Source: Aeromonas rivipollensis
GTDB lineage: Bacteria > Pseudomonadota > Gammaproteobacteria > Enterobacterales > Aeromonadaceae
Assembly (NCBI RefSeq): GCF_010974825.1
Contig: NZ_JAAILA010000008.1
Location: forward strand, 124,001-188,000
Direction of reading: 5' to 3'
Length of the DNA: 64,000 nt
Under the pieces are notes generated by a model that was given only the letters and a program-made list of their open reading frames with translations, searched no databases and was not told the origin of the DNA. Both the position numbers and the translations under genes were made by a program. Below, piece by piece: positions 1-64,000 of this stretch; position 1 is the stretch's first letter, and the number at the start of each line of letters is the position of its first letter.

Positions 1-195
1 TATTACCCTTGCAGAGCTCTTGCAAGGGTGTATTTATCAAATCACGGATATAGCATAAACGGATCCATCGAACATGAAGGATATAGCACAGAAAACATTC
101 AAAACAATAACATCTATGAAGTCATAGAGTATCCAAGTGAACACTTTTTTAATTTAACAAAATGTGATGAATGGCAAGGTGAAGCCACTTTATAA
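1..195 (+). CDS. C-terminal part of an unknown protein (cut by window edge)
   Basis: A reading frame is open from the first base to a TAA at 193-195, giving 64 codons and ending in 'CDEWQGEATL'. The start lies outside the window. Base composition is clearly AT-rich compared with the GC-rich genes further in, and codons such as aat, tta and ata are common, which suggests acquired DNA. I recognise no family. An inverted repeat (ACCCTTGCA / TGCAAGGGT, about 5-29) lies inside the frame. The stop sits just before a TATAACAAG sequence that resembles the outer end of an integron attC site, but no matching far end was found. Confidence 0.4.
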   Translation, partial: YYPCRALARVYLSNHGYSINGSIEHEGYSTENIQNNNIYEVIEYPSEHFFNLTKCDEWQGEATL

Positions 196-333
196 CAAGC
201 CGCATTCGTTGAGATCATCACATCTCCTTCAATATACAACACAGTACAGTGGATCCAACCTGATTATCACAACTTTGTTACTACGGTTCTCATAACAAAC
301 CTCTGGCAACATCTTTCCAATTTCAACATTGCC
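196..333. other. AT-rich intergenic stretch, nothing recognised
   Basis: Between the truncated unknown gene and the minus-strand relic I see no gene, no terminator with a convincing T-run and no complete repeat. The composition stays AT-rich up to about base 340 and then shifts to the GC-rich composition of the rest of the window, so an island boundary may lie here. Confidence 0.4.
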
Positions 334-701
334 TTAGGCTTGCCTCTGTTCTGACACAACTACGCCAAGCTTGCGCCTCTCTGCCAGCACTCTCTGCAGC
401 TCAGCGGCAACCTCCTCTGCGGGCACACTACGACTCCGCAGAAACACCCGAGCTTCAGCAATCATTTCACAGGCCCTAATCGATATGCAGGGGCCACTCT
501 GGGATACCGTTGCAGCAGGCACGGCCTTGAGTATTTCAGCCCTCACCTCCGCCAGCCGCGGCGCAAACTGCCGAACGGCATCCTCCCCAAGTTGCAGCAC
601 CGCCTCGCGGATTTGCAGCGCATTGAAGCCCCTGAGCAGGCTCCCCCAGGCCAGATCCCGGCCATCAGCGGCAGCAGTTCCTCAACCATGAATACCGACA
701 T
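334..701 (-). pseudogene. Frameshifted relic of an unknown protein
   Basis: The frame from 600 to 334 ends in 'VLAERRKLGVVVSEQRQA'. It continues upstream in a second frame that starts at an ATG near 701 and reads 'MSVFMVEELLPLMAGIWPG'. The two parts join sensibly only if one frameshift near 640-650 is allowed ('SLLRGFNALQIREAV' leads into the downstream frame). The predicted protein is helical and charged, and I cannot name its family. It lies directly downstream of a relic that resembles a phage replication protein, on the same strand, so both may come from one decayed prophage or island. Confidence 0.35.
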
Positions 702-752
702 GCGAGCACTAACCAGCAGCGAATCCCCTAGGCACTCAGGGCTGCCGTCTCG

Positions 753-1085
753 TTAGAGCGGAGTGCTGTCGTCATAGACCCCCCTCCCCGACTCTCGAAG
801 TACCAGAGCGACCTGCTGGGCAGCCTGGATATTGGCTAAGGGCTTCCGCTGTGCAGCGGTTCGGAACGGGCTGGCCGCCCGGCGTATCCAGTTGCGCCAA
901 GTCTTCTCCCTGTCCAGCTTGACGGCCTTGACACCAGCCAACGCCTGCCAGTAATCGGTGAACGTAGCCGCCTCCAACAGGATCCGCTCTCTGGGGAGCC
1001 CTGTCTCCTGAATAGCCCACCTCCCCCACGCTCCTCGGTGGCCTCCAGTCATTCGGCAAACGGGTACCTCGTCGCGGCGCCCCAC
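753..1085 (-). pseudogene. Decayed phage-type replication protein (C-terminal part)
   Basis: The frame contains 'FTDYWQALAGVKAVKLD' followed by 'KTWRNWIRRAA'. This is the FxDYW...W..TWRNWxRRA signature of DnaT-like or protein-O-like replication proteins of prophages. Another frame supplies the part that should come before it: 'GTRLPNDWRPPRSV', preceded by a proline and glycine-rich linker encoded by direct repeats of an 11-bp ggatcc-containing unit near 1107-1137. The two halves are in different frames, so the gene carries a frameshift near 1010-1035 and is probably dead. A GTG at 1085 is the start of the open stretch, not a likely native start. Confidence 0.5.
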
Positions 1086-1281
1086 TGTCAGAACGTTTTT
1101 CCCCCTTGGGGGATCCAGGGGGGATCCAGGGGGGATCTTTGGTTCAATGACTGGTTCTAAAGAGTGACTGATTCTATGTGCAGCTCCTGCACCACCCCCT
1201 AGTGCACAGCGCCTGCACTATCCAATGTCAACACATAGACGTTTGATCTCTTTCCTTTAGGCCCTATTCGAGGCTCCTTTG

Positions 1282-1440
1282 TCAGGAGCCCCACTTCACA
1301 AAGTACATCGATATGGTTAGCCCCGCCGAGCCAATCAGCATCAGCTTATAGTGGCCAATGCGGTCAACCATGGGCAGGGCGATCAGAGTAAGCAGCGAGT
1401 TGGTAAAGCTGGTAGCGGTGATGAGGATGGGACGTACCGA
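1282..1440 (-). pseudogene. Fragment of an MFS sugar-porter transporter
   Basis: On the minus strand the frame reads 'NSLLTLIALPMVDRIG' then 'KLMLIGSAGLTISMYF' and ends at a TGA at 1282-1284. The pattern TLxALxxVDRxGxxxLxLIGSAG is characteristic of the second half of sugar porters of the major facilitator superfamily (XylE/AraE type). Roughly 50 residues remain. Upstream, a neighbouring frame contributes 'ILSNSSIG', which also fits the family, so there is a frameshift near 1440. No start codon or ribosome binding site remains. Confidence 0.5.
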
Positions 1441-1494
1441 TGGAGCTGTTGCTCAGGATACTAAAGACAGAACGGCTCCCAGCAACGGGGTACA

Positions 1495-1612
1495 AGGAGG
1501 CGAAGCAGGATATCAGCTATATCTGACGGATTACGACAACTGGCAGCGCCCACAACAACACAAGAGCAAGATACCTCCAACGATTTATAAAGGGCCACTT
1601 CGCAAGAAGTAG
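1495..1612 (+). pseudogene. Possible C-terminal remnant of an IS3-family transposase
   Basis: The end of this frame reads 'LYLTDYDNWQRPQQHKSKIP' and stops at 1610-1612. It resembles the DYYNWxRPHQHNxGxPPA tail of IS3-type OrfB integrases, but the catalytic core is absent and the resemblance covers only about 20 residues. A strong terminator hairpin overlaps the stop. I treat it as a scrap and not as a functional gene. It could also be an unrelated short peptide. Confidence 0.3.
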
Positions 1613-1620
1613 CCCTTTTT
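1590..1620 (+). terminator. Rho-independent terminator
   Basis: A hairpin with stem GGGC-ACTTC / GAAGT-GCCC and loop GCAA is followed by a run of five T. It lies at the end of the transposase-like scrap. Confidence 0.7.
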
Positions 1621-1687
1621 GTATCCGATTGATCTCATTTCGCACACAAACCCTGAGGGGAGTTGGTTTTGCAGATGGGCCCCTAAA

Positions 1688-2119
1688 TCAGCCCCCCACC
1701 TCCAGAGTCAACCTGCGCCAGGGGCCCGTTATCTCGCAGTGACCGGTCTCGTCCGTATTTTGCCAACCCAGACGGTGATAGAACGCCAGCGCCGTCGTGT
1801 TGCGGGTGGCCACCTTGAGGGATGCCGGGGGCTTGTGTCCGGCAAGCCCGGCGGCCAGCAAGGCCCGCCCCATTCCCTGCCCATGCCAGTCGGCCACCAC
1901 ATAGAGGTGATGCACGAAACTGTCTTGACCCCAGATGGAGACGAATCCGCAGGGGGTACCGCCCTTCTCCGCCACCCAGATCTGCTCCCCCCGGGTCTGC
2001 TCGGCAAAATCCTCCAGCCTAAACAGGGAGGGCTCGACCCAATGGAAGGCCTGCCGCCTCCCCTTGAGGAACAGCTGCGCCAGCATGGGTTCATCTGCAT
2101 CTCGCATCATTCTGATCAT
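1688..2119 (-). CDS. GNAT-family N-acetyltransferase
   Basis: This is a 143-residue protein with the GNAT fold. The acetyl-CoA-binding motif A is visible as 'VVADWHGQGMGRALL' (about residues 75-89), and the later 'NTTALAFYHRLGW' is the usual motif B that ends the fold. It should transfer an acetyl group from acetyl-CoA to an amine of unknown identity in the cytoplasm. I chose the ATG at 2119 because AAGGA stands 7 bases upstream. An in-frame GTG at 2146 would add nine residues but its SD-like GGGAGG lies too close. The next gene is divergent, so it is probably monocistronic. Confidence 0.8.
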   Translation of the reverse strand: MIRMMRDADEPMLAQLFLKGRRQAFHWVEPSLFRLEDFAEQTRGEQIWVAEKGGTPCGFVSIWGQDSFVHHLYVVADWHGQGMGRALLAAGLAGHKPPASLKVATRNTTALAFYHRLGWQNTDETGHCEITGPWRRLTLEVGG

Positions 2120-2301
2120 GAAGACATCCTTGATTTGCCTGCTCACTGCCTCCCACTCTCGATGGATACCGCCGCCGTGTCAAATCGGCAAGCTGGACCC
2201 TCTTGAATACGTGATGCTGTGACGCAGGGCTGCCTATTTTATCGCCTTAGGGGCTATACTGCCTGGGTCCCGTCCATGACTGGTTTGAGGTTCACTGATT
2301 T

Positions 2302-2802
2302 ATGGATAACAAGCAAATAGAAGGCAGCATTCTGGTACCCGCCCACATCGACGATGTCTGGCGGGCCTGGACCACGGAGAGCGGTCTGCGCAGCTTCCTG
2401 GCGCCGGAATGTCTGATGGTGCCGGAACCCAACGGTCCTTTCGAAATCTATTTCAGGCCAGAAGCCCCGCTGGGGGAGCGCGGCAGTGAAGGGTGCCGGG
2501 TGATGGCGGTCATGCCCCATGACTTGCTCAGCTTCAGCTGGAATTTCCCGCCCCAGTTTCCCCATATCCGCCAGCAGAAGACCCAGGTCAGCCTGCGCTT
2601 CGTACCCGAAGGTCAGGGCACCCGGCTCCATTTCCTGCAAACCGGCTGGGCCAATGACCCGGATTGGGACCAGGGCTATGCCTACTTCAGGGAGGAGTGG
2701 CTGGAGCTCTGCCTGCCAAGGTTGCAGTATCGCTTCACCCACGGCCCCATCGACTGGAACAATCCGCCGGGCAGGCAGCAGTTGAAGTCCCTGGCCCAAT
2801 GA
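2302..2802 (+). CDS. SRPBCC-family protein, AHSA1-like
   Basis: This 166-residue protein begins with 'VPAHIDDVWRAWTTESGL', the start of the helix-grip fold of the AHSA1 (activator of Hsp90 ATPase homologue) branch of the SRPBCC superfamily. Later come 'LLSFSWNFPPQFPHIR' and a C-terminal helix with 'YFREEWLELCLPRLQYRF', as in that branch. Such proteins enclose a hydrophobic cavity, and the ligand here is unknown. There is no signal peptide, so it should be cytoplasmic. The gene stands alone and ends in a bidirectional terminator shared with the convergent acetyltransferase gene. Confidence 0.8.
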   Translation: MDNKQIEGSILVPAHIDDVWRAWTTESGLRSFLAPECLMVPEPNGPFEIYFRPEAPLGERGSEGCRVMAVMPHDLLSFSWNFPPQFPHIRQQKTQVSLRFVPEGQGTRLHFLQTGWANDPDWDQGYAYFREEWLELCLPRLQYRFTHGPIDWNNPPGRQQLKSLAQ

Positions 2803-2817
2803 GGGACGGATTGAAAT

Positions 2818-2846
2818 GAAGAAGGACCCTTAATGGGTCCTTCTTC
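2818..2846. terminator. Bidirectional terminator between convergent genes
   Basis: A perfect 12-bp stem (GAAGAAGGACCC) with a five-base loop separates the AHSA1-like gene from the convergent acetyltransferase gene. Its position and symmetry suit both directions, although the T-tracts are interrupted. Confidence 0.65.
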
Positions 2847-2862
2847 TATGGCATTCAGGCGG

Positions 2863-3369
2863 TTATTCCACCGGCTCTTCATCGAACAGGGGGTGGTAGA
2901 GCACCTCGCCCTGCAGGCCAGCCAGCCCCCCGGGCTGCAGCTCCATCGCCATGAAGCAGTCGGCGGGCACCTCGTAGATGCAGTGCAGGCCGAAGTCGCT
3001 GGCGGGCCTGAAGCCGAAGCGGCCATAGTAAGCCGGATCGCCGAGCACCACCACTGCCTTCCAGTCCATCTCGAGGGCCGTGTCCAGCCCTTCCCGCACC
3101 AGATCCGAGCCTATGCCCTGCCCCTGCCAGTCCGGATGGACGGCCACCGGCGCCAGCCCGAGCCAAGGACCTTCCTGGCCGTCAATGGTGATCGGGCTCA
3201 GCATCAGGTGCCCCATGAACTCGTACTCTTCCTCCTCGACCATGGTGACCACGGCGGCCCCACACTCGCGCAGGCGATTGACCAGTTCGGCCTCGTCGGG
3301 ACGACCAAAGGCGGCGCTCACCAGCTCAAAGACTGGCAGCATGTCGCCGGGACGCTCGGTTCTCAACAT
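2863..3369 (-). CDS. GNAT-family N-acetyltransferase, YhbS-like
   Basis: This 168-residue protein has the acetyl-CoA motif 'VHPDWQGQGIGSDLVREGL' in its middle, followed by 'YYGRFGFRPAS', the hallmark of the YhbS-like (COG3153) group of acetyltransferases. The acceptor substrate is unknown. Translation starts at an ATG preceded by GAGGAG about nine bases upstream. It is a single gene, convergent with the AHSA1-like gene on one side. Confidence 0.85.
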   Translation of the reverse strand: MLRTERPGDMLPVFELVSAAFGRPDEAELVNRLRECGAAVVTMVEEEEYEFMGHLMLSPITIDGQEGPWLGLAPVAVHPDWQGQGIGSDLVREGLDTALEMDWKAVVVLGDPAYYGRFGFRPASDFGLHCIYEVPADCFMAMELQPGGLAGLQGEVLYHPLFDEEPVE

Positions 3370-3530
3370 ACAGCGTTACTCCTCGTACAGCAGGACGGCC
3401 ATTATTTCACAGAAGTGGCTCCTGACTTGAGCGCCTTTATCCGAAAATGGGAGGGCTGACTCAGGAAAACGAATGGCAATCCATGCGCCAAGCGTCGCAA
3501 TACCCCCTCTTCCCGCCGACGTTGCCAGCA

Positions 3531-4742
3531 TCAAGCACCAGGCTCCAGCAATCGCAGCAGGTACCCGAGGCCAAGCTCGCCCCTGTCCTTGAGCAGGACG
3601 CCACCACCATGGGCCTGCACCCCGGGGGCCTCAGGCCCCAGCCAGGCGAGTGGATAGCATCTGACCGTCAGCCCTGCGGGGAGGCGCCGCTCACCGCCCG
3701 CCCCGGCCCCTTCCATGAAGAGCGCCACCTCCTGCCCCCCGACTTCGTCCTCATGAAGGATGGCCACCGCCACCCGCTTGTCCTCGAGCCAGGGGGCCAG
3801 CGCCTCCTTGAGGTCGTCCGGCAGGCACGGCGGGCGATCCAGCCGCCAATGATCCAGTTCAGCGGGTTGGCGCGCCGACCCGGGCCGCCGCCCGCAATGG
3901 TGCATGCCGAGCTTGGCCATCACCCGGCCTGAGGCCAGGTTGTCCGGCATGTGGCGGGCGGTCAGGGCGGGCAGGCGCAACTGCTCGAAGGCAAAAGCCC
4001 TGACCAGCCGCGCCGCCCGGGTGGCCAGCCCGCGGTTTTGCCAAGGGATCCCCACCCACCAGGCCAGCTCGCCGTGCCAGTGCAGGGAGATGACCCCGAG
4101 CAGGGGAGCCGGCACATCAACCATGGGCAATGTCAGGGCCCAGGTCCGCCCCAGCCCGAGGGCGGCCTTGCGCCCGCTCATGGCGAGCCAGTCGCGGGCC
4201 GCCTCCGCTGGATAGGGGTGGGGGATGTTGAGGGTGTAGCGGGCGAGCGCCTCATCCGAGCAATAGCGCAGGACGGCTGGCTCGTCGGCGGCTTGCAGCG
4301 GCCGCAGCACCAGAGCCGGAGAGGCAGCGCCCCCGGGTTCACGCAGCAGGGGCGTGGTCAGGCGCCGGGCCAGCAGGCGTTGCAGCGCGGCGGCCAGATC
4401 CCCATCGGTGCCGAGGAGCATGTCCGCCCCATTGGGCCCCAGGGTGAGCAGGCCGCTCTCCTTGGCCAGGGTCAGGAGGACGCTGGAGGCAGAAACCAGG
4501 ATCTGGCGACTCGGGTCGGCCGTCATGAGGGGTGACTCACCCTCCCCCAACCAGGCGGCGAGCAAGCCGCTGGCCGAGAGGGTGCCGTCAGGCGGGCAGC
4601 CGGCCCAGGGCGCAGGGGTCACTGCCCCTTGCTCGCAGCGCCTGCCGCGCAGCAACTGCCAACGGTTGCCCTGCCCCTGCCACCTCTGCAGCACCTCCTG
4701 CCAGCGAGGCTGCCAGAGCGCCTCTTCTATCAACAGTTCCAT
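3531..4742 (-). CDS. Large protein with a central GNAT acetyltransferase domain
   Basis: The product has about 403 residues. A GNAT domain of the RimJ/RimL kind spans about residues 144-294: it starts at 'LRPLQAADEPAVLRY', has the acetyl-CoA motif 'WQNRGLATRAARLVRAFAF', and ends with 'NLASGRVMAKLGM'. It is flanked by about 140 N-terminal and 105 C-terminal residues that I do not recognise, so the protein is more than twice the usual GNAT size. The C-terminal part contains 'RVAVAILHEDEVGGQEVAL'. I prefer the ATG at 4742, just after AGGGGGA. An ATG at 4775 has no visible ribosome binding site. The substrate is unknown. Confidence 0.7.
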   Translation of the reverse strand: MELLIEEALWQPRWQEVLQRWQGQGNRWQLLRGRRCEQGAVTPAPWAGCPPDGTLSASGLLAAWLGEGESPLMTADPSRQILVSASSVLLTLAKESGLLTLGPNGADMLLGTDGDLAAALQRLLARRLTTPLLREPGGAASPALVLRPLQAADEPAVLRYCSDEALARYTLNIPHPYPAEAARDWLAMSGRKAALGLGRTWALTLPMVDVPAPLLGVISLHWHGELAWWVGIPWQNRGLATRAARLVRAFAFEQLRLPALTARHMPDNLASGRVMAKLGMHHCGRRPGSARQPAELDHWRLDRPPCLPDDLKEALAPWLEDKRVAVAILHEDEVGGQEVALFMEGAGAGGERRLPAGLTVRCYPLAWLGPEAPGVQAHGGGVLLKDRGELGLGYLLRLLEPGA

Positions 4743-4961
4743 CCTTCCCCCTGCGACCGCCGAACGGCGCAGCATAACCGGCTGCTAATGGTTTGTTAAC
4801 CCATATCTTTAGCATGGTTAAACGGCATACCCCATGAAAAAATGCCATATGGCCAGCTTGATGGCGGTCACATTAATGCCCCCCTGCCCTTCCTATCATG
4901 CCCCCATCTCGCAGCGGCCAGCGCCGCTCGTGAATGACAACGCATAACAAGAGAACACACT

Positions 4962-5780
4962 ATGCAGCAAACCACTCCCCTCAAAACGGTGTTAGTCAGT
5001 ACCCTGGCGACCGCCCTGCTGATCTTCGTGGCCCAGTACCTCATCGGGAAACAGGAGATCAGGATAGGCATCGCCATCATCCCCATACTGCCCATGCTCT
5101 TTGCCGTCATCATCGGCATGATCGTCTCCGCCAAGCCGGTCAAGGATCGCATCCCGGGCTGGAAGCGCCTCTTCAGCGAAAAGGAAGAGGGCTTCTGCGG
5201 CAAGATGGTGGGCTTCAGCCTGCTGATCCTGGGTACCCAGTATGCGGGCATGATCATCCCCAACCTCAAGATGATCCTGAGCGTCGGTGTGCCGCTCTTC
5301 CTGCAGGAGATAGGCAACCTGCTGCCCATCCTCATCGCCATTCCACTGGCGGTGAAATTCGGCTTCGGCCGTCGCGCCATCGGGGCCTGCTCCTCCATCA
5401 GCCGTGAGCCCTCCGTCGCGGTGATCCAGGGCAAGTTCGGCACCGGCTCCCAGGAGTACATAGGCGTGCTCGCCATCTACCTGTGCGGCTCCGTCATCGG
5501 CACCCTCTGGTTCAGCGTGCTCGGCAGCATAGCGCCCCTCACAGGTCTGCACCCGCTGGCCCTGGCCGCCGGCTCCGGCGTGGGCTCAGGCTCCATGCTG
5601 AGCGCCGCCTCCGGCGCCCTGATCAACGGCCTCGACGAGGCGCTGGCCCAGCAGGTACTGAGCATAGCCGCCGCCTCGAACCTGCTCTCGTCTGCCCTGG
5701 GCGCCCTCTCCCTCACCTACCTGGGGCTGCCCCTCGCCGAAAAGATCTATGCCCTGACTGACAAAGGAGCGAAAGCATGA
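4962..5780 (+). CDS. DUF3100 family integral membrane protein
   Basis: This 272-residue, very hydrophobic protein has about eight predicted membrane segments. Its glycine and serine-rich stretches ('AAGSGVGSGSMLSAASGA') and 'GRRAIGACSSISREPSVAV' fit the DUF3100 family. DUF3100 members are usually encoded next to M20 amidohydrolases, and a transport role is inferred from that neighbourhood but not proven. The next gene overlaps its stop by four bases (ATGA), and the third gene of the operon overlaps the second by one base, so the three are translationally coupled. Confidence 0.75.
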   Translation: MQQTTPLKTVLVSTLATALLIFVAQYLIGKQEIRIGIAIIPILPMLFAVIIGMIVSAKPVKDRIPGWKRLFSEKEEGFCGKMVGFSLLILGTQYAGMIIPNLKMILSVGVPLFLQEIGNLLPILIAIPLAVKFGFGRRAIGACSSISREPSVAVIQGKFGTGSQEYIGVLAIYLCGSVIGTLWFSVLGSIAPLTGLHPLALAAGSGVGSGSMLSAASGALINGLDEALAQQVLSIAAASNLLSSALGALSLTYLGLPLAEKIYALTDKGAKA

Positions 5781-6226
5781 AGAGCATCGTGATGGATATG
5801 CGGTTCGTCTTTCTGGCGATCCTGCTGGCCATGTTTACCCAGACCCTGACCACGGGCACCCCGCTCTGGCTGATGGGTGACAGCTTCGTCGCCATGTCCC
5901 TGGTGGTGTTCGCCTCCCTGGTGGCCAAGCGCTATCTGCCCTCTTCGCTGCCGGCCTTTGCCTATGCCACCATCATCGGCATCCTCATCTGCCTGCCCGA
6001 GACCCCGGTGCGCGGCCTCTTCATCGACGCCGTGGCGAAGATCTCCTTCCTCTCCTGCTGCGTGCCGCTGCTGGCCTTCGCCGGCCTCTCCGTCGGCGGT
6101 CAGCTCGAGGAGCTCAAGAAGATGTCGTGGAAGGTGATCCTCATCTTCATGATCGTCTCCACCTGCTGCTTCTTCGGCGCCTCGCTGGTTGCCCAACTCG
6201 GCTTCTCCATTCAAGGGATCATCTGA
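5777..6226 (+). CDS. Small membrane protein, partner of the DUF3100 protein
   Basis: This 149-residue protein has four or five hydrophobic segments, among them 'FVFLAILLAMFTQTLT' and 'VILIFMIVSTCCFFGASLV'. I know no defined function. It overlaps the DUF3100 gene by ATGA and the peptidase gene by TGATG, so the three products are probably made in fixed ratio. Together with DUF3100 it may form a two-subunit carrier that feeds the peptidase, which is inference from gene order only. Confidence 0.7.
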   Translation: MKSIVMDMRFVFLAILLAMFTQTLTTGTPLWLMGDSFVAMSLVVFASLVAKRYLPSSLPAFAYATIIGILICLPETPVRGLFIDAVAKISFLSCCVPLLAFAGLSVGGQLEELKKMSWKVILIFMIVSTCCFFGASLVAQLGFSIQGII

Positions 6227-7407
6227 TGAACCACTACCATATCGAACCTGACCTCCTTGCCCTGCGCGACTTCAGCCACGAGGTGCGCCACCACCTGCAC
6301 CGCATCCCGGAGTACTCCGGGGCCGAGTTCAAGACCTCAGCCTACTGCCGGGGCTTGATGGAGGAGTTTGGCTACAAGATCACCGAGTATCCGGGCTTTA
6401 CCGGTTTTCACGGGGATCTGGTCGTTGATCCCACCCTGCCCACCATCGCCTTCCGTGCCGACATGGATGGCCTGGAGATGCACGACATGAGCGAGGTGGC
6501 GTTCAAGTCCACCCACGAGGGCATGGCCCACAACTGCGGCCACGACTCCCATATGGCGATCGCCCTGACCACGGCGAAATTCCTGGCAGGGCACAGGGAG
6601 CGGCTGCGCTACAACGTTCGCGTCATCTTCCAGATGGCGGAGGAGGATATGCGGGTGCCGGGGGCCGAGAAGATGGTGGAGCTCGGCTGCATGAAGGGGG
6701 TGGACGAGATCTACGCCCTGCACAACGACGGCGCCATGGAGACGGGCACCATCAAGTTCAACCAGGGGGTCATGTCCTCCTGGGGCTCGGCCTGGACCCT
6801 GGATGTGCACGGCATCTCAGCCCACGGCTCCACCCCCCACAAGGGGCTGGATGCCATCCGCGAGGCGGTGCGGATCATAGAGGACATGGACTACATAGTC
6901 GCCAAGCGCACCAGTCCGTTCAGCCCGGCGGTGTTTGGCTGCGGCATGATCAACGGCGGCACCATCCCCAACGCCGTCGCCGATCACGTGCAGGCTCGTG
7001 GCACCATACGTGCCATGGACGCCGAGACCGACCAGATCCTGAAAAATAGCTTCAGGGACATGGTCGCCCAGAGCGAGCTGCGCGGCTTCAAGACCACCAT
7101 GGTCTATGCCGGCTACCCGGCGGTGGAGAACCATGGTGAAGCCTGCGAGCGCCTGCTGCAGGCCGCCGCCGGCGTGCTACCCGCCGAGGGCATCAATGCC
7201 CGGGGCCAGCCCATGACAGGCAGCGAGGACTTCAGCTACATGATCAACGCCACCCCGGGTCGCAAGGGGGCCATGTTCTTCCTCGGCAGCGGCTGCCAGG
7301 CAAAGGGGATCTGCAACTACCTGCACGCCAATCCCTATTATCTGGACGATGACTGCCTGCTGATCGGTGCCCAGATCTTTGTCAATCTGGCGACCAGGGC
7401 AGCCTGA
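6226..7407 (+). CDS. M20-family metallopeptidase / amidohydrolase
   Basis: This 393-residue cytoplasmic enzyme belongs to the M20 family, in the aminoacylase / hippurate hydrolase / AbgB-like branch. Metal-binding motifs are clear: 'RADMDGLE' at about 77-84, 'HNCGHDSHM' at about 102-110, 'AEED' near 138-141 and 'TGSEDFSYM' in the C-terminal part. It should hydrolyse an amide bond of an N-acylated amino acid or small peptide. The start overlaps the stop of the membrane protein gene (TGATG). The last 100 bases of the gene are duplicated twice downstream, so three alternative 3' ends lie in tandem. Confidence 0.85.
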   Translation: MNHYHIEPDLLALRDFSHEVRHHLHRIPEYSGAEFKTSAYCRGLMEEFGYKITEYPGFTGFHGDLVVDPTLPTIAFRADMDGLEMHDMSEVAFKSTHEGMAHNCGHDSHMAIALTTAKFLAGHRERLRYNVRVIFQMAEEDMRVPGAEKMVELGCMKGVDEIYALHNDGAMETGTIKFNQGVMSSWGSAWTLDVHGISAHGSTPHKGLDAIREAVRIIEDMDYIVAKRTSPFSPAVFGCGMINGGTIPNAVADHVQARGTIRAMDAETDQILKNSFRDMVAQSELRGFKTTMVYAGYPAVENHGEACERLLQAAAGVLPAEGINARGQPMTGSEDFSYMINATPGRKGAMFFLGSGCQAKGICNYLHANPYYLDDDCLLIGAQIFVNLATRAA

Positions 7408-7631
7408 GGGGCAACAGGGGCTCTGCAACTACCTGCATGGGAACCCCTACTACCCGGACGATGACTGCCTGCTGATCGGCGCCCAGATCTTTGTCAATCT
7501 GGCGACCAGGGCAGCCTGAGGGGCAACAGGGGCTCTGCAACTACCTGCATGGGAACCCCTACTACCTGGACGATGACTGCCTGCTGATCGGCGCCCAGAT
7601 CTTTGTCAATCTGGCGACCAGACGCGATTAA
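7296..7631 (+). repeat. Three tandem copies of the M20 peptidase gene 3' end (112-bp unit)
   Basis: The units are 7296-7407 (end of the gene), 7408-7519 and 7520-7631. Each ends in a stop codon after 'GAQIFVNLATR'. Units 2 and 3 differ at very few positions apart from their last ten bases, while unit 1 differs from both by many mostly synonymous changes. Because 112 is not a multiple of three, the copies are not in frame with each other. Unit 3 ends in TRRD instead of TRAA, and the terminator follows directly after it. Confidence 0.9.
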
Positions 7632-7652
7632 TCCCGCATACCGATAAACAAA

Positions 7653-7679
7653 AGAGAGGCCAATGGCCTCTCTTTTTTT
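7653..7679 (+). terminator. Rho-independent terminator of the M20 operon
   Basis: A perfect nine-base stem (AGAGAGGCC) with loop AAT is followed by seven T. It may also serve the convergent LysR gene on the other strand. Confidence 0.85.
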
Positions 7680-7715
7680 GCCTCTGCCATTCAGGGCCGC
7701 AGCACAGATCCGGCG

Positions 7716-8675
7716 CTACAACCAGGGCAGGGTCGCCGCACTGGCGGGGCTCGACTGGTTGAGCAGCGCCAACTGCACCGTCTCCCGACTCACGTGGGGG
7801 GCATAGAGGTGGATGAAGTCATACATGTAGTCCCGCAGGTGAGCGTGCCTGCGCAGGCAGACATGGGCCACGCTCGAGGCGATCAGATGATCTATGTTGA
7901 GGCAGACCAGGCTCTCCCTGTCCCCCTCGTCGAACGCCGAGGTGGCGATCACGCCTACCCCCATACCGAGGCGCACATAGTGCTTGATGATGTCGCTGTC
8001 GGTGGCGGTCAGCACTATGCGCGGGCTGAGGCCATGACGGCCGAACGCCTTGTCCATCTTGGATCGACCGGTGAAGCCGAACACATAGGTGATGAGGGGA
8101 TAGCGAGCCAGATCCGCCATGGCCAGCGGCTGGCAGTCGAGCAGCGGATGACCGTGGGGCACCACAACGCCGCGCCCCCAGCGGTAACAGGGAATGGTCG
8201 CCAGCTCGTCGAACAGGTGCATGGACTCGGTGGCGATGGCCATCTCCACATCCCCGTTTTGCACCATCTGTGCCAGCTGGGCCGGCGCCCCCTGATGCAG
8301 CTGGATGCTGACCTCAGGGTAGCGGCGGGAGAAGGCGGTGATCACCGACGGCAGCTTGTAGCGGGCCATGGTGTGGGTGGTGGCGATGCGCAGCACCCCG
8401 CTGGTGGCCAGCTGATCACCGAGGGAAAGTTGACCAATCTGTTCGACCTGGGCCACCACCCCCTTGGCCAGCTCCATCACCTGCTCCCCCATGGGGGTCA
8501 GGCCCACCAGGTTCTTGCCCTTGCGGGTGAACAGCGCCAGCCCCAGCTCGTCTTCCAGCATCTTCATCTGCTTGCTGAGGGTCGGCTGGGAGGTGTAGAG
8601 CTTCTCCGCCGTCGCCGAGATATTGAAGTTGTTCTTCACTATCTCGGTGAAGTTCTTGAGCCTGGCTATGTTCAT
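7716..8675 (-). CDS. LysR-family transcriptional regulator, CysB-like
   Basis: This 319-residue regulator has an N-terminal winged helix-turn-helix ('ISATAEKLYTSQPTLSKQMK') and a CysB-type effector domain. The latter shows 'TTHTMARYKLPSVI' for the first ligand lobe and 'YVFGFTGRSKMDKAF', 'TATDSDIIKHYVRLG' and 'GMGVGVIA', all close to the CysB/Cbl subgroup. It probably senses a small sulfur or amino acid-related ligand, but the divergence from CysB itself is clear. Its start overlaps the pdxH stop (TGATG), so it is translated together with pdxH. It is convergent with the M20 operon, which it might control. Confidence 0.85.
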   Translation of the reverse strand: MNIARLKNFTEIVKNNFNISATAEKLYTSQPTLSKQMKMLEDELGLALFTRKGKNLVGLTPMGEQVMELAKGVVAQVEQIGQLSLGDQLATSGVLRIATTHTMARYKLPSVITAFSRRYPEVSIQLHQGAPAQLAQMVQNGDVEMAIATESMHLFDELATIPCYRWGRGVVVPHGHPLLDCQPLAMADLARYPLITYVFGFTGRSKMDKAFGRHGLSPRIVLTATDSDIIKHYVRLGMGVGVIATSAFDEGDRESLVCLNIDHLIASSVAHVCLRRHAHLRDYMYDFIHLYAPHVSRETVQLALLNQSSPASAATLPWL

Positions 8676-9313
8676 CAGGGGGCCAGTCGCTCTATGTGCC
8701 AGCCATCCCCCTCGCGGCTGTAGTAGAAGCGATCGTGCAGGCGATGCTCGCCCCCCTGCCAGAACTCCACCGTCTCGATGACCACCCGGAAACCGCCCCA
8801 GAAGCTCGGCAGCGGCACCTCGCCATTGGCAAACTTCTGCTTGAGCTCGAGGAACTTGGCTTCCAGCACGCCGCGGGCCGAGATGCGGGTCGACTGCTTA
8901 GAGACCCAGGCGGCTATCTGGCTATCCTTGGGGCGGCTGTGGAAGTACTTCATCACCTCGAAGGTGCTCATCTTCTCCACCCGGCCTGTCACGTGCACCT
9001 GGCGGTCCAGGGTGTGCCAGGGGAAGAGCAGGCTGATGCGGGGATTGCCTTCCAGCTGATGTGCCTTGCGGCTGCCCATGTTGGTGTAGAACACCATGCC
9101 CAGGGCGTCGTAGTGCTTGAGCAGCACTGTGCGCTGCCAGGGCTGGCCGTCGGCATCCACTGTGCCCACCACCATGGCGGTGGGGTCGGTCAGCTTGGCC
9201 TCGCACGCCTGGGCCAGCCACTTCTCGAACAGGGCGAGAGGCTCGGCCGGCAGATCGGCCCGGTGCAGTCCGCCCCTGGTGTATTCACGACGCAGATCAG
9301 CCACATCCATCAT
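8675..9313 (-). CDS. pdxH: Pyridoxine/pyridoxamine 5'-phosphate oxidase
   Basis: This 212-residue FMN enzyme oxidises pyridoxine or pyridoxamine 5'-phosphate to pyridoxal 5'-phosphate, the last step of vitamin B6 synthesis and salvage. Family features are visible: '[18 protein letters not shown]', '[18 protein letters not shown]', '[13 protein letters not shown]', '[13 protein letters not shown]' and the C-terminal 'ERLAP'. The ATG at 9313 is chosen because AAGGA lies eight bases upstream. The longer open frame starting at 9367 has no such signal. The downstream LysR gene overlaps its stop by one base. Confidence 0.95.
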
Positions 9314-9429
9314 CTTGATTTTCCTTCTCTCTTTCTTTGCCGCCCCTGCGGCTGTGGATGGGGGCATTGTGCGACGAGCACGTCATGGGTACAAGCCTGG
9401 GGGCGGCCAAATGCTGGCACCAAAAACAG

Positions 9430-9455
9430 AAAGGGAGGCCTGTGCCTCCCTTTTT
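9430..9455 (-). terminator. Rho-independent terminator
   Basis: Stem AAAGGGAGGC with loop CTGT has T-tracts on both sides. It lies beyond the 3' end of the small lipoprotein gene on the minus strand and before the pdxH promoter region. Confidence 0.75.
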
Positions 9456-9477
9456 CTGACGGCAGCTTGCCACCTGC

Positions 9478-9801
9478 CTATGGTTTGCCGTCAATCGGCG
9501 GGCAATGGGCCAGCATGCGCCGGTTATATTCCGCCGCATAGGCGCTCAGCCTGGCGTGGGCCTCCTTCTGATCCGGCTTGATGACATCGCCGAGCCCCTC
9601 CAGATAGCGCACGCCACAGCGAGCCTTGGCAGCCACCTGTTGCTCCGCCGCTATGCCGGGTGCCACCTCGCCACGGCCGGCCCGTACTATCAGCCGGTAA
9701 TCCTGCTGGGCGAGGCTGTCACTGACTGCCTGATCCAGGGTGTCGGCATCGGCCTGACAGCCGCCGAGCAGGGTGAGCAGCAGCACGCTGGCCAGCCTCA
9801 T
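9478..9801 (-). CDS. Small putative lipoprotein
   Basis: This 107-residue protein starts with a lipoprotein signal, 'MRLASVLLLTLLGGCQADAD', with the lipobox LGGC and the modified cysteine at about residue 15. The mature part carries two further cysteines ('KARCGVRYL', 'LAHCPPI') that may form a disulfide in the periplasm. I do not recognise the family. Its start overlaps the stop of the metalloprotease gene by ATGA, so it is translated with the protease and may be an accessory factor or anchor for it. Confidence 0.65.
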   Translation of the reverse strand: MRLASVLLLTLLGGCQADADTLDQAVSDSLAQQDYRLIVRAGRGEVAPGIAAEQQVAAKARCGVRYLEGLGDVIKPDQKEAHARLSAYAAEYNRRMLAHCPPIDGKP

Positions 9802-11774
9802 GCCCGCCTCCGTTGCCAGCCCAGCAGCGCCAGGGCCAGGGTCCAGAAGCCGAGGGAGCCACCGCCACCACCGCCGCCCTCATCCCCGCGTTGGGTCACC
9901 GACAGCTTGAGCGGGCTGATGGCGAAGAAGAGGTTGTCACTGCAGGCCACCTTCAGCCTGGCGGTGCCGTCGTTACCGGCGGGTATGGTGACGCTGGCCG
10001 AGCCCGAGTTGGGCTGGCCGCTGGCGAGCAGGGTCCAGCTCACCCCCTCGTCCCGGGTCAGGGAGAGATCCACCTTGCTGCAATTGATGGGGGCCGCGTT
10101 GGTGCCGGCCACGTCCCAGCCTATGGTCTGGTTGGCGCCGGCTCCCAGCGGGGTCACCAGCGGGCTGGTCAGGCGGAAGGCGCTGCCGGTGTTGACCACC
10201 TGGATCTTCATGTCGTCAGTGGCGACACCGCCCTTGCCATCCCGCGCCGTGAGGCGGAAATTGAGCTCCCGGTTGGTGGCAGGCCAGGCCTCCCCCTTCG
10301 CCAGGGTGTTGGAGAGCAGGGAGGGCAGGCTTGGCAGGGTGCGCTCCGGCAACGCGGTCGGCGCCACGAAGCGAAACAGCGGGCGACTGCCGTCGTCCAC
10401 CATGCTGGCGACGCTGAAGGATTCGGTGCCGAGATCGATCTGCTCCCAGGTGTAACTCAGGGGATCCTGATCCAGATCCGCCCCGGCGCCCTTGAGCACG
10501 AAGGGGGTGTTGGCCGGGATCACATAGTCGTTGCCGGCGGCGACCTGGGGCGCGTTGTTGGTCAGGCTCTGGGAGCTGCCACAGCTCGCGACCCTGGCCA
10601 TGTGGGCCCGCATCTGTTCGATGGACTTGCTGTGGAAGTAGGGCAGGCTGTTGGCCTGCAGGTTCTCCTCCCCGCAGATCCCTGCATAGGCCATGATGGA
10701 GCTGCCGCTGCCGGGCTCCCAGGCCTGGCTGGCCTCCCGGTTGCCACCGCCACAGCTGCCGGTGGTGCCGTTGAAGGTGTGATCGGCGCCGAACTGGTGG
10801 CCAATCTCGTGGGCCACGTAGTCGATGAAGAAGGCATCCCCCACCGGATTGGGGGAGCCCGTCATGCCCGCCGACTTCTCCGCGGTGCAGAGCACTCCCA
10901 GCCCCGCCAGACCGCCGCCCCCGGTGTTGACCACGTGACCTATGTCGAAGGCGCCGAGCTTGGTGCCGGCCTGGGTCTGTGCATTCTGCTGCACTGTGAC
11001 GTTGGCATCTATGTCACCGTCATCGTTGTTGAAGGGATCGGTGGCGGTGTCGGTGAAGATGATAGTGTCGTTGCCGCTGGCGAGCTGGAACTCGGCGGCG
11101 ACGTCACGCTGGTACACCTCGTTGACCCGGTTGAGCAGGGTGGCGATGGCGCCGAGACCCGCCTCGACGGTGCCGCCGTGATACTGGGTGTACTCCCCCG
11201 CCGCCGAGATGGCGATGACGTAGCGCTTGCGCTCGTTGCCATCCACCAGGACCTGACGGGCCAGTGCCTTGGCCTGGGAACCGATCACCTTGTCCGCCTC
11301 TTCCTCCAGCCGGCTGTGGGCATCCTGCTGGTAATAGATGGCGTAGCCTTCACCGTTTCGGAGCGGATCCACGAACACCATGCGGCCCTGGTGGCTGAAC
11401 ATGGCGTGGAAACCCTGGGGACCGAGATCGAAGCGCCCCGTCTCCACCGGGTTGGACTCGTCATATCCCTTGAATGCCAGAATGCCGGGATACCTGGCGG
11501 CGAGATCCGATGGCAGCAGATCATAGGGCTGCAGGTTGAAGGTCACCTCCTTGCCATCCGGCAGCGGCAGGGTCAGTCGAGGCTCCCCTCCCTGCAAGCC
11601 GGCGAAGTAATCGGCCGGCACAGTGGCAATGCGATATTGGCTGGCCCTCACCTCATAGCCATCGGCAGCGGTGGCCCGCGCCGCCACCGTATTCCACTCA
11701 CTGGCGGCCAGGCCGCTGGCGTTCATCAGACCGGCCACCAGCAACGCCAGCGGAGAGTATTTCATCAACTGCAT
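9798..11774 (-). CDS. Secreted reprolysin-like zinc metalloprotease with GlyGly-CTERM tail
   Basis: This protein has about 658 residues. A signal peptide ('MKYSPLALLVAGLMNASGLA') is followed by a propeptide-like region and a catalytic domain with 'HEIGHQFGADHTF' at about 322-334, the HExxHxxGxxH zinc site of metzincins in the M12B/reprolysin-like group. A beta-rich C-terminal region follows. The last 25 residues are a glycine run, a hydrophobic segment 'FWTLALALLG' and the basic end QRRRA, the GlyGly-CTERM sorting signal processed by rhombosortase. I chose the ATG at 11774 because AAGGG precedes it at good spacing. The protein is probably exported and surface-processed. A lipoprotein gene overlaps its stop. 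Confidence 0.85.
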   Translation of the reverse strand: MQLMKYSPLALLVAGLMNASGLAASEWNTVAARATAADGYEVRASQYRIATVPADYFAGLQGGEPRLTLPLPDGKEVTFNLQPYDLLPSDLAARYPGILAFKGYDESNPVETGRFDLGPQGFHAMFSHQGRMVFVDPLRNGEGYAIYYQQDAHSRLEEEADKVIGSQAKALARQVLVDGNERKRYVIAISAAGEYTQYHGGTVEAGLGAIATLLNRVNEVYQRDVAAEFQLASGNDTIIFTDTATDPFNNDDGDIDANVTVQQNAQTQAGTKLGAFDIGHVVNTGGGGLAGLGVLCTAEKSAGMTGSPNPVGDAFFIDYVAHEIGHQFGADHTFNGTTGSCGGGNREASQAWEPGSGSSIMAYAGICGEENLQANSLPYFHSKSIEQMRAHMARVASCGSSQSLTNNAPQVAAGNDYVIPANTPFVLKGAGADLDQDPLSYTWEQIDLGTESFSVASMVDDGSRPLFRFVAPTALPERTLPSLPSLLSNTLAKGEAWPATNRELNFRLTARDGKGGVATDDMKIQVVNTGSAFRLTSPLVTPLGAGANQTIGWDVAGTNAAPINCSKVDLSLTRDEGVSWTLLASGQPNSGSASVTIPAGNDGTARLKVACSDNLFFAISPLKLSVTQRGDEGGGGGGGSLGFWTLALALLGWQRRRA

Positions 11775-11985
11775 CTTTATTATCCCTTTTTCCATGCGTT
11801 CGCCTGAACTGCCTCAGCATCATTTTCCTGCCCGGGTGAGAAGTCCAGTCCCATCCTCTGTACATTCCCCGAATGGGGACGGTTGCACCAATGCAGTCTA
11901 GCCCCTATCATGGCGCGGATTTGTCCGTTTCAGAACCCTCCTGTGTCACGGGCCGGTTCACCCTTTTTTGGCCAAGGTTAATCTC

Positions 11986-13197
11986 ATGCTCAAATCCCCA
12001 CTGTTGCCCCGTTTCGGGGATCTGGTCGTTGCCATTGTTGACGATGTACTCGGTCAGGGTCTCACCCTGGACCGCGCTTATGCCCGTCACTTCTCCGGCA
12101 TCGAACTCAAACCGCAAGAACAGGCAAGGATTGCCCTGGTCACCGGCGACCTGCTGCGTCGTCTCAGCCTCTATTGCTTCCTGACCGGCATCCAGGTCCG
12201 TCAGGCCGAAAAGAATGTCTGGCCGCTGCTGCACAGCTGGCACGCCTTCCACAAGATTGCCCAGCCCAACAATCCGACCCTGGATCGCTTCAATGAAGAG
12301 GCATTCCGCCGCCGTCTGACCGAGGCGAAGAAGAACCCGGTGCTGATGGATGGTTGCCCTGCCTGGCTGGAGAAGCTGGGTAACGAGCAGCTGGGTGAGG
12401 CCTGGCCTGCCGAGCGTGCCGCTCTGGCCTGGATGCCCAAGCGCTACCTGCGGGTCAACACCCTCAAGTGCACCCGGGAAGAGCTGCAGGCCATTCTGGC
12501 CAAAGAGCATGTCACCACCATTCCCGTTGATGGTGTGGAGACTGCCCTGCAGGTCACCTCTGACGCCGCCCTGTTCCGCACCAAGGCCTTTGCCGATGGC
12601 TGCTTCGAACAGCAGGACGCTGGCTCCCAGCTGGTCGCCGCCGCCCTGGAAGTGACCCCGGGCATGCGGGTCATCGATGCCTGCGCCGGTGCCGGTGGCA
12701 AGACACTGCACATCGCCGCCATGATGGAAGGCAAGGGCCGCCTGCTGGCGATGGACGTGGAAGAGTGGAAGCTGGAGAACCTCAAGCAGCGCGCACGCCG
12801 CGCCGGAGCCCACAACGTGGAGACCCGGGTCATCACCAGCAGCAAGACTGTCAAGCGCCTCAAGGAGAGCGCCGATCGCGTGCTGCTGGACGTGCCCTGC
12901 TCCGGCCTTGGCGTGCTCAAGCGCAATCCGGATGCCAAGTGGCGTGACACCGCCGAGCGCCTGCCGGTACTGGTCGCCCTGCAAGAAGAGATACTGCAAC
13001 GCTACAGCCAGATGGTGAAGGTGGGCGGCCTGCTGGTCTATGCAACCTGCTCCATCCTGCCCCAGGAGAACCGCCAGCAGGTGGACAAGTTCCTGGCTGC
13101 CAACGAGAACTATCGCCTGCGGGATGACCACACCGTCAGCCCCTCCGAGACCGGCTTCGACGGTTTCTACATGGCGCGGATCGAACGCATCGCCTAA
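11986..13197 (+). CDS. RsmB/NOP-family SAM-dependent RNA (cytosine-5) methyltransferase
   Basis: This 403-residue enzyme shows the family's methyltransferase core in the second half: 'DACAGAGGKTLHIAAMM' for SAM binding, 'DVPCSGLGVLKRNPDAKW' with the PCSG cysteine, and 'YATCSILPQEN' with the TCS cysteine that attacks the base. It should methylate cytosine in rRNA or tRNA. The N-terminal half differs from RsmB and RsmF of E. coli, so I give no symbol. The ATG at 11986 follows AAGG by eight bases. An upstream TTG at 11968 extends the frame without a ribosome binding site. The gene is monocistronic with its own terminator. Confidence 0.85.
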   Translation: MLKSPLLPRFGDLVVAIVDDVLGQGLTLDRAYARHFSGIELKPQEQARIALVTGDLLRRLSLYCFLTGIQVRQAEKNVWPLLHSWHAFHKIAQPNNPTLDRFNEEAFRRRLTEAKKNPVLMDGCPAWLEKLGNEQLGEAWPAERAALAWMPKRYLRVNTLKCTREELQAILAKEHVTTIPVDGVETALQVTSDAALFRTKAFADGCFEQQDAGSQLVAAALEVTPGMRVIDACAGAGGKTLHIAAMMEGKGRLLAMDVEEWKLENLKQRARRAGAHNVETRVITSSKTVKRLKESADRVLLDVPCSGLGVLKRNPDAKWRDTAERLPVLVALQEEILQRYSQMVKVGGLLVYATCSILPQENRQQVDKFLAANENYRLRDDHTVSPSETGFDGFYMARIERIA

Positions 13198-13213
13198 GGC
13201 CCTGCGCACGCAT

Positions 13214-13243
13214 AAAAAAGGGGAGCCAATGGCTCCCCTTTTT
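13214..13243. terminator. Bidirectional terminator
   Basis: The hairpin AAAAAGGGGAGCC / GGCTCCCCTTTTT with loop AAT lies between the methyltransferase gene and the convergent grxD. The A and T tracts on both sides allow it to act on both strands. Confidence 0.85.
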
Positions 13244-13262
13244 GCATGATGCGGATGCGACC

Positions 13263-13607
13263 TTATTCGGCGGCGGCATCATCCTGCTTGTGCTTGGCGG
13301 CAGCTTCCTTGATCAAGGTCTGCAGCTCGCCGGCCTGGAACATCTCGATCATGATGTCGCAACCACCGACCAGCTCACCTTCCACCCAGAGTTGCGGGAA
13401 GGTCGGCCAGTTGGCAAATTTCGGCAGCTCGGCACGGATGTCCGGGTTTTGCAGGATGTCGACGTAAGCAAAGGGCTCGCCACAGGACATCAGGGCCTGG
13501 GAGGCCTGGGCAGAGAAACCGCAGCTGGGTAGCTTGGGGGATCCCTTCATGTACAGGATGATGGGATTCTCAGCCAGCTGCTGTTTGATCTTTTCAATAG
13601 TTTCCAT
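13263..13607 (-). CDS. grxD: Monothiol glutaredoxin Grx4
   Basis: This 114-residue monothiol glutaredoxin has the CGFS active site at residues 29-32, the upstream 'ILYMKGSPKLPSCGFS', 'NWPTFPQLWVEGELVGGCD' for glutathione binding, and an alanine and lysine-rich tail. The family carries and hands on [2Fe-2S] clusters as a glutathione-bridged dimer and works with BolA-like proteins. It is a single gene, convergent with the RNA methyltransferase gene and divergent from sodB. Confidence 0.95.
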   Translation of the reverse strand: METIEKIKQQLAENPIILYMKGSPKLPSCGFSAQASQALMSCGEPFAYVDILQNPDIRAELPKFANWPTFPQLWVEGELVGGCDIMIEMFQAGELQTLIKEAAAKHKQDDAAAE

Positions 13608-13744
13608 AAATGCCTCACTAGAGCGATTTCGGCGGCCATTCTACTGCAAACCGGGCAGACCACAAACTGGCAAACCGTCCCGAATGCAAGAAGTGATGAA
13701 TCAATACGCCGCAGCTTGATCCGGATCATGGCGAGAATCAAGAG

Positions 13745-13774
13745 TTGTTCGCCCATCTTTGATGCTGCTACAAT
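13745..13774 (+). promoter_or_regulatory. Candidate sigma-70 promoter of sodB
   Basis: TTGTTC at 13745-13750 and TACAAT at 13769-13774 are separated by 18 bases and lie about 120 bases before sodB. I found no clear Fur box, although family knowledge would lead one to expect iron control. The remaining gap between grxD and sodB (13608-13894) holds nothing else I can name. Confidence 0.35.
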
Positions 13775-13894
13775 CGACGGGCTTTGGGCCGTCCGGCCCC
13801 ATCATTTCAAGAACAATTCTTTTCAACATAGAAAAGAGTACGCAATGTCTTGCAACCGTCGCCTTCGCACGGCCCAGCCAATGGAGAGTAGAAA

Positions 13895-14479
13895 ATGGCT
13901 TTCGAACTTCCCGCTCTGCCCTATGCAATCAATGCTCTGGAACCGCACATCTCCCAGGAAACCCTGGAATATCACCACGGCAAGCACCACAACACCTACG
14001 TGGTCAACCTGAACAACCTGGTGCCGGGTACCGAGTTTGAAGGCAAGTCTCTGGAAGAGATCATCAAGACCTCCACTGGCGGCATCTTCAACAACGCCGC
14101 CCAGATCTGGAACCACACCTTCTACTGGCACTGCCTCTCCCCGAACGGCGGTGGCGAGCCCACCGGCGCCCTGGCCGATGCCATCAACAAGGCGTTCGGC
14201 TCCTTCGCCGAGTTCAAGGATGCGTTCACCAAGTCCGCCATCGGCAACTTCGGCTCCAGCTGGACCTGGCTGGTGAAGAAAGCCGACGGCTCCCTGGCCA
14301 TCGTCAACACCTCCAACGCCGGCTGCCCGCTGACCGAAGCCGGGACCACCCCGCTGCTGACCGTCGACCTGTGGGAGCACGCCTACTACATCGATTTCCG
14401 CAACCTGCGTCCGAAGTACATGGAAACCTTCTGGACCCTGGTCAACTGGGAATTCGTGGCCAAGAACCTGGCTGCCTGA
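13895..14479 (+). CDS. sodB: Iron superoxide dismutase
   Basis: This 194-residue enzyme converts superoxide to hydrogen peroxide and oxygen in the cytoplasm. Metal ligands are visible as His27 ('EYHHGKHHNTYV'), His74 ('NHTFYWHCL'), Asp158 and His162 ('VDLWEHAYYIDFRNLR'). Gln70 in 'NAAQIWNH' is the iron-type second-sphere residue. There is no signal peptide. The ATG is preceded by GGAG at suitable spacing. It is a single gene that ends in a strong terminator. Confidence 0.97.
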   Translation: MAFELPALPYAINALEPHISQETLEYHHGKHHNTYVVNLNNLVPGTEFEGKSLEEIIKTSTGGIFNNAAQIWNHTFYWHCLSPNGGGEPTGALADAINKAFGSFAEFKDAFTKSAIGNFGSSWTWLVKKADGSLAIVNTSNAGCPLTEAGTTPLLTVDLWEHAYYIDFRNLRPKYMETFWTLVNWEFVAKNLAA

Positions 14480-14496
14480 TAGCCTCTTTCTTGCCA

Positions 14497-14526
14497 AAAC
14501 GCCCCGCACTGCGGGGCGTTTTTTTA
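14497..14526 (+). terminator. Rho-independent terminator of sodB
   Basis: Stem AAAACGCCCCGC / GCGGGGCGTTTT with a three-base loop is followed by more T. Confidence 0.9.
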
Positions 14527-14542
14527 TAGCGAACAAGCAACG

Positions 14543-14567
14543 AAAAAGGCGCCATGGGCGCCTTTTT
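14543..14567 (-). terminator. Rho-independent terminator of mlaA
   Basis: AAAAAGGCGCC / GGCGCCTTTTT with loop ATG lies 16 bases beyond the mlaA stop on the minus strand. Confidence 0.85.
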
Positions 14568-14582
14568 GATAACCATGGGTCG

Positions 14583-15392
14583 TTACTGGTCTATCTCGTC
14601 CAGATACTCGTCCAGGTTGCTGTCATCCTCCTGCTGGCCCTGTTGCTTGAGCTCAGGCTGGCGACCCGTCACCTTGCCGTCGTTGTACTGCAGGTAGAAG
14701 TCCTTGGTCAGGGCATAAGGATCGAGCGCGTTGTCGATGATCCGCTCCTGATCGATCAGCTTGGAGCGCGTGCCCAGACCATCCAGCGCCCAGTGCACGA
14801 ACTTCATCGGGAAGGTCAGCAGGGCATAGGGGAAGTAGATGGTATCTATGGTATCCCCCACCAGTTCGCGGGTGGTGGTCGGGCCGTAGACGGGCACCAT
14901 TATGTAGGCGCCATCCCCGATGTCCGCCCTGCCTAGCACAGTATCCATCTCCAGCATGTTGCGCTCGAGGCCGGCATGCTTGGCCACGTCGAAGATCCCC
15001 AGCAGACCTATGGTGGTGTTGAGGGTGAAGCGGCCTAGGTTGGTCCCCGCCCCCTTCAGATCTCCGACCAGCAGATGGTTGACCATGCTGCTCGGCTCGT
15101 CGAAGTTCTCCACCAGGTTGTCGATGCCGTCCTTCATCCCCTGCGGCACATAGCGGGCATAGCCATGGACCACGGGGCGGGCCACATAGGGTTCCAGCAC
15201 GTCGTAGTTGATGGCCCACATGGCCCGGTTCGCCCCCTGGAAGGGGTCACGGGGATCGCTGGCCGTGCTGGACGCCCCGGGGCGGCTGGGGGTTTCGTTG
15301 AGATCCAGGCTCTCTGGGCCCGGCTTGGGAGGGCCACCCGCACAGCCCCCCAACAGCAGTGCCACTGCCAATGCTCCTGAACGCAGATACAT
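14583..15392 (-). CDS. mlaA: Outer-membrane phospholipid-asymmetry lipoprotein MlaA (VacJ)
   Basis: This 269-residue lipoprotein has lipobox LGGC with Cys17 and the family core 'DPFQGANRAMWAINYDVLEP', 'LLVGDLKGAGTNLGRFTLNT' and 'ERNMLEMDTVLGRADIGDG'. MlaA sits in the outer membrane and removes misplaced phospholipid from its outer leaflet, passing it to the MlaC shuttle. The acidic C-terminal tail (EDDSNLDEYLDEIDQ) is typical. AGGA precedes the ATG by eight bases, and a TATAAT sequence (15428-15433, minus strand) stands close upstream, so it probably has its own promoter between ccmI and mlaA. Confidence 0.93.
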   Translation of the reverse strand: MYLRSGALAVALLLGGCAGGPPKPGPESLDLNETPSRPGASSTASDPRDPFQGANRAMWAINYDVLEPYVARPVVHGYARYVPQGMKDGIDNLVENFDEPSSMVNHLLVGDLKGAGTNLGRFTLNTTIGLLGIFDVAKHAGLERNMLEMDTVLGRADIGDGAYIMVPVYGPTTTRELVGDTIDTIYFPYALLTFPMKFVHWALDGLGTRSKLIDQERIIDNALDPYALTKDFYLQYNDGKVTGRQPELKQQGQQEDDSNLDEYLDEIDQ

Positions 15393-15436
15393 ATGAAAGT
15401 CCTAAGCTTTTTTGGGAATCTTTATGGATTATAGGT

Positions 15437-15463
15437 AGGCCCGCCCCATCCCGGGGTCGGGCC
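15437..15463 (-). other. GC-rich hairpin between ccmI and mlaA
   Basis: On the minus strand GGCCCG and CGGGCC pair around an inner CCCC/GGGG stem. No T-run follows, so it is not a classic terminator. It lies after ccmI and just before the TATAAT of mlaA and may weaken read-through. Confidence 0.4.
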
Positions 15464-15472
15464 AAGAGGGTA

Positions 15473-16741
15473 TTAGAGTGCGTGATCGATGCGGATGTCA
15501 ATCGGCGCTGTAGGGATGCTGGTGGTCGGCACTGTGACCGAGACCCCCTCGAAGGCGCCTTCCTTGTTCATGACGTTGCCGCCCCGGGAGAGGCGCGCCT
15601 TGAACTGCAGCTCGGGATAGGCCGCCAGCTTGCTCCCCTCCATCATGGCATCCCCATCCCCCAGTGAGAGGGTGAGGGGCAACTGCGGACCCGGGATGCG
15701 CTTGACCGCGATGGGCATGGGCGGGCCATTGGGGATCACCGCAAAGACGAACAGGTGGGCATCCTCCGGCAGCTGGATGCCGGGTGCCAGGGTGATGTGC
15801 AGGGGATACTCACCCTCCTTCACCGCCAGCACCTGAGCACTGCCCTGCCCGGCCTGAGCGGCGGGGGCGGCTGTCACGGCGATGCCGCGCTGACGCAGTT
15901 GCTGCTCGGCATACTCGATGGAGCGCTCCACCATGGCGTGGCGGGTCGAGCCCTTCTCCAGCAGCGGCAACATGGCTCGCCAGCGCACCAGCGCTGTCTG
16001 GAAGTCCTCTTTCTGCAGCGCCATGAAGGCATGGACCGAGCGCGCCTCTATGTTGGCCGGATCCTGGGCGATGGCCGCCTGCAGCAGCTGATCCGCCCGG
16101 GCCTCCTCCCCCGTCATCATCAGGGCCTGGGCATAGGGCACAGCCACCATGGCCTTCTGCGGCGCCAGGGAGTAGGCCCGCTCCAGCGCCTCGCGGGCCA
16201 TCTCGGGGTCATTGCCATCCAGGGTCAGACGCCCCAGCAGCAGCCAGCCACGATAGTCATTCGGTTCTTCTTTCAGCCGGGTGCGCAGCCCCAGGGTGAA
16301 GTCCAGCAGATCCTGCTCGGTGACCTCGCTATCCCGCTCCACCAGGATGCGGTTGCTCAGCTCCCCCAGCCGGCTGCTGGCATCCTGCCAGCGGCTCACC
16401 TCCTGCCAGGCCCCCAGCTGGTAGTAGAGCCCCAGGCTCACCACCACCAGCACCAGCACACCCGGGATCCAGATCAGGCTCTTGCCGCCGCGGGCGCTCT
16501 GCTCCACGTCGGGGATGTCGTCCAGCAGGCTGCGTTGCAGTTCTACCAGGGACTCGGACTCCTCGGCCAGTATGCCCTGCTCACGCTCCTCGCCTATCTC
16601 CAGCAGACGCTGGCGGTAGAGCTGCTTGTTGAGGGCCGAACGGCTGATGCTCTGGCGACCCTCGCCGCGCCACAGCGGCAGGATCAGCGCCAGGCTCGCC
16701 AGCACCAGCAGGGCCGCGATCACTATCCAAAATGCGGTCAT
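15473..16741 (-). CDS. ccmI: Cytochrome c maturation protein CcmI
   Basis: This 422-residue inner-membrane protein has two membrane segments, at about residues 3-23 and 94-114 ('SLIWIPGVLVLVVVSLGLYY'), flanking a cytoplasmic loop that contains 'LNKQLYRQRLLEIGEEREQG'. A periplasmic TPR-like domain follows ('DYRGWLLLGRLTLDGNDPEM') and then a C-terminal beta domain. CcmI captures apocytochrome c and hands it to the CcmF/CcmH ligation complex. Its start overlaps the ccmH stop by ATGA. It is the last gene of the ccm cluster. Confidence 0.92.
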   Translation of the reverse strand: MTAFWIVIAALLVLASLALILPLWRGEGRQSISRSALNKQLYRQRLLEIGEEREQGILAEESESLVELQRSLLDDIPDVEQSARGGKSLIWIPGVLVLVVVSLGLYYQLGAWQEVSRWQDASSRLGELSNRILVERDSEVTEQDLLDFTLGLRTRLKEEPNDYRGWLLLGRLTLDGNDPEMAREALERAYSLAPQKAMVAVPYAQALMMTGEEARADQLLQAAIAQDPANIEARSVHAFMALQKEDFQTALVRWRAMLPLLEKGSTRHAMVERSIEYAEQQLRQRGIAVTAAPAAQAGQGSAQVLAVKEGEYPLHITLAPGIQLPEDAHLFVFAVIPNGPPMPIAVKRIPGPQLPLTLSLGDGDAMMEGSKLAAYPELQFKARLSRGGNVMNKEGAFEGVSVTVPTTSIPTAPIDIRIDHAL

Positions 16742-17217
16742 TGTTTCTCTTCCTCTTTGAGCAGCTCGGCCAGACGGCGCCGCTCTTCTTCGCTCAGGGC
16801 GTTATTAATTCGTTTTGTCGCCGCCGGCGCACGGCGGCTGCGCACCACCACAGTGGCGGCACCGATGACGATGACCAGCAGGGGGCCAAGCCAGAGGATC
16901 AGGGTGGAGGCCATCAGGGGCGGATCATAGAGGATGAAGTTGCCGTAACGGGCCACCATGTAATCCACCACCTCCTCCTTGTTTTTACCGTCCCGCACCA
17001 TCTGGTAGGTCTTGTCCCTCAAGTCCTTGGCGAGCCCCGCATTGGAGTCGGCGATGTCCTGGTTCTGACACTTGGGGCAGCGCAGCTCCTTGGTCAGCTC
17101 GCGGAAGGTCTGCTCCTGGGCATCGCTGTCGAAGGTGTAGACGTCGATGGCGGCACTGGCCTGGCCGGCGCCCAGCAGGCCCCCCAGCAGCAACAGGGAT
17201 GCAATAAGCGTTTTCAT
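16738..17217 (-). CDS. ccmH: Cytochrome c maturation thiol protein CcmH
   Basis: This protein of about 159 residues has a signal peptide 'MKTLIASLLLLGGLLGAGQA', the redox motif 'LRCPKCQNQDIADS' (LRCxxCQ, as in all CcmH/CcmL/NrfF proteins), 'MVARYGNFILYDPP', and one C-terminal membrane helix. It reduces the CXXCH cysteines of apocytochrome c before haem attachment. The ATG at 17217 follows GAGG. A GTG at 17232 that overlaps the ccmG stop would add five residues. The following ccmI overlaps by ATGA. Confidence 0.93.
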   Translation of the reverse strand: MKTLIASLLLLGGLLGAGQASAAIDVYTFDSDAQEQTFRELTKELRCPKCQNQDIADSNAGLAKDLRDKTYQMVRDGKNKEEVVDYMVARYGNFILYDPPLMASTLILWLGPLLVIVIGAATVVVRSRRAPAATKRINNALSEEERRRLAELLKEEEKQ

Positions 17218-17228
17218 CGGAGCGGCCC

Positions 17229-17759
17229 TCACTTCATGGCATCGAAGATGGGTTTGAGGGTCGAGGCCCAGACTTCGGGATTGACGTCCCCCACGTGGCG
17301 ATAACGGATGATGCCCTGGCTGTCGATGAAGAAGGTCTCGGGGGCGCCGTAGACCCCCAGATCCAGCCCCAGCATGCCATCCGGATCATAGAGGTTGACT
17401 TCATAGGGGTTGCCGAGCTCAGCCAGCCACTTGATGGCCTTGTCCCGCTCATCCTTGTAGTTCATGCCGACAATGGGAATACCCTGCCCCGCCAGCTGCT
17501 TGAGGTAGGTGTGCTCCCCATAGCAGGTCGGGCACCAGGTGGCCCAGACGTTGAGCAGCATGGGGCGCCCCTTGAAGATGCTCCTGTCATGCTGCTTGTC
17601 GAGGTCGTAGATGTCCTGCAGGGTGAACACGGGCACCTCCTTGTCCACCATCACGGATTCCAGCTTGGTGGGGTCCGAGTAGAGCCCTTTGAACAGGAAC
17701 ACGGCCCCCATCAGGAAGATGATGAAGGGCAGCAGAAACAGCCAGGTCTTCTTGCTCAT
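17229..17759 (-). CDS. ccmG: Thiol:disulfide oxidoreductase CcmG/DsbE
   Basis: This 176-residue membrane-anchored thioredoxin has one N-terminal helix ('WLFLLPFIIFLMGAVFLF') and the active site 'NVWATWCPTCYGEH' with the CPTC motif, plus the cis-proline region 'YGAPETFFID'. It faces the periplasm and keeps apocytochrome c or CcmH reduced. It overlaps ccmF and ccmH by four bases on each side (ATGA or GTGA), typical for this operon. Confidence 0.95.
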   Translation of the reverse strand: MSKKTWLFLLPFIIFLMGAVFLFKGLYSDPTKLESVMVDKEVPVFTLQDIYDLDKQHDRSIFKGRPMLLNVWATWCPTCYGEHTYLKQLAGQGIPIVGMNYKDERDKAIKWLAELGNPYEVNLYDPDGMLGLDLGVYGAPETFFIDSQGIIRYRHVGDVNPEVWASTLKPIFDAMK

Positions 17760-19711
17760 GCCTTGGTCTCCTCGTCACGACGGCCGAACCGGTAGCGCTT
17801 GTCCAGCATGGCCAGCACGCCGCCGATGGCCATGAAGACGCCACCGAACCAGATCCAGCGCACGAAGGGCTTGTAGTAGATACGCACCGCCCAGGCGCCG
17901 TTGTCGAGCTGCTCGCCCAGCGCCGCATAGAGATCCCGGGTGAAGCCGGCGTCGATGGCGGCTTCGGTCATCGGCATGCGACTGACCTTGTACATCCGCT
18001 TCTCGGGCTTGAGCAGGGCCACCTGCTTGCCGTTCCTGTGCACCTCCAGCACCCCCTTGAAGCCGTCGTAGTTGGGGCCGTTCTTTTCGCTGATACCGGT
18101 GAACACGAATTCGTAGTCGGCGAACTGCACCCTGTCACCGGCCTGCATGCGCAAGTCCTTCTCGATGCTGTAGTTCTGGGTGCAGGCGATGCCTATGATG
18201 CTGACCGCCAGCCCCACGTGGCCCAGGATCATGGCCCAATGGCTGTTGCCGAGTTTGCGCACCCCGGTGGCAAAACCGTGTTTGTGGGTGGCGCGCACCC
18301 AGGTCTCCTGGATGCTGGTGATGATGATCCAGGTACCCAGGCCTATGCCGAGCGCGGCCCAGGGCTTGAACTCACCGGCGAAGAGCTGCGGCAGCAGCAG
18401 GGCGGCGGCCAGGCTCAGCCCCAGGGCCAGCACCACCTTGCCCTTGAGCTCACCGAGCTCCTGACGGCGCCAGCGGAACAGCGGCCCGACCCCCAGCAGC
18501 AAGGCGAACGGGATGATCAGCCAGCTGTAGATGTGGTTGAAGAAGGGGGTACCGATGGAGATGCTGCCAAGCCCCAGCTCCTTGTGCACCAGGGGCAAGA
18601 GGGTGCCGAGCAGCACTGTCAGCAGGCCCGCCACCAGCAGTATGTTGTTGCCAAGCAGCAGGGTCTCGCGGCTCCATAGCTCGTGTTTGCCGTGGCTCTT
18701 GACCTGGGAGCCCTTGAAGGCGAACAGCAGCAAGGAGCTGCCTATCACCGCCAGCAGGAAGCCCAGGATGAAGAGGCCGCGGGTCGGGTCGGAGGCAAAG
18801 GCGTGGACGGACACCAGCACGCCGGAGCGCACCAGGAAGGTCCCCAGCAGACTCAGGGAGAAGGCCGAGAGCGCCAGCAACACAGTCCAGGCCTTGAAGG
18901 TGGCGCGCTTCTCACTCACCGCCAGCGAATGCAGCAGGGCCGTGCCCGCCAGCCAGGGCATGAAGGAGGCGTTTTCCACCGGATCCCAGAACCACCAGCC
19001 ACCCCAGCCGAGCTCGTAATAGGCCCACCAGGAGCCGAGCACTATGCCAAGGGTCAGGAAGACCCAGGCAGCCATGGTCCAGGGACGGGACCAGCGCGCC
19101 CAGGTGGCGTCGAGGCGCCCTGTCATCAGGGAGGCGATGGCAAAAGCGAAAGCCACCGAGAAGCCCACGTAGCCCATGTAGAGCATGGGCGGGTGGAAGA
19201 TGAGACCAGGATCCTGCAGCAGGGGGTTGAGGTCGCGACCATCTACCGGGAAGTACGGCAGGGTGCGGGTGAAGGGATCCGAGGTGAACAGCACGAAGGC
19301 GGTAAAGCCCACTGAGATGAGCCCGAGCACCCCCAGCACCCGCGCCACCGCATCCAGCGGCAGGCGACGGCTGAACAGGGCCACGGCCGCGGTCCAGCCT
19401 CCCAGGGTCAACACCCAGAGCAGCAGGGAGCCCTCGTGGGCCCCCCACACCGCCGAAATGCGGTACTGCAGCGGCAGCAGGCTGTTGGAGTTGGTGGCCA
19501 CGTACTGCACGGTGAAGTCGTTGTCGACGAAGGCCCAGGTCAGGCAGAGGAAGGAGAGCAACAGCAGCAGGAACTGGCTGTAGGCAAGCGGACGGGCTGC
19601 CGACATCATGCCGAGGCGCCCCAATTTGGCGCCGATCAGCGGATAGCTCCCCAGCAGCAGTGCGGTGGCAAAGGCCAGGATCAGTGCGAATTGCCCCAGT
19701 TCAGGGATCAT
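17756..19711 (-). CDS. ccmF: Cytochrome c haem lyase subunit CcmF
   Basis: This 651-residue multi-span membrane protein carries the WWD haem-handling motif 'WGGWWFWDPVENASFMPWL' and flanking periplasmic histidines. With CcmH and CcmI it attaches haem delivered by CcmE to apocytochrome c. The start 'MIPELGQFALILAFATALLL' is preceded by GAAAGGAA at good spacing. The first codons together with this ribosome binding site are duplicated twice just upstream, and each copy forms a mini-ORF whose stop overlaps the next start. Confidence 0.96.
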   Translation of the reverse strand: MIPELGQFALILAFATALLLGSYPLIGAKLGRLGMMSAARPLAYSQFLLLLLSFLCLTWAFVDNDFTVQYVATNSNSLLPLQYRISAVWGAHEGSLLLWVLTLGGWTAAVALFSRRLPLDAVARVLGVLGLISVGFTAFVLFTSDPFTRTLPYFPVDGRDLNPLLQDPGLIFHPPMLYMGYVGFSVAFAFAIASLMTGRLDATWARWSRPWTMAAWVFLTLGIVLGSWWAYYELGWGGWWFWDPVENASFMPWLAGTALLHSLAVSEKRATFKAWTVLLALSAFSLSLLGTFLVRSGVLVSVHAFASDPTRGLFILGFLLAVIGSSLLLFAFKGSQVKSHGKHELWSRETLLLGNNILLVAGLLTVLLGTLLPLVHKELGLGSISIGTPFFNHIYSWLIIPFALLLGVGPLFRWRRQELGELKGKVVLALGLSLAAALLLPQLFAGEFKPWAALGIGLGTWIIITSIQETWVRATHKHGFATGVRKLGNSHWAMILGHVGLAVSIIGIACTQNYSIEKDLRMQAGDRVQFADYEFVFTGISEKNGPNYDGFKGVLEVHRNGKQVALLKPEKRMYKVSRMPMTEAAIDAGFTRDLYAALGEQLDNGAWAVRIYYKPFVRWIWFGGVFMAIGGVLAMLDKRYRFGRRDEETKA

Positions 19712-19794
19712 GGCTGACTTCCTTTCAATTGCGCCGCGACCAGAACCGGCGCACAGGCATGAGACGGTGAGAACTGCCCCAGTTCAGGGATCAT
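19708..19794 (-). CDS. Junction mini-ORF 3 before ccmF (28 aa)
   Basis: This mini-ORF starts with MIPELGQF, identical to the CcmF N-terminus, and ends in AAQLKGSQP, which resembles the CcmE C-terminus AQLQGAKQ. Its TGA overlaps the ccmF ATG (ATGA). Its own start has the same ribosome binding site as ccmF. It may be translated as a coupling device. No function as a protein is claimed. Confidence 0.5.
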   Translation of the reverse strand: MIPELGQFSPSHACAPVLVAAQLKGSQP

Positions 19795-19877
19795 GGCTGA
19801 CTTCCTTTCAATTGCACCGCGACCAGAACCGGTGCACAGGCATGAGACGGTGAGAACTGCCCAAATTCGGGGATCAT
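19791..19877 (-). CDS. Junction mini-ORF 2 between ccmE and ccmF (28 aa)
   Basis: This mini-ORF starts MIPEFGQF and ends VAVQLKGSQP. It is nearly identical to mini-ORF 3 and overlaps it by ATGA. GAAAGGAA precedes its start. It is the second of three consecutive coupled short frames. Confidence 0.5.
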   Translation of the reverse strand: MIPEFGQFSPSHACAPVLVAVQLKGSQP

Positions 19878-19963
19878 TGACTATTTCCTTTCGATGGCAG
19901 GGTGAGACATACAGATCCGGCGGCGAAACGAGCTGAACACGAGATCAAGGCTGACGGCATCAT
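19874..19963 (-). CDS. Junction mini-ORF 1 directly after ccmE (29 aa)
   Basis: It starts at an ATG that overlaps the ccmE stop (ATGA), reads MMPSALIS and ends SKGNSQ, with its TGA overlapping the ATG of mini-ORF 2. It is more diverged than the other two but keeps the same length within one codon and both overlaps, so it is probably the oldest copy. Confidence 0.45.
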
Positions 19964-20451
19964 TGCTTGGCCCCCTGCAACTGCGCCTCGGTATATTCGG
20001 GCTTGAAGTGCATGCCATTGGTGGCGTCCGCCACCTCCGGCGGCATGTAGTTCTCGTCGTGCTTGGCCAGCACCTCGAAGGCGGCCACTGTGGTCGCGTC
20101 CTTGAGGGTGCCCTGGGCGACTATGCCCTGCCCTTCCCGGAACAGGTCCGGCAGTATGCCGTCAAATTCCACCGTCACCAGATGGCCGCCGTTGTCCACC
20201 AGCTTGAAGGCCACCTTGAGGCTCTGGGGATCCCGCTGCACCGAGCCCGGCACCACCAGGCCGCCGATGCGCAGGCGCTGGCCCTCTTCCGGCTTGACCT
20301 TCTCCGGCCCCTTGCCCTCCACCAGCTCGCTCGGGGTATAGAAGAGATCGATGTTCTGGCTGAGGGCATAGAGCACCAGGCCAGTCACGCTGGCGAGGCC
20401 CAGGCTGATGGCCAGAATGATGGTGAGGCGTTTCTTGCGTCTCGGGGTCAT
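19960..20451 (-). CDS. ccmE: Periplasmic haem chaperone CcmE
   Basis: This 163-residue protein has an N-terminal anchor ('[20 protein letters not shown]') and an OB-fold periplasmic domain. '[14 protein letters not shown]' carries the histidine that binds haem covalently and the tyrosine that ligates it. It takes haem from CcmABCD and delivers it to CcmF. The start at 20451 overlaps the ccmD stop (ATGA); the longer open frame to 20685 is not the gene. Downstream lie three coupled mini-ORFs before ccmF. Confidence 0.95.
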
Positions 20452-20654
20452 AGAGTGTTCTCCATCTGCTGGGCCGCCTTGCGACGGGCCTCTCGGGCCT
20501 GCTTGTTGCGCAATTCGCCGAGCAGGCTGCGGGTTTTCAACCGGGTGGAAATGACGATGCCGACCAGGCAGAGCGCGGTCAGACCGAAGGAGAGCCAGAC
20601 GTAGAAGGCGTAACCGCCCATGGCCATGAAGTCGCTGAATGAGGCAAAGTGCAT
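20448..20654 (-). CDS. ccmD: Haem exporter protein CcmD
   Basis: This 68-residue single-span protein reads '[20 protein letters not shown]' at its start, with the membrane helix following and a basic cytoplasmic tail rich in Arg, Lys and Gln. CcmD holds CcmC, CcmE and CcmAB together and helps release holo-CcmE. It lies three bases after ccmC and overlaps ccmE by ATGA. I cut the longer open frame (to 20792) at this ATG because it matches the family start. Confidence 0.92.
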
Positions 20655-20656
20655 GC

Positions 20657-21397
20657 TTACTTCTCCTGTCTGGCGATGTCGGCAACCCAGGGGCGGTGCC
20701 ACTCCCGCATCAGCAGCTCGTTGCGGAACCGCATCAGGGTCAGGGCCCCGAGGAAGGTGGCAAATGCCAGTATCATGATGAGCAGCGGCCACAGCATCTC
20801 GGGGGAGATGGAGGGCTTGTCAAACTTGGTGATGGAGGCGCCCTGGTGCAGGGTGTTCCACCACTCCACCGAGTAGTGAATGATCGGCAGGTTGATCACC
20901 CCCACCAGCGCCAGTATGCCGGCGGCGCGCCCCGCCACTACCTTGTCGCTGAAGGCGTTGTAGAGGGCGATGACCCCAAGATAGAGGAACAGCAGGATAA
21001 GCTCTGAGGTGAGGCGCGCATCCCACACCCACCAGGTGCCCCACATGGGCTTGCCCCAGGCGGCACCGGTGAAGAGGGCGATGAAGGTGAAGACGGCGCC
21101 CACCGGGGCTATGGCCGCCACCGTCATGTCCGCCATGCGCAGTTGCCACACCAGGCCGATGAAGGCCGCCACCGCCATGGTGGAGTAGGCTCCCATGGAG
21201 AGGATGGCGGCAGGCACATGGATGTAGATGATCCTGAAAGAGTCTCCCTGCTGATAATCGGCGGGGGCAAAGGCCAGCCCCCAGACGGTGCCTATGATGA
21301 AGGCGAGCAGGCTTGTCACGACAAACCAGGGCAGCAGGGTGCCGGCCAGCCCATAGGCGCGCTCGGGTTTGGCATAAGGGTGCAACCATTTCCACAT
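20657..21397 (-). CDS. ccmC: Haem exporter membrane protein CcmC
   Basis: This 246-residue protein has six membrane segments and carries the tryptophan-rich motif '[18 protein letters not shown]'. CcmC presents haem to CcmE at the outer face of the inner membrane. The gap to ccmB upstream (21398-21561) includes a terminator-like hairpin, unlike the other tight junctions of the cluster, so partial read-through or an extra promoter is likely here. Confidence 0.95.
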
Positions 21398-21524
21398 AGC
21401 TCACAGAACCTTTCAGTTATTAATTTTTAAGTGGCGAGGCCTACCATACCCACAGGCGGGAAACATCATATCCCCCCAAAGCAATAAGCAGCCATCCCCT
21501 TGATCTATCTCAATTATATTTTTC

Positions 21525-21552
21525 AAAAATAAGCCTCAAAAGAGGCTCTTTT
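21525..21552 (-). terminator. Hairpin with T-run after ccmB (attenuator or terminator)
   Basis: On the minus strand AGCCTC TTTT GAGGCT is followed by TATTTTT, directly after the ccmB stop. It lies inside the ccm cluster, so it should reduce expression of ccmC to ccmI relative to ccmAB unless there is another promoter in the AT-rich gap to ccmC. Confidence 0.6.
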
Positions 21553-21561
21553 GGTAATTAA

Positions 21562-22230
21562 TCAGTTGACGCTGACCCGCAGTGCCGCCGAGATGGCCAG
21601 GGGCGTCAGGGTCAGGGCCCCCACCAGCATGGCCCCCAGGATCGCGAGCTGCCCCCCGTAGGGCAACCCCATGCTGGCCGCATCGATGGCGGAGGTGGCG
21701 AAGATAAGCACCGGGATATAGAGCGGCAGCAGCAGCAGGCTGAGCAGCACGCCCCCCTTGCGCAGTCCCGCCGTCAGCGCCACCCCGACAGCCCCGAGCA
21801 GGCTCAGCACAGGGGTGCCGAGCGCCAGGGTGGCCACCACCGCCAGATAGCTCTTCATGTCCAGGGAGAGCAGGATGGCGAGCAGCGGCGAGACCAGCAG
21901 CAGCGGCAGGCCGGTCAGCAACCAGTGAGCGATCACTTTCGCCAGCGCCAGCAGCCCGAGGGGATGGGGCATCAGCATCATCTGCTCCAGGGCGCCGTCG
22001 CTGAAGTCATCGCGAAACAGCCGCTCCAGAGAGAGCATGGCCGCCAGCAGGGCCGCCACCCAGATGATGCCGGGGGCGATGCGGGCCAGCAGCTGGGGCT
22101 CGGGCCCGATGCCGAGGGGAAAGAGGGTGATGACGATGAGGAAGAACCAGAGCGGGTTGAAGATGTCGGCGCGCTGGCGCAGGGCCATCAGCAACTCGCG
22201 GTGAATAAGGTGTATGACGGCGCGCAGCAT
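21562..22230 (-). CDS. ccmB: Haem exporter permease CcmB
   Basis: This 222-residue ABC-type permease has six hydrophobic segments. 'FRDDFSDGALEQMMLMPHPL' in the first cytoplasmic loop is the family motif. It pairs with CcmA to drive release of haem-loaded CcmE. It is separated from ccmA by two bases, so the two are clearly in one operon. Confidence 0.95.
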   Translation of the reverse strand: MLRAVIHLIHRELLMALRQRADIFNPLWFFLIVITLFPLGIGPEPQLLARIAPGIIWVAALLAAMLSLERLFRDDFSDGALEQMMLMPHPLGLLALAKVIAHWLLTGLPLLLVSPLLAILLSLDMKSYLAVVATLALGTPVLSLLGAVGVALTAGLRKGGVLLSLLLLPLYIPVLIFATSAIDAASMGLPYGGQLAILGAMLVGALTLTPLAISAALRVSVN

Positions 22231-22232
22231 GG

Positions 22233-22868
22233 CTACTCCTGCAACAACGAGGTCAGCGACAGTGTCTTCAGGCGCCCCTGCATCAGGGTCAGGTCCTGAT
22301 GTGTGGTGAGCACCACCATGCCCCCCCGATCCGCGTGAGTCAGGAACAACCGCTCCAGCACCCTGACCCCTTGCTTGTCGATGGCGGTGAAGGGTTCGTC
22401 GAGGATCCAGAGCGCCGGGCGCTCCGACAGCCAGAGCCTGGCCAGCGCCACCCGCCGCTGCTGCCCTGCCGAGAGCTGGCCCGCGGGATAATCCTCGAAG
22501 CCGGCGAGTCCGACCTGGGCCAGCACCTGCCAGAGATCCACGGAAGCCTCGGCCGTGCCGTGCAGCTTCTGGTAGAAGGAGAGATTCTCGAGGGGGGTCA
22601 GGGTCGCCTTGACACCGGGCTGATGGCCCAGGTAGAGCAGGCTGGCATGGTACTCATCCCGGCAGTGGCGGATGTTCTCCCCGTTCCAGCACACCTCCCC
22701 CGCGAAGGGTTGGGAGAGGCCGGTCAGCAGTCGGAGCAGGCTGGTCTTGCCCACCCCGTTCGGGCCTTCAATCTGCATCAGATCGCCCGAGCGCACCGCG
22801 AAGGAGAGATGTTCAAACAGGGTGCGATCTTCACGCACGCAGCTCAGATTGTTGGCTTGAAGCAGCAT
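22233..22868 (-). CDS. ccmA: Haem exporter ATP-binding protein CcmA
   Basis: This 211-residue ABC ATPase has Walker A '[11 protein letters not shown]', signature '[14 protein letters not shown]', Walker B '[12 protein letters not shown]' and the H-loop 'VVLTTHQDL'. It powers the CcmABCD complex. It is the first ccm gene, about 175 bases after the DUF2802 gene of the chemotaxis cluster. Confidence 0.95.
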
Positions 22869-23044
22869 GAGGATGTAATCGTTGAAAATGAGGCGGCCTG
22901 CATCTTAACACAGGATCCGGAGGCGTCTTTTCAAAGATGCCAATAATCAACAGGATTTGTGGGGGAGATCGCGCACCGGCAGAAGAGGATGTGGCAGGGA
23001 AGAGAGGGGCGGCCGGAGCCTCCCCTTTCGATCAGGAGCAGGGG

Positions 23045-23434
23045 TCAGCTGCGACCCTTGCGCAGGGAGATCAGCAGCTCGGCTTCGGCCTGGGGCAACT
23101 CGCACTCGCTCATCACCTCGTCGAGATCGGCCCCTAGCTCCACCATCTTGGCGGCGCGGCTGTAGAGGCGGCGCTCCGGATCCTGCAGGGTCAACTCCTG
23201 CTGGCTATCCTGGATCTTCTGCATGGCCCCTTCGGCGGATTGCAGGCGCTGACCCATGCCGATGGCACCGGTATGCAGCTCCATCATCTGCTTGCGCAGA
23301 CTCTCGAGCTGCCCCTGCAGCGTCTCCATCCTGGCCTCGGACTCTCGCTGACGGCGGCGATGACCCAATAGACCGTAGAGGGCCAGCACCAGTGCCAACA
23401 AGGACAACCCCAAGGCTGCGAATTCAATCATCAA
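23045..23434 (-). CDS. DUF2802 family protein
   Basis: This 129-residue protein has one N-terminal membrane helix ('FAALGLSLLALVLALYGLLG'), a long charged coiled-coil segment rich in Gln and Glu, and a C-terminal helical module 'AAKMVELGADLDEVMSECEL' that is typical of DUF2802. No function is established. The same gene stands after cheW at the end of polar flagellar/chemotaxis clusters in Pseudomonas, which suggests a link to chemotaxis or polar placement. Confidence 0.8.
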   Translation of the reverse strand: MMIEFAALGLSLLALVLALYGLLGHRRRQRESEARMETLQGQLESLRKQMMELHTGAIGMGQRLQSAEGAMQKIQDSQQELTLQDPERRLYSRAAKMVELGADLDEVMSECELPQAEAELLISLRKGRS

Positions 23435-23525
23435 ACTGTCACCTTCCTCATCACAGGGTCCCGCTCGGCATCAAGGTGCCGCGGGCAGATCCGGGACCGC
23501 TGTTGTATCACTTTTTGACCCGCCG

Positions 23526-24014
23526 TTACAGGGAGCCAATATCGTCCCACTCTTCGTCGGAGAGCAGCTTGTTGAGATCCACCAGGATCAGCAGCTGACC
23601 GTCGCGGTTGCTGACACCCTGGATGAACTTGGCGCTCTCCTCGGTGCCCACCGCCGGGGCGGCGTCGATCTCGGAGGAGCGCAGATAGACCACCTCGGCC
23701 ACGCTGTCCACCATGATGCCGATCACCTGCTTCTCCGCCTCTATGATGACGATGCGGGAATTCTCGCTCACATCACCGGCCGGCAGGCCGAAACGGGAGC
23801 GGGTGTCGATGACGGTCACCACGTTGCCACGCAGGTTGATGATGCCCAGCACATAGTCGGGCGCACCCGGTACCGGGGCTATCTCGGTGTAGCGCAACAC
23901 CTCCTGGACCTGCATCACGTTGATGCCATAGGTCTCGTTTTCCAACTGGAAGGTCACCCACTGCAGCACTTCGTCCTCGGCCAGATTTTGTGCAATATTG
24001 CGCTTCTCTGTCAT
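23526..24014 (-). CDS. cheW: Chemotaxis coupling protein CheW
   Basis: This 162-residue single CheW domain protein shows 'WVTFQLENETYGINVMQVQEV', 'VLGIINLRGNVVTVIDTR' and 'MVDSVAEVVYLRSSEIDAAP'. It links chemoreceptors to the kinase CheA in the polar array. AAGGA precedes the start by about ten bases. The 69-base gap to parP holds only a small ACCCGT/ACGGGT hairpin. Confidence 0.95.
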   Translation of the reverse strand: MTEKRNIAQNLAEDEVLQWVTFQLENETYGINVMQVQEVLRYTEIAPVPGAPDYVLGIINLRGNVVTVIDTRSRFGLPAGDVSENSRIVIIEAEKQVIGIMVDSVAEVVYLRSSEIDAAPAVGTEESAKFIQGVSNRDGQLLILVDLNKLLSDEEWDDIGSL

Positions 24015-24083
24015 CTTCTTGATCCTTGTATGAACCCGTCAACGGGTAAAATTAGCAATAAAACCATGGCAGTGCCGATGTTG

Positions 24084-24956
24084 TCAGCGGCCTTCAATGT
24101 TCACGCCTCGGCCAAGGAGCACCAAGAGCTCCCTGACGTGCAGCAGGGCACACATCTTCTCCTTGACCATGCCCGCCAGCCAGGGACGTTTCCCCTCCTG
24201 ATGGCGCCACTTCACCTGATCCCGATGCAGCAGTTCGGTGCCCTTCAACTGATGACAGGCCAGTCCCCAGGGTGATTCCCCCAGCATGATCAGATATTTG
24301 TACTCGTCTATCTCCAGATGCTGGCCCGGCATGACCCACTGGGCCGTGTCGACCACGTTCATCTTCTGCTCCCGGGAGGTCATGATCCCCTTGTACCAGC
24401 CCGGCTGGCCGAAGAGGGAGCTCACCTCCCCCAGCTGGTGGATGCCGCCGAGTTCGGTCAGGGGCACAGCGAAGGTCACCCCGGCCACGTCGAAGAAGAG
24501 CGCCTGAAACTCGTTGCCGGTATCCAGGTTTTCCCAGGCCGCAGGGGCCGGTTCAGGTTCCGCCGCCAGCGCGGGTTCGGCCAGTGTCAGGGCGACGGGT
24601 TCGGCGATCACCGGGATCACCTCGGGCGTCGCCAGGGCCACCTCGACCGGCTCGGGCTCGGCTTCGACCTCAACCTCGAGCTGGAAGGGCTCGACATGCA
24701 GCTCTTCATGGCTCAGGACATCCATCTCGTCCTGCACCTGGCTCACCTGGGCGAGCAGCTCGCTCAGTTGCGCCAGTCGGCTGTCGGCTTCGAGATAGGG
24801 GGCTGCAACCACCTCGGGCAAGGGGGCGGGCTGAGGCTGCAACTGCGGCGCAGGGGCCGGTGCCTCGTCGTCCGGATCGTCCCGCAGCAGGACGTCATCG
24901 AGCAGCAGGGAGTGGAAATAGTCATCCATGGCCCGAACCTGGGTGGTCTCTCTCAT
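24084..24956 (-). CDS. parP: ParP-like CheW-domain protein for polar array placement
   Basis: This 290-residue protein has a proline, alanine and glutamate-rich first half and a C-terminal CheW-like domain (about residues 145-285, 'FQALFFDVAGVTFAVPLTEL' to 'LLVLLGRG'). Gene order next to a ParA-like ATPase and cheW identifies it as ParP, which in Vibrio binds the ATPase ParC and the kinase CheA to keep chemotaxis arrays at the pole. It overlaps parC by ATGA. The N-terminus 'MDDYFHSLLLDDVLL' is a distinct conserved-looking segment of unknown role. Confidence 0.8.
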   Translation of the reverse strand: MRETTQVRAMDDYFHSLLLDDVLLRDDPDDEAPAPAPQLQPQPAPLPEVVAAPYLEADSRLAQLSELLAQVSQVQDEMDVLSHEELHVEPFQLEVEVEAEPEPVEVALATPEVIPVIAEPVALTLAEPALAAEPEPAPAAWENLDTGNEFQALFFDVAGVTFAVPLTELGGIHQLGEVSSLFGQPGWYKGIMTSREQKMNVVDTAQWVMPGQHLEIDEYKYLIMLGESPWGLACHQLKGTELLHRDQVKWRHQEGKRPWLAGMVKEKMCALLHVRELLVLLGRGVNIEGR

Positions 24957-25747
24957 GGCTTCACCTCCTGGGTTCGTTGACGCTCCAGCGCATCAATAAA
25001 GTTGAGCAGTGTCTCGTAGGCATAGGTGCCACGGCTGCCCGGTGCATAGATGGACGGGGGTATGTGCAGCAGGCTGGCATCCCGGAATTTGGTGTCGATG
25101 GGAATGACCGCATTCCACACCGCCTCCCCATACTGTTCCTTGATGGACTGCAGCGTCATCAGGGAGGCCCGGGTACGCTTGTCGAACATGGTCGGGATCA
25201 CCGTATAGCGGAACTTGTCCCGCTTGGATCGCTGCATGATCTCGAAGGTCTTCATCATCCGCTCCAGCCCCTTCAAGGCCAAAAATTCGGTCTGCACCGG
25301 CACCAGGATGCGATCGCAGGCCGCCAGCGCATTGACCATCATCACCCCCAGTACGGGCGGGCAGTCGATGAGCACATAGTCATACTGATCCTGCACCCGC
25401 AACAGGGCACGCTTGAGCACCAGCCCCATGCCTTCCCGGTTGCCCATGACCCTGTCCAGGGTCGCCAGCGTGATGGAGGCGGGCAGCAGGTGGATGTTCT
25501 CGAACTTGGTCTTCAGGGTCATGCGGTTGACCAGCTCGCTGCTCGGCTTGGCCGCCTGGAACAGCTCGTAGAGGGTGCCTTCCAGCCGGTCCGAGTCAAA
25601 ATCGAAATAAGAGGTCAGGGAGGCATGGGGATCGGTGTCGATCAGCAGTACCCGCTGGCCACGCTGGGCCAGAATGCCCGCCAGGGAGACGACCGTGGTG
25701 GTTTTACCGACTCCACCCTTCTGATTGGCAACCGTCCAAACAATCAC
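24953..25747 (-). CDS. parC: ParA-like ATPase ParC (chemotaxis array positioning)
   Basis: This 264-residue MinD/ParA ATPase has the deviant Walker A 'KGGVGKTTTVVSLAG', 'LLIDTDPHASLTSYF' and 'YVLIDCPPVLGVMMVNAL'. In this position, between flagellar motor genes and the ParP/CheW genes, such proteins recruit chemotaxis arrays to the cell pole instead of segregating chromosomes. It overlaps parP by four bases and follows the MotB-like gene by four bases. Confidence 0.85.
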   Translation of the reverse strand: MIVWTVANQKGGVGKTTTVVSLAGILAQRGQRVLLIDTDPHASLTSYFDFDSDRLEGTLYELFQAAKPSSELVNRMTLKTKFENIHLLPASITLATLDRVMGNREGMGLVLKRALLRVQDQYDYVLIDCPPVLGVMMVNALAACDRILVPVQTEFLALKGLERMMKTFEIMQRSKRDKFRYTVIPTMFDKRTRASLMTLQSIKEQYGEAVWNAVIPIDTKFRDASLLHIPPSIYAPGSRGTYAYETLLNFIDALERQRTQEVKP

Positions 25748-25751
25748 TGTA

Positions 25752-26660
25752 TCAATCCTGCCTTGTTGTTATGCGTATGCCACCACCGGGCAGCGTCACC
25801 ACTCTGACGTTCTCGCTGTCGACGCTCTGTGGCGCGGCCGGGGCCGGCGTCACCGTCAGGGAGTTGACGGAGGTTCGCAGCACCCAGGCGAATCTGGATA
25901 TGGCGACCACGACCTTGCGATTCTGTAACCGCCCCTGCTCGCTGCCGTTGTCGGCGAAGGGGGAGAACTCCCCATAGGCCTCGTAGGCGAGCCGCTCGGG
26001 GGCTATCCCCTTGGCCACCAGGGCGCCGAGCACAGCCTCGGCGCGGGCGGCAGACAGGGTCCAGTTGGAGCGAAACATTTCGTTGTTGATCGGCTGGTTA
26101 TCCGTGTAACCCCGCACCCTGACATAGTTATCGACCGGTTTCAGAATACCTGAAAGCGTATCGAGCACAGGGGCCGCATTGCTCCCCAGAAAGGCGCTGC
26201 CGCTGCGAAACAGCAGGCCGGAACTCAGCTCCACCGTCAGCCAGTTGTCATCCTTCGCCAGCTTGACCACGCCGGCATCCACCAGGGCGCCCATGGCCTC
26301 CTGCAACTGCAGGTCTATGGTCGCAAGGGCCGTGCCATCTTGCTGGATCGGGGTGCCCGTGATGGGGGCACGCGAAGGCGATGGGGAGGCCTGGCTCTCC
26401 AGCAGGGAAGGCGCGGCCGACACCGGATGGTTCAGCAGGGAGTTGCCCTGCCCTTCCAGCAAGCCATCGCTGCGCGGTACCTGGTTGAAGGCCTGGGTCA
26501 TGCCCTCGATGACGGCGCGGTACTGCTCCTTGTTGACTATGGCCACGGAGTAGAGCACCACGAAGAGGGCGAAGATGAGCGTCATGTAATCGGCATAGGA
26601 GACCAGCCAGCGATCGAGATGTTCTCGCCCTTGCAGGTGCAAACGATAGCGCTTGCGCAT
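25752..26660 (-). CDS. MotB-like flagellar stator protein (MotD type)
   Basis: This 302-residue protein has one membrane helix with the proton-binding aspartate in 'SYADYMTLIFALFVVLYSVA' and a C-terminal OmpA-like peptidoglycan-binding domain ('VRVRGYTDNQPINNEMFRSN', 'LSAARAEAVL', 'LQNRKVVVAI'). It anchors the stator ring to the cell wall. The order cheB, motA-like, motB-like, parA-like matches the motCD locus of Pseudomonas, so it is probably a secondary stator set and not the only one. Confidence 0.88.
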   Translation of the reverse strand: MRKRYRLHLQGREHLDRWLVSYADYMTLIFALFVVLYSVAIVNKEQYRAVIEGMTQAFNQVPRSDGLLEGQGNSLLNHPVSAAPSLLESQASPSPSRAPITGTPIQQDGTALATIDLQLQEAMGALVDAGVVKLAKDDNWLTVELSSGLLFRSGSAFLGSNAAPVLDTLSGILKPVDNYVRVRGYTDNQPINNEMFRSNWTLSAARAEAVLGALVAKGIAPERLAYEAYGEFSPFADNGSEQGRLQNRKVVVAISRFAWVLRTSVNSLTVTPAPAAPQSVDSENVRVVTLPGGGIRITTRQD

Positions 26661-26662
26661 GG

Positions 26663-27400
26663 CTATTCCCCTTTCAGATAAGCCCGTAGCCGCCGTTCAA
26701 CCTGCTGGCCGTTCTCCCCGTGGGCGATGGCCAGCAACCCTTCCAGCGTCATCTCCTGGTAGAGACCGTAGTGGTAGTGGAATGCCCGCAGGCGATTCGC
26801 TATCGGCAGGTAGAGGAGGTTGGCAAAGCCCACCCCGTAGATGGTCGCGACGAAGGCGATGGCGATGCCGGCGCCCAGGGTGCCCGGCTCCTCCAGGTGA
26901 AACATGGCCTGGATGAGGCCTATCACGGCCCCTATGATGCCTATGGTCGGGCTGTAGCCCCCCATGGCCTCGAACACCCTGGCGGCGTGCTCGTTGCGCT
27001 CCTGCTCGATGTCGATGTCCGCCTCCAGCAGGCGGCGGATATCCTCGATGGAGACACCGTCCACTATCATGGTGAGCCCCTGGCGGGTGAAGGGATCAGG
27101 CTCCCCTTCGGCCTGGTTCTCCAGCGCCAGCAACCCCTGCTGGCGTGCAAACTGGGCCCAGGCCTGCAGGCGTTCGGCCTGCTGCACCAGATCCAGTCGC
27201 GGCGGGAACAGCATCCAGCGGGCCTGGGCGAGCGCGGACAGCATGTACTTGCGGGGCGTCTGCAGTATGACGGCCCCCCAGGTGCCCCCGACCACGATGA
27301 CGAAGGCCGGGCCATCGAGCAGGGTCAGCAGGCTGCCCCCGTGCCACCATTGGGCGACGGCCACGGCGAGCAGCGCCAGCACCAGGCCGAACATGCCCAT
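26663..27400 (-). CDS. MotA-like flagellar stator protein (MotC type)
   Basis: This 245-residue protein has four membrane helices. The cytoplasmic region shows 'GVSIEDIRRLLEADIDIEQE' and the conserved 'FEAMGGYSPTIGIIGAVIGL', and the last helix contains 'FVATIYGVGFANLLYLPIAN'. It forms the ion channel and torque generator together with the MotB-like partner, two bases downstream. It follows cheB by two bases, so it is expressed with the chemotaxis genes. Confidence 0.88.
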   Translation of the reverse strand: MGMFGLVLALLAVAVAQWWHGGSLLTLLDGPAFVIVVGGTWGAVILQTPRKYMLSALAQARWMLFPPRLDLVQQAERLQAWAQFARQQGLLALENQAEGEPDPFTRQGLTMIVDGVSIEDIRRLLEADIDIEQERNEHAARVFEAMGGYSPTIGIIGAVIGLIQAMFHLEEPGTLGAGIAIAFVATIYGVGFANLLYLPIANRLRAFHYHYGLYQEMTLEGLLAIAHGENGQQVERRLRAYLKGE

Positions 27401-27402
27401 GG

Positions 27403-28515
27403 TCAGCGACCCAACTCGACCAGGATGCGCTGGGCAACCCTGTCCAGCGGCAGGGATTCGCTCGCTATGCCGGCCTTGGCAACCGCCTGGGGCATGCCGT
27501 AGACCACGCAGGAGGCTTCATCCTGCGCCCAGATGGTGGCGCCCTGCTCCTTGAGCAGACGCGCTCCGTCCCGGCCATCGGCTCCCATGCCGGTCAGCAC
27601 TATGGCGAGCACCTTGTCGCCGTAGATCTTGGCGGCCGAGGCGAAGGTGATATCGACGCAGGGCTTGTAGTTGACCTTGTCATTGCCCTCTATGATGCGA
27701 AGGCGAGCCCCGGGCCCGCGCCCTTCCAGCAGCATCTGCTTGCCACCGGGGGCCAGGTAGGCGTGACCCGGCTTGAGCACGTCACCGTCCTCCGCCTCCT
27801 TGACCCCGATCTGGCACAGACCGTTGAGACGGGCGGCAAAGGCGGCGGTGAAGGTGGCGGGCATATGCTGGATCAGCAATATGGGGTGAGGGAAGTCACC
27901 GGGCAGCTTGGTCAGCACGTTCTGCAGCGCCACAGGGCCACCGGTGGAGGTGCCGATGGCCACCAGCTGATAGCTCTTGCCGCTGCGCTTGAAGCTGGCG
28001 GGCGCCGCGGCGCGGACCGGCTCGGGCTGGCGATCAAGAGGACGCGCCAAGGCAGCTCCGAGGGCGGGGCGCACCAGGGGCTCCGGCGCCCGGGGCCTGG
28101 CGGCCGCCATCAGGAAGCGCTTGCGGGCGATCTCCCTGACGCGTTGTTGCAGCAGCTTGACGGCCTCATCCTTGTCGCGGGCTATGTCTTCGAACTTCTT
28201 GGGCAGGAAATCCAGGGCACCGGCATCCAGTGCATCCAGGGTCGCCTTGGCCCCCTCGTGGGTCAGCGAGGAGAACATCAGTATGGGGGTCGGACACTTG
28301 GCCATGATCTCGCGTACGGCGCTGATGCCATCGAGCACCGGCATTTCGATGTCCATGGTGATGACGTCAGGCCGCAACTGCAGCGCCTTGTCTACCGCCT
28401 CCCGACCGTTCTGGGCCGTGTCGATCACCGTCATCAGGGGATCCTGATTGATGATCTCGCTGACCCGGCGACGGAAGAAACTCGAATCGTCGACCACTAA
28501 TACCTTGACTGCCAT
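27403..28515 (-). CDS. cheB: Protein-glutamate methylesterase/deamidase CheB
   Basis: This 370-residue response regulator has an N-terminal receiver domain ('[18 protein letters not shown]', phospho-acceptor in '[13 protein letters not shown]') and a C-terminal esterase with the catalytic serine in '[12 protein letters not shown]', histidine in '[10 protein letters not shown]' and aspartate in '[11 protein letters not shown]'. It demethylates chemoreceptors for adaptation. The ATG at 28515 fits the family start. The frame is open to 28563, inside the end of cheA, but that extension lacks support. Confidence 0.95.
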
Positions 28516-28546
28516 TGTTATTCTTTTAACTCCTTGGGCCAGACGC

Positions 28547-30688
28547 TCAGTGGCGGCGGGCATAGGCCTTGAGCAGGCTGGGCACGTCCAGGATGAGGGC
28601 GATGCCGCCGTCGCTGGTGATGGTGGCGCCGGCCATGCCGGGGGTCCCTTGCAGCAGATTGTCCAGGGGCTTGATCACCACCTCTTCCTGACCGATGAGG
28701 TTGTCCACGACGAAGCCCACCTGCTGGGTGCCGATCTGGACTATGACCACGTGGCCTGTGTCCTGGCGTGCCGCTCTGCCGGCACCGCGGACCAGCCACT
28801 TGTGCAAGTAGAACAGCGGGATCGCCTTGTCGCGGACTATGATGGTGAGCTGGCCGTCCACCACGTTGGCCTTCTTCAGATCCAGGTGGAAGATTTCGTT
28901 CACGCAGCCAAGCGGCAGGGCGAAGGTCTGTTCACCCACTTCCACCATCAGGGTCGGCAGTATGGCCAGGGTCAGGGGAACCTTGATCTCAAGGCGGGTG
29001 CCCTTGCCCCAGGTCGAATCTATGTGCACAGAGCCATTGAGGCTGACGATGCTGGTCTTCACCACATCCATGCCGACGCCACGGCCCGAGATGTCGGAGA
29101 TCTCGGACTTGGTCGAGAAACCGGGGGCGAAGATCAGGTTGTAGGCATCGTTGTCGCTCATGCGCGCCGCGCTGTCTGCATCGAGCACGCCACGGCTGAT
29201 GGCGATGGCTTTGAGCTTCTCCGGATCCATGCCGGCGCCGTCATCCTCGATGCAGAGCAGAATATGGTCACCCTGCTGGGAGGCGCTCAGGGTGATGGTG
29301 CCCTGACGGGGCTTGCCCGCCTTCTCCCGCACGTCCGGCATCTCGACGCCGTGGTCGCAGGAGTTGCGCACCAGGTGAACCAGGGGATCGGCCAGGGCCT
29401 CCACCAGGTTCTTGTCGAGATCCGTCTCTTCACCCACCATCACCAGCTCAATATCTTTCTTGAGGGTGCGGGCGAGATCGCGCACAACGCGCGGGAAGCG
29501 GCCGAAGACTTTCTTGATAGGTTGCATGCGGGTCTTCATGACCGCGCCCTGCAGATCGGCGGTCACCACATCCAGGTTGGCCACCGCCTTGGACATCTCT
29601 TCGTCGTTGCTGGCGATGCCGAGGCTCACCAGGCGGTTTCGCACCAGCACCAGCTCCCCCACCATGTTCATGATGACGTCCAGGGTCTTGGTATCCACCC
29701 GCACAGTAGTGTCGTTTTGCACCGCACTGCTCTCGGCGGGGGCCGCCTGCTTGGCAGGAGTGGGAGCAGTGGCCGGCTTGGCCGGTGCAGAAGCGGGTTT
29801 GGCGGGGGCGGCGCTGGCCGCGACCGGCGCCTTGGGCGGGGCCACAGGCGCGGCGGGAGCCTTGGGCTCGGGAGCCGGAGTAGCCGCCGCCATGCTGTGC
29901 TGCGGCGCCTGGCCACGGCCATGCAATTCATCCAGCAGGCGTTCGAACTCGTCGTCGTCGATGAGCTCATCCACCTCTTTTTGTACCGATTGCAGCGGGG
30001 AGAGATCCGGAGCGCCGCCATGCTGGCCCTGGCCGTGCAGTTGATCGAGCAAGGCCTCGAACTCGTCGTCCGTGATGTCGCCCGAGCCGCTCAAAACGGG
30101 GGCGGCAGACACTGTCGGCGCCTTGCCAGCACCGTGCAGTTCATCCAGCAGGCGCTCGAATTCGTCGGCAGAGATCTCGTCGATGGAGCCGCCACCGTTG
30201 ACGGCCACAGGCGCGCTCTCGGCGACGATGACGGGTTCGGGTTCCGGCTCGGGCTGCTGCGGGGCGGCAACACTGGCGGTACGCAACTGCTCCTGCCCTT
30301 CGGGTTTGCACAGTTCGTGCAGATCGTGCAGCAGATCGGCAGAGGCCGGGCTGGTCGGCTCCCGATTCTGCACCTGGGCAAACATGACGTTGATGGCATC
30401 AAGGGCCTGCAAAATGACATCCATCAGCTCAGCACTGAGGGTTCGCTTGCCGTTGCGCAGCATGTCGAACAGGTTCTCGGCACCGTGGCAGACGTCCACC
30501 AGCTCGGTCAGGGAGAGGAAACCCGCTCCCCCCTTGACGGTATGGAAGCCGCGAAAGATGGCATTCAACAGATTCTTGTCATCGGGCCGCTTTTCCAAGT
30601 CGACCAGTTGTTCAGACAACTGTTCCAATATTTCTGATGCTTCGACCAAAAAGTCTTGCAGTATGTCTTCATCAACTTCGAAGGCCAT
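28547..30688 (-). CDS. cheA: Chemotaxis histidine kinase CheA
   Basis: This 713-residue kinase has a P1 domain with phospho-His49 ('[14 protein letters not shown]'), a long Ala/Pro-rich linker, the dimerisation domain ('[20 protein letters not shown]'), the ATPase with '[17 protein letters not shown]' and '[11 protein letters not shown]', and a C-terminal CheW-like domain. The linker (about residues 172-260) carries three near-identical copies of a [14 protein letters not shown] motif in place of a recognisable folded P2 domain. CheA phosphorylates CheY and CheB. It lies 11 bases after cheZ. Confidence 0.96.
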
Positions 30689-30699
30689 GCGTCACTCCA

Positions 30700-31440
30700 T
30701 TAGAATCCCAGGCTAGACAGCAGATCGTCCACATCATCTTGACCATTGACCACATCGGACCTTGTCTGCGGGTTCATGATGGGGCCTTCTGCCTCGATGC
30801 CGCTCGCCGGCAGGCTGCGCGCCGAATTCTCGATGACGGCCTCACCAAACATGGTCAGCATCTCTATCAACTTTGTTTCAACTTCCTGCACCAGCTTGAT
30901 CACCTTGCGGATCATCTGACCGGTCAAGTCCTGGAAATCCTGAGCCATCAGGATTTCAGTCAGCAGTTGTCGTAACTTATCGGCATCCGTCTCCGAAGCC
31001 TTAATAAAATCATTCAGTTGATGGCAGAGTGCCTTGAACTGACCCAGTTCAAGATCCCGGCTCATCAGGGCATTCCAATTGGGCATCACCAGCTGAATGT
31101 TGTCATTGAGCCGATCGGCGATGGGAAGACTGGCCTCGACCGCATCCATGGTGCGATTGGCCGCCTTGTCAGTCATGTCGATGACATAGCTGAGCCGCTC
31201 CCGGGCATCCGGGATCTCATGGGTGGCCAGGTCGGGGATCCTGGGATCCAGGCGAAAATCTTGCAGTGAGTTGTGCAACTGGCGGGTCAACTGCCCCACC
31301 TTGTCAAACAGGGCCGCCGCATTGGGGGCACACACATCGGCGAGGATGGTATCGGCCTGTTCAAACTCTTCTCGCTCCAGGTGGGCAACCAGCATCCTTG
31401 CCTGTTCAAGCGAGATCATGGCACTCGTTTTGGCCTTCAT
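30700..31440 (-). CDS. cheZ: CheY-P phosphatase CheZ
   Basis: This 246-residue, mainly helical protein has the central 'MAQDFQDLTGQMIRKVIKLV', in which the Gln of QDLTGQ is the catalytic residue that positions water at CheY-P. The C-terminal peptide 'DDVDDLLSSLGF' is the CheY-binding tail. AAGGAG precedes the start at ideal spacing. It lies between cheY and cheA. Confidence 0.95.
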   Translation of the reverse strand: MKAKTSAMISLEQARMLVAHLEREEFEQADTILADVCAPNAAALFDKVGQLTRQLHNSLQDFRLDPRIPDLATHEIPDARERLSYVIDMTDKAANRTMDAVEASLPIADRLNDNIQLVMPNWNALMSRDLELGQFKALCHQLNDFIKASETDADKLRQLLTEILMAQDFQDLTGQMIRKVIKLVQEVETKLIEMLTMFGEAVIENSARSLPASGIEAEGPIMNPQTRSDVVNGQDDVDDLLSSLGF

Positions 31441-31452
31441 CCCTGCCGCTCC

Positions 31453-31836
31453 TTAGCCGATTCGTTCAAAGATTTTGTCGAGCTTCTCTTTGAGGGTGGC
31501 GGCAGTGAACGGCTTGACGATATAGCCATTGACCCCGGCCTGGGCGGCTTCGATGATCTGCTCGCGCTTGGCTTCCGCAGTCACCATCAGTACCGGCAGG
31601 TGCTTGAGTTTGTCATCGAGACGGATCGCCTTGAGCAGGTCTATGCCCTGCATGCCGGGCATGTTCCAGTCGGTGACCACGAACTGATAATCGCCGTTTT
31701 TCAACATCGGCAGGGCCGTGTTGCCATCGTCTGCTTCATGGGTATTGTTATATCCCAGGTCACGCAGCAAGTTCTTGATAATCCGGCGCATCGTTGAAAA
31801 ATCGTCGACGATGAGGATTTTCATGTTCTTGTCCAA
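31453..31836 (-). CDS. cheY: Chemotaxis response regulator CheY
   Basis: This 127-residue receiver-only protein reads '[20 protein letters not shown]' near its start, with the phospho-acceptor Asp in '[16 protein letters not shown]', the switch Thr in 'VLMVTAEA' and the Lys in 'GYIVKPFT'. Phosphorylated CheY binds FliM and reverses the motor. The start is probably the TTG at 31836, because AGGAGG stands eight bases before it; the first ATG (31824) would be too far. The gap to fliA upstream is 111 bases. Confidence 0.95.
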
Positions 31837-31947
31837 AATTCCCTCCTAAATAGCCGCCAAAACGGCTCACTTACATGATGCAGATCGCAGGTTTTATGGT
31901 GCGGATTATGCCTTAGAGTTGCGTTCCAGTGTAGCCAGTACAACCAC

Positions 31948-32667
31948 TTATAAATTCCAATCTCTCAAACGGGCCCGCAGCCTGTGCATGGCCTGGCTGT
32001 GGATCTGGCTCACCCGAGACTCGCTCACGCTCAGGACTTCCCCGATTTCACGCAAGTTCAGCTCTTCGTCGTAATACAGTGACAGCACCAGGGCTTCCCG
32101 TTCGGGCAGGCGGGCGATGTGTTCGGCCAGGGCGCCCTGAAAGCGCTCGGCCGCCAGATCGTCAAAGCCGCCGTGACCGCTGGCGTCATCGGGATGCCCT
32201 ATCACATCCTCGCTGACCCCGAGATCCTCGATGCCGATGATCTTGCCGCAGGAGACATCCTGCAGCATGGCATGGTATTCGCCAAGGGAGACCCCCATGT
32301 TGGCGGCTACCTCGGTGTCTCTGGCATCCCGGCCATGGGCCTGCTCCACGTTCTCGATCGCCTCTGCGATGGCACGGCTGTTGCGGTGCACCGAACGGGG
32401 CACCCAGTCCCCGCGGCGGATCTCGTCGAGCATGGCGCCGCGGATGCGGATGCCGGCATAGGTTTCAAAGCTGGCGCCCTTGCTGCCGTCAAAGTTGCGG
32501 GAGGCTTCGAGCAGCCCAATCATACCTGCCTGGATCAGGTCATCCAGCAAGACACTGCTTGGCAGGCGAGCCAATAAATGCTGGGCAATCCGCTTGACCA
32601 GCGGAGCATGACGCTCGACCAGCACGTAGGAATCCTGATGACGCAAGTATGCTTGGGCTTTATTCAC
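31948..32667 (-). CDS. fliA: RNA polymerase sigma factor FliA (sigma-28)
   Basis: This 239-residue sigma factor has region 2 ('LDDLIQAGMIGLLEASRNFD', 'FETYAGIRIRGAMLDEIR') and region 4 ('LNLREIGEVLSVSESRVSQI'). It transcribes late flagellar and chemotaxis genes. The start is a GTG that overlaps the flhG stop by eight bases, so it is coupled to flhG. Confidence 0.95.
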   Translation of the reverse strand: MNKAQAYLRHQDSYVLVERHAPLVKRIAQHLLARLPSSVLLDDLIQAGMIGLLEASRNFDGSKGASFETYAGIRIRGAMLDEIRRGDWVPRSVHRNSRAIAEAIENVEQAHGRDARDTEVAANMGVSLGEYHAMLQDVSCGKIIGIEDLGVSEDVIGHPDDASGHGGFDDLAAERFQGALAEHIARLPEREALVLSLYYDEELNLREIGEVLSVSESRVSQIHSQAMHRLRARLRDWNL

Positions 32668-33544
32668 GGGAGTCTTCCTGTGCTATGACCGGCTTTTGCA
32701 ATAAATTTTCCAGGAAAAATTCGAGGTGTCCCCCAGGCTGGTTCGGGATGGGCCAGCTCGCCGCCTTGTTCGCCAGGGCACGGAATGCCAGGGAGGCGGG
32801 CGACTTGGGAAACGCCTCGACGATCAGCTTCTGCTTGCGCACCGCGGCCCGCAGGTTGGTGTCGTAAGGCACGCAGGCCACCAGCTCCAGGGAGGTGTCG
32901 AGGAAGCGGTCGGTGACCCGGGTCAGCTTGGCGAAGAGTTCCTGCCCCTCGCGCAGGGAGCGAACCATGTTGGCCACCACCTTGAAGCGGAACACCCCGT
33001 GATCCTTGGAGAGGATCTTGATCAGGGCATAGGCATCGGTGATGGAGGTGGGCTCGTCGCACACCACCACCATGATGTCCTGGGCCGCACGGGTGAAGCT
33101 CAGCACCATGTCGGAGATCCCCGCCGCCGTGTCCACCAGCAGCACGTCCACCTGGGTCTTCATCTCGCTGAAGGCGCGGATGAGCTCGGCATGTTGCACC
33201 GGCGACAGCTCGACCATGGACTGGGTGCCCGAGGTGGCCGGCACTATCATCATGCCGTAGGGCCCCTCGACTATGATGTCGTCTATGGTGCACTCCCCCG
33301 CCAGCACATGGGAGAGGTTGCGGTGCACCCGCAGCCCCAGCATGACGTCGACGTTGGCCAGACCAAGGTCGGCATCCAGCACCAACACCCGCTTGCCCTG
33401 GGCGGCCATGGCTCCCGCCACGTTCAGGGTCACGTTGGTCTTGCCAACGCCCCCCTTGCCTCCGGACACGGCGATCACTTTTACTCGATTGTTTTGACGC
33501 ATTTTGCGCAGACCACTCGCCTGATCCATATACATGTTACTCAT
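32660..33544 (-). CDS. flhG: Flagellar number regulator FlhG (FleN), MinD-like ATPase
   Basis: This 294-residue ATPase starts 'MSNMYMDQASGLRKMRQNN' and has the deviant Walker A 'SGGKGGVGKTNVTLNVA' followed by 'VLVLDADLGLANVDVMLGL'. FlhG limits the number of polar flagella by acting on FlhF and the flagellar master regulator. The start at 33544 overlaps the flhF stop by eight bases, and the stop overlaps fliA by eight. The longer open frame upstream is not used. Confidence 0.94.
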   Translation of the reverse strand: MSNMYMDQASGLRKMRQNNRVKVIAVSGGKGGVGKTNVTLNVAGAMAAQGKRVLVLDADLGLANVDVMLGLRVHRNLSHVLAGECTIDDIIVEGPYGMMIVPATSGTQSMVELSPVQHAELIRAFSEMKTQVDVLLVDTAAGISDMVLSFTRAAQDIMVVVCDEPTSITDAYALIKILSKDHGVFRFKVVANMVRSLREGQELFAKLTRVTDRFLDTSLELVACVPYDTNLRAAVRKQKLIVEAFPKSPASLAFRALANKAASWPIPNQPGGHLEFFLENLLQKPVIAQEDSRE

Positions 33545-35039
33545 AAAACTCCGAATCTTCGGCCTCGCCAAAGCCTGAACCCCAGAAGTAAGGGTCTTCT
33601 GTTTCCCGCTCCAGCGAGCCCATGGCCGCGCCGACCAGCAGCGCCGCATTGGCAACTTGAATATCTTCCGGCACCCGCTGCCCATCAGTGATGTAGCTGA
33701 TGGGCAGGGCGTTCTGAATGCATACGTTAATCACCTCACCCAGATTCAGGCTCTCGTCGAGCTTGGTCAGGATGCAGCCGGAGAGCGGAATGCGCCGGAA
33801 GTGATCCACCGCCTCCTGCATCACCCGTCGCTGGGAGGTGGCTGACATGACCAGGTAGCTGCGAATGCGCACCTTGGCATTCTTGACCAGGGTGTCGAGC
33901 TGCTCGGTCAGACGGATATCCCGCTGCCCTACCCCGGCGGTATCGATGAGTACCAGCCGGCGGTGACGGAACTGATAGAGCGCATTGGCCAGCTCCTCGG
34001 CATCCCGTACCTGACGCACCGGGCAACCCATGATGCGACCATAGGTCTGCAGCTGTTCGTGGGCCCCGATCCTGTAGTTGTCCGTGGTGATGAGGGCCAC
34101 CTGCTCGGCGCCATACTTCATGGCAAAACGGGCCGCCAGCTTGGCGATGGTGGTGGTCTTGCCCACCCCGGTCGGCCCGAGCAGCGCCACGGCACCGCCC
34201 TGGCGCAAGATGTCGTCTTCGCTGATCTTGAGCTGGGCCGTCAGTACCTCGGCCAGCTGGGCCATGGCCTGATGGATGGGCATGTCTTCCGGGATAAGTC
34301 CGGCGAGCTGATCGGCGAAGGCATCATCGAACCCCATCTTCTTGAGTTCCTTGATGAGCAGCGCCCGCATCGGCTCGCGGCGCTCCACCTCCTGCCACAT
34401 CAGACCGGAGATCTGGTGCTCCAGCAGCTTGCGGATGCTGGCCATCTCCTTGCGCATCCCCTCCATCTCCTGATCCCGCGGGGCAGGTTGCGCTGCACGG
34501 GGGCCGGGGGCAGGACGTGCCTTCGGCTTGGCAGGCTCGGGGGCCGCGCCCCACTGGCCCTGTTCGGCCAGCGTCCTGGGTGCGCCGTTGGCGGACGCCA
34601 GTCCCGCGGACTGATTGCCGCCAGCGGCCCCATTCCCGGACCATGATGCCGGAGCTGGGGTGCCGTTGCCCGCCCCATTCGCAGGCCATGAACCCTGAGC
34701 GGCGTTGCCGCCCGCCGGATTGGCAGGGTTGAGCTTCTGCTGGCGCGCCAGCAGGGCCGCCAGGGTATCGGCATAGTATTCGTTCTGCTCCTTGGGGGGA
34801 GCCGAGCGCGTCATCTGCTTGCCCGCAGACGAGATATTGACGCTCTCATCGTTCAACTGACGGCGAACCGGCGCATCTTTAGGTCCAGGCACCTGGGACT
34901 GATAATCGACAGCCGCGACTATCTCCACCCCACCGGTGACCTTTTTGTTGGACATGATGACGGCATCCGGCCCGAGCGTCTCCTTGACCTCGGCCAGCGC
35001 CGTTCGCATGTCTTTGGCAAAAAACCGCTTAATCTTCAC
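33537..35039 (-). CDS. flhF: Flagellar placement GTPase FlhF
   Basis: This 500-residue SRP-type GTPase has an N-terminal basic segment ('MKIKRFFAKDMRTALAEVKE'), a low-complexity Ala/Gly/Pro/Asn-rich linker (about residues 95-190), and the NG domain with G1 'LLGPTGVGKTTTIAKLAARF', 'LIDTAGVGQRD' and 'ILTKLDESLNLGEVI'. It marks the pole where the flagellum is built. It lies 16 bases after flhA and overlaps flhG. Confidence 0.95.
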   Translation of the reverse strand: MKIKRFFAKDMRTALAEVKETLGPDAVIMSNKKVTGGVEIVAAVDYQSQVPGPKDAPVRRQLNDESVNISSAGKQMTRSAPPKEQNEYYADTLAALLARQQKLNPANPAGGNAAQGSWPANGAGNGTPAPASWSGNGAAGGNQSAGLASANGAPRTLAEQGQWGAAPEPAKPKARPAPGPRAAQPAPRDQEMEGMRKEMASIRKLLEHQISGLMWQEVERREPMRALLIKELKKMGFDDAFADQLAGLIPEDMPIHQAMAQLAEVLTAQLKISEDDILRQGGAVALLGPTGVGKTTTIAKLAARFAMKYGAEQVALITTDNYRIGAHEQLQTYGRIMGCPVRQVRDAEELANALYQFRHRRLVLIDTAGVGQRDIRLTEQLDTLVKNAKVRIRSYLVMSATSQRRVMQEAVDHFRRIPLSGCILTKLDESLNLGEVINVCIQNALPISYITDGQRVPEDIQVANAALLVGAAMGSLERETEDPYFWGSGFGEAEDSEFYE

Positions 35040-35055
35040 CCGTCATCTCCGCTAA

Positions 35056-37158
35056 CTAGCCCTGTCCCACCGCACTGACGATGCGGATCTGCTTGTCATC
35101 AGGCACTTCCTGATAAGACAGGACGCGTAATCCAGGAATGGCATTCTTGACAAATTTCGCCAGGGTATTGCGCAATATCCCCGATGTCAGAAGCACGGCC
35201 GGCTGGCCTTCCAGTTCTTGTCGTTGAGTGGCTTCCACCAGGGAGCGCTGCATCCGCTCCGCCAGTCCCGGTTCTATACCGGCGCCATCTCCCCCACCTG
35301 CTTGCAGGGATTGATGCAATATGCGTTCCAGTTCTGGTGAAAGGGTGATCACCGGCAGCTCGGGCTCGGGGCCGGCAATCTCCTGCACTATCAACCTGCG
35401 CAGGGCGATACGGCAGGCGGCGGTCAGCACTTCCGGGTCCGGGCTGCGTGGCGCATATTCCACGAGGGTCTGCAGGATAGTGCGCATATCGCGAATTGGC
35501 ACGCCTTCATTGAGGAGATTTTGCAATACCTTGACCAGGTTGCCCATGCTGATCACCTCGGGAACCAGCCCTTCCACCAGCTTGCTCTGATGCTTCCCTA
35601 TCATGTCCAGCAATTGCTGCACCTCGTCGTGACCCAGCAGCAAGGCGGCATGGTTGGAGAGGATCTGGCTCAGGTGGGTGGCCACGACGGTGGCCGCGTC
35701 CACCACTGTATAGCCGAGGGTCTGGGCCTGGGAGACCTGCTCCTTGGCGACCCAGACAGCTTCCAGTCCGAACGCGGGGTCCTGGGTCGCTATGCCCTGG
35801 ATCTGGCCGAACACCTGGCCTGGATTGATGGCCATCTCCTTGTCGTGATAGACGGTGGCCTCGCCGGTACTCACCCCCATCAGGGTGATGCGGTACTGAT
35901 TGGGGGCGAGATCCAGGTTGTCGCGGATATGCACCGCAGGCACCAGGAAGCCGAACTCCTGGGAGAGCTTCTTGCGCACCCCCTTGATCCGGTTGAGCAG
36001 CTCGCCACCCTGGTTCTTGTCCACCAGCGGGATGAGCTGATAGCCCACCTCCAGACCTATGATGTCCACCGGCATCACGTCGTCCCAGCTCAGGTCCTTC
36101 TGCTCCACCGGGGCATCACCTTGGGCCGGCAAGAGTTCACCGCTCGCCACCCTGGCCTTGTTCAGTTTCTCCCGACGCAGCAGCCACCAGGCCCCCACCG
36201 CCGCCACGGCCCCCAGACTCAGGAAGGCCAGGTGCGGCATGCCGGGCACGCTGCCCATCATCAGCAGTATGCCGGCGGAGATCACCAGCGCCTTGGGGTT
36301 CTCGAACAGCTGGCCGAGCACGGCCGTGCCCATGTCCTGATCGGTATTTTGACGGGTGACTATGATGGCAGCGGCGATGGAGAGCAGCAGTGAGGGTATC
36401 TGGGCCACCAGGCCGTCACCTATGGCGAGCAGGGTGTAGATCTCGGCCGCTTCACCGAAGCTGAGCTGGTGCTGCATCATGCCGATGATGAAGCCACCGA
36501 TGATGTTGATGAAGAGGATCATGATGCCGGCGACGGCATCCCCCTTCACGAATTTGGAGGCACCGTCCATGGAGCCGTAGAAGTCGGCTTCCTGGGTCAC
36601 GTCCTGACGGCGCTTCTTGGCCTCTTCCTGGTTGATGAGACCGGCGTTCAGGTCCGCATCTATGGCCATCTGCTTGCCGGGCATGGCATCCAGGGTGAAG
36701 CGGGCGCTCACCTCGGAGATCCGGCCCGCACCCTTGGTGACCACCACGAAGTTGATGATCACCAGGATCATGAAGACGATGATGCCCACCGCATAGTTGC
36801 CACCGATCACCACGTTGCCGAAGGCCTCGATCACATGGCCCGCCGCCGCGCTGCCGTTGTGGCCTTCCAGCAGCACCACCCGGGTGGAAGCGACGTTGAG
36901 CGCTAGCCGCAGCAGGGTCGCTATCAGCAGGACTGTGGGGAAGGCGGCAAACTCCAGCGGCCGACGGGTATAGACGGCCACCAGCAGCACCACTATGGAG
37001 AGGGCGATGTTGAAGGAGAAGAGGATATCCAGCATCAGGGGCGGTATGGGGAGTACCACCATGCCGAGAGAGGCGAGCACCAGCAGCGGGGTCCCTATCC
37101 CCTTGCTGAGCAACCATCTGTACTCTTTGAAGCGGCTCACTCCAGCCTTGAATCCCAT
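35056..37158 (-). CDS. flhA: Flagellar export gate protein FlhA
   Basis: This 700-residue protein has an N-terminal membrane half with eight helices ('FNIALSIVVLLVAVYTRRPL', 'LLRLALNVASTRVVLL') and a cytoplasmic half that forms the export ring (conserved FHIPEP-like region near 'MPGKQMAIDADLNAGLINQE'). It opens the gate for flagellar substrates. The ATG at 37158 fits family length and is chosen over a TTG at 37200. A sigma-54 promoter lies just upstream. Confidence 0.96.
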   Translation of the reverse strand: MGFKAGVSRFKEYRWLLSKGIGTPLLVLASLGMVVLPIPPLMLDILFSFNIALSIVVLLVAVYTRRPLEFAAFPTVLLIATLLRLALNVASTRVVLLEGHNGSAAAGHVIEAFGNVVIGGNYAVGIIVFMILVIINFVVVTKGAGRISEVSARFTLDAMPGKQMAIDADLNAGLINQEEAKKRRQDVTQEADFYGSMDGASKFVKGDAVAGIMILFINIIGGFIIGMMQHQLSFGEAAEIYTLLAIGDGLVAQIPSLLLSIAAAIIVTRQNTDQDMGTAVLGQLFENPKALVISAGILLMMGSVPGMPHLAFLSLGAVAAVGAWWLLRREKLNKARVASGELLPAQGDAPVEQKDLSWDDVMPVDIIGLEVGYQLIPLVDKNQGGELLNRIKGVRKKLSQEFGFLVPAVHIRDNLDLAPNQYRITLMGVSTGEATVYHDKEMAINPGQVFGQIQGIATQDPAFGLEAVWVAKEQVSQAQTLGYTVVDAATVVATHLSQILSNHAALLLGHDEVQQLLDMIGKHQSKLVEGLVPEVISMGNLVKVLQNLLNEGVPIRDMRTILQTLVEYAPRSPDPEVLTAACRIALRRLIVQEIAGPEPELPVITLSPELERILHQSLQAGGGDGAGIEPGLAERMQRSLVEATQRQELEGQPAVLLTSGILRNTLAKFVKNAIPGLRVLSYQEVPDDKQIRIVSAVGQG

Positions 37159-37195
37159 CGTTCTTCTCGATTTACAACTGCCGATGCCGAATGAA

Positions 37196-37211
37196 AGCAA
37201 ATATCAAGCCA
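37196..37211 (-). promoter_or_regulatory. Sigma-54 promoter of the flhA operon
   Basis: On the minus strand TGGCTT-GATAT-TTGCT matches the -24/-12 pattern TGGC-N8-TTGCT. It lies about 40 bases before the flhA ATG and would drive flhA-flhF-flhG-fliA and possibly the chemotaxis genes. Confidence 0.75.
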
Positions 37212-37320
37212 ATTACTCAACTCATTGATCTATTGGAATTTTATTTTGATGCTGTCAGAAGTCCGTCGGAGGACACGTTCGGGTAGCTTGATGGCAAACA
37301 GGGCGGAGTGCGGGGGTTCT

Positions 37321-37500
37321 TAGGATATTCCGGCGGAACATGGTGGACAGCTCTCTGGCGGCGGAGACAGCCAACGCCTCAGAGCACAGACTGCTTGCAA
37401 TAGTCCGGCGGCATAGTGGACAGACCTTGGTGGCGGAGACGGCCAACGCCTCCCAAAACACCGGGCTACTTGCGATATTCCGGTGGAATGGGCAGATCCT
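37321..37500 (-). repeat. Tandem copies of the flhB 3' end (75-bp unit)
   Basis: Three units begin at equivalent positions 75 bases apart (TATTCC or TAGTCC near 37326, 37401 and 37476). The innermost is the true end of flhB (LPIPPEYRK). The second reads LSTMPPDYCKQ in the flhB frame and the third keeps PPEY. The second half of each unit carries the conserved stretch encoding EALAVSA. The remaining 120 bases up to the flhA promoter hold nothing else I recognise. Confidence 0.85.
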
Positions 37501-38596
37501 TGGCGACCGGGGTCGGGCGGCGGCCACGGCCACGGCGGAACTTCTTGAGCTGATAGACATAGGCCAGCACCTGGGCCACGGCGGCAAAGAGCCCCTCGGG
37601 GATCTCCTGGCCAATCTCGGTGGCGTGGTAGATGGCCCGGGTCAGGGGCGGCGAGGACATCACCGGGATATCGTACTCCCGCGCTATCTCCCTGATCTTC
37701 ATCGCCACCTCGTCCACCCCCTTGGCCAGCACCTTGGGGGCGGCGCCTGGCTTGCCCGCGTCGTACTTCAGGGCCACGGAGTAGTGGGTCGGGTTGGTGA
37801 TGATGACGTCCGCCTTGGGCACATCCCCCATCATGCGGCGCATCGCCATCTGCATCTGCAACTGGCGGATCTTGCCCTTTACCTCGGGCTTGCCCTCACT
37901 GTCCCTGAACTCGTCCTTGATCTCCTGCTTGGTCATCTTGAGCTGGCGATTGTGGTTCCAGGTCTGGAAGGGCACGTCTATGGCGACTATGGGGATCAGG
38001 GCGCAGCAGAGGATGATCAGCATCCACAGCAGCAGGTCCAGGGCGTCTATGATGCCGCCGGGGAAGCCCTCGAGGGAGAGATTGAGCAGGTGATTGAACT
38101 GGCTAGACAGCATCCACCAGGCGAACAGGCTGATGAACACCACTTTGGCGATGGACTTGACGAGCTCCACCAGGGACTGCACCCCGAACATCCTCTTCAA
38201 ACCACTCAAGGGGCTCAGCTTGCTCCACTTAGGCAGCATGGCCTCGGAGGAGAAGTTCATCCCCCCCAGCAGGGTGTTGCCCACGAAGGCGGCTATGGTC
38301 ACCAGCAGGAACAGCAGGCCGAGGGGCTGCAGCAACTCCCACAGCAGGGTGGGCAGCATGACCCCCATGGCGTTGGGATCGAACGCCTGATCCCGGTCCA
38401 GGGTAAAGCCCATGGTGAGTACCTTGACCATGGCGCCAGCCAGGCTCTCCTTGATCATCAGCAAGCCAAACACGGTCGCCAGCAGGACGCTGGCGGTACC
38501 CAGCTCCTTGGAACGTGCAATCTGCCCTTTTTCCCGGGCCTGTTGCAGTCGTTTGCCCGTGGGTTGTTCTGTGCGTTCCTGATCGGTATCAGCCAT
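37466..38596 (-). CDS. flhB: Flagellar export switch protein FlhB
   Basis: This 376-residue protein has four membrane helices in the first 215 residues and a cytoplasmic domain with the self-cleavage site in 'IITNPTHYSVALKY' (NPTH). It switches export from hook to filament substrates. The start MADTDQERTEQPTGKR is family-typical. Its first bases and the end of fliR are duplicated as a unit just upstream, and its own last codons are duplicated downstream. Confidence 0.96.
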   Translation of the reverse strand: MADTDQERTEQPTGKRLQQAREKGQIARSKELGTASVLLATVFGLLMIKESLAGAMVKVLTMGFTLDRDQAFDPNAMGVMLPTLLWELLQPLGLLFLLVTIAAFVGNTLLGGMNFSSEAMLPKWSKLSPLSGLKRMFGVQSLVELVKSIAKVVFISLFAWWMLSSQFNHLLNLSLEGFPGGIIDALDLLLWMLIILCCALIPIVAIDVPFQTWNHNRQLKMTKQEIKDEFRDSEGKPEVKGKIRQLQMQMAMRRMMGDVPKADVIITNPTHYSVALKYDAGKPGAAPKVLAKGVDEVAMKIREIAREYDIPVMSSPPLTRAIYHATEIGQEIPEGLFAAVAQVLAYVYQLKKFRRGRGRRPTPVAKDLPIPPEYRK

Positions 38597-38693
38597 GCTG
38601 GCCTCTCAGGCACATCAAGTCGCCATGGCGAGCTAACCCCCACGCGCAGCAGACGGGGAGATAATCGGTACTTTTCAGCCCGGTATCAGCCAT
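38589..38693 (-). CDS. Junction mini-ORF between fliR and flhB (34 aa)
   Basis: It starts MADTGLKST (FlhB starts MADTDQERT) and ends CLRGQHG (FliR ends CLGGQNG). It overlaps the fliR stop by eight bases (ATGGCTGA) and the flhB start by the same eight bases. It is therefore a complete copy of the fliR/flhB junction, placed between the two genes. The period between the two ATGs is 97 bases. It is probably a coupling relay and not a functional peptide. Confidence 0.5.
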   Translation of the reverse strand: MADTGLKSTDYLPVCCAWGLARHGDLMCLRGQHG

Positions 38694-39483
38694 TTTGGCC
38701 CCCCAGGCACTGGACCTGGATAAGCTCGCAGCTGGTCTCCTGCACCCGCTCCCAGAGGGAGTCAAAGTGCCCCATGAAGCCGCCTATGGTGAGCCAGAGG
38801 ATGAACAGGCCCGACATCATGCTGACCGCGAAGCCGATGCTGAAGATGTTGAGCTGGGGGGCCGCCCGGGTCATGACCCCGAACGCGAAGTTGATGAGCA
38901 GCAGGGCAATGATGGCCGACAGCGCCATCACCAGGGAGGCCTGATACATGACCCCTAGGAAGCTTACCAGGCTGCGGATGGCGGGCAGGCTGAGCCCGCT
39001 GTCCGAGACCGGCAGGGTCTCGAAGCTCAGCACCACCATCCTGATCATCAGGAGGTGGCCGTCCACCGCCAGAAACACCAGGGTCGCCAGCATCAGGTAG
39101 AACTGACCCACCACGGGGGCCGACTGGCCGTTCATGGGGTCCACCAGGGTGGCGAAGCCCAGGCTGGTCTGCATGGCGATGATCTGGCCCGCCATCACGA
39201 AGCTTTCCAGCAGAAACTGGGTCATGAGGCCGAGCGCTATGCCGATGAGCAGCTGCTGCCCCAGCACCAGGAAGCTGCCGACGGAGAACAGCTCCACCTT
39301 GGGCATGGGGGGCAGCAGGGGGGCGATGATGAAGGTGATGGCGAGCGCCAGCCCCATGCGAACGTTCGCAGGAGCCAGCCGGCTGCCGAACACCGCCATC
39401 ACCATCAGCAGGCTGCTCACCCGGGCAAGGGGCCAGAGCACGGACGCCAGCCACTCCATGATCACCGCAGTGGTATAGCTCAT
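38686..39483 (-). CDS. fliR: Flagellar export gate protein FliR
   Basis: This 265-residue membrane protein has about six helices, with 'LALAITFIIAPLLPPMPKVE' and 'MTQFLLESFVMAGQIIAMQT' among the conserved segments. It is part of the FliPQR export gate. The start MSYTTAVIMEWLASVLWPLA overlaps the stop of a 24-codon mini-ORF. Its stop overlaps the junction mini-ORF before flhB. Confidence 0.95.
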   Translation of the reverse strand: MSYTTAVIMEWLASVLWPLARVSSLLMVMAVFGSRLAPANVRMGLALAITFIIAPLLPPMPKVELFSVGSFLVLGQQLLIGIALGLMTQFLLESFVMAGQIIAMQTSLGFATLVDPMNGQSAPVVGQFYLMLATLVFLAVDGHLLMIRMVVLSFETLPVSDSGLSLPAIRSLVSFLGVMYQASLVMALSAIIALLLINFAFGVMTRAAPQLNIFSIGFAVSMMSGLFILWLTIGGFMGHFDSLWERVQETSCELIQVQCLGGQNG

Positions 39484-39554
39484 GCCGCCGCTACCGAAGC
39501 CGTGGGACTGATGGTCATCGGCAGCCTGATGGTCGCTAATGCCGACACGGGCAT
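39480..39554 (-). CDS. Possible coupling mini-ORF between fliQ and fliR (24 aa)
   Basis: Its ATG overlaps the fliQ stop by one base (TGATG) and its TGA overlaps the fliR start (ATGA). It begins MPVSALATIRLP and ends ASVAAA. Unlike the other junction mini-ORFs it shows no clear similarity to its neighbours, so it may be an old diverged copy or a chance frame. Confidence 0.35.
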   Translation of the reverse strand: MPVSALATIRLPMTISPTASVAAA

Positions 39555-39823
39555 CAGCCGACCACCTCGGGGATCTGGCTCACCATCAGCTGGAAGAAGT
39601 CCATCAGGCTCTGCAGGCCCCAGTGGGCGCCTGCCCCCAGGGCCAGCAGGGTGACGACGAGACGGGGCAGGAAGCTCAGGGTCTGTTCGTTGATGGAGGT
39701 GGCGGCCTGGAAGATGGCGACGACCAGCCCCACCATCAGGCTCGGCAGGATAACGGCGCACACCATTATGGTCACCAGCCAGAGCGCCTCACGGAATACG
39801 TCGACGAAGGTTTCCGGACTCAT
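39554..39823 (-). CDS. fliQ: Flagellar export gate protein FliQ
   Basis: This 89-residue protein with two membrane helices reads 'MSPETFVDVFREALWLVTIM' and 'GLVVAIFQAATSINEQTLSF', the usual FliQ signature. It forms the gate with FliP and FliR. GGAG precedes the start at good distance. The stop leads directly into a short mini-ORF before fliR. Confidence 0.95.
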   Translation of the reverse strand: MSPETFVDVFREALWLVTIMVCAVILPSLMVGLVVAIFQAATSINEQTLSFLPRLVVTLLALGAGAHWGLQSLMDFFQLMVSQIPEVVG

Positions 39824-39850
39824 CTTATCGGCTCCTTTCCATTGACCGGC

Positions 39851-40606
39851 TTATCCCGCCCCCAGCCCGAAACTGGTCGCGAGCGACCCCAGGATCAGGT
39901 TCCAGCCGTCCACCATGACGAACAGCATCAGCTTGAACGGCAGGGAGACCAGCATGGGAGAAAGCATCATCATACCCATGGCCATCAGTATGCTCGCCAC
40001 CACCAGATCTATGACCAGGAAGGGTAGAAACAGCATGAAGCCTATCTGGAAGGCGGTTTTGAGCTCGCTGGTGACGAAGGCCGGGATCAGCACCCGCAGC
40101 GGCACATCCGCCGGCTCGGCCACCTGCACGTTCGCTATCTCCATGAAGGTGTTGAGATCCTTGATCCGGGTCTGGGCCAGCATGAACTGGTGGATGGGCA
40201 GCTCGGCCTTCTCCAGCGCCTCCTTGGGCCCTATGGTCTCCGCCAAATAGGGCTGCAATGCCTCTTCGTTGATGCGATCCAGCACCGGCGACATGATGAA
40301 GAAGGACATGAAGAGGGCGATGCCGATCAGCACCTGGTTGGATGGGCTCTGCTGCAGGCCTATGGCCTGTCTGAGGATCCCGAGCACCACTATGATCCGG
40401 GTGAAGGAGGTCATCATGATGACAATGGCAGGCAGGAAGGAGAGCGCGGTCATCAGCGCCAGCACCTGCAGGGTCAGGCTGTACTCCTGACTGCCATCCG
40501 CCATGGTCTTGACGGTCAGTGCCGACATGCCGTCCTGGGCCATCGCCAGGGGCGACAGCAGCACGGACAGCAGGCCCAGGCACCCGATCCAGTTAACTTT
40601 TTTCAT
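39851..40606 (-). CDS. fliP: Flagellar export gate protein FliP
   Basis: This 251-residue protein has a signal sequence and four membrane helices. Signatures are '[20 protein letters not shown]', '[18 protein letters not shown]' and '[20 protein letters not shown]'. It overlaps the end of fliO by 14 bases. Confidence 0.96.
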
Positions 40607-40976
40607 GCTTGCCCATCAATTTGCCGAGCTGCTGGGAGAAGGCCTGGGGCTGACGCTCGTCCAGTGGCTCTTCCAGGCGATAGAGGAAGTTGACCTGCTG
40701 CGGCGTCACCCCGATGAGCAGCTGTTGCTCGCCCACCTTGACCACCATCAGCTTCTCCTTGTACCCGAGCGGCAGGGTGGCGATGACCTTCATCTGGCCG
40801 CCCCCCATCACCTGGGTGAGCTTGCTCTTCTTGAGCAGGAAGCCCAGCACCAGGATGAGGCCGATCACCATCAGGCTGGAGAGCAGCCAGGAGGTGATGC
40901 TGGGGGGAGTGGCGCCAGCCCCCGGGTTGGCCAGTGCGGGGACGGCGAACAACAACAGGGCGATGGCACGAATCAT
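40593..40976 (-). CDS. fliO: Flagellar biosynthesis protein FliO
   Basis: This 127-residue protein has an N-terminal signal or anchor, one membrane helix ('[20 protein letters not shown]') and a small cytoplasmic domain ('[20 protein letters not shown]'). FliO assists assembly of the FliP ring. It overlaps fliN by ATGA and fliP by 14 bases. Confidence 0.92.
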
Positions 40977-41374
40977 TTGAGCTTCTTGATCCGTTCTATC
41001 TGGCTGATGACATCGGTCAAACGGATGCCGAACTTGTCGTTCACCACCACCACCTCGCCGTGGGCGATCAGGGTGCCGTTGACCAGCACGTCCAGGGGCT
41101 CGCCCGCCACCCGATCCAGCTCCACGACAGAGCCCTGATTCAGCTGCAGCAGGTTGCGAATGCTGATCTGGCTGCGGCCCACTTCCATGGCGATGGTCAC
41201 CGGAATATCCAGAATGGTGTCCAGCTTGCGCCGCTCCTCGGCACTGATGGGGGCGTCGTCTCTCAGCTCCTCCAGGGGGGCGGGCTTGGCCTCGGCCGTT
41301 ACCTGCTCTTCCAGCGCGGCAGCCCAGGCGTCAGCCATCAGATCCTGCTCGTCATCGGTTCCGCTCATCTTCAA
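40973..41374 (-). CDS. fliN: Flagellar motor switch protein FliN
   Basis: This 133-residue protein has a C-terminal SpoA domain ('LDIPVTIAMEVGRSQISIRN', 'LNQGSVVELDRVAGEPLDVL', 'IAHGEVVVVNDKFGIRLTDV'). It forms the lower C-ring with FliM and FliG. The first 50 residues are acidic, with no known fold. Confidence 0.96.
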   Translation of the reverse strand: MKMSGTDDEQDLMADAWAAALEEQVTAEAKPAPLEELRDDAPISAEERRKLDTILDIPVTIAMEVGRSQISIRNLLQLNQGSVVELDRVAGEPLDVLVNGTLIAHGEVVVVNDKFGIRLTDVISQIERIKKLK

Positions 41375-41418
41375 TTCCTCATGCTGCTTCGTGACCCAGG
41401 TCGCAGGCGACGGGTCTA

Positions 41419-42489
41419 TTAGGGCTGTTTATCGGCGATGCTGCGTTCGAGCTCTTCCAGCTCGGCCTCGCCATCGATGCGCACGCCCCCCCGGGTCACC
41501 AGATGCATCTCTGTCTTGACTCCGTCAGGGCGCTTGATTTTGTCCACTATCTTGAGCGCCACGTTCTCCTTGGTGCGCCCCATCTTGGCGTGGAAGGTGG
41601 GCAGGTCCTCCACGAAGACCAGCAGGTTCTCCGGCATCTCCACCGGTATGATGTCGCCGGGTTGCAGCTCCATCAGCTCGCGTAGGGTCAGCTCTGTCTC
41701 CAGCAGCTTGGCCTTGAGCTCCACCTTGACGTCCATGATCTCGTCGCGCAGGGCCTTGCTCCAGCGCACGTCGGTGTCGCCCTTGTCACTCTGCACCCCG
41801 GCATCCAGCAGCTCGCGGATGGGTTCGAGCATGGAGTAGGGCATGGCCACGTGGAAGTCGCCGCCGCCGCCATCCAGCTCGATGTGGAAGGAGCTCACGA
41901 CGATCACCTCGGTGGGGCTGACGATGTTCGCCATGGCCGGGTTCACTTCCGAGTCGAGGTATTCGAAGCCGACGTCCATCACCGGCGCCCAGGCATCCTT
42001 GTAGTCCTCGAACACCAGCTTGAGCAGCATCTGGATGATGCGCCGCTCGGTGGGGGTGAACTCGCGCCCCTCGATCTTGGCGTGGTAGCGGCCGTCGCCG
42101 CCGAAGAAGTTCTCCACCAGAATGAAGACGAGACGCGCCTCCATGGTGATGAGCGCCGTCCCCTTGAGGGGGCGGAAGCGCACCATGTTCAGGCTGGTCG
42201 GCACGAACAGGGTGTGCACGTATTCGCCGAACTTGAGCATCTGCACGCCGTTGATCGACACCTCGGCGGTGCGTCGCATCATGTTGAACAGGCTGATGCG
42301 CATGTGACGGGCGAACCGCTCGTTCACCAGCTCCAGGGTCGGCATGCGGCCACGGACGATGCGGTCCTGGGAGGAGAAGTCAAACTGGGCGATACCGGGA
42401 TCCCCGGCCGCCCCTAGCTCTTCCTCTTCGACATCATCGACACCGTGCAGCAGGGCATCAATTTCGTCCTGACTTAACAGATCGCTCAC
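41419..42489 (-). CDS. fliM: Flagellar motor switch protein FliM
   Basis: This 356-residue protein has the N-terminal CheY-binding peptide 'LSQDEIDALLHGVDD', a middle CheC-like domain, and a C-terminal SpoA domain. Binding of CheY-P changes rotation direction. The start lies 10 bases after fliL. Confidence 0.96.
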   Translation of the reverse strand: MSDLLSQDEIDALLHGVDDVEEEELGAAGDPGIAQFDFSSQDRIVRGRMPTLELVNERFARHMRISLFNMMRRTAEVSINGVQMLKFGEYVHTLFVPTSLNMVRFRPLKGTALITMEARLVFILVENFFGGDGRYHAKIEGREFTPTERRIIQMLLKLVFEDYKDAWAPVMDVGFEYLDSEVNPAMANIVSPTEVIVVSSFHIELDGGGGDFHVAMPYSMLEPIRELLDAGVQSDKGDTDVRWSKALRDEIMDVKVELKAKLLETELTLRELMELQPGDIIPVEMPENLLVFVEDLPTFHAKMGRTKENVALKIVDKIKRPDGVKTEMHLVTRGGVRIDGEAELEELERSIADKQP

Positions 42490-42499
42490 GCTTCACCTT

Positions 42500-43006
42500 T
42501 CATTGCATGACAAAGCCGGTAAACAGCACTTGTTCTATTACGGGGGAAGAGACCAGATCCTTGAGGACCCGGCGACACTCTTCCAATGAATCCTGACGCA
42601 GCTTCTCCTTGCCCTCGAAGGTCATCAGCTGCTCGGCGGTGGCCGCACTGAAGACCCGCAGCAGGGTCCCTTCGATCAGGGGAATATTCTGTTTGGCCAG
42701 GGTCTCGTCAGCGGCCCCGCGCAACATCAGCTGGATCTTGATCTGCACCAGCCGATCCCGCTGCCCGCCAGCCACATTGAACACGAAGGGGCGCGGCATG
42801 CCCACATAGAGGGAGGGCTGGGGCGCACTGGCTTCGGGCTTGGTCTCGGCCGTGTCGGCCGCCGGTTCGTCCGAACCGGCAAACATGAACCAGGCACCGG
42901 CCCCGCCGCCACCCAGGAGGATGACGACCAGGGCGACTATCATGATCAGCTTCTTTTTCTTGGCCGCCGCCGGGTCCTTCAGCGTCAGTTCGTTATCGTC
43001 TGCCAT
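42500..43006 (-). CDS. fliL: Flagellar basal body-associated protein FliL
   Basis: This 168-residue protein has one membrane helix ('LIMIVALVVILLGGGGAGAW') and a periplasmic stomatin-like domain ('YVGMPRPFVFNVAGGQRDRL'). FliL supports stator function. It is 58 bases from fliK and leads directly into fliM. Confidence 0.94.
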   Translation of the reverse strand: MADDNELTLKDPAAAKKKKLIMIVALVVILLGGGGAGAWFMFAGSDEPAADTAETKPEASAPQPSLYVGMPRPFVFNVAGGQRDRLVQIKIQLMLRGAADETLAKQNIPLIEGTLLRVFSAATAEQLMTFEGKEKLRQDSLEECRRVLKDLVSSPVIEQVLFTGFVMQ

Positions 43007-43063
43007 CCCTTGTCCACCCTAGTCTCAAACTTGTTCGGTATCATAAACTTACTCGGGCAGGCA

Positions 43064-44857
43064 TCAAGCATAGAAATCAATTCCGGCATCGTTTGTCGAT
43101 TCCACCAGCAGACTCAGGGTGCGGGCCCTGCCCTCCCCCTCCGGCTGGTCGCCACCGGCAAAGCCTCCCCCTTGCTGACCCTGACCGCCGAAGCCAGACT
43201 GGCCCTGCGATGGCGGCTGTCCCTGCTGCTGTTGCCCCTGCTGCTGTGCCTGTTGTTGCACCACTGTCTGACCGAGCTGGATCCCCTGCCCCGCCAGCAT
43301 GTCCCGCAGCCTGGGCATGGCCTGCTCCAGCATCTCCCGGGTCTGGCCATGCTGCACCACGAAGTGGACGTTGGCCTGGCTGGAGGCATCCATCTGGATT
43401 TGGATCTTCATCTTGCCAAGGCCCAGGGGGTCTAGCTGGATCTCCGCCTGCTGCAGCTTGTCCGCCAGCATCAGGTTCACCTTCTGGTGCAACTGGGCTG
43501 GCGCCTCCGGGGTGGCCAGCTTGAGATGCGGCAGGCTCTGGGGCTCCCGCCGCGCACTCACCTCGGCCGCCGGTTTGCCATCGCTGGTCTGGGCATGCTG
43601 CAGCGGCTGGCTTCCCTCGCTAGGTTCGTTGCCCTTGGCCTCGATCCCGAGCTGCTTGCCCAGCTCATCGAGCCTGGATTTCTGCGCCGCCGGCTTGAGT
43701 TCCACGGCGGCTCCAACGGCCACCGCGGGTTCGGCCTCCATCTGCTGGATGCCGGCCGAGAGCGCCGTCAGCGAGGCTTGCGGCCCCTGGGACTCATGAC
43801 GCGCCAGCGTCTGCTGGGGCGCCGTCAGCACGGGATCCGGGCTGGATGGGGCGGGCTGGGGAGTGGTGCCACTGGCCGTCGTCTCGGCTCTGGGGGCCGC
43901 GCTTGGCTTGGCCTCCCGGGCGTCACCTGCCGGGCTCGCCTTGTCGCCCTCACCACCGGCAGTGCCAGGTTCTGGTTTGGCCTGGGCCCCGCCCTGGGGC
44001 TCCACCCTGACCACGCCGGCGTCGAAGGCCCTGGCTGTGGTCGCAGAGGCCGCGCTGATCTGTTCGTCATGGGAAACTGGCTCGGACGGCTTCGTGCCCG
44101 CCACAGGCCCCTGGCTCGCCGGCGCAGGGGCGGCCTCACCGGCCACCACCTTGGCCAGCTGGGCCGCCCGCGTCTCGCCAGACAAGGGTTCAGTCGCCAC
44201 CGCATCTGCCGGCTGACCGGCCTTGGGCGCCGCTGGCTTGTTTTCGGCAGTGGCCTGCTCGCGCTCTTGCGGCTCCGAGGGCTGGCCCTTGCCCGCGACG
44301 GGCACCTTGCCAGCGGCGAGCCCGTTCTCTTCATTTTCAAGGGGGAGCGCCTCTGCGCCCTGCCCATCGGCGACCACCGGCGAGGCTGGTGCAGCCCCCG
44401 CCGTCACAGGCCCTGCGGCCTGTGACACAGGATGCGACTCGGGCGGCAAGTCATTGCCGTCGACGGTCGCCGTCACCTCCTGGGGGGGCAAGGCAGGGGG
44501 CACCACCAGGCTGACATCCTGCCTGAGGGAGGCCTGCAGCTGCTGCAGAAAATCCTCGGGGGGAAGCTCGGTCTCCTCAGATGGCGTCTTGGTGGGCACC
44601 TCCTGATCGCCAGTTGCCTCGGCAGACGCCAAAGATTTGGCATCCAAAGTGGCCGCAGCCTGGGCCTCGTCACCCCCTTGACTGGCCGATGGCTCCTGGC
44701 CCAGCAGCTGGGCTCTGGCCATGGCATCGGCAAATGCGGCCTTGCCGTCCGCCAGCGACAGATCCTTTCCTTCCCCCCCGGCGAGGAGCGAGGGCGACAG
44801 GGCGCCGTCGGCAGGGATTGCCTGGCTGGGCGCTAGGTTCAACTTGGTCTCTATCAT
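43064..44857 (-). CDS. fliK: Flagellar hook-length control protein FliK
   Basis: This protein of about 597 residues is rich in Ala, Pro, Gln and Glu over its first 440 residues (the ruler). The conserved C-terminal domain contains 'LKLATPEAPAQLHQKVNLML', 'IQLDPLGLGKMKIQIQMDAS' and a glutamine-rich stretch. It measures hook length and triggers the FlhB switch. I chose the ATG at 44857 (METKLN-like start 'MIETKLNLAPSQ') over the earlier in-frame ATG at 44896. Confidence 0.92.
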   Translation of the reverse strand: MIETKLNLAPSQAIPADGALSPSLLAGGEGKDLSLADGKAAFADAMARAQLLGQEPSASQGGDEAQAAATLDAKSLASAEATGDQEVPTKTPSEETELPPEDFLQQLQASLRQDVSLVVPPALPPQEVTATVDGNDLPPESHPVSQAAGPVTAGAAPASPVVADGQGAEALPLENEENGLAAGKVPVAGKGQPSEPQEREQATAENKPAAPKAGQPADAVATEPLSGETRAAQLAKVVAGEAAPAPASQGPVAGTKPSEPVSHDEQISAASATTARAFDAGVVRVEPQGGAQAKPEPGTAGGEGDKASPAGDAREAKPSAAPRAETTASGTTPQPAPSSPDPVLTAPQQTLARHESQGPQASLTALSAGIQQMEAEPAVAVGAAVELKPAAQKSRLDELGKQLGIEAKGNEPSEGSQPLQHAQTSDGKPAAEVSARREPQSLPHLKLATPEAPAQLHQKVNLMLADKLQQAEIQLDPLGLGKMKIQIQMDASSQANVHFVVQHGQTREMLEQAMPRLRDMLAGQGIQLGQTVVQQQAQQQGQQQQGQPPSQGQSGFGGQGQQGGGFAGGDQPEGEGRARTLSLLVESTNDAGIDFYA

Positions 44858-44944
44858 GCTGGGATCCCTGACGACAATCCGGTGATGACCGCACATCCGG
44901 GGGCGGAGGCGGCGTCTTAGCCTGTGTTGGCAATAGAAAGCAAG

Positions 44945-45388
44945 TTACAGGCCAGAATGGTGATAGCGTCGCAGTATGGCGTAATCGTCCAGCATCTTCT
45001 GCTCCTGACGCTGGGCCTTCAGCTGGGCTCGTCCGGCCTGCTTCTCGAGCAGCAGCTCGACGGCCTTGCGCCGCTGCTGGGCTTCGAGCCACTGGGTACG
45101 ACATTGGGCCAGCGCCTCGCGCACCTGCAACACCCCTTCATACTGCTGGGTCGCCGCATTTTCCAGCTTGTTGATGAAGGCGTGATACTGGCTGTTCTGC
45201 TGGGGCGTGATCCCCTGCAGGCCGCGATCCGTCCACTGCTGGTGATAGATCTGGCGGTACTGGTTGAGGGCGTTTTGCTGATCCATGAACAGCTTGAGAT
45301 CCTGCTGGGCCTTGGCCAGCGCCATGGCGGCCTGCTGTTCGGCCTCCAGCAGTCGGCCCGCCAGCAACGTCAATCCTTTACTCATCAC
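44945..45388 (-). CDS. fliJ: Flagellar export chaperone FliJ
   Basis: This 147-residue protein is almost wholly coiled coil, rich in Gln, Glu and Lys ('LLEAEQQAAMALAKAQQDLK'). FliJ is the stalk of the export ATPase and links FliI to FlhA. It lies 13 bases after fliI. Confidence 0.92.
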   Translation of the reverse strand: MMSKGLTLLAGRLLEAEQQAAMALAKAQQDLKLFMDQQNALNQYRQIYHQQWTDRGLQGITPQQNSQYHAFINKLENAATQQYEGVLQVREALAQCRTQWLEAQQRRKAVELLLEKQAGRAQLKAQRQEQKMLDDYAILRRYHHSGL

Positions 45389-45401
45389 GACACTCCACCG
45401 G

Positions 45402-46733
45402 TTAACGCATCAGCGGCATGGCCACCATGTGCAGGGATTGCAGGCCCTCGTCGTAGGGAACCACCTCGCGCATCTTCTGCTGCAAGAACTGATCCAGATA
45501 GGGTTTCTGGATGATGGCCCTGTCGATGCGCGGATCCGATCCCTGGCTGTAGGCGCCTATGGTGATGAGATCCCGGTTCTGCTGATAGAGGGAGTAGAAC
45601 TGCTTGAAGGCGCGCGCCAGCTCCATGTGCTCCGGGGAGGTCACCATGGGCATGACCCGGCTGATGGATTTTTCGATGTCGATGGCCGGGTAATGGCCCG
45701 CATCCGCCAGCTCCCGCGCCAGCACTATGTGACCATCCAGGATGGCCCGCGCCGCGTCGGCGATGGGATCCTGCAGATCGTCCCCCTCCGTCAGTACGGT
45801 GAAAAAGGCCGTGATGGAGCCCTGGCCATCGCTGCCGTTGCCGGCCCGCTCCACCAGTGCCGGCAATTTGGCAAACACCGAGGGCGGATAGCCCTTGGTG
45901 GCCGGCGGCTCACCCACTGCCAGGGCGATCTCGCGCTGGGCCTGGGCGTAGCGGGTGAGGGAGTCCATCAGCAGCAGCACGTTGAGCCCCTGCTCGCGGA
46001 AATACTCGGCGATGGCGAGCGCCGTCTCGCACCCCTTGAGGCGCATCAGCGGCGAGGCATCGGCCGGCGCCGCCACCACCACGGCACGTTCGCGCCCCTC
46101 GGCACCGAGGATCTCCTCGATGAACTCCTTCACCTCCCGGCCCCGCTCACCGATGAGACCCACCACCACCACATCCGCCACAGAACCGCGGGTCATCATG
46201 CCGAGCAGCACCGACTTGCCGACCCCGGAGCCGGCGAACAGCCCCATGCGCTGGCCCCGCCCCACGGTGAGCACGGCGTTGATGGCGCGCACCCCTACAT
46301 CCATGGGCTCATGGATGGGACGACGGGCAAGCGGGTTGATGCGATGCTGGGCGAACTGCACCGTCTGGGAGGAGATGATGGGGCCCAACCCGTCCAGGGG
46401 CTGGCCTATGCCGTCTATGACCCGGCCGAGCAGGTTCATGCCCACGGGGATGCCGTGATCCTCGGTGATGGGCACCACACGGGCGCCGGGAATGATCCCC
46501 TTGAGCTGCTCGCTCGGCATCAGAAACAGCCGATCGCCGGAGAAGCCCACCACTTCGGCCTCCAGCATGCCATCCTGGGTATCGATGCGGCAGAGGGCTC
46601 CGATGGCGGCGCGGCAGCCGATGGCTTCCAGGGTCAGCCCCACCACCCGGGTGAGTTTGCCCGCCACCGGCGGTATGGGGGCGAGATCGCGGACCCGGTA
46701 GCCTTGCAGTCGACTGAGCAGGGATGCTGTCAT
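45402..46733 (-). CDS. fliI: Flagellar export ATPase FliI
   Basis: This 443-residue ATPase resembles the F1 beta subunit, with Walker A '[17 protein letters not shown]', '[20 protein letters not shown]' and '[20 protein letters not shown]'. It powers unfolding and delivery of export substrates. The start [10 protein letters not shown] follows GGAG and overlaps the stop of an 89-codon repeat-built frame (ATGA). Confidence 0.95.
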
Positions 46734-46999
46734 CGCGCCTCCAGAGAGAAAGGGGAAAGAGGCCGAGACAAGGAGCCTGCCGCCATTGTCACCAAGTCGG
46801 GAGACAGTGCGCTGCCTATGCCCGACCGGGAAGAGATGTCACTCGGCATTGTCACGAAGGGAAATGGTGCGCAGCAGCCTGGCTTCCCTGTGCCAGAGCG
46901 GAACAGAGTGTCAGTCGGCATTGTCACGAAGGGAAATGGTGCGCAGCAGCCTGGCTTCCCTGTGCCAGAGCGGAACAGGGTGTCAGTCGGCATTGTCAC
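46730..46999 (-). CDS. Repeat-built frame between fliH and fliI (89 aa)
   Basis: It starts with a GTG (or ATG at 46993) inside the end of fliH and ends in a TGA that overlaps the fliI ATG. It consists of four units, each beginning [27 protein letters not shown] or VTMAAGSLS. The last resembles the FliI start MTASLLSRL. It keeps both junction overlaps, as in the other mini-ORFs, but has no good ribosome binding site of its own. Confidence 0.4.
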
Positions 47000-47001
47000 G
47001 A
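46780..47001 (-). repeat. Tandem copies of the fliH 3' end (72, 72 and 63-bp units)
   Basis: The fliH end ([11 protein letters not shown] then TGA) is followed by two copies that read [12 protein letters not shown] and [12 protein letters not shown] in the fliH frame and by a third that is degenerate ([11 protein letters not shown]). The equivalent position recurs at about 46983, 46911, 46839 and 46776. The first two copies are almost identical to each other. Confidence 0.92.
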
Positions 47002-47786
47002 AGGAAGTTGCGCAGTAGTTGATCGATGCGCCCCGAGAGGGTCAGATCGATGCTGGAGAGTTCGGTGGCCAGCTGCAGATCCCCCGGGGAGAGGGTGGGA
47101 TCGCTTTGCAGCCGCCAGTGACGCCGGGCACACTCCTCGGCGCCGAAGGCCTGCTCGACCCGGGCCACATCGTCCGGGTGCAGCATCAGGGTGACCCCCT
47201 GCTCAGCGGCAGGCAGCAGGGCAAGACCCTGCTTGAGGGCCTCGAGCAACAGTCTTGGGGAGGTCTCGGCCTCGTGGCGAATGAGGGCGCGGGCGAGCTG
47301 CTGGACCAGGGCGATGAGCTGCTGCTCCACGGCGCTGTCCTGCTCGCTCAGGGGATTGGCGAGGCGGGAGACGAGCCCCTGCCAGTGGGCAATCTCCTGC
47401 TCCACCTGATCGCGGCCCAGGGCAAGCCCCTCTTCGCGGCCCTGCTCCAGACCCGCCTGATGACCCTGCTGCAAGCCTTCCAGCTTGCCCTCCTCCAGCC
47501 CCTTGGCAAAGCCGGCCTCTCGCCCCTCGGCCAGCCCCTCTTCCCAGGCGGCCTGGCGGATTGCCTCCACCTCTTCGGCGGTGATGCTGGGGGTCGGCTC
47601 CTCGGGCTGCTCCTCGGGCGGCATCTCGTCCGCCTGCTCCTGGCGATACCAGTCAGGGCCGAGCCCCAGGGCATTGCTCTGGATCTCGGATTCGACCTCC
47701 ATCTCGGGCCAGCCCCAGGCTTCCACCCGGGTCTCGTCCGCCTCGGGTCTGACATAGCCCCGCAGCTTGCTGTTCTTGTTATTCAT
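46983..47786 (-). CDS. fliH: Flagellar export ATPase regulator FliH
   Basis: This 267-residue protein has an acidic N-terminal half and a central stretch of G-x-x-x-G repeats ('EGLAEGREAGFAKGLEEGKL') that is typical of FliH, then a C-terminal domain similar to the F1 delta subunit. It holds FliI and docks it to the C-ring. Its last 13 codons are duplicated in tandem before fliI. Confidence 0.94.
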   Translation of the reverse strand: MNNKNSKLRGYVRPEADETRVEAWGWPEMEVESEIQSNALGLGPDWYRQEQADEMPPEEQPEEPTPSITAEEVEAIRQAAWEEGLAEGREAGFAKGLEEGKLEGLQQGHQAGLEQGREEGLALGRDQVEQEIAHWQGLVSRLANPLSEQDSAVEQQLIALVQQLARALIRHEAETSPRLLLEALKQGLALLPAAEQGVTLMLHPDDVARVEQAFGAEECARRHWRLQSDPTLSPGDLQLATELSSIDLTLSGRIDQLLRNFLRDNAD

Positions 47787-47851
47787 GTGCGAAAGACACT
47801 CCTAGGGTGCCGGACGAAGGGGGCGACATCATCGCACATTCCATTGCCCAT
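47783..47851 (-). CDS. Possible coupling mini-ORF between fliG and fliH (22 aa)
   Basis: An ATG five bases after the fliG stop opens a 22-codon frame (MGNGMCDDVAPF..) whose TGA overlaps the fliH start (ATGA). There is no ribosome binding site of its own and no similarity to the neighbours beyond a few bases. It may be chance. Confidence 0.25.
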   Translation of the reverse strand: MGNGMCDDVAPFVRHPRSVFRT

Positions 47852-47854
47852 GGC

Positions 47855-48916
47855 TTAGAGGAACTCTTCGCCACCGCCAGCCCCCAGCATGATCTCGCCC
47901 GCGTCCGCCAGGCGGCGGGCGGTGGAGAGGATCTCCTTCTGGGCGGCCTCCACCTCTGAGACCCGGATCGGCCCCATGGCTTCGAGATCGTCCGCCAGCA
48001 TCTCGGCGGCCCGCTTGGACATGTTCTTGAAGACCTTCTCGCGCATCTGGTCGTCCGAGCCCTTGAGGGCCCGTTGCAGCAGATCCCCCGGCACTTCCCG
48101 CAGCAAGGTCTGGATGCCCCGATCGTCCACGTCGATGAGGTTCTCGAACACGAACATCAAGTCCTGGATCTGCTGGCTCATCTCCTCGTCCGACTCGCGG
48201 ATGGAGTCCATCAGCTGGCCTTCGATGTTGGTGTCCAGGTAGTTCATGATGTTGGCGGCGGCCTTGAGGCCACCCATCTTGGCCGCCTGGGCACCGGCCG
48301 CACCGGCGAACTGCTTCTCCATGATGTCGTTGAGCTCTTGCAGCGCCGCCGGTTGCACCTCTTCGAGGTTGGCGATACGCATCACCAGATCCAGGCGCAC
48401 CTGCTCCGGGAACTGGCTCAGTATCTCGGCGGACTGCTCCGGCTCCAGATAGGAGAGGACTATGGTCTGGATCTGCGGGTGCTCGTTCTGGATGATGCTG
48501 GCCACCTGGCGGGCATCCATCCACTTGAGGGAGTCGAGGCCACGGGCGCCGGATCCCAGGATGATCTGATCCACCAGGTTGCTGGCCTTGTCCTCCCCGA
48601 GCGCCGCCACCAGGGCCTTGCGCACGAAGTCTTCGCTGCCGATGCCGATGTTGGTGTATTTCTGGATGTCGTCGATAAATTGACGATGCACCGCCGCCAC
48701 CCGGTCGTGACTGAAATCCGACATGGAGGCCATGGACATGCCGAGCCGCTGCACCTGCTTGGGCTCGAGATGACGGAAGATCTGGGCGGCATCCTCCTCG
48801 TTGAGGCTCAGCATCAAGACCGCCGCCATCTCCATCCCGGCCATCTGGTCGAGGATCTGGCGCTGGTTATCAGTAATCTCGTTACCGGTGACTTGGTTTT
48901 TCTTCTCTTCAGGCAT
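47855..48916 (-). CDS. fliG: Flagellar motor switch protein FliG
   Basis: This 353-residue protein has ARM-like helical repeats and a C-terminal torque domain with charged residues ('IQTLLREVPGDLLQRALKGS'). The middle 'NEHPQIQTIVLSYLEPEQSA' contains the EHPQ motif. It joins the MS ring to the C-ring. The start overlaps the fliF stop by eight bases. Confidence 0.96.
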   Translation of the reverse strand: MPEEKKNQVTGNEITDNQRQILDQMAGMEMAAVLMLSLNEEDAAQIFRHLEPKQVQRLGMSMASMSDFSHDRVAAVHRQFIDDIQKYTNIGIGSEDFVRKALVAALGEDKASNLVDQIILGSGARGLDSLKWMDARQVASIIQNEHPQIQTIVLSYLEPEQSAEILSQFPEQVRLDLVMRIANLEEVQPAALQELNDIMEKQFAGAAGAQAAKMGGLKAAANIMNYLDTNIEGQLMDSIRESDEEMSQQIQDLMFVFENLIDVDDRGIQTLLREVPGDLLQRALKGSDDQMREKVFKNMSKRAAEMLADDLEAMGPIRVSEVEAAQKEILSTARRLADAGEIMLGAGGGEEFL

Positions 48917-50615
48917 CTCGGTTCGTTACCCATTCTTTGATGACCTGAGCGGCCAGGTCTGGTTCATTCGCTACCAAGGCGCGCACGGCCTTGAGCAGGT
49001 CCTCGTCACGGTGCAAGTCAGGCAGCTTGAGCTGGCCATCCCGCAGGCCGAACACCGGCTCTGCCTCGGCCTGGGCCGCCAGCAGGCTCAGCTCGTCATC
49101 CCCACCCAGCACTGTGTGGTTGTCGAAGTCCAGCTCCCCTTCCGGCTTGGCATCCGGGTAGAGCAGGCGCTTGAGCATGGGCCGCACCACTGTGACGATG
49201 AGCACTATGATGACCAGCACCGAGGCCGCGATGCGCACCGCGCGCCAGAACCAGGGCTGCTCGTAGATGGGCATGTCGGCCACGGCTTCCAGCTCGGGGC
49301 GGTTGAACGGAATGGCGACCACCTCCAGGGTGTCTCCCCGGGTCACGTCAAAGCCGAGGCCGCCGCTGAGCAGACGGCGCAGGGTATCGAGCTCGGCCTG
49401 GCTGCGGGCTTCCCGGGTGACGGCACCGTCGGCGCCGGGAGTGGCCTTGAAATCCACCGCCACCGACACCGTCATGCGGCGGATGCCGCCCTGCTGGCGC
49501 CGGATGTGGCTGACCGTGGTGTCCAGTTCGAAGTTGCGGGTCGCCTCCTTGCGGGAGCGGCCGGAAGAGCTGGTTCCCCCTTCCGCGCCGGCGGCCTGCT
49601 CGGGAATGCTGGAGGCGGCGGGCGGCTGATTGGTGAGCGCGCCTGGCACACCGCCATTGTTGCCATTGGCGCTGTTCTCTTCCACCGTCATCTCGGAGCG
49701 CACGGCCGGCAGGTCCGGATTGTAGGTCTTGCGGGTCTGCTCCTGCTGGGAGAAGTCGAGGGAGAGATCCACCTCCGCCGTATAGTTGTCAGCCCCAAGG
49801 ACGGGGATCAGGATGGCGTCAATTTTTTGTTTGTATTCGAGCTCCTGCTTCTGCTGCATCGCAAACTCCTTGCGAGTCTGGGCAGAGAGCGGGTCTTGGG
49901 AGCCGGAGTTGAGCAGACGACCGTTCTGATCGGTCACTGTGACGCGGGTCGGCTCCAGGCCGTGCACGGCGGAGGCGACCATGTCGACGATGGAGTCCAC
50001 CTCCCCCTGGCCCAGCGCAGCCCCTTTCAGGCTCAGCACCACTGTGGCGCTCGGCTTGCGTTCGTTGCGGGCGAACACGTTGTCCTTGGGAATGGCCAGC
50101 AGCACCTGGGCCTTGGCGACGTTCTGGAACTGCTCGATGGCGCTCGCCAACTGGCGCTCGCGGCTCAGTTTCAGACGCTCGCTCTCCATGCGCTGGCTGA
50201 CCCCGAAGCTGGAGTCCTTGAGCAGTATGGCTTCGCCATCGTTGCTGGCCTCGCTGCTGCTGGCGAGGCCGGCGCGGGTCAGGCGCAGCCGGATGTCCGC
50301 ATAATTCTCGGCGCTGACCAGCACGCTCTTGCCGTCGACCTGATAGGGGATCTTCTGCTGATCCAGGTAATCCAAGGTGGACACCAGCTCCTGGGTGTTG
50401 AAGGTGCCGAGGGGACGCATCTCCGGCTCCTTGCCCCACAGCAGGATGAAGACGGCGATGGCCAGACAGATGGTCAACCCCAGGATCAGGGTGATCTGCC
50501 GCAACACATCGGTGTTGGACAAGAAGCCCAGGGCCGAGCTCTTCTGCTCGTGCTCATCGAGGGCGGCAGCCCCCTCGTTGTTCATCAGCAGATCGCCGTT
50601 TGGATCGTTAGCCAC
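48909..50615 (-). CDS. fliF: Flagellar MS-ring protein FliF
   Basis: This 568-residue protein has two membrane helices (about 45-65 and 445-465), ring-building motifs in the periplasmic part ('IPYQVDGKSVLVSAENYADI', 'LAIPKDNVFARNERKPSATV') and a C-terminal FliG-binding tail. Translation starts at a GTG (GTGGCTAACG) preceded by GGACC and GAAG, a weak signal. This could be compensated by coupling to the duplicated fliE 3' segments before it. Confidence 0.95.
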   Translation of the reverse strand: MANDPNGDLLMNNEGAAALDEHEQKSSALGFLSNTDVLRQITLILGLTICLAIAVFILLWGKEPEMRPLGTFNTQELVSTLDYLDQQKIPYQVDGKSVLVSAENYADIRLRLTRAGLASSSEASNDGEAILLKDSSFGVSQRMESERLKLSRERQLASAIEQFQNVAKAQVLLAIPKDNVFARNERKPSATVVLSLKGAALGQGEVDSIVDMVASAVHGLEPTRVTVTDQNGRLLNSGSQDPLSAQTRKEFAMQQKQELEYKQKIDAILIPVLGADNYTAEVDLSLDFSQQEQTRKTYNPDLPAVRSEMTVEENSANGNNGGVPGALTNQPPAASSIPEQAAGAEGGTSSSGRSRKEATRNFELDTTVSHIRRQQGGIRRMTVSVAVDFKATPGADGAVTREARSQAELDTLRRLLSGGLGFDVTRGDTLEVVAIPFNRPELEAVADMPIYEQPWFWRAVRIAASVLVIIVLIVTVVRPMLKRLLYPDAKPEGELDFDNHTVLGGDDELSLLAAQAEAEPVFGLRDGQLKLPDLHRDEDLLKAVRALVANEPDLAAQVIKEWVTNRDA

Positions 50616-50626
50616 TCTTCAGGTCC

Positions 50627-50771
50627 TTATTGCTGACATGCTCATCATTGCTGACATCTTCATGATGATCTGTCGTCAAAATTTATTGAGATCTCTTATT
50701 GCCGACATCTTCACGATGTTCAGTCGCCGTGATTGATTGAGATCGCTTATACCGGCATGTTCATGATGGTC
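50627..50771 (-). repeat. Tandem copies of the fliE 3' end (51-bp unit plus an 18-bp sub-repeat)
   Basis: The end of fliE (IMNMPV then TAA) recurs 51 bases further as a segment that reads IVKMSAIR and again as IMKMSAMMSMSAIR. Equivalent TTAT positions on the plus strand are 50747, 50696 and 50627. The last interval is longer by one internal 18-bp duplication. The array fills most of the gap up to fliF. Confidence 0.88.
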
Positions 50772-51064
50772 TTGTAGGCATCGACCATCTTGTTACGCAC
50801 CTGCACCGTCGCCTCGAAGGCGATGGAGGATTTCTGCCCGGCGATCATCACCTCGGACAGGTCCACCGACTTGTCGCCCATATCGAACCGGGTGCGCAGA
50901 TCGTTGGCGCTGCCCTGCAATTCGTTGACGTTGTCGAGGGCCTGCTGCAGCATCTGACCGAAATCCGAGTTGACCGGACGACCGGGCTGGGTCAGCGGCG
51001 TGGCACCGGCTTCTACCTTGAGTGCCTGCATCTCTTGCATCAGGCTGCTTGCGCTTATTTCCAT
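50747..51064 (-). CDS. fliE: Flagellar hook-basal body protein FliE
   Basis: This 105-residue protein shows the usual C-terminal signature 'VMIAGQKSSIAFEATVQVRN' and 'KMVDAYKTIMNMPV'. FliE joins the MS ring to the rod. It is the first gene of the large fli operon and has a sigma-54 promoter 41 bases upstream. Its last codons are duplicated before fliF. Confidence 0.95.
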   Translation of the reverse strand: MEISASSLMQEMQALKVEAGATPLTQPGRPVNSDFGQMLQQALDNVNELQGSANDLRTRFDMGDKSVDLSEVMIAGQKSSIAFEATVQVRNKMVDAYKTIMNMPV

Positions 51065-51104
51065 CTTCCCTTCCCAGACAAATCATTGACACTGGCAAGC
51101 CTTA

Positions 51105-51120
51105 AGCAATTAGAGTGCCA
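51105..51120 (-). promoter_or_regulatory. Sigma-54 promoter of the fliE operon
   Basis: On the minus strand TGGCAC-TCTAA-TTGCT is a perfect match to the -24/-12 consensus. It lies about 41 bases upstream of the fliE start. By analogy with Vibrio and Aeromonas polar flagella it should need RpoN and an FlrC-type activator. Confidence 0.92.
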
Positions 51121-51190
51121 ACCGGGAAGAGGGTGCAGGCCGCCGGTGCCAAGGGGCAGCCACAAGCGGGCGCCCTGGTCCCGGCTCATG

Positions 51191-51541
51191 TCACCCCAGC
51201 ACCAGCTTCAGATAACCGAGATGCAGATCTCGGTGCTCGTCCGCTGGCAGCTTGACCAGCACCTCGTCGTGCAGGAAGTGCGCCTTCTCGGTGGCCTGCG
51301 CAGGGTCCACCAGGCCCACAGCCACCAGCCTGGCGACGATGGCGAGCGCCAGCGCCATTGTCCCCTCGTCCGCCCGTCCCCAGCCGAAGGTGACCCCCTT
51401 TGCCGCCCCTTCCGTCAGGGGCTCGACCTCATCACCATTGACCCAGAGGACCATGGGGCTGCCCTCCTGCAGCCGCAGATAGATGCTCTGCCGCTCCCAC
51501 TCCCGGCGCCAGTCCACGGCAGATTCAGATGCCTGGGTCAT
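51191..51541 (-). CDS. Uncharacterised small cytoplasmic protein
   Basis: This 116-residue protein of mixed charge ('AVDWRREWERQSIYLRLQEG', 'GKV-like' segments absent) has no signal peptide or membrane helix, and I do not recognise its family. AAGGAGAG stands four bases before the ATG at 51541, which decides the start; the open frame continues to 51583. It ends 71 bases upstream of the fliE sigma-54 promoter on the same strand. Confidence 0.7.
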   Translation of the reverse strand: MTQASESAVDWRREWERQSIYLRLQEGSPMVLWVNGDEVEPLTEGAAKGVTFGWGRADEGTMALALAIVARLVAVGLVDPAQATEKAHFLHDEVLVKLPADEHRDLHLGYLKLVLG

Positions 51542-51583
51542 ACCACTCTCCTTGTTTAACGACTGTGTCTTGCTTTCGCCCAT

Positions 51584-51613
51584 GAAAAAGAGGGCCGAAG
51601 GCCCCCTTTTTAC
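51584..51613 (-). terminator. Rho-independent terminator of the SYLF gene
   Basis: AAAAAG-GGGCC / GGCCC-CTTTTT with loop GAA (one mismatch in the stem) lies beyond the SYLF gene and just before the small unknown gene. Confidence 0.75.
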
Positions 51614-51690
51614 TGCAAGTCAGGTCATTTAAACAGGCAGTATTTCAACATGATAAAAGAAAAATACCGGATCGCTGCCAGCGACCACCA

Positions 51691-52467
51691 TCACTTGTTC
51701 AGATCGTCATCCAGCCAGTATTTGGAACCCGAGATATTGGCATCGAGCAGCAGTCCCTTCTCCCCTATCTGGTAGATGGCCATGCCGCCATTGTACTTGG
51801 CGGTCAGCTCGGCGCTCTCCTTGCCGGCCACGGCCCCCACTTCGGAGGTGGCCTCCCAGCCCTTGTTGACGAAGGCATCGAACCTGGCCTTGTCTTCAAA
51901 CAGCACCACCTGCTGGTAGAACTTGCCCCCCATGCCGGCGGCCAGCCCGGCACCAAACATCTTCATATAGGTGTGCTTGCCCGTCTTGCGATTGATGGCA
52001 ACCCCGGATCCCTGGTTGGTGTGCACCATCAGGGAGAACTTGCGCGAGTCGAACACCGCATAGCCGTAGGCCTGGTCAAACAGCAGCTTGGCGGAGGGTT
52101 GCTCGTTGAACAGCCGCACCAGGGCGGTATCGGCCATGGTATCCAGGGCGGTTCTGGCCTCAGCGGGGGTCTTGGGTTCGAGCATGGTGTCGAGCTTCTT
52201 GTCGGCGGCCGTCAGCCACTCCTTGCCGGTGGCGGCGCTCTCTTCCGACCAGGCGCCCGCCTTGTTGTAGGCATCGGCTCCCCAGCTGGAGACTGACTCC
52301 CAGGTCGCCTTGGAGAAGTCGGTGATCCCCTGCCAGGCTTCCTTGCTGGTGTCGCTCACCGCGGTGCCAAGCTCGGAGGCCGCCTCCTTCAATTTCGCCC
52401 AGTCGGCATGGCTGGGGCCAGATGCAAGTGCCAGGACGGCGGCAATCAACCAGGATCGGCTCTTCAT
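51691..52467 (-). CDS. Exported SYLF (YSC84-type) domain protein
   Basis: This 258-residue protein has a signal peptide 'MKSRSWLIAAVLALASGPSH', a helical region rich in Ser, Trp and Lys (about 20-100), and a C-terminal SYLF-like domain with 'LLFDQAYGYAVFDSRKFSLM', 'NRKTGKHTYMKMFGAGLAAG' and 'QVVLFEDKARFDAF'. Related domains bind lipid in eukaryotes, and the bacterial role is unknown. AAGGAG precedes the ATG at 52467. Confidence 0.75.
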   Translation of the reverse strand: MKSRSWLIAAVLALASGPSHADWAKLKEAASELGTAVSDTSKEAWQGITDFSKATWESVSSWGADAYNKAGAWSEESAATGKEWLTAADKKLDTMLEPKTPAEARTALDTMADTALVRLFNEQPSAKLLFDQAYGYAVFDSRKFSLMVHTNQGSGVAINRKTGKHTYMKMFGAGLAAGMGGKFYQQVVLFEDKARFDAFVNKGWEATSEVGAVAGKESAELTAKYNGGMAIYQIGEKGLLLDANISGSKYWLDDDLNK

Positions 52468-52762
52468 TGTGTGCTCCTTAAATATCCCATCAGCGGACAT
52501 GCCACCCTATCAGATTTAAGCCAACTCAAAGAAGTCCTGTGTGCTTGTCCCCTCCACCCGGGTCAACCAGGGCCAGGCTTCCCCGGCGGCGAGGGGACGG
52601 CGGCCACCGCCCTCATGAGCGGGCACAGCCTCCCTGACGACAAGGGACAGAAGCTGACCGTAAATATTGTTCGGCCTGACAACCTCGGTTGTATAGTTTT
52701 TGGTTAGCCATTCCGGTAAAATCCGCGCCCTTGAATAAGAGCCACCTAAGAGTGATTGAGCG

Positions 52763-54091
52763 ATGTCCAACACAAAACAGGCCCCCAAAGTAGGATTCGT
52801 CTCCTTGGGTTGCCCCAAAAACCTGGTCGATTCCGAGCGCATCCTGACCCAGCTGCGTACCGAAGGGTACGATGTGGTGCCCAGCTATGACGATGCGGAA
52901 CTGGTGGTGGTCAACACCTGCGGCTTCATCGACAGCGCGGTACAGGAATCCCTGGAAGCGATCGGTGAGGCCCTGGCTGAAAACGGCAAGGTGATCGTCA
53001 CCGGCTGTCTCGGCGCCAAAGAGAACCAGATCCGCGAGATCCACCCCAAGGTGCTCGAGATCACCGGTCCCCACGCCTATGAAGAGGTGCTGGGCCACGT
53101 CCACAAATACGTGGCAAAGCCGACCCACAACCCCTTCACCAGCCTGGTGCCGGCCCACGGCGTCAAGCTGACCCCGCGCCACTACGCCTATCTGAAGATC
53201 TCCGAGGGCTGCAACCACCGCTGCACCTTCTGCATCATCCCCTCCATGCGCGGGGATCTGGTGAGCCGCCCCATCGGCGAGGTACTGGCCGAGGCCAAGC
53301 GTCTGAAAGAAGCCGGCGTGAAGGAGATCCTGGTCATCTCCCAGGACACCTCCGCCTACGGCGTGGACGTCAAGCACCGCACCGGTTTCTACGACGGCAT
53401 GCCGGTCAAGACCAGCATGGTCGCCCTGTGCGAAGAGCTGGCCAAGCTCGACATCTGGGTTCGCCTGCACTACGTCTACCCCTACCCGCACGTGGATGAC
53501 GTCATCCCGCTGATGCGCGATGGCAAGGTACTGCCTTACCTGGACATACCGCTGCAACACGCCAGCCCGCGCATCCTGAAGCTGATGAAGCGCCCGGGTA
53601 CCGTCGAGCGCACCCTGGAGCGCATCCAGAAGTGGCGCGAGATCTGCCCCGAGATCACCCTGCGCTCCACCTTCATCGTCGGTTTCCCCGGCGAGACCGA
53701 AGAAGAGTTCCAGATGCTGCTGGACTTCATCGACAAGGCTGAACTGGACAGGGTTGGCTGCTTCAAATACAGCCCGGTCGAAGGCGCCAAGGCCAACGAG
53801 CTGCCGGATCCTGTGCCGGAAGACGTCCAGGAAGAGCGCTTCCAGCGCTTCATGGAGCTGCAACAGCAGGTCTCCGTTCGCAAGCTGGCCCGCAAGGTCG
53901 GCCAGGAGATGACAGTGCTGATTGACGAAGTGGACGAAGAGGGCGCCACTGGCCGATCCTTCGCCGACGCCCCCGAGATCGACGGCCTGGTCTACCTGAA
54001 CGGCGAAACTGGCCTCAAGCCCGGCGATCTGGTCAAGGTCCGCATCGATGAGGCGGACGAGTACGATCTGTGGGCCAGCCTGGTCAAGTAA
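52763..54091 (+). CDS. rimO: Ribosomal protein S12 methylthiotransferase RimO
   Basis: This 442-residue radical-SAM enzyme has an N-terminal UPF0004 domain ('[20 protein letters not shown]', '[10 protein letters not shown]', 'VTGCLGAKE') with three cysteines for an auxiliary cluster, the radical-SAM motif '[18 protein letters not shown]', and a C-terminal TRAM domain. It adds a methylthio group to the conserved aspartate of ribosomal protein S12. It is a single gene with its own terminator. Confidence 0.97.
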
Positions 54092-54114
54092 TCCGCTAAC
54101 GGATGTGGCGCCCG

Positions 54115-54147
54115 AAGCCAGTCAGTGAATGCTGACTGGCTTTTTTA
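54115..54147 (+). terminator. Rho-independent terminator of rimO
   Basis: AAGCCAGTCAG / CTGACTGGCTT with a six-base loop is followed by TTTTTA. Confidence 0.9.
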
Positions 54148-54649
54148 TTGCCCGAAATCAACCAACACGAAAACCCCTCGGCAGCCGGCGCCGGGTCCTT
54201 GCGCAAATAGGACGCCCCCCATCATCACCCGACTCACCGGGAGATGCCCCTCAGTGAGCCAGCGCACAGTTCTGCCCCTCACCCCGGTTCTCTTGTTTCA
54301 AGCTCAAAAAAAAGCCACTGAAGGGGAGCAAAAACGAGCACGATCCACTTCACACTATCGTCTTTGAATTGTCATAAAGGGTGACTTGGTACTTTGTGAG
54401 AATTAATGCAAGCGTATAATTTAAAAGGATTAAAAATAGAGTTTGACGATAATGACGAGAGAGTCCGAGTTTTTACGATATCGACGAAATGAAGAGTTGT
54501 TGTTTTCCTGTTAACTCTGCTTTTCTAAGGGCGTTGGATGACACAACTACAAGGGTGCAAAACCTGACCAACATTGAGGGCCGGCATCCAAGCATGGGAT
54601 CCGGTGCTCCATTCCAAAACCATGGAAGACCAATAAGAAAGGAAAAAAT
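54148..54649 (+). other. Long AT-rich leader of the chitooligosaccharide operon
   Basis: About 500 bases without a supported gene separate rimO from the binding-protein gene. The second half is AT-rich and contains the candidate promoter, leaving a transcript leader of roughly 220 bases. Short frames (54125-54367, 54489-54701) have no ribosome binding sites or family features and I reject them. Confidence 0.6.
54393..54420 (+). promoter_or_regulatory. Candidate sigma-70 promoter of the chitooligosaccharide operon
   Basis: A perfect TATAAT at 54415-54420 is preceded by TTTGTG at 54393-54398 (16-base spacer). TGTGA with a degenerate partner overlaps the -35, which could be half of a CRP site. 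The Vibrio operon is controlled by ChiS, but I cannot see a site for it. Confidence 0.5.
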
Positions 54650-56332
54650 ATGCTTGCCAAAGTATCCAAAATCGCTACCTCAGTCATGCTGGGAACCCTG
54701 ATGCTCGGTGCCGCCGGCACCGCCATGGCCGCCGAGAACAAGACGGTGCTGACCCTGGTCGCGCAACAGGAGACCGCATGGGTCAAGAACTTCAACCCCT
54801 TCCTGCAGGCCGGTCTGCTGCACACCACCCGTCACTTCATCTATGAGCCGCTGGTGATCTTCAACGATATGCAGGGTGGCAAACCCGTCTATCGTCTGGC
54901 CACCAACTACGCCTTCAGCGATGACCTGAAGTCGGTCACCTTCGACCTGCGCGAAGGGGTCAAGTGGTCCGATGGTGAAGCCTTCACCGCCGACGACATC
55001 CTCTTCTCCTTCAACCTGGTCAAGGCCAACAAGGCGCTGGACGAGCGCTCCATCTGGACTCAGATCAAGGGTGTCGAGAAGCTGGGTGAGCACAAGGTCA
55101 AATTCGACCTGGCCGAGGTCAACACCAACGTGGTGAACGACCTGGTGCTGGTGCCCATAGTCCCCGAGCATCAGTGGAAGTCGGTAAAAGACCCGGTTGC
55201 CTTCACCAACGACAAGCCGGTCGGCACAGGTCCCTTCACCGAAGTGGACAACTTCTCCGCCCAGCTCTATACCCAGTGCCGCAACCCGCACTACTGGGAC
55301 AACGCCAACCTTGCCATCGACTGCCTGCGCATGCCGCAGATGGCCACCAACGACCAGGTACTGGCTGCCGTGATGAAGGGTGACGTGGACTGGTTCGGCT
55401 CCTTCGTGCCGGACATCGAGCGCCTCTACGTCGGCAACGATCCCAAGAACAACAAGTACTGGTTCCCCGCCTCCGGCACAGTGGCGTTCAACGTCAACTT
55501 CCAGAGCAAGAACCCGGGCAATAACGAAGCCTTCAACGACATCAACTTCCGCCGCGCCTTCTCCATGGCGATGGACCGCCAGTCCATGGTGGACATCGCA
55601 GGCTACGGCTACCCGACCGTCAACGAATACCCCTCTGGTCTGGGCAAGGCATTCGCCTCCTGGGACAACCCGGACGTCGAGAAGAAATACGGCAAATACA
55701 ACAAGTTCGACCTGGAAGGTGCCAAGGCTCTGCTGAAGGAAGCGGGCTACAAGGACTGTGACGGCGACAAGTTCCTCGACACCCCGAGCTGCAAGAAGAT
55801 CGAGTTCAAGGTGCTGGTACCGAACGGCTGGACCGACTGGGTCAACACAGTCCAGATCGGTGTGGAAGGGCTGCAGGCCCTGGGCCTGAACGCCAAGACC
55901 TCCACCCCGGAGGCCACCGTCTGGACCGAGAACCTGATCACAGGTGACTTCGACGTCGCCCTGCAGGGGTACTTTGCCGGTGCCAACCCGCACAAGTACT
56001 TCGAGACCGCCTTCCACTCCCGCAACATGGGTGAGCGCGGCAACCGCTTCGCGGCGCCCCGTTACAAGGATCCCGAGCTCGACAAGCTGATCGATGACTT
56101 CACCCAGACCGCCGATGCGGCCAAGCAGAAGGAGATCATGTTTGCCATCCAGGAACGCGTCGGTGCCAACCAGACCATAATCCCTGTGTTCAACAACCCG
56201 ACCTGGTACGAATACAGCACCAAGCGCTTCAATGGCTGGTTCAGTGCCGACAACCCGGTCGCCAAGCCGCAGGTACACCCGGACACCCCGGAACGTCTGC
56301 TGCACGTGTTGTCACTCAAGCCAAACAGCTAA
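54650..56332 (+). CDS. Periplasmic chitooligosaccharide-binding protein
   Basis: This 560-residue protein belongs to the dipeptide/oligosaccharide-binding family 5. A signal peptide ends near 'MLGAAGTAMAAENK'. Family features include 'DLREGVKWSDGEAFTADDIL', 'LVPIVPEHQW' and 'NDINFRRAFSMAMDRQSMVD'. The downstream genes match, in order, the (GlcNAc)n catabolic operon of Vibrio, whose first gene encodes this binding protein, which also controls the sensor ChiS there. AAAGGA precedes the start. A terminator-like hairpin follows it. Confidence 0.88.
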   Translation: MLAKVSKIATSVMLGTLMLGAAGTAMAAENKTVLTLVAQQETAWVKNFNPFLQAGLLHTTRHFIYEPLVIFNDMQGGKPVYRLATNYAFSDDLKSVTFDLREGVKWSDGEAFTADDILFSFNLVKANKALDERSIWTQIKGVEKLGEHKVKFDLAEVNTNVVNDLVLVPIVPEHQWKSVKDPVAFTNDKPVGTGPFTEVDNFSAQLYTQCRNPHYWDNANLAIDCLRMPQMATNDQVLAAVMKGDVDWFGSFVPDIERLYVGNDPKNNKYWFPASGTVAFNVNFQSKNPGNNEAFNDINFRRAFSMAMDRQSMVDIAGYGYPTVNEYPSGLGKAFASWDNPDVEKKYGKYNKFDLEGAKALLKEAGYKDCDGDKFLDTPSCKKIEFKVLVPNGWTDWVNTVQIGVEGLQALGLNAKTSTPEATVWTENLITGDFDVALQGYFAGANPHKYFETAFHSRNMGERGNRFAAPRYKDPELDKLIDDFTQTADAAKQKEIMFAIQERVGANQTIIPVFNNPTWYEYSTKRFNGWFSADNPVAKPQVHPDTPERLLHVLSLKPNS

Positions 56333-56339
56333 CCACCTC

Positions 56340-56362
56340 GGCCCCCTGCGGGGGGCCTTTTT
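56340..56362 (+). terminator. Attenuator hairpin after the binding-protein gene
   Basis: GGCCCCC / GGGGGCC with loop TGCG is followed by five T. Being inside the operon, it should let the binding protein be made in excess over the permeases, as is common for such systems. Confidence 0.75.
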
Positions 56363-56449
56363 CCCCGCCATGTCTTCCATCCCCCGTCTTTGCCGGGGTT
56401 GGGGGAGCTTTGCCCGGCGCGGGGCAGGCTTGCAGTAAAAGGTATCACC

Positions 56450-57433
56450 ATGGGATTTATACTAAGACGCTTCTCCTTCTATCTGGTCGCCTTCCTGGTG
56501 GCCGCCACCATCAACTTCCTGCTGCCCAGAGCCATGCCCGGAGATCCCGTCTCCGTCATGTTCGCCCGGGCCGGCGCCATGATGGAACCTGCCGCCCTCG
56601 AAGCCCTCAAGGCCACCTTCGGGTTCGTTGACGGTCCCATCACCACCCAGTTTCTCGCCTATGTGAAGAGTGTCTTCACCTGGGATCTCGGCACCTCGGT
56701 GCGCTACTACCCCCAACCTGTCGCCGACGTGCTCGGTCGCGCCATCGGCTGGACCCTGTTCCTGGTGGGCACCTCCACCATACTGAGCTTCTCCATCGGC
56801 TCCATCGTCGGCATCTTCGCCGCCTGGTACCGGGGGGGACGCATGGACAGCATCCTCTCCCCGCTCACCCTGGTGATGCAGGCCATTCCGCCCGTGGTGG
56901 TCTCCCTGCTCGCCCTCTTCCTGTTCGGGGTCAGCCTCGGCTGGCTGCCCATCGGCTACGCCTACAGCCCGGAGATCCCCGCCGATTTCGGTTGGGAACA
57001 CATCAAGAGCATCATGCTGCACGCCATCATGCCGGTGGGCACCCTGGCCATGGTGCAGGTGGGGGGCTTCCTCATCACCATGCGCAACAACATGATCAAC
57101 CTGCTCGGCGAGGACTACATCACCATGGCCAAGGCCAAGGGGCTCTCCAGCAACAGGGTCATCTTCAACTACGGCGCCCGCAACGCCGTGCTGCCCAGCG
57201 TCACCGCCCTCTCCATGGCGCTCGGCTTCGTCATCGGCGGCTCCCTCATCACCGAGGTGATCTTCAACTACCCGGGCCTCGGGCTCACTCTCTACCAGGG
57301 CATACTGGCCCGCGACTACCCGCTCATTCAGGGGCAACTGCTCATCATGACCATCACCATGCTCAGCTTCAATTTCCTGGCGGACGTGCTCTATGTCTTC
57401 CTGGATCCCCGTCTGCGTACAGGAGGCAAATAA
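56450..57433 (+). CDS. Chitooligosaccharide ABC transporter permease 1 (DppB type)
   Basis: This permease of about 327 residues has six membrane helices, with the N-terminal 'FLLPRAMPGDPVSVMFAR' and the EAA loop 'DYITMAKAKGLSSNRVIFNY' ending in 'RNAVLPSVTAL'. It forms the channel with the second permease. The ATG at 56450 follows AAAAGG; the earlier in-frame ATG at 56390 lies in the leader and has no signal. Confidence 0.92.
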   Translation: MGFILRRFSFYLVAFLVAATINFLLPRAMPGDPVSVMFARAGAMMEPAALEALKATFGFVDGPITTQFLAYVKSVFTWDLGTSVRYYPQPVADVLGRAIGWTLFLVGTSTILSFSIGSIVGIFAAWYRGGRMDSILSPLTLVMQAIPPVVVSLLALFLFGVSLGWLPIGYAYSPEIPADFGWEHIKSIMLHAIMPVGTLAMVQVGGFLITMRNNMINLLGEDYITMAKAKGLSSNRVIFNYGARNAVLPSVTALSMALGFVIGGSLITEVIFNYPGLGLTLYQGILARDYPLIQGQLLIMTITMLSFNFLADVLYVFLDPRLRTGGK

Positions 57434-57434
57434 G

Positions 57435-58343
57435 ATGCGTATGCCGACTATTTTAAAAATCCTGCTGGGCAACAAGAAGGCCGCCTTCGGCCTCGCCATC
57501 GTGGTCACCTTCGTGCTGATGGCCCTGTTTGCCCCGCTGCTCGCCAGCAACGAGCCCACCAAGCGGGTCGCCCGCCCGCACCAGCCCCCCAGCGTGGAGC
57601 TGGTGATGGGCTCCAACCGCATGGGCCACGATCTCTGGGCCCAGTTCACCAGCGGCGCCCGCATCTCCCTCATGGTGGGCTTCGGGGCAGGACTGCTGGT
57701 CTGCGCCCTCGCCATCGGCATCGGCATCACAGCCGGTTACTTCGGCGGCGTGGTGGACGAGTGCCTCACCTTCCTGATGAACGTGGTGCTGGTGATCCCC
57801 AACCTCCCCCTGCTGCTGGTATTGGCAAGCTTTATCGGGGAGGCGTCACCGACGGTGATTGCGCTCATCATAGGCTTTACCTCCTGGGCCTATGGCGCGC
57901 GCGTCATCCGTGCCCAGACCCTGGCGCTGCGGGAGAAAGAGTTCGTCATCGCCGCCGAAGTGCTGGGGGAGCCGGCCTGGCGCATCATACTGGTGGAGAT
58001 ACTGCCCAACCTCATCTCCATCATAGGGGTGAGCTTCATCGGCTCCATCATCTACGCCATCGTCACCGAGGCGACCCTGGAGTTCCTGGGACTCGGCGAC
58101 CCCACAGTGGTCAGCTGGGGCATCATGCTCTACAACGCCCAGACCTCCAGCGCCATCCTGGTAGGCGCCTGGTGGGAAATCTTGGCCCCCTGCTTCGCCA
58201 TCGCCACCCTGGGGGCGGGTCTGGCCATGCTCAACTTCGCCATCGACGAAATCGCCAACCCTCAACTGCGTTCCCACAAGGGCCTGCGTCGCTGGAAACA
58301 GCTCGCCGTCCCGGTCACCGTCGCTCAGGAGAAGACAGCATGA
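57435..58343 (+). CDS. Chitooligosaccharide ABC transporter permease 2 (DppC type)
   Basis: This 302-residue permease has six helices, with 'LVMGSNRMGHDLWAQFTSGA' and the EAA loop 'FVIAAEVLGEPAWRIILVEI'. The AGGAGG ribosome binding site lies inside the end of the first permease gene, and one base separates the two genes. Its stop overlaps the next start by ATGA. Confidence 0.92.
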   Translation: MRMPTILKILLGNKKAAFGLAIVVTFVLMALFAPLLASNEPTKRVARPHQPPSVELVMGSNRMGHDLWAQFTSGARISLMVGFGAGLLVCALAIGIGITAGYFGGVVDECLTFLMNVVLVIPNLPLLLVLASFIGEASPTVIALIIGFTSWAYGARVIRAQTLALREKEFVIAAEVLGEPAWRIILVEILPNLISIIGVSFIGSIIYAIVTEATLEFLGLGDPTVVSWGIMLYNAQTSSAILVGAWWEILAPCFAIATLGAGLAMLNFAIDEIANPQLRSHKGLRRWKQLAVPVTVAQEKTA

Positions 58344-59362
58344 GCTCGCAACAACCCCTGCTGTCGGTGCGCCAGCTCTGCGTCGACTACATCACAGAGA
58401 GCGGCGACGTGCGCGCCGTCAACTCGGTCAGCTTTGACATAGCCCCAGGCGAAGTCTTCGGCCTCGCCGGCGAGTCCGGCTGCGGCAAGTCCACGGTCGC
58501 CTTCTCGGTGGCCCGGCTGCACAAGCCGCCCGCCTACATCAGCGGCGGCGAGATCCTGTTCAAGGGGGAGAACATCCTCGGCTTCGACGACGAGCGGCTG
58601 CGCAGCTACCGCTGGCGCCAGGCGAGCGTGGTGTTCCAGTCTGCCATGAATGCCTTGAACCCGGTGCTGCGGATGGAGGAGCAGTTCTGCGACGTGCTGC
58701 TGGCCCACAACCCCGGCATGACCCGCTACGAGGCGATCAAGCGCGCCCAGGAGCTGCTGGAGATAGTCGACATCCACCCGAGCCGGCTCAAGGACTACCC
58801 GCACCAGTTCTCCGGCGGCATGCGCCAGCGGCTGGTGATCGCCATCGCCATGGCCCTCAACCCCGAGCTCCTGATCATGGATGAGCCCACCACGGCGCTG
58901 GATGTGGTGGTGCAGCGGGAGATACTGCAGAAGGTCTACGCCCTCAAGGCGAAGTTCAACTTCTCCATTCTCTTCATCACCCACGACCTCTCGCTCATGG
59001 TCGAGTTCTGCGATCGCATCGGCATCATGTATGCGGGCGAACTGGTGGAGGTGGCGCCGGCCAAGGCGATACTGACCGCGCCCCTGCACCCCTATACCAA
59101 AGGGCTCGGCAACTCCTTCCCGCCCCTGCACGGCCCGAAAACCGTGCTGGAGGGGATCCCCGGCACCCCGCTCAACCTGCTGGAGGTGCCGGTCGGCTGC
59201 CGCTTCCAGGCCCGCTGCGGCAAGGTGCACGATCGCTGCCGTCAGGAATATACCGCCCTCGCCGAGATCCGGCCCGGACAGCAGGCCGCCTGCCACCTCT
59301 ATGACTCGGCCGAGGAACAACTGGATCACCCCATCTATCTGGACAAGGCCGCTGGCTGTTAA
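58340..59362 (+). CDS. Chitooligosaccharide ABC transporter ATPase 1 (DppD type)
   Basis: This 340-residue ATPase has Walker A '[19 protein letters not shown]', signature '[17 protein letters not shown]', Walker B '[14 protein letters not shown]' and the C-terminal cysteine cluster '[16 protein letters not shown]' found in the oligopeptide branch. It overlaps the second permease by ATGA and powers uptake of chitooligosaccharides. Confidence 0.93.
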
Positions 59363-59373
59363 GGATGTCTGTC

Positions 59374-60366
59374 ATGCAAATCGCCCAAACCGACGCGCCC
59401 ATCATCGAGGTCCAGCATCTCTACAAGGACTTCGCCGTCAACTCCAATGCCATCAAGAGCGGCAAGATGCGGGCCCTCTCCGACATCACCTTCAACCTGC
59501 ACCGGGGCCGCGCCCTGGCGGTGGTGGGGGAGTCGGGCTCCGGCAAGAGCACCATCGCCAAGATCATCGCCAAGATGTACAAGCTCTCCAACGGCCGCAT
59601 CCTCTACCGCGGCCGGGATCTGGAGGAGTTCAACAAGGGCACAGCCCTGCTGGACTATCGCCAGAGCGTGCAGATGGTATGGCAAGACCCGTTCGGTTCG
59701 CTCAACCCGACCCACACCATCTACCACCACATAGCCCGCCCCCTGCTGCTGCACAGCAAGGTGCTCGACAAGAAAGATCTGCCGGACATGGTCTATGCCC
59801 TGCTGGAAAAAGTGGGGCTGACCCCGGCCAAGGCCACGGCAGCCAAGTATCCCCACCAGCTCTCCGGCGGCCAGCGCCAGCGGGTCAACATAGCCCGCAA
59901 CCTGGCGGTGGAGGCGGAAGTGGTGCTGGCGGACGAGCCCACCTCCATGCTCGACGTCTCCATTCGCATCGGCATCCTCAACCTGATGGAGCAGATGAAG
60001 AACGAGCTCGGCGTCTCCATGCTCTACATCACCCACGACATCGCCACCGCCCGCTACGTGGCGGAAGATCTCGCGGTCATGTACGTGGGGCACATGGTGG
60101 AGTGGGGCGAGGTGGACGAGATACTGCACCACCCCCAGCACCCCTATACCCAGTTGCTCATCTCGGCGGTGCCCGACCCCGAGAAGAGCATCCATGCCGA
60201 GCTGGAGGGGGGCCGCAAGGGGGAAATCCCGCTCTGGACCCCGGAATCCCGGGGCTGCCCCTTCGCCGGTCGCTGCCATCAGGCAATGGCTCGCTGCAAG
60301 GAGAGCCTGCCGCCGGTGACCAAGCTTGCCGACAACCACTTCGTGCGCTGCTACCTGCACGAATAA
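59374..60366 (+). CDS. Chitooligosaccharide ABC transporter ATPase 2 (DppF type)
   Basis: This ATPase of about 330 residues has Walker A 'VVGESGSGKSTIAKIIAKM', signature 'LSGGQRQRVNIARNLAV', Walker B 'EVVLADEPTSMLDV' and a C-terminal 'GCPFAGRCHQAMARC'. I prefer the ATG at 59374 because AAGGA stands eight bases before it. The ATG at 59365 directly abuts that signal. Confidence 0.92.
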   Translation: MQIAQTDAPIIEVQHLYKDFAVNSNAIKSGKMRALSDITFNLHRGRALAVVGESGSGKSTIAKIIAKMYKLSNGRILYRGRDLEEFNKGTALLDYRQSVQMVWQDPFGSLNPTHTIYHHIARPLLLHSKVLDKKDLPDMVYALLEKVGLTPAKATAAKYPHQLSGGQRQRVNIARNLAVEAEVVLADEPTSMLDVSIRIGILNLMEQMKNELGVSMLYITHDIATARYVAEDLAVMYVGHMVEWGEVDEILHHPQHPYTQLLISAVPDPEKSIHAELEGGRKGEIPLWTPESRGCPFAGRCHQAMARCKESLPPVTKLADNHFVRCYLHE

Positions 60367-60417
60367 GCCAGCCCCCCACGCCGGGGGCGGCCTTACCGGC
60401 CCGCGACACCTTCACCC

Positions 60418-60437
60418 GGGCCTCCTCGCGAGGCCCC
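60418..60437 (+). other. GC-rich hairpin before the GH9 gene
   Basis: GGGCCTC / GAGGCCC can pair, without a T-run, in the 102-base gap between the second ATPase and the GH9 gene. It may stabilise or separate transcript segments. No other feature is seen in this gap. Confidence 0.35.
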
Positions 60438-60468
60438 TTCATTGCCCCAGACCAGGGAGTAAAGCTGG

Positions 60469-62184
60469 ATGGAACTCTTGATCAATCAGGTGGGTTACGA
60501 TTGTGACGGACACAAGATTGCCCTGCTGCAGACCGACGCCAACGTGGAAATAAGCGGCCTGGTGCGACTGCGGCGCCTGCATGATGACCGCCTGCTGCTG
60601 GAGGTTCCTCTCCAGGCCGCAGGCCAGGTGCCAGGCTGGCAGGGACGCGCCTACTGGCGTGCCGACTTCAGCGCCTTCAAGGAGCCCGGCTACTACCGGC
60701 TGGAAGCCATCACAGCACAGGGCATAGTCCGCTCCACCCGCTTCGCCATAGGTCAGGATCTGCTGACCAGCCGCTGCCTCTCAGATGTCATTCACTACTT
60801 CAAGGGCCAGCGTGCCAGCGGCGCCTTCGATAGAGCCGACCGCAGCGCCCGCCTGTTTGGCACCGACCAGCGCAAGGATGTGCACGGCGGCTGGTTCGAT
60901 GCCAGCGGCGACATGAGCAAATACCTGAGCCACCTCTCCTACGCCAACTACCTCAACCCCCAGCAGACCCCCCTGGTGGTATGGAGCCTGCTCAAGAGCC
61001 GGGCGCTCCTGGCGACGCGCCGCGACATCGACGGGCTGAACCTCTGCAAGCGGCTCGGTGACGAGGGGCTGCACGGGGCGGATTTTCTCTGCCGGATGCA
61101 AGATGAGAGCGGCTTCTTCTACATGACACTGTTCGACAAGTGGAGCAAGGATCCCGAGCAGCGCGAGCTGTGCGCCTACGCCACCCAGCAGGGGCTCAAG
61201 TCCAACGACTGGCAGGCGGGCTTTCGCCAGGGGGGCGGCATGGCCATTGCCGCCCTGGCCCGGGCCGCCCGCGAGCAGTCCGGCGGCGACTTCGATACCA
61301 GCCACTATGCCGAGGCGGCCAGGCGCGGCTACCTGCACCTGCGCGAGCACAACCTCGCCTATCTGGACGACGGCCTCGAGAACATCATCGACGACTATTG
61401 CGCCCTGCTGGCTGCGGTGGAACTAACCCAGACCCTTGGCCGCGACTGGCTCGGGGAGGCAAGGGAGAGGGCCGGCAGGCTCTGCGCCCGCCAGTTCCCC
61501 CACCCCGAGCTTGGCCACTACTGGAGTGCCAATGAGGACGGCTCGCGCCCCTACTATCACGCCGCCGAGGCGGGTCTGCCGGTGCTGGCCCTGCTGGAGT
61601 ACCTGGGGGTCGAGCCGGATCAGGATCGCCGCGCCCGGGTGAGCGCCGTGGTGCAGCAGGCGCTGGCCGCCGAGCTGGCCCTCGCCGCCCGGGCGGGCAA
61701 CCCCTTCGCCCTGGCTCGCCAATACGTGAAGGGAGTGGATGAAGCCCCCCGCATCAGCTTCTTTATGCCCCACCACAACGAGTCCGGTTACTGGTGGCAG
61801 GGGGAGAATGCCCGGCTGGCCTCCCTGGCCGCCATGGCCTTCGCCGCGGCCCTCCACTTCCCCCAGCAGAGCCCACTTCTGATGACGTTCGGTCAGCGCC
61901 AGCTCGACTGGATCCTCGGGCAAAACCCCTTCAACGCCTGCATGCTGGCGGGGCACGGCATCAACAACCCGAGCTATACCGCCGGTTATCCCAATGCACT
62001 CGGCGGCATCTGCAACGGCATCACCTCAGGATTCGATGACGAGGCTGAGGTGGCCTTCATCCCAGAGGAGTACAGGGATCGGCTGGATCAGAACTGGCGC
62101 TGGGGGGAGCAGTGGATCCCCCACGCAGCCTGGTTCGCCCTGGCCATCAGCTGGCAGAGTGCGCCGGAGGCTCGTCATGATTGA
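60469..62184 (+). CDS. Glycoside hydrolase family 9 protein, probably exo-glucosaminidase
   Basis: This 571-residue cytoplasmic enzyme has an N-terminal Ig-like (CelD_N-type) domain ('MELLINQVGYDCDGHKIALL') and an (alpha/alpha)6 barrel with the GH9 nucleophile-side motif 'VHGGWFDASGDMSKYLSHLS', 'IIDDYCALLAAVEL' and 'LDWILGQNPFNACMLAGHG'. Vibrionaceae members in this operon position are known as exo-beta-D-glucosaminidases that trim glucosamine from imported oligomers. It has no signal peptide. Its last 85 bases and the start of the kinase gene are duplicated just downstream. Confidence 0.88.
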   Translation: MELLINQVGYDCDGHKIALLQTDANVEISGLVRLRRLHDDRLLLEVPLQAAGQVPGWQGRAYWRADFSAFKEPGYYRLEAITAQGIVRSTRFAIGQDLLTSRCLSDVIHYFKGQRASGAFDRADRSARLFGTDQRKDVHGGWFDASGDMSKYLSHLSYANYLNPQQTPLVVWSLLKSRALLATRRDIDGLNLCKRLGDEGLHGADFLCRMQDESGFFYMTLFDKWSKDPEQRELCAYATQQGLKSNDWQAGFRQGGGMAIAALARAAREQSGGDFDTSHYAEAARRGYLHLREHNLAYLDDGLENIIDDYCALLAAVELTQTLGRDWLGEARERAGRLCARQFPHPELGHYWSANEDGSRPYYHAAEAGLPVLALLEYLGVEPDQDRRARVSAVVQQALAAELALAARAGNPFALARQYVKGVDEAPRISFFMPHHNESGYWWQGENARLASLAAMAFAAALHFPQQSPLLMTFGQRQLDWILGQNPFNACMLAGHGINNPSYTAGYPNALGGICNGITSGFDDEAEVAFIPEEYRDRLDQNWRWGEQWIPHAAWFALAISWQSAPEARHD

Positions 62185-62306
62185 GACGCACAAGGATCGG
62201 CTCGGACATCATTGGCGCAGGAGAGAGCAGTGGATCCTCCAATCATTCAGCCTGGTTTGCCCTGGCCATCAGCTGGCAGAGTGCGCCGGGGGCTCGTCAT
62301 GATTGA
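62100..62306 (+). repeat. Duplicated GH9/kinase junction (122-bp period)
   Basis: The segment 62100-62184 (end of GH9 through ATGATTGAG) recurs at about 62222-62306. The two copies agree at most positions and keep the core 'CTGGCCATCAGCTGGCAGAG'. The true kinase start is in the second copy. The first copy's ATG (62177) lies inside the GH9 end. Confidence 0.92.
62177..62302 (+). CDS. Junction mini-ORF between the GH9 and kinase genes (41 aa)
   Basis: It starts MIETHKDR (the kinase starts MIEFWVGV) at an ATG that overlaps the GH9 end by eight bases. In its middle it reads REQWI like GH9 (GEQWI), then shifts frame and ends CAGGSS with a TGA that overlaps the kinase ATG (ATGA). It is another copy of the junction that keeps both overlaps. 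Confidence 0.45.
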   Translation: MIETHKDRLGHHWRRREQWILQSFSLVCPGHQLAECAGGSS

Positions 62307-63171
62307 GTTCTGGGTCGGGGTCGATGGCGGGGGGACTCACACCCGCGCCCGCATTCGGGACAAGGGGGGTAGAGTGCTGGGAGAGGGGCGCGCCGCGGGC
62401 TCCAACCTGGAGCTCGGCATAGAGGTTGCTCACGCCAATGTGCTGGCAGCCATCGCCAGCGCCCGGCTGGCCGCCGGGCTTGGCATCGAGTGCGAACAGC
62501 GGATGGGGGTGGGGCTGGCGCTGGCCTCCGCCGAGCTGGCCGACTGCTACCAGGCCCTGCTCGAGATGCCCTTCCCCTTCGCGAGCGTCAGGCTCACCTC
62601 CGACGCCTTCGGCGCCTGCCTCGGCGCCTTTGGTAGCCGGGAGGGGGCCATCCTCATCGCAGGCACAGGGTCCGCCGGGCTCATCTACCGCCATGGTCAG
62701 CTCCATAGCTGCTCAGGACGCGGCTTCCCCATCTCGGATCTGGGCAGCGGCGCCTGGCTGGGGCTGCGCGCCATCCAGCAATCCCTGCTCTGCCACGACG
62801 GCATCCTGCCCCCCAGCCTGCTCGCCGTGCGCCTGCTCGATCACTTCAAGCGGGATCAGGCCGAGGTGGTGCGCTGGGCCGCCCGCGCCATTCCCGCCGA
62901 CTATGGCCGCTTCGCCCCCTGGGTGTTCGACGCCGCCAGCGACGGGGATGAGCTCGCCAACCAGCTGCTGGACGAAACCTGCGCCCAGTTGCAGACCCTG
63001 CTGGAGGGGATGAGGCTGCTGGGAGCCGACCGCATCGCCCTGCTGGGCGGCGTCGGCATGCGCCTGGCCCCTCGCCTGGGTCACCTCAACCTGGTGCCCC
63101 CGCAAGCCGATGCGCTGGAAGGCGCCATCCTGTTTGCCCAGTCGGAGGCCTACCCATGCCTGCATCCCTGA
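62299..63171 (+). CDS. gspK: Glucosamine kinase GspK, BadF/BadG family
   Basis: This 290-residue kinase has the ATPase phosphate-1 motif 'VGVDGGGTHTRARIRDKGG', 'LIAGTGSAGLIYRHG' as phosphate-2, and 'GRGFPISDLGSGAWLGLRA'. It phosphorylates free glucosamine (or GlcNAc) made in the cytoplasm by the GH9 and GH20 enzymes. The start at 62299 fits the family, so the open frame back to 62212 is part of the duplicated junction. Its C-terminus LFAQSEAYPCLHP is repeated several times downstream. Confidence 0.9.
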   Translation: MIEFWVGVDGGGTHTRARIRDKGGRVLGEGRAAGSNLELGIEVAHANVLAAIASARLAAGLGIECEQRMGVGLALASAELADCYQALLEMPFPFASVRLTSDAFGACLGAFGSREGAILIAGTGSAGLIYRHGQLHSCSGRGFPISDLGSGAWLGLRAIQQSLLCHDGILPPSLLAVRLLDHFKRDQAEVVRWAARAIPADYGRFAPWVFDAASDGDELANQLLDETCAQLQTLLEGMRLLGADRIALLGGVGMRLAPRLGHLNLVPPQADALEGAILFAQSEAYPCLHP

Positions 63172-63344
63172 GCACTGTTCGCCCAGTCGGACGCCTATCC
63201 ATGCCTGCATCCCTGAGCCCTGTTTGCCCAGCCAGAGGCCTATCTATCTCTGCCCCCCTGAGCCCTGCCCGGCGTGAACCATACGCCGAAGAGGGCACCA
63301 CACTGTTCGCCCAATCAGAGGAATACCCATGTCTGCACCCCTGA
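63127..63344 (+). repeat. Tandem copies of the kinase 3' end / GH20 start (45-bp unit)
   Basis: In the kinase frame the copies read LFAQSEAYPCLHP, LFAQSDAYPCLHP, LFAQPEAYLSLPP, a degenerate one, and LFAQSEEYPCLHP, each followed by TGA. In the GH20 frame the same DNA reads MPASLS, MPASLS, ISAPLS and finally MSAPLI, the true GH20 start. The array is about 4.5 units long. Confidence 0.93.
63156..63344 (+). CDS. Junction mini-ORF between the kinase and GH20 genes (62 aa)
   Basis: It starts MPASLSTV (GH20 starts MSAPLIHT) inside the kinase end and stops with TTLFAQSEEYPCLHP, the kinase C-terminus, inside the GH20 start. It overlaps the kinase by 16 bases and GH20 by 15. No AGGAGG-like site precedes it, so it would rely on coupling to the kinase. 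Confidence 0.5.
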   Translation: MPASLSTVRPVGRLSMPASLSPVCPARGLSISAPLSPARREPYAEEGTTLFAQSEEYPCLHP

Positions 63345-64000
63345 TCCATACCCAGATCGACCGTCGCGACGGTGAAGACGTCTGGTTCCGCTTCACCCTG
63401 AGCCAGCTCCCGGCCAGCCCCTGGAAGCTGCACTTCTGCCTGGCCCGCCACATAGATCCCCAGTCGGTGGAGGGGGGCTCCCTGGCGCGCCAGAGCGGCA
63501 GCTACAAGGTGCTGGTGCCCCATGAGGGGGTCAGCGAGCTGCGTTTTTGCTGCCGCAACACCCCCATCAAGCGCTACTCCGATCTGCCTCAGGGCTTCTT
63601 CCTCAGCCTGACGGACGAAGGCGCCCAGCCGCAGCTGCAACCCCTGGTGCAGGCGGGCCAGGATCTTGGCCTGCCGCCGAGCCCGGCCGCGGCCCCCGAT
63701 CTACCCGAGGTGGAGCCCGCCAACGGCATAGTGCCCCAGCCGGCTCAGCTGCGGCTGCCGGAGGGCAACTTCCGCCTGGCCGAGCGGGCCCATGTCAGCG
63801 GCCCTGTCTCCCTGGCCCCCCTGCTGGCCCATTTCAACGAGCTGACGGGGCTCGCCCTGACCCAGGATCACGACGCCGAGATCCACCTGGTCGAGGCCCC
63901 CCTCCCCCAGGAGGCTTACCAGCTCGTCATCACCACAGAGGAGATCCGCATCCGTGCTGCCGGCGAGGCGGGCTGGCGCCACGGTCTGGTGACCCTGGCC
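63330..64000 (+). CDS. Beta-N-acetylhexosaminidase, GH20 (N-terminal part, cut by window edge)
   Basis: The first 223 codons are present. They show an N-terminal carbohydrate-binding-like domain ('DVWFRFTLSQLPASPWKLHF') and then 'NGIVPQPAQLRLPEGNFRLA' and 'EAYQLVITTEEIRIRAAGEA', the pre-catalytic domain of GH20 hexosaminidases. The catalytic Asp-Glu pair lies beyond the window. There is no signal peptide, so it should act on imported chitobiose in the cytoplasm, as in Vibrio. Its start lies in the last unit of the junction repeat. Confidence 0.88.

Follow-up and report, generated by a model that had tools for sequence, protein, structure and literature searches.

The window (that is, the whole 64,000-nucleotide stretch of Aeromonas rivipollensis DNA analysed here) contains several same-strand gene junctions that are duplicated in tandem, occupied by short ORFs overlapping both flanking genes, or both (Table 1). 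Junction duplication, as originally predicted, is real: tandem arrays found with TRF and chimeric mini-ORFs that overlap both neighbours support it at ccmE/ccmF, fliR/flhB and GH9/kinase, the fliR/flhB copy (period 97) itself being too diverged for TRF. The same duplication is present at the other two junctions listed in that prediction, fliH/fliI and kinase/GH20, but a chain of mini-ORFs is absent from kinase/GH20, even when loose joints are allowed, and no strict chain exists at fliH/fliI. The periods had also been assigned in the wrong order (72 bp belongs to fliH/fliI and 122 bp to GH9/kinase), and the arrays with periods of 112, 75 and 51 bp, as well as the mini-ORF between fliQ and fliR, had not been reported.

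Table 1 Genes, mini-ORFs and tandem arrays at gene junctions in the A. rivipollensis window
Feature	Position	Strand	Remarks
Array, period 112	7299..7621		TRF; 3' end of M20 peptidase gene
ccmF	17756..19711	-	Downstream gene, ccmE/ccmF junction; Pfam PF16327 + PF01578
ccmE/ccmF array, period 83, 2.6 copies	19684..19899	-	TRF; spans junction
ccmE/ccmF relay mini-ORF 3, 28 aa	19708..19794	-	4-nt overlap with ccmF start
ccmE/ccmF relay mini-ORF 2, 28 aa	19791..19877	-	4-nt overlaps; conceptual translation checked
ccmE/ccmF relay mini-ORF 1, 29 aa	19874..19963	-	4-nt overlap with ccmE stop; conceptual translation checked
ccmE	19960..20451	-	Upstream gene, ccmE/ccmF junction; Pfam PF03100, gene model
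flhB/flhA spacer array, period 75	37324..37487	-	TRF; duplicated, without bridge
flhB	37466..38596	-	Pfam PF01312
fliR/flhB relay mini-ORF, 34 aa	38589..38693	-	8-nt overlap on each side
fliR	38686..39483	-	Pfam PF01311
fliQ/fliR relay mini-ORF, 24 aa	39480..39554	-	Overlaps fliQ stop by 1 nt and fliR start by 4 nt
fliQ	39554..39823	-	Pfam PF01313
fliH/fliI array, period 72	46829..47004	-	TRF; duplicated, without strict chain
Array, period 51, presumably fliE/fliF	50647..50772	-	TRF; without bridge
GH9 family glycosidase gene	60469..62184	+	Pfam PF00759
GH9/kinase-like array, period 122	62072..62307	+	TRF; spans junction
GH9/kinase alternative relay frame, ATG start, 41 aa	62177..62302	+	Overlaps of 8 nt upstream and 4 nt downstream
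GH9/kinase relay, TTG start, 41 aa	62181..62306	+	4 nt over GH9 stop, 8 nt over kinase-like gene
BadF/BadG-family ATPase (kinase-like) gene	62299..63171	+	Pfam PF01869
kinase/GH20 array, period 45	63129..63267	+	TRF; 3' end of kinase-like gene, ahead of GH20 gene (Pfam)

The second ccmE/ccmF mini-ORF begins MIPEFGQF, compared with MIPELGQF in CcmF; the sequence of this array occurs at one place only in the whole genome. At fliR/flhB the mini-ORF (MADTG...RGQHG) joins an N-terminus like that of FlhB (MADTD) to a C-terminus like that of FliR (GGQNG), and at GH9/kinase, where two frames of the repeat unit bridge, the final 14 amino acids of the TTG-initiated relay equal the GH9 C-terminus except at one position. 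The ORF found at fliH/fliI under a wide criterion is of another kind: its 89 amino acids start at a GTG 17 nt inside fliH, read through the 72-bp copies in a single frame and end 4 nt into fliI. Outside the window's own set of arrays, fkpB/ispH (compared in the window genome and 6 of 36 others with ispH) has a plain -1 overlap in five of seven genomes and a bridging mini-ORF with an IspH-like beginning in the other two.

Tandem arrays with a period of at least 40 bp are mostly not confined to a gene in the window's own genome. In keeping with the original prediction, which excluded equal repeat density inside genes, only 4 arrays in 1.387 Mb of this genome (82% coding) lie entirely within a gene, whereas 23 do not; in 1.2 Mb from six relatives the excess is weaker (14 versus 8), and in G015, G016 and G035 few arrays lie outside genes (1, 0 and 0, with 3, 2 and 1 in genes). 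All 12 in-gene arrays of the own genome and the six relatives have periods that are multiples of three. When the 23 own arrays were compared by blastn with 1.39 Mb, just a few short or adjacent matches were found elsewhere and no common family emerged, which upholds the proposal of a recurrent process acting on unrelated units rather than a single mobile repeat. We dropped the idea that junction repeats are exclusive to Aeromonas, given that 300 kb of E. coli K-12 contains 3 arrays outside genes; this sample, which is too small to exclude relays, has bridges in 3 of 108 gaps, all of them non-chimeric.

Copy number differs within the species. The GH9/kinase gap is 114 nt with one relay in G000 and 358 nt with three relays in the same-species G023, and the corresponding gaps are 89 and 227 nt at fliR/flhB and 249 and 183 nt at fliH/fliI; ccmE/ccmF and fliQ/fliR have the same length in both. 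At the junction that we take to be fliE/fliF, the gap is 131 nt in the window genome and 55 nt in G023. The window's own genome is assembled in 56 contigs, as a short-read assembly artefact would have it, yet relays are also present in the single-contig genomes G023, G010, G015, G035 and G036 and the copies differ by substitutions, which leaves that explanation with next to no probability.

As TRF overlooks diverged copies (for example, at fliR/flhB), the gaps at orthologous junctions were measured instead. The comparison covered approximately 200 kb and 128 same-strand pairs, one of which did not occur in at least two genomes and another of which fell in neither class; rows were excluded if the start could not be mapped to a start codon within the first four residues, if identity was below 55% or if the gap lay outside -60 to 1200 nt. 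A bridge was called strict when a chain of mini-ORFs had a -1, -4 or -8 overlap at every joint. Among 31 overlapping pairs, 8 are expanded in some genome, with inserts of 28–501 nt and one to six mini-ORFs between the two genes (six at fliR/flhB in A. aquatica). Strict bridges span 45 of the 46 expanded cases at overlapping junctions but only 4 of 79 at non-overlapping ones, so the coupling geometry is kept genus-wide, as had been proposed; non-overlapping junctions are duplicated mostly without a bridge. The sole exception is fliR/flhB of G015 (gap 134), where the mini-ORF starts 1 nt past the stop; fliQ/fliR is bridged in all 15 expanded genomes, the window genome among them.

The contrast depends on how joints are defined. 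With joints within 8 nt, 46/46 overlapping and 25/79 non-overlapping cases are bridged, and with joints of -20 to +11 nt the contrast is narrower (46/46 versus 35/79). Four pairs with short base gaps (smallest 0–18 nt), namely ccmA/ccmB, 150663>149752, fliP/fliQ and fliL/fliM, some of whose gene names are our presumption, supply 9 of the 25 loose cases (10 rows). Loose joints bridge fliH/fliI in 8 of 28 genomes, and wide joints bridge it in the window genome too. GH9/kinase was assigned to the non-overlapping class, given that a plain overlap occurs in none of the compared genomes, an assignment that works against the claim. Counted as distinct junction-plus-length states, which through shared ancestry are not fully independent, 34/35 overlapping and 4/55 non-overlapping states are strictly bridged (Fisher 3e-19); five ccm genomes were counted twice among 70 rows (65 distinct, 64 bridged), which leaves the state counts unchanged.

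The mini-ORFs might instead hold ribosomes on the mRNA and so protect the gap from Rho-dependent termination or RNA decay, without delivery to the next start. Any translated gap would then suffice, and the lack of peptide constraint fits this, but the flhB/flhA spacer of the same cluster, at 106–644 nt, is unbridged in 20/20 genomes even with loose joints, and polarity needs no -1, -4 or -8 overlap at the downstream start, yet all but one of the expanded overlapping cases has one; we consider this reading very improbable.

Neutral drift, in which junction duplications are tolerated anywhere and mini-ORFs are an accidental by-product of a copied start and stop, draws on the arrays of E. coli K-12 and on those at junctions that are convergent, divergent or non-overlapping, on the loose bridging at non-overlapping junctions and on simulation, as random junction-spanning duplications are bridged in 38–42% of cases without selection. 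At p = 0.424, however, the observed number of bridged states would have a probability of 4e-12, many of these states are diverged, and strict bridging is rare at non-overlapping junctions of the same genomes, so that drift as the full account appears very improbable. In the own genome, 35 gaps are bridged against 18.7 +/- 3.9 (maximum 26) in 40 rounds of a half-swap null, a moderate excess; a shuffle null that preserved the length of each gap, and with it the frame, as well as the motifs at the two ends gave 25.4 and was replaced as too generous. The other two frames of the mini-ORFs contain stops at 89/1929 and 45/1853 codons, a comparison that is partly circular, as a bridged chain is open by definition. 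A Shine–Dalgarno-like word precedes only 32/57 relay starts and 89/177 plain starts (background 12.5%).

The mini-ORFs are chimeric in origin at most junctions. At least three of the last eight residues match the upstream protein in 58/75 mini-ORFs (7.8% against other junctions), and at least three of residues 2–9 match the downstream protein in 20/75 (4.3% against other junctions); those of fliQ/fliR are mostly unlike their flanks. In the own genome 14 of the 35 bridged gaps are chimeric, whereas 300 rounds of permutation gave a mean of 0.17 and a maximum of 2. These ends, together with the lack of a shared family, speak for local copying as the probable source of the units.

Whether the peptides themselves are maintained was addressed at the ccm locus, where ccmF was found in 37 Aeromonas genomes and 30 loci were cut and compared. 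Six have a plain ATGA overlap and 24 are expanded, all 24 being bridged by 1–3 mini-ORFs across gaps of 55–248 nt, with amino acids that differ widely among genomes. Differences by codon position number 27/54/29 in relay codons 2–21 (18 close pairs, 13 genomes; 23 synonymous and 80 nonsynonymous codon changes) and 27/82/89 in codons 22–28 (48 pairs; 15 and 127), compared with 12/6/95 at the end of ccmE and 45/5/169 at the start of ccmF; with no third-position excess in codons 2–21, purifying selection on the ccm relay amino acids was not found. The frame at the ccm junction is thus conserved without conservation of the peptide. A role as functional small operon proteins might be suggested by the fact that, in many species, a frame that is open and has a start codon recurs at the same place in the operon. 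This explanation is extremely improbable given the substitution pattern above, the lack of the mini-ORFs at ccmE/ccmF in six of the 30 congeners and in every one of the 20 outgroup genomes that were read (20 of those with ccmF), and copy numbers that vary within a species.

On this basis, we consider it highly probable that tandem duplication is untargeted and is followed by selection for those copies that keep termination–reinitiation coupling. Duplications of approximately 50–140 bp would arise in many places; inside genes they would survive solely as whole codons, whereas a duplication across a gene boundary could survive because both genes keep their real ends. At -4, -1 and -8 overlaps, translation of the downstream gene would depend on termination–reinitiation and an untranslated insert would break the coupling. 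If the length of the duplicated unit fits modulo 3, it would at once, without further mutation, provide an open mini-ORF, because the start and first codons of the downstream gene are joined to the last codons and stop of the upstream gene, and this mini-ORF would overlap both neighbours as the original junction did. Ribosomes finishing the first gene could then be passed on by reinitiation to the mini-ORF and, from its end, to the second gene. Additional copies would lengthen the relay, and selection would preserve the frame and the overlaps but leave the peptide free to change. The original statement that coupling is restored however many copies exist cannot be kept, as unit length must suit the overlap (2 mod 3 at -4, 1 mod 3 at -8 and, by arithmetic, 2 mod 3 at -1), with a second length class permitted by some start regions. 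Bridging depends on this fit and therefore looks selected, not automatic. Both the translation of the mini-ORFs and the role of coupling as the trait under selection are inferred. It is conceivable, although unlikely in our view, that relay number also acts as a heritable, reversible rheostat that tunes the ratio of operon products while coupling is kept: every relay would scale translation of the downstream gene by the efficiency of reinitiation, a factor below one, and expansion or contraction of the array (for example, one versus three relays at GH9/kinase, or the six of A. aquatica) would shift that ratio.

These patterns suggest that evolution may protect the hand-over of ribosomes at overlapping junctions, so that translational coupling would become visible in sequence evolution and duplication could rebuild a junction without new mutation. 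According to the relevant passages of PMC10666635, reporter work found coupling in native pairs to be nearly abolished by gaps of approximately 20–38 nt and the final 15 nt of the upstream gene to be enough for it, and other experiments cited there found coupling across long gaps, the distance that ribosomes travel being disputed. That inserts at overlapping junctions are nearly always bridged argues that native overlapping pairs need the stop/start hand-over, and relay bridging may serve as a test for which overlaps matter. Conversely, ORFs of 20–40 codons of the relay type need not be small-protein genes.

In the open-access literature, a passage on mycobacterial interspersed repetitive units (MIRUs) aside, no paper on junction duplication producing coupling ORFs was found. 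MIRUs occur in tandem copies. The original prediction knew of no named system; in part this must be amended, as MIRUs are described in that passage of a 2025 review (PMC12548453) as short repeats at genes with an ORF coupled to its neighbour at -4 nt, the insertion barely disturbing expression. The Aeromonas relays share this geometry, with -8 and -1 overlaps occurring as well, but MIRUs are one dispersed, apparently mobile sequence family inserting at start codons, whereas the Aeromonas arrays do not form a dispersed homologous family, each unit being locus-specific, apparently derived from its own junction, unrelated to the others and of varied length, with chimeric copies. The -4, -1 and -8 spacings are those of termination–reinitiation at ATGA and TGATG overlaps, as described in PMC12548453 and PMC10666635, and in geometry a stop/start overlap of this kind stands at every joint of the strictly bridged cases; known coupling of this type links two real genes directly, whereas here one to six disposable, changeable mini-ORFs intervene. 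Natural and synthetic short upstream ORFs through which ribosomes are delivered likewise appear to function by delivery and not through their peptide (PMC12548453, PMC13255528), but these are either engineered or placed ahead of a gene, whereas the relays lie between cistrons and would stem from junction copying. Finally, the relay arrays resemble bacterial VNTRs in their tandem copies and in a number that varies within a species, as between G000 and G023, whereas ordinary intergenic VNTRs have, to our knowledge, no frame or stop/start requirement.

The window is C53:124001-188000 of G000, a 4.53-Mb assembly in 56 contigs from an Aeromonas near A. media (94% identity in FliH). The original prediction held that gene junctions here are duplicated in tandem and carry coupling mini-ORFs. 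This is borne out at ccmE/ccmF, where three mini-ORFs (29, 28 and 28 amino acids) form a chain with a 4-nt overlap from joint to joint, at fliR/flhB, where one 34-amino-acid mini-ORF makes overlaps of 8 nt, and at GH9/kinase (a BadF/BadG-family gene), which is bridged (that is, its gap is filled by mini-ORFs overlapping both neighbours) and whose unit carries a ATGATTGA motif that permits two bridging frames. To these we add fliQ/fliR, overlooked previously, linked by one 24-amino-acid mini-ORF. Of the two further duplicated sites named in the prediction, kinase/GH20 is expanded but unbridged in the source genome (G000), and fliH/fliI has its 72-bp copies but no strict chain (that is, offsets of -1, -4 or -8 nt at every joint) was found there. 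An 89-amino-acid ORF runs through these copies, starting 17 nt inside fliH and ending 4 nt into fliI; a loosely joined ORF of variable length, present in 8 of 28 genomes, extends from near the fliH stop to 4 nt into fliI and is possibly a weaker relay (a bridging mini-ORF) at a non-overlapping junction. At flhB/flhA and fliE/fliF of G000, expansion is present and no bridge was found. The spacer of what we take to be fliE/fliF measures 131 nt in G000, with an array, versus 55 nt in G023 (a conspecific genome in a single contig); in the 28 genomes mapped, the downstream gene retains GTG as its start codon.

Strict bridging of expanded junctions is largely confined to pairs that overlap in some other genome. 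To trace the same-strand pairs of the contig holding the window (C53), we used 180–220 kb from six further genomes together with 21 FliH loci, and 126 of 128 pairs were classed. Thirty-one overlap in at least one genome, and 8 of these are expanded by at least 20 nt in another, with strict bridging in 45 of 46 expanded cases; the sole failure is fliR/flhB of G015, another single-contig Aeromonas genome, where the mini-ORF begins 1 nt past the stop. The remaining 95 pairs overlap in no genome compared; 17 show expansions, strictly bridged in 4 of 79 cases. The contrast persists, less extreme, under looser joints (46/46 versus 25/79 for joints anywhere within 8 nt; 46/46 versus 35/79 from -20 to +11 nt). 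With every junction-and-length state entered a single time and the ccm loci included, the counts are 34/35 versus 4/55 (Fisher 3e-19), in a comparison that covered part of the genome and whose states are related by descent. The most extreme locus, fliR/flhB of A. aquatica, fills a 501-nt gap with a strict chain of six: two short mini-ORFs, one with a TTG start, then four near-identical 37-amino-acid copies. Another single-contig genome, G010 (loci L165–L167 and L192–L198), shows its own set of expansions, ccmA/ccmB among them (a loosely bridged 69-nt gap), and strict bridging at three pairs beyond the window.

The ccmE/ccmF junction was compared in 30 loci cut among 37 Aeromonas genomes with ccmF. 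Six have a plain ATGA overlap and 24 a gap of 55 to 248 nt, all 24 bridged by between one and three mini-ORFs, with 4-nt overlaps among themselves and with both genes (at a few starts a 1-nt overlap is an alternative that keeps the frame). The units are 59, 68, 74, 77, 80, 83 or 86 nt long, every difference being a multiple of three, and in 22 of the 24 expanded loci AAAGGA occurs no more than 20 nt from the start of ccmF. Because none of 20 outgroup genomes read is expanded here, and the three of the same family, like E. coli K-12, have a plain -4 overlap, the expansion arose within Aeromonas, most simply from such an overlap. Among 13 genomes sharing an 82-nt gap, relay codons 2–21 show 27/54/29 differences at codon positions 1/2/3 (18 close pairs; 23 synonymous and 80 nonsynonymous changes) and codons 22–28 show 27/82/89 (48 pairs; 15 and 127), versus a strong third-position bias in the flanking coding sequence (12/6/95 and 45/5/169). 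This difference points to the relay frame and its ends, not the peptide, as the target of selection.

Copies stay open because codons of the second gene begin each copy in their own open frame and those of the first gene end it in theirs. When random duplications of plain junctions are simulated, 38% are strictly bridged if all overlapping pairs are taken and 42% for the expanding pairs, so roughly two in five mend the junction unaided. Among the eight junctions that expand, 97–100% of simulated duplications are bridged at the fitting length class modulo 3 and, one junction excepted, nearly none at class 0; the remaining class ranges from zero to high, a second overlap being possible in some start regions. 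As 34 of 35 states are bridged versus the expected two fifths (binomial 4e-12 at p = 0.424; 24/25 without ccm, 2e-8; both approximate owing to shared ancestry), the pattern calls for selection against unbridged duplications. Relay starts have a Shine–Dalgarno-like word upstream in 32 of 57 cases, much the same frequency as plain starts (89 of 177; background 12.5%).

Genome-wide, G000 has 35 strictly bridged gaps among 539 of 20–700 nt, against 18.7 ± 3.9 when halves are swapped; of these 35, 14 are chimeric versus a permuted mean of 0.17; in 300 kb of E. coli, 3 of 108 gaps are bridged, none chimerically. For the fkpB/ispH junction, six single-contig genomes were read out of the 36 others that have ispH, and five of them, G023 included, keep a -1 overlap; G000 and G036, of another species, carry a bridged 26-amino-acid mini-ORF whose start, MDILLANPRGFC, resembles IspH, so this mini-ORF was gained, lost or exchanged recently. 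Between G000 and G023, GH9/kinase has one versus three relays, and the fliR/flhB and fliH/fliI gaps measure 89 versus 227 nt and 249 versus 183 nt; ccmE/ccmF and fliQ/fliR are equal in length. Elsewhere in G000, two tandem 45-amino-acid ORFs ahead of a GntR/aminotransferase (MocR-like) regulator gene replicate the first ~30 residues of its product, with a 4-nt ATGA overlap at each joint including the gene; the next called upstream gene lies on the opposite strand, and this relay is derived from the start region alone.

Among 75 distinct mini-ORFs of at least 15 amino acids, many related by descent, 58 end like the upstream protein, with at least 3 of their last 8 residues in common (control against other junctions, 7.8%), a figure that may be raised by ribosome-binding words also present in the ends, and 20 share at least 3 of residues 2–9 with the downstream protein (control, 4.3%). 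The clearest chimeras are the fliN/fliO relay (MTRTIALTDVIISQAERIKKLK, compared with the FliN end) and the fliR/flhB relay (MADTDQAHGTEQPGQ...GGQHG; FlhB starts MADTDQERTE and FliR ends GGQNG). Relays at fliQ/fliR mostly lack likeness to the flanking proteins and may be old or of different origin.

All seven long-period arrays of the window lie at gene ends or in spacers. Arrays of period at least 40 in 1.387 Mb of G000 (82% coding) number 23 not wholly in-gene versus 4 in-gene (periods 45, 63, 102 and 108, each a multiple of three), and in 1.2 Mb of six relatives 14 outside genes versus 8 inside, again all multiples of three in-gene, with nearly no arrays outside genes in three of the six. 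An equal repeat density inside genes, which would have refuted the original prediction, is thus rejected for G000 and, more weakly, for the genus. As predicted, the units are unrelated rather than one mobile repeat: their matches elsewhere in 1.39 Mb are few and either short or adjacent, and the ccm array matches itself alone in the whole G000 genome. One array repeats an M20 peptidase gene's 3' end, stop codon included, in almost three copies (2 and 3 near-identical) opposite a convergent gene, and is a duplicated junction without any coupling role. Weak repeats also occur within a gene that is presumably cheA-like.

Arrays, mini-ORFs and chimeric bridged junctions, in window coordinates unless a contig (C) or excised locus (L) of G000 is named
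Feature	Position	Period or spacing (bp)	Basis
Tandem array (M20 peptidase gene 3' end)	7299-7621	112	TRF
Tandem array	19684-19899	83	TRF
Weak repeats in presumed cheA-like gene	29903-30179	99, 114, 213 (each a multiple of three)	
Tandem array	37324-37487	75	TRF
Loosely joined ORF, fliH/fliI	46734-46982		
Tandem array	46829-47004	72	TRF
Presumed fliE/fliF spacer	50629-50772	51	
Tandem array	50647-50772	51	TRF
Tandem array	62072-62307	122	TRF
Tandem array	63129-63267	45	TRF
Tandem ORFs before MocR-like regulator gene	C17:131987-132344 (L100:11987-12344)	134	
Chimeric bridged pair FKBP/LytB (fkpB/ispH), G000	C34:44952-45030		Pfam
Chimeric bridged junction before LptF/LptG-family gene, G000			Pfam
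Chimeric bridged pair E1-dehydrogenase/transketolase-like, G000			Pfam
Chimeric bridged pair abhydrolase/enoyl-CoA hydratase, G000			Pfam

Reporters built on native gene pairs showed coupling almost lost at gaps of 20–38 nt and requiring no more of the upstream gene than its last 15 nt (PMC10666635). By these rules an unbridged insert of 55–500 nt would uncouple a pair, and a short ORF would re-establish coupling if it ended in the right position; the bridging that we read from the genomes is the pattern these rules predict, and we infer that relays are translated and that the downstream genes depend on them. Many small ORFs of Enterobacteriaceae abut or overlap neighbouring genes, in a study whose main text does not use the word 'tandem' (PMC11188072). 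A 2025 review gives -4, -1 and -8 as the preferred coupling spacings and describes mycobacterial MIRUs as repeats with ORF coupling at -4 nt (PMC12548453); MIRUs are, according to that review, apparently mobile, whereas each Aeromonas unit is a junction copied from itself.
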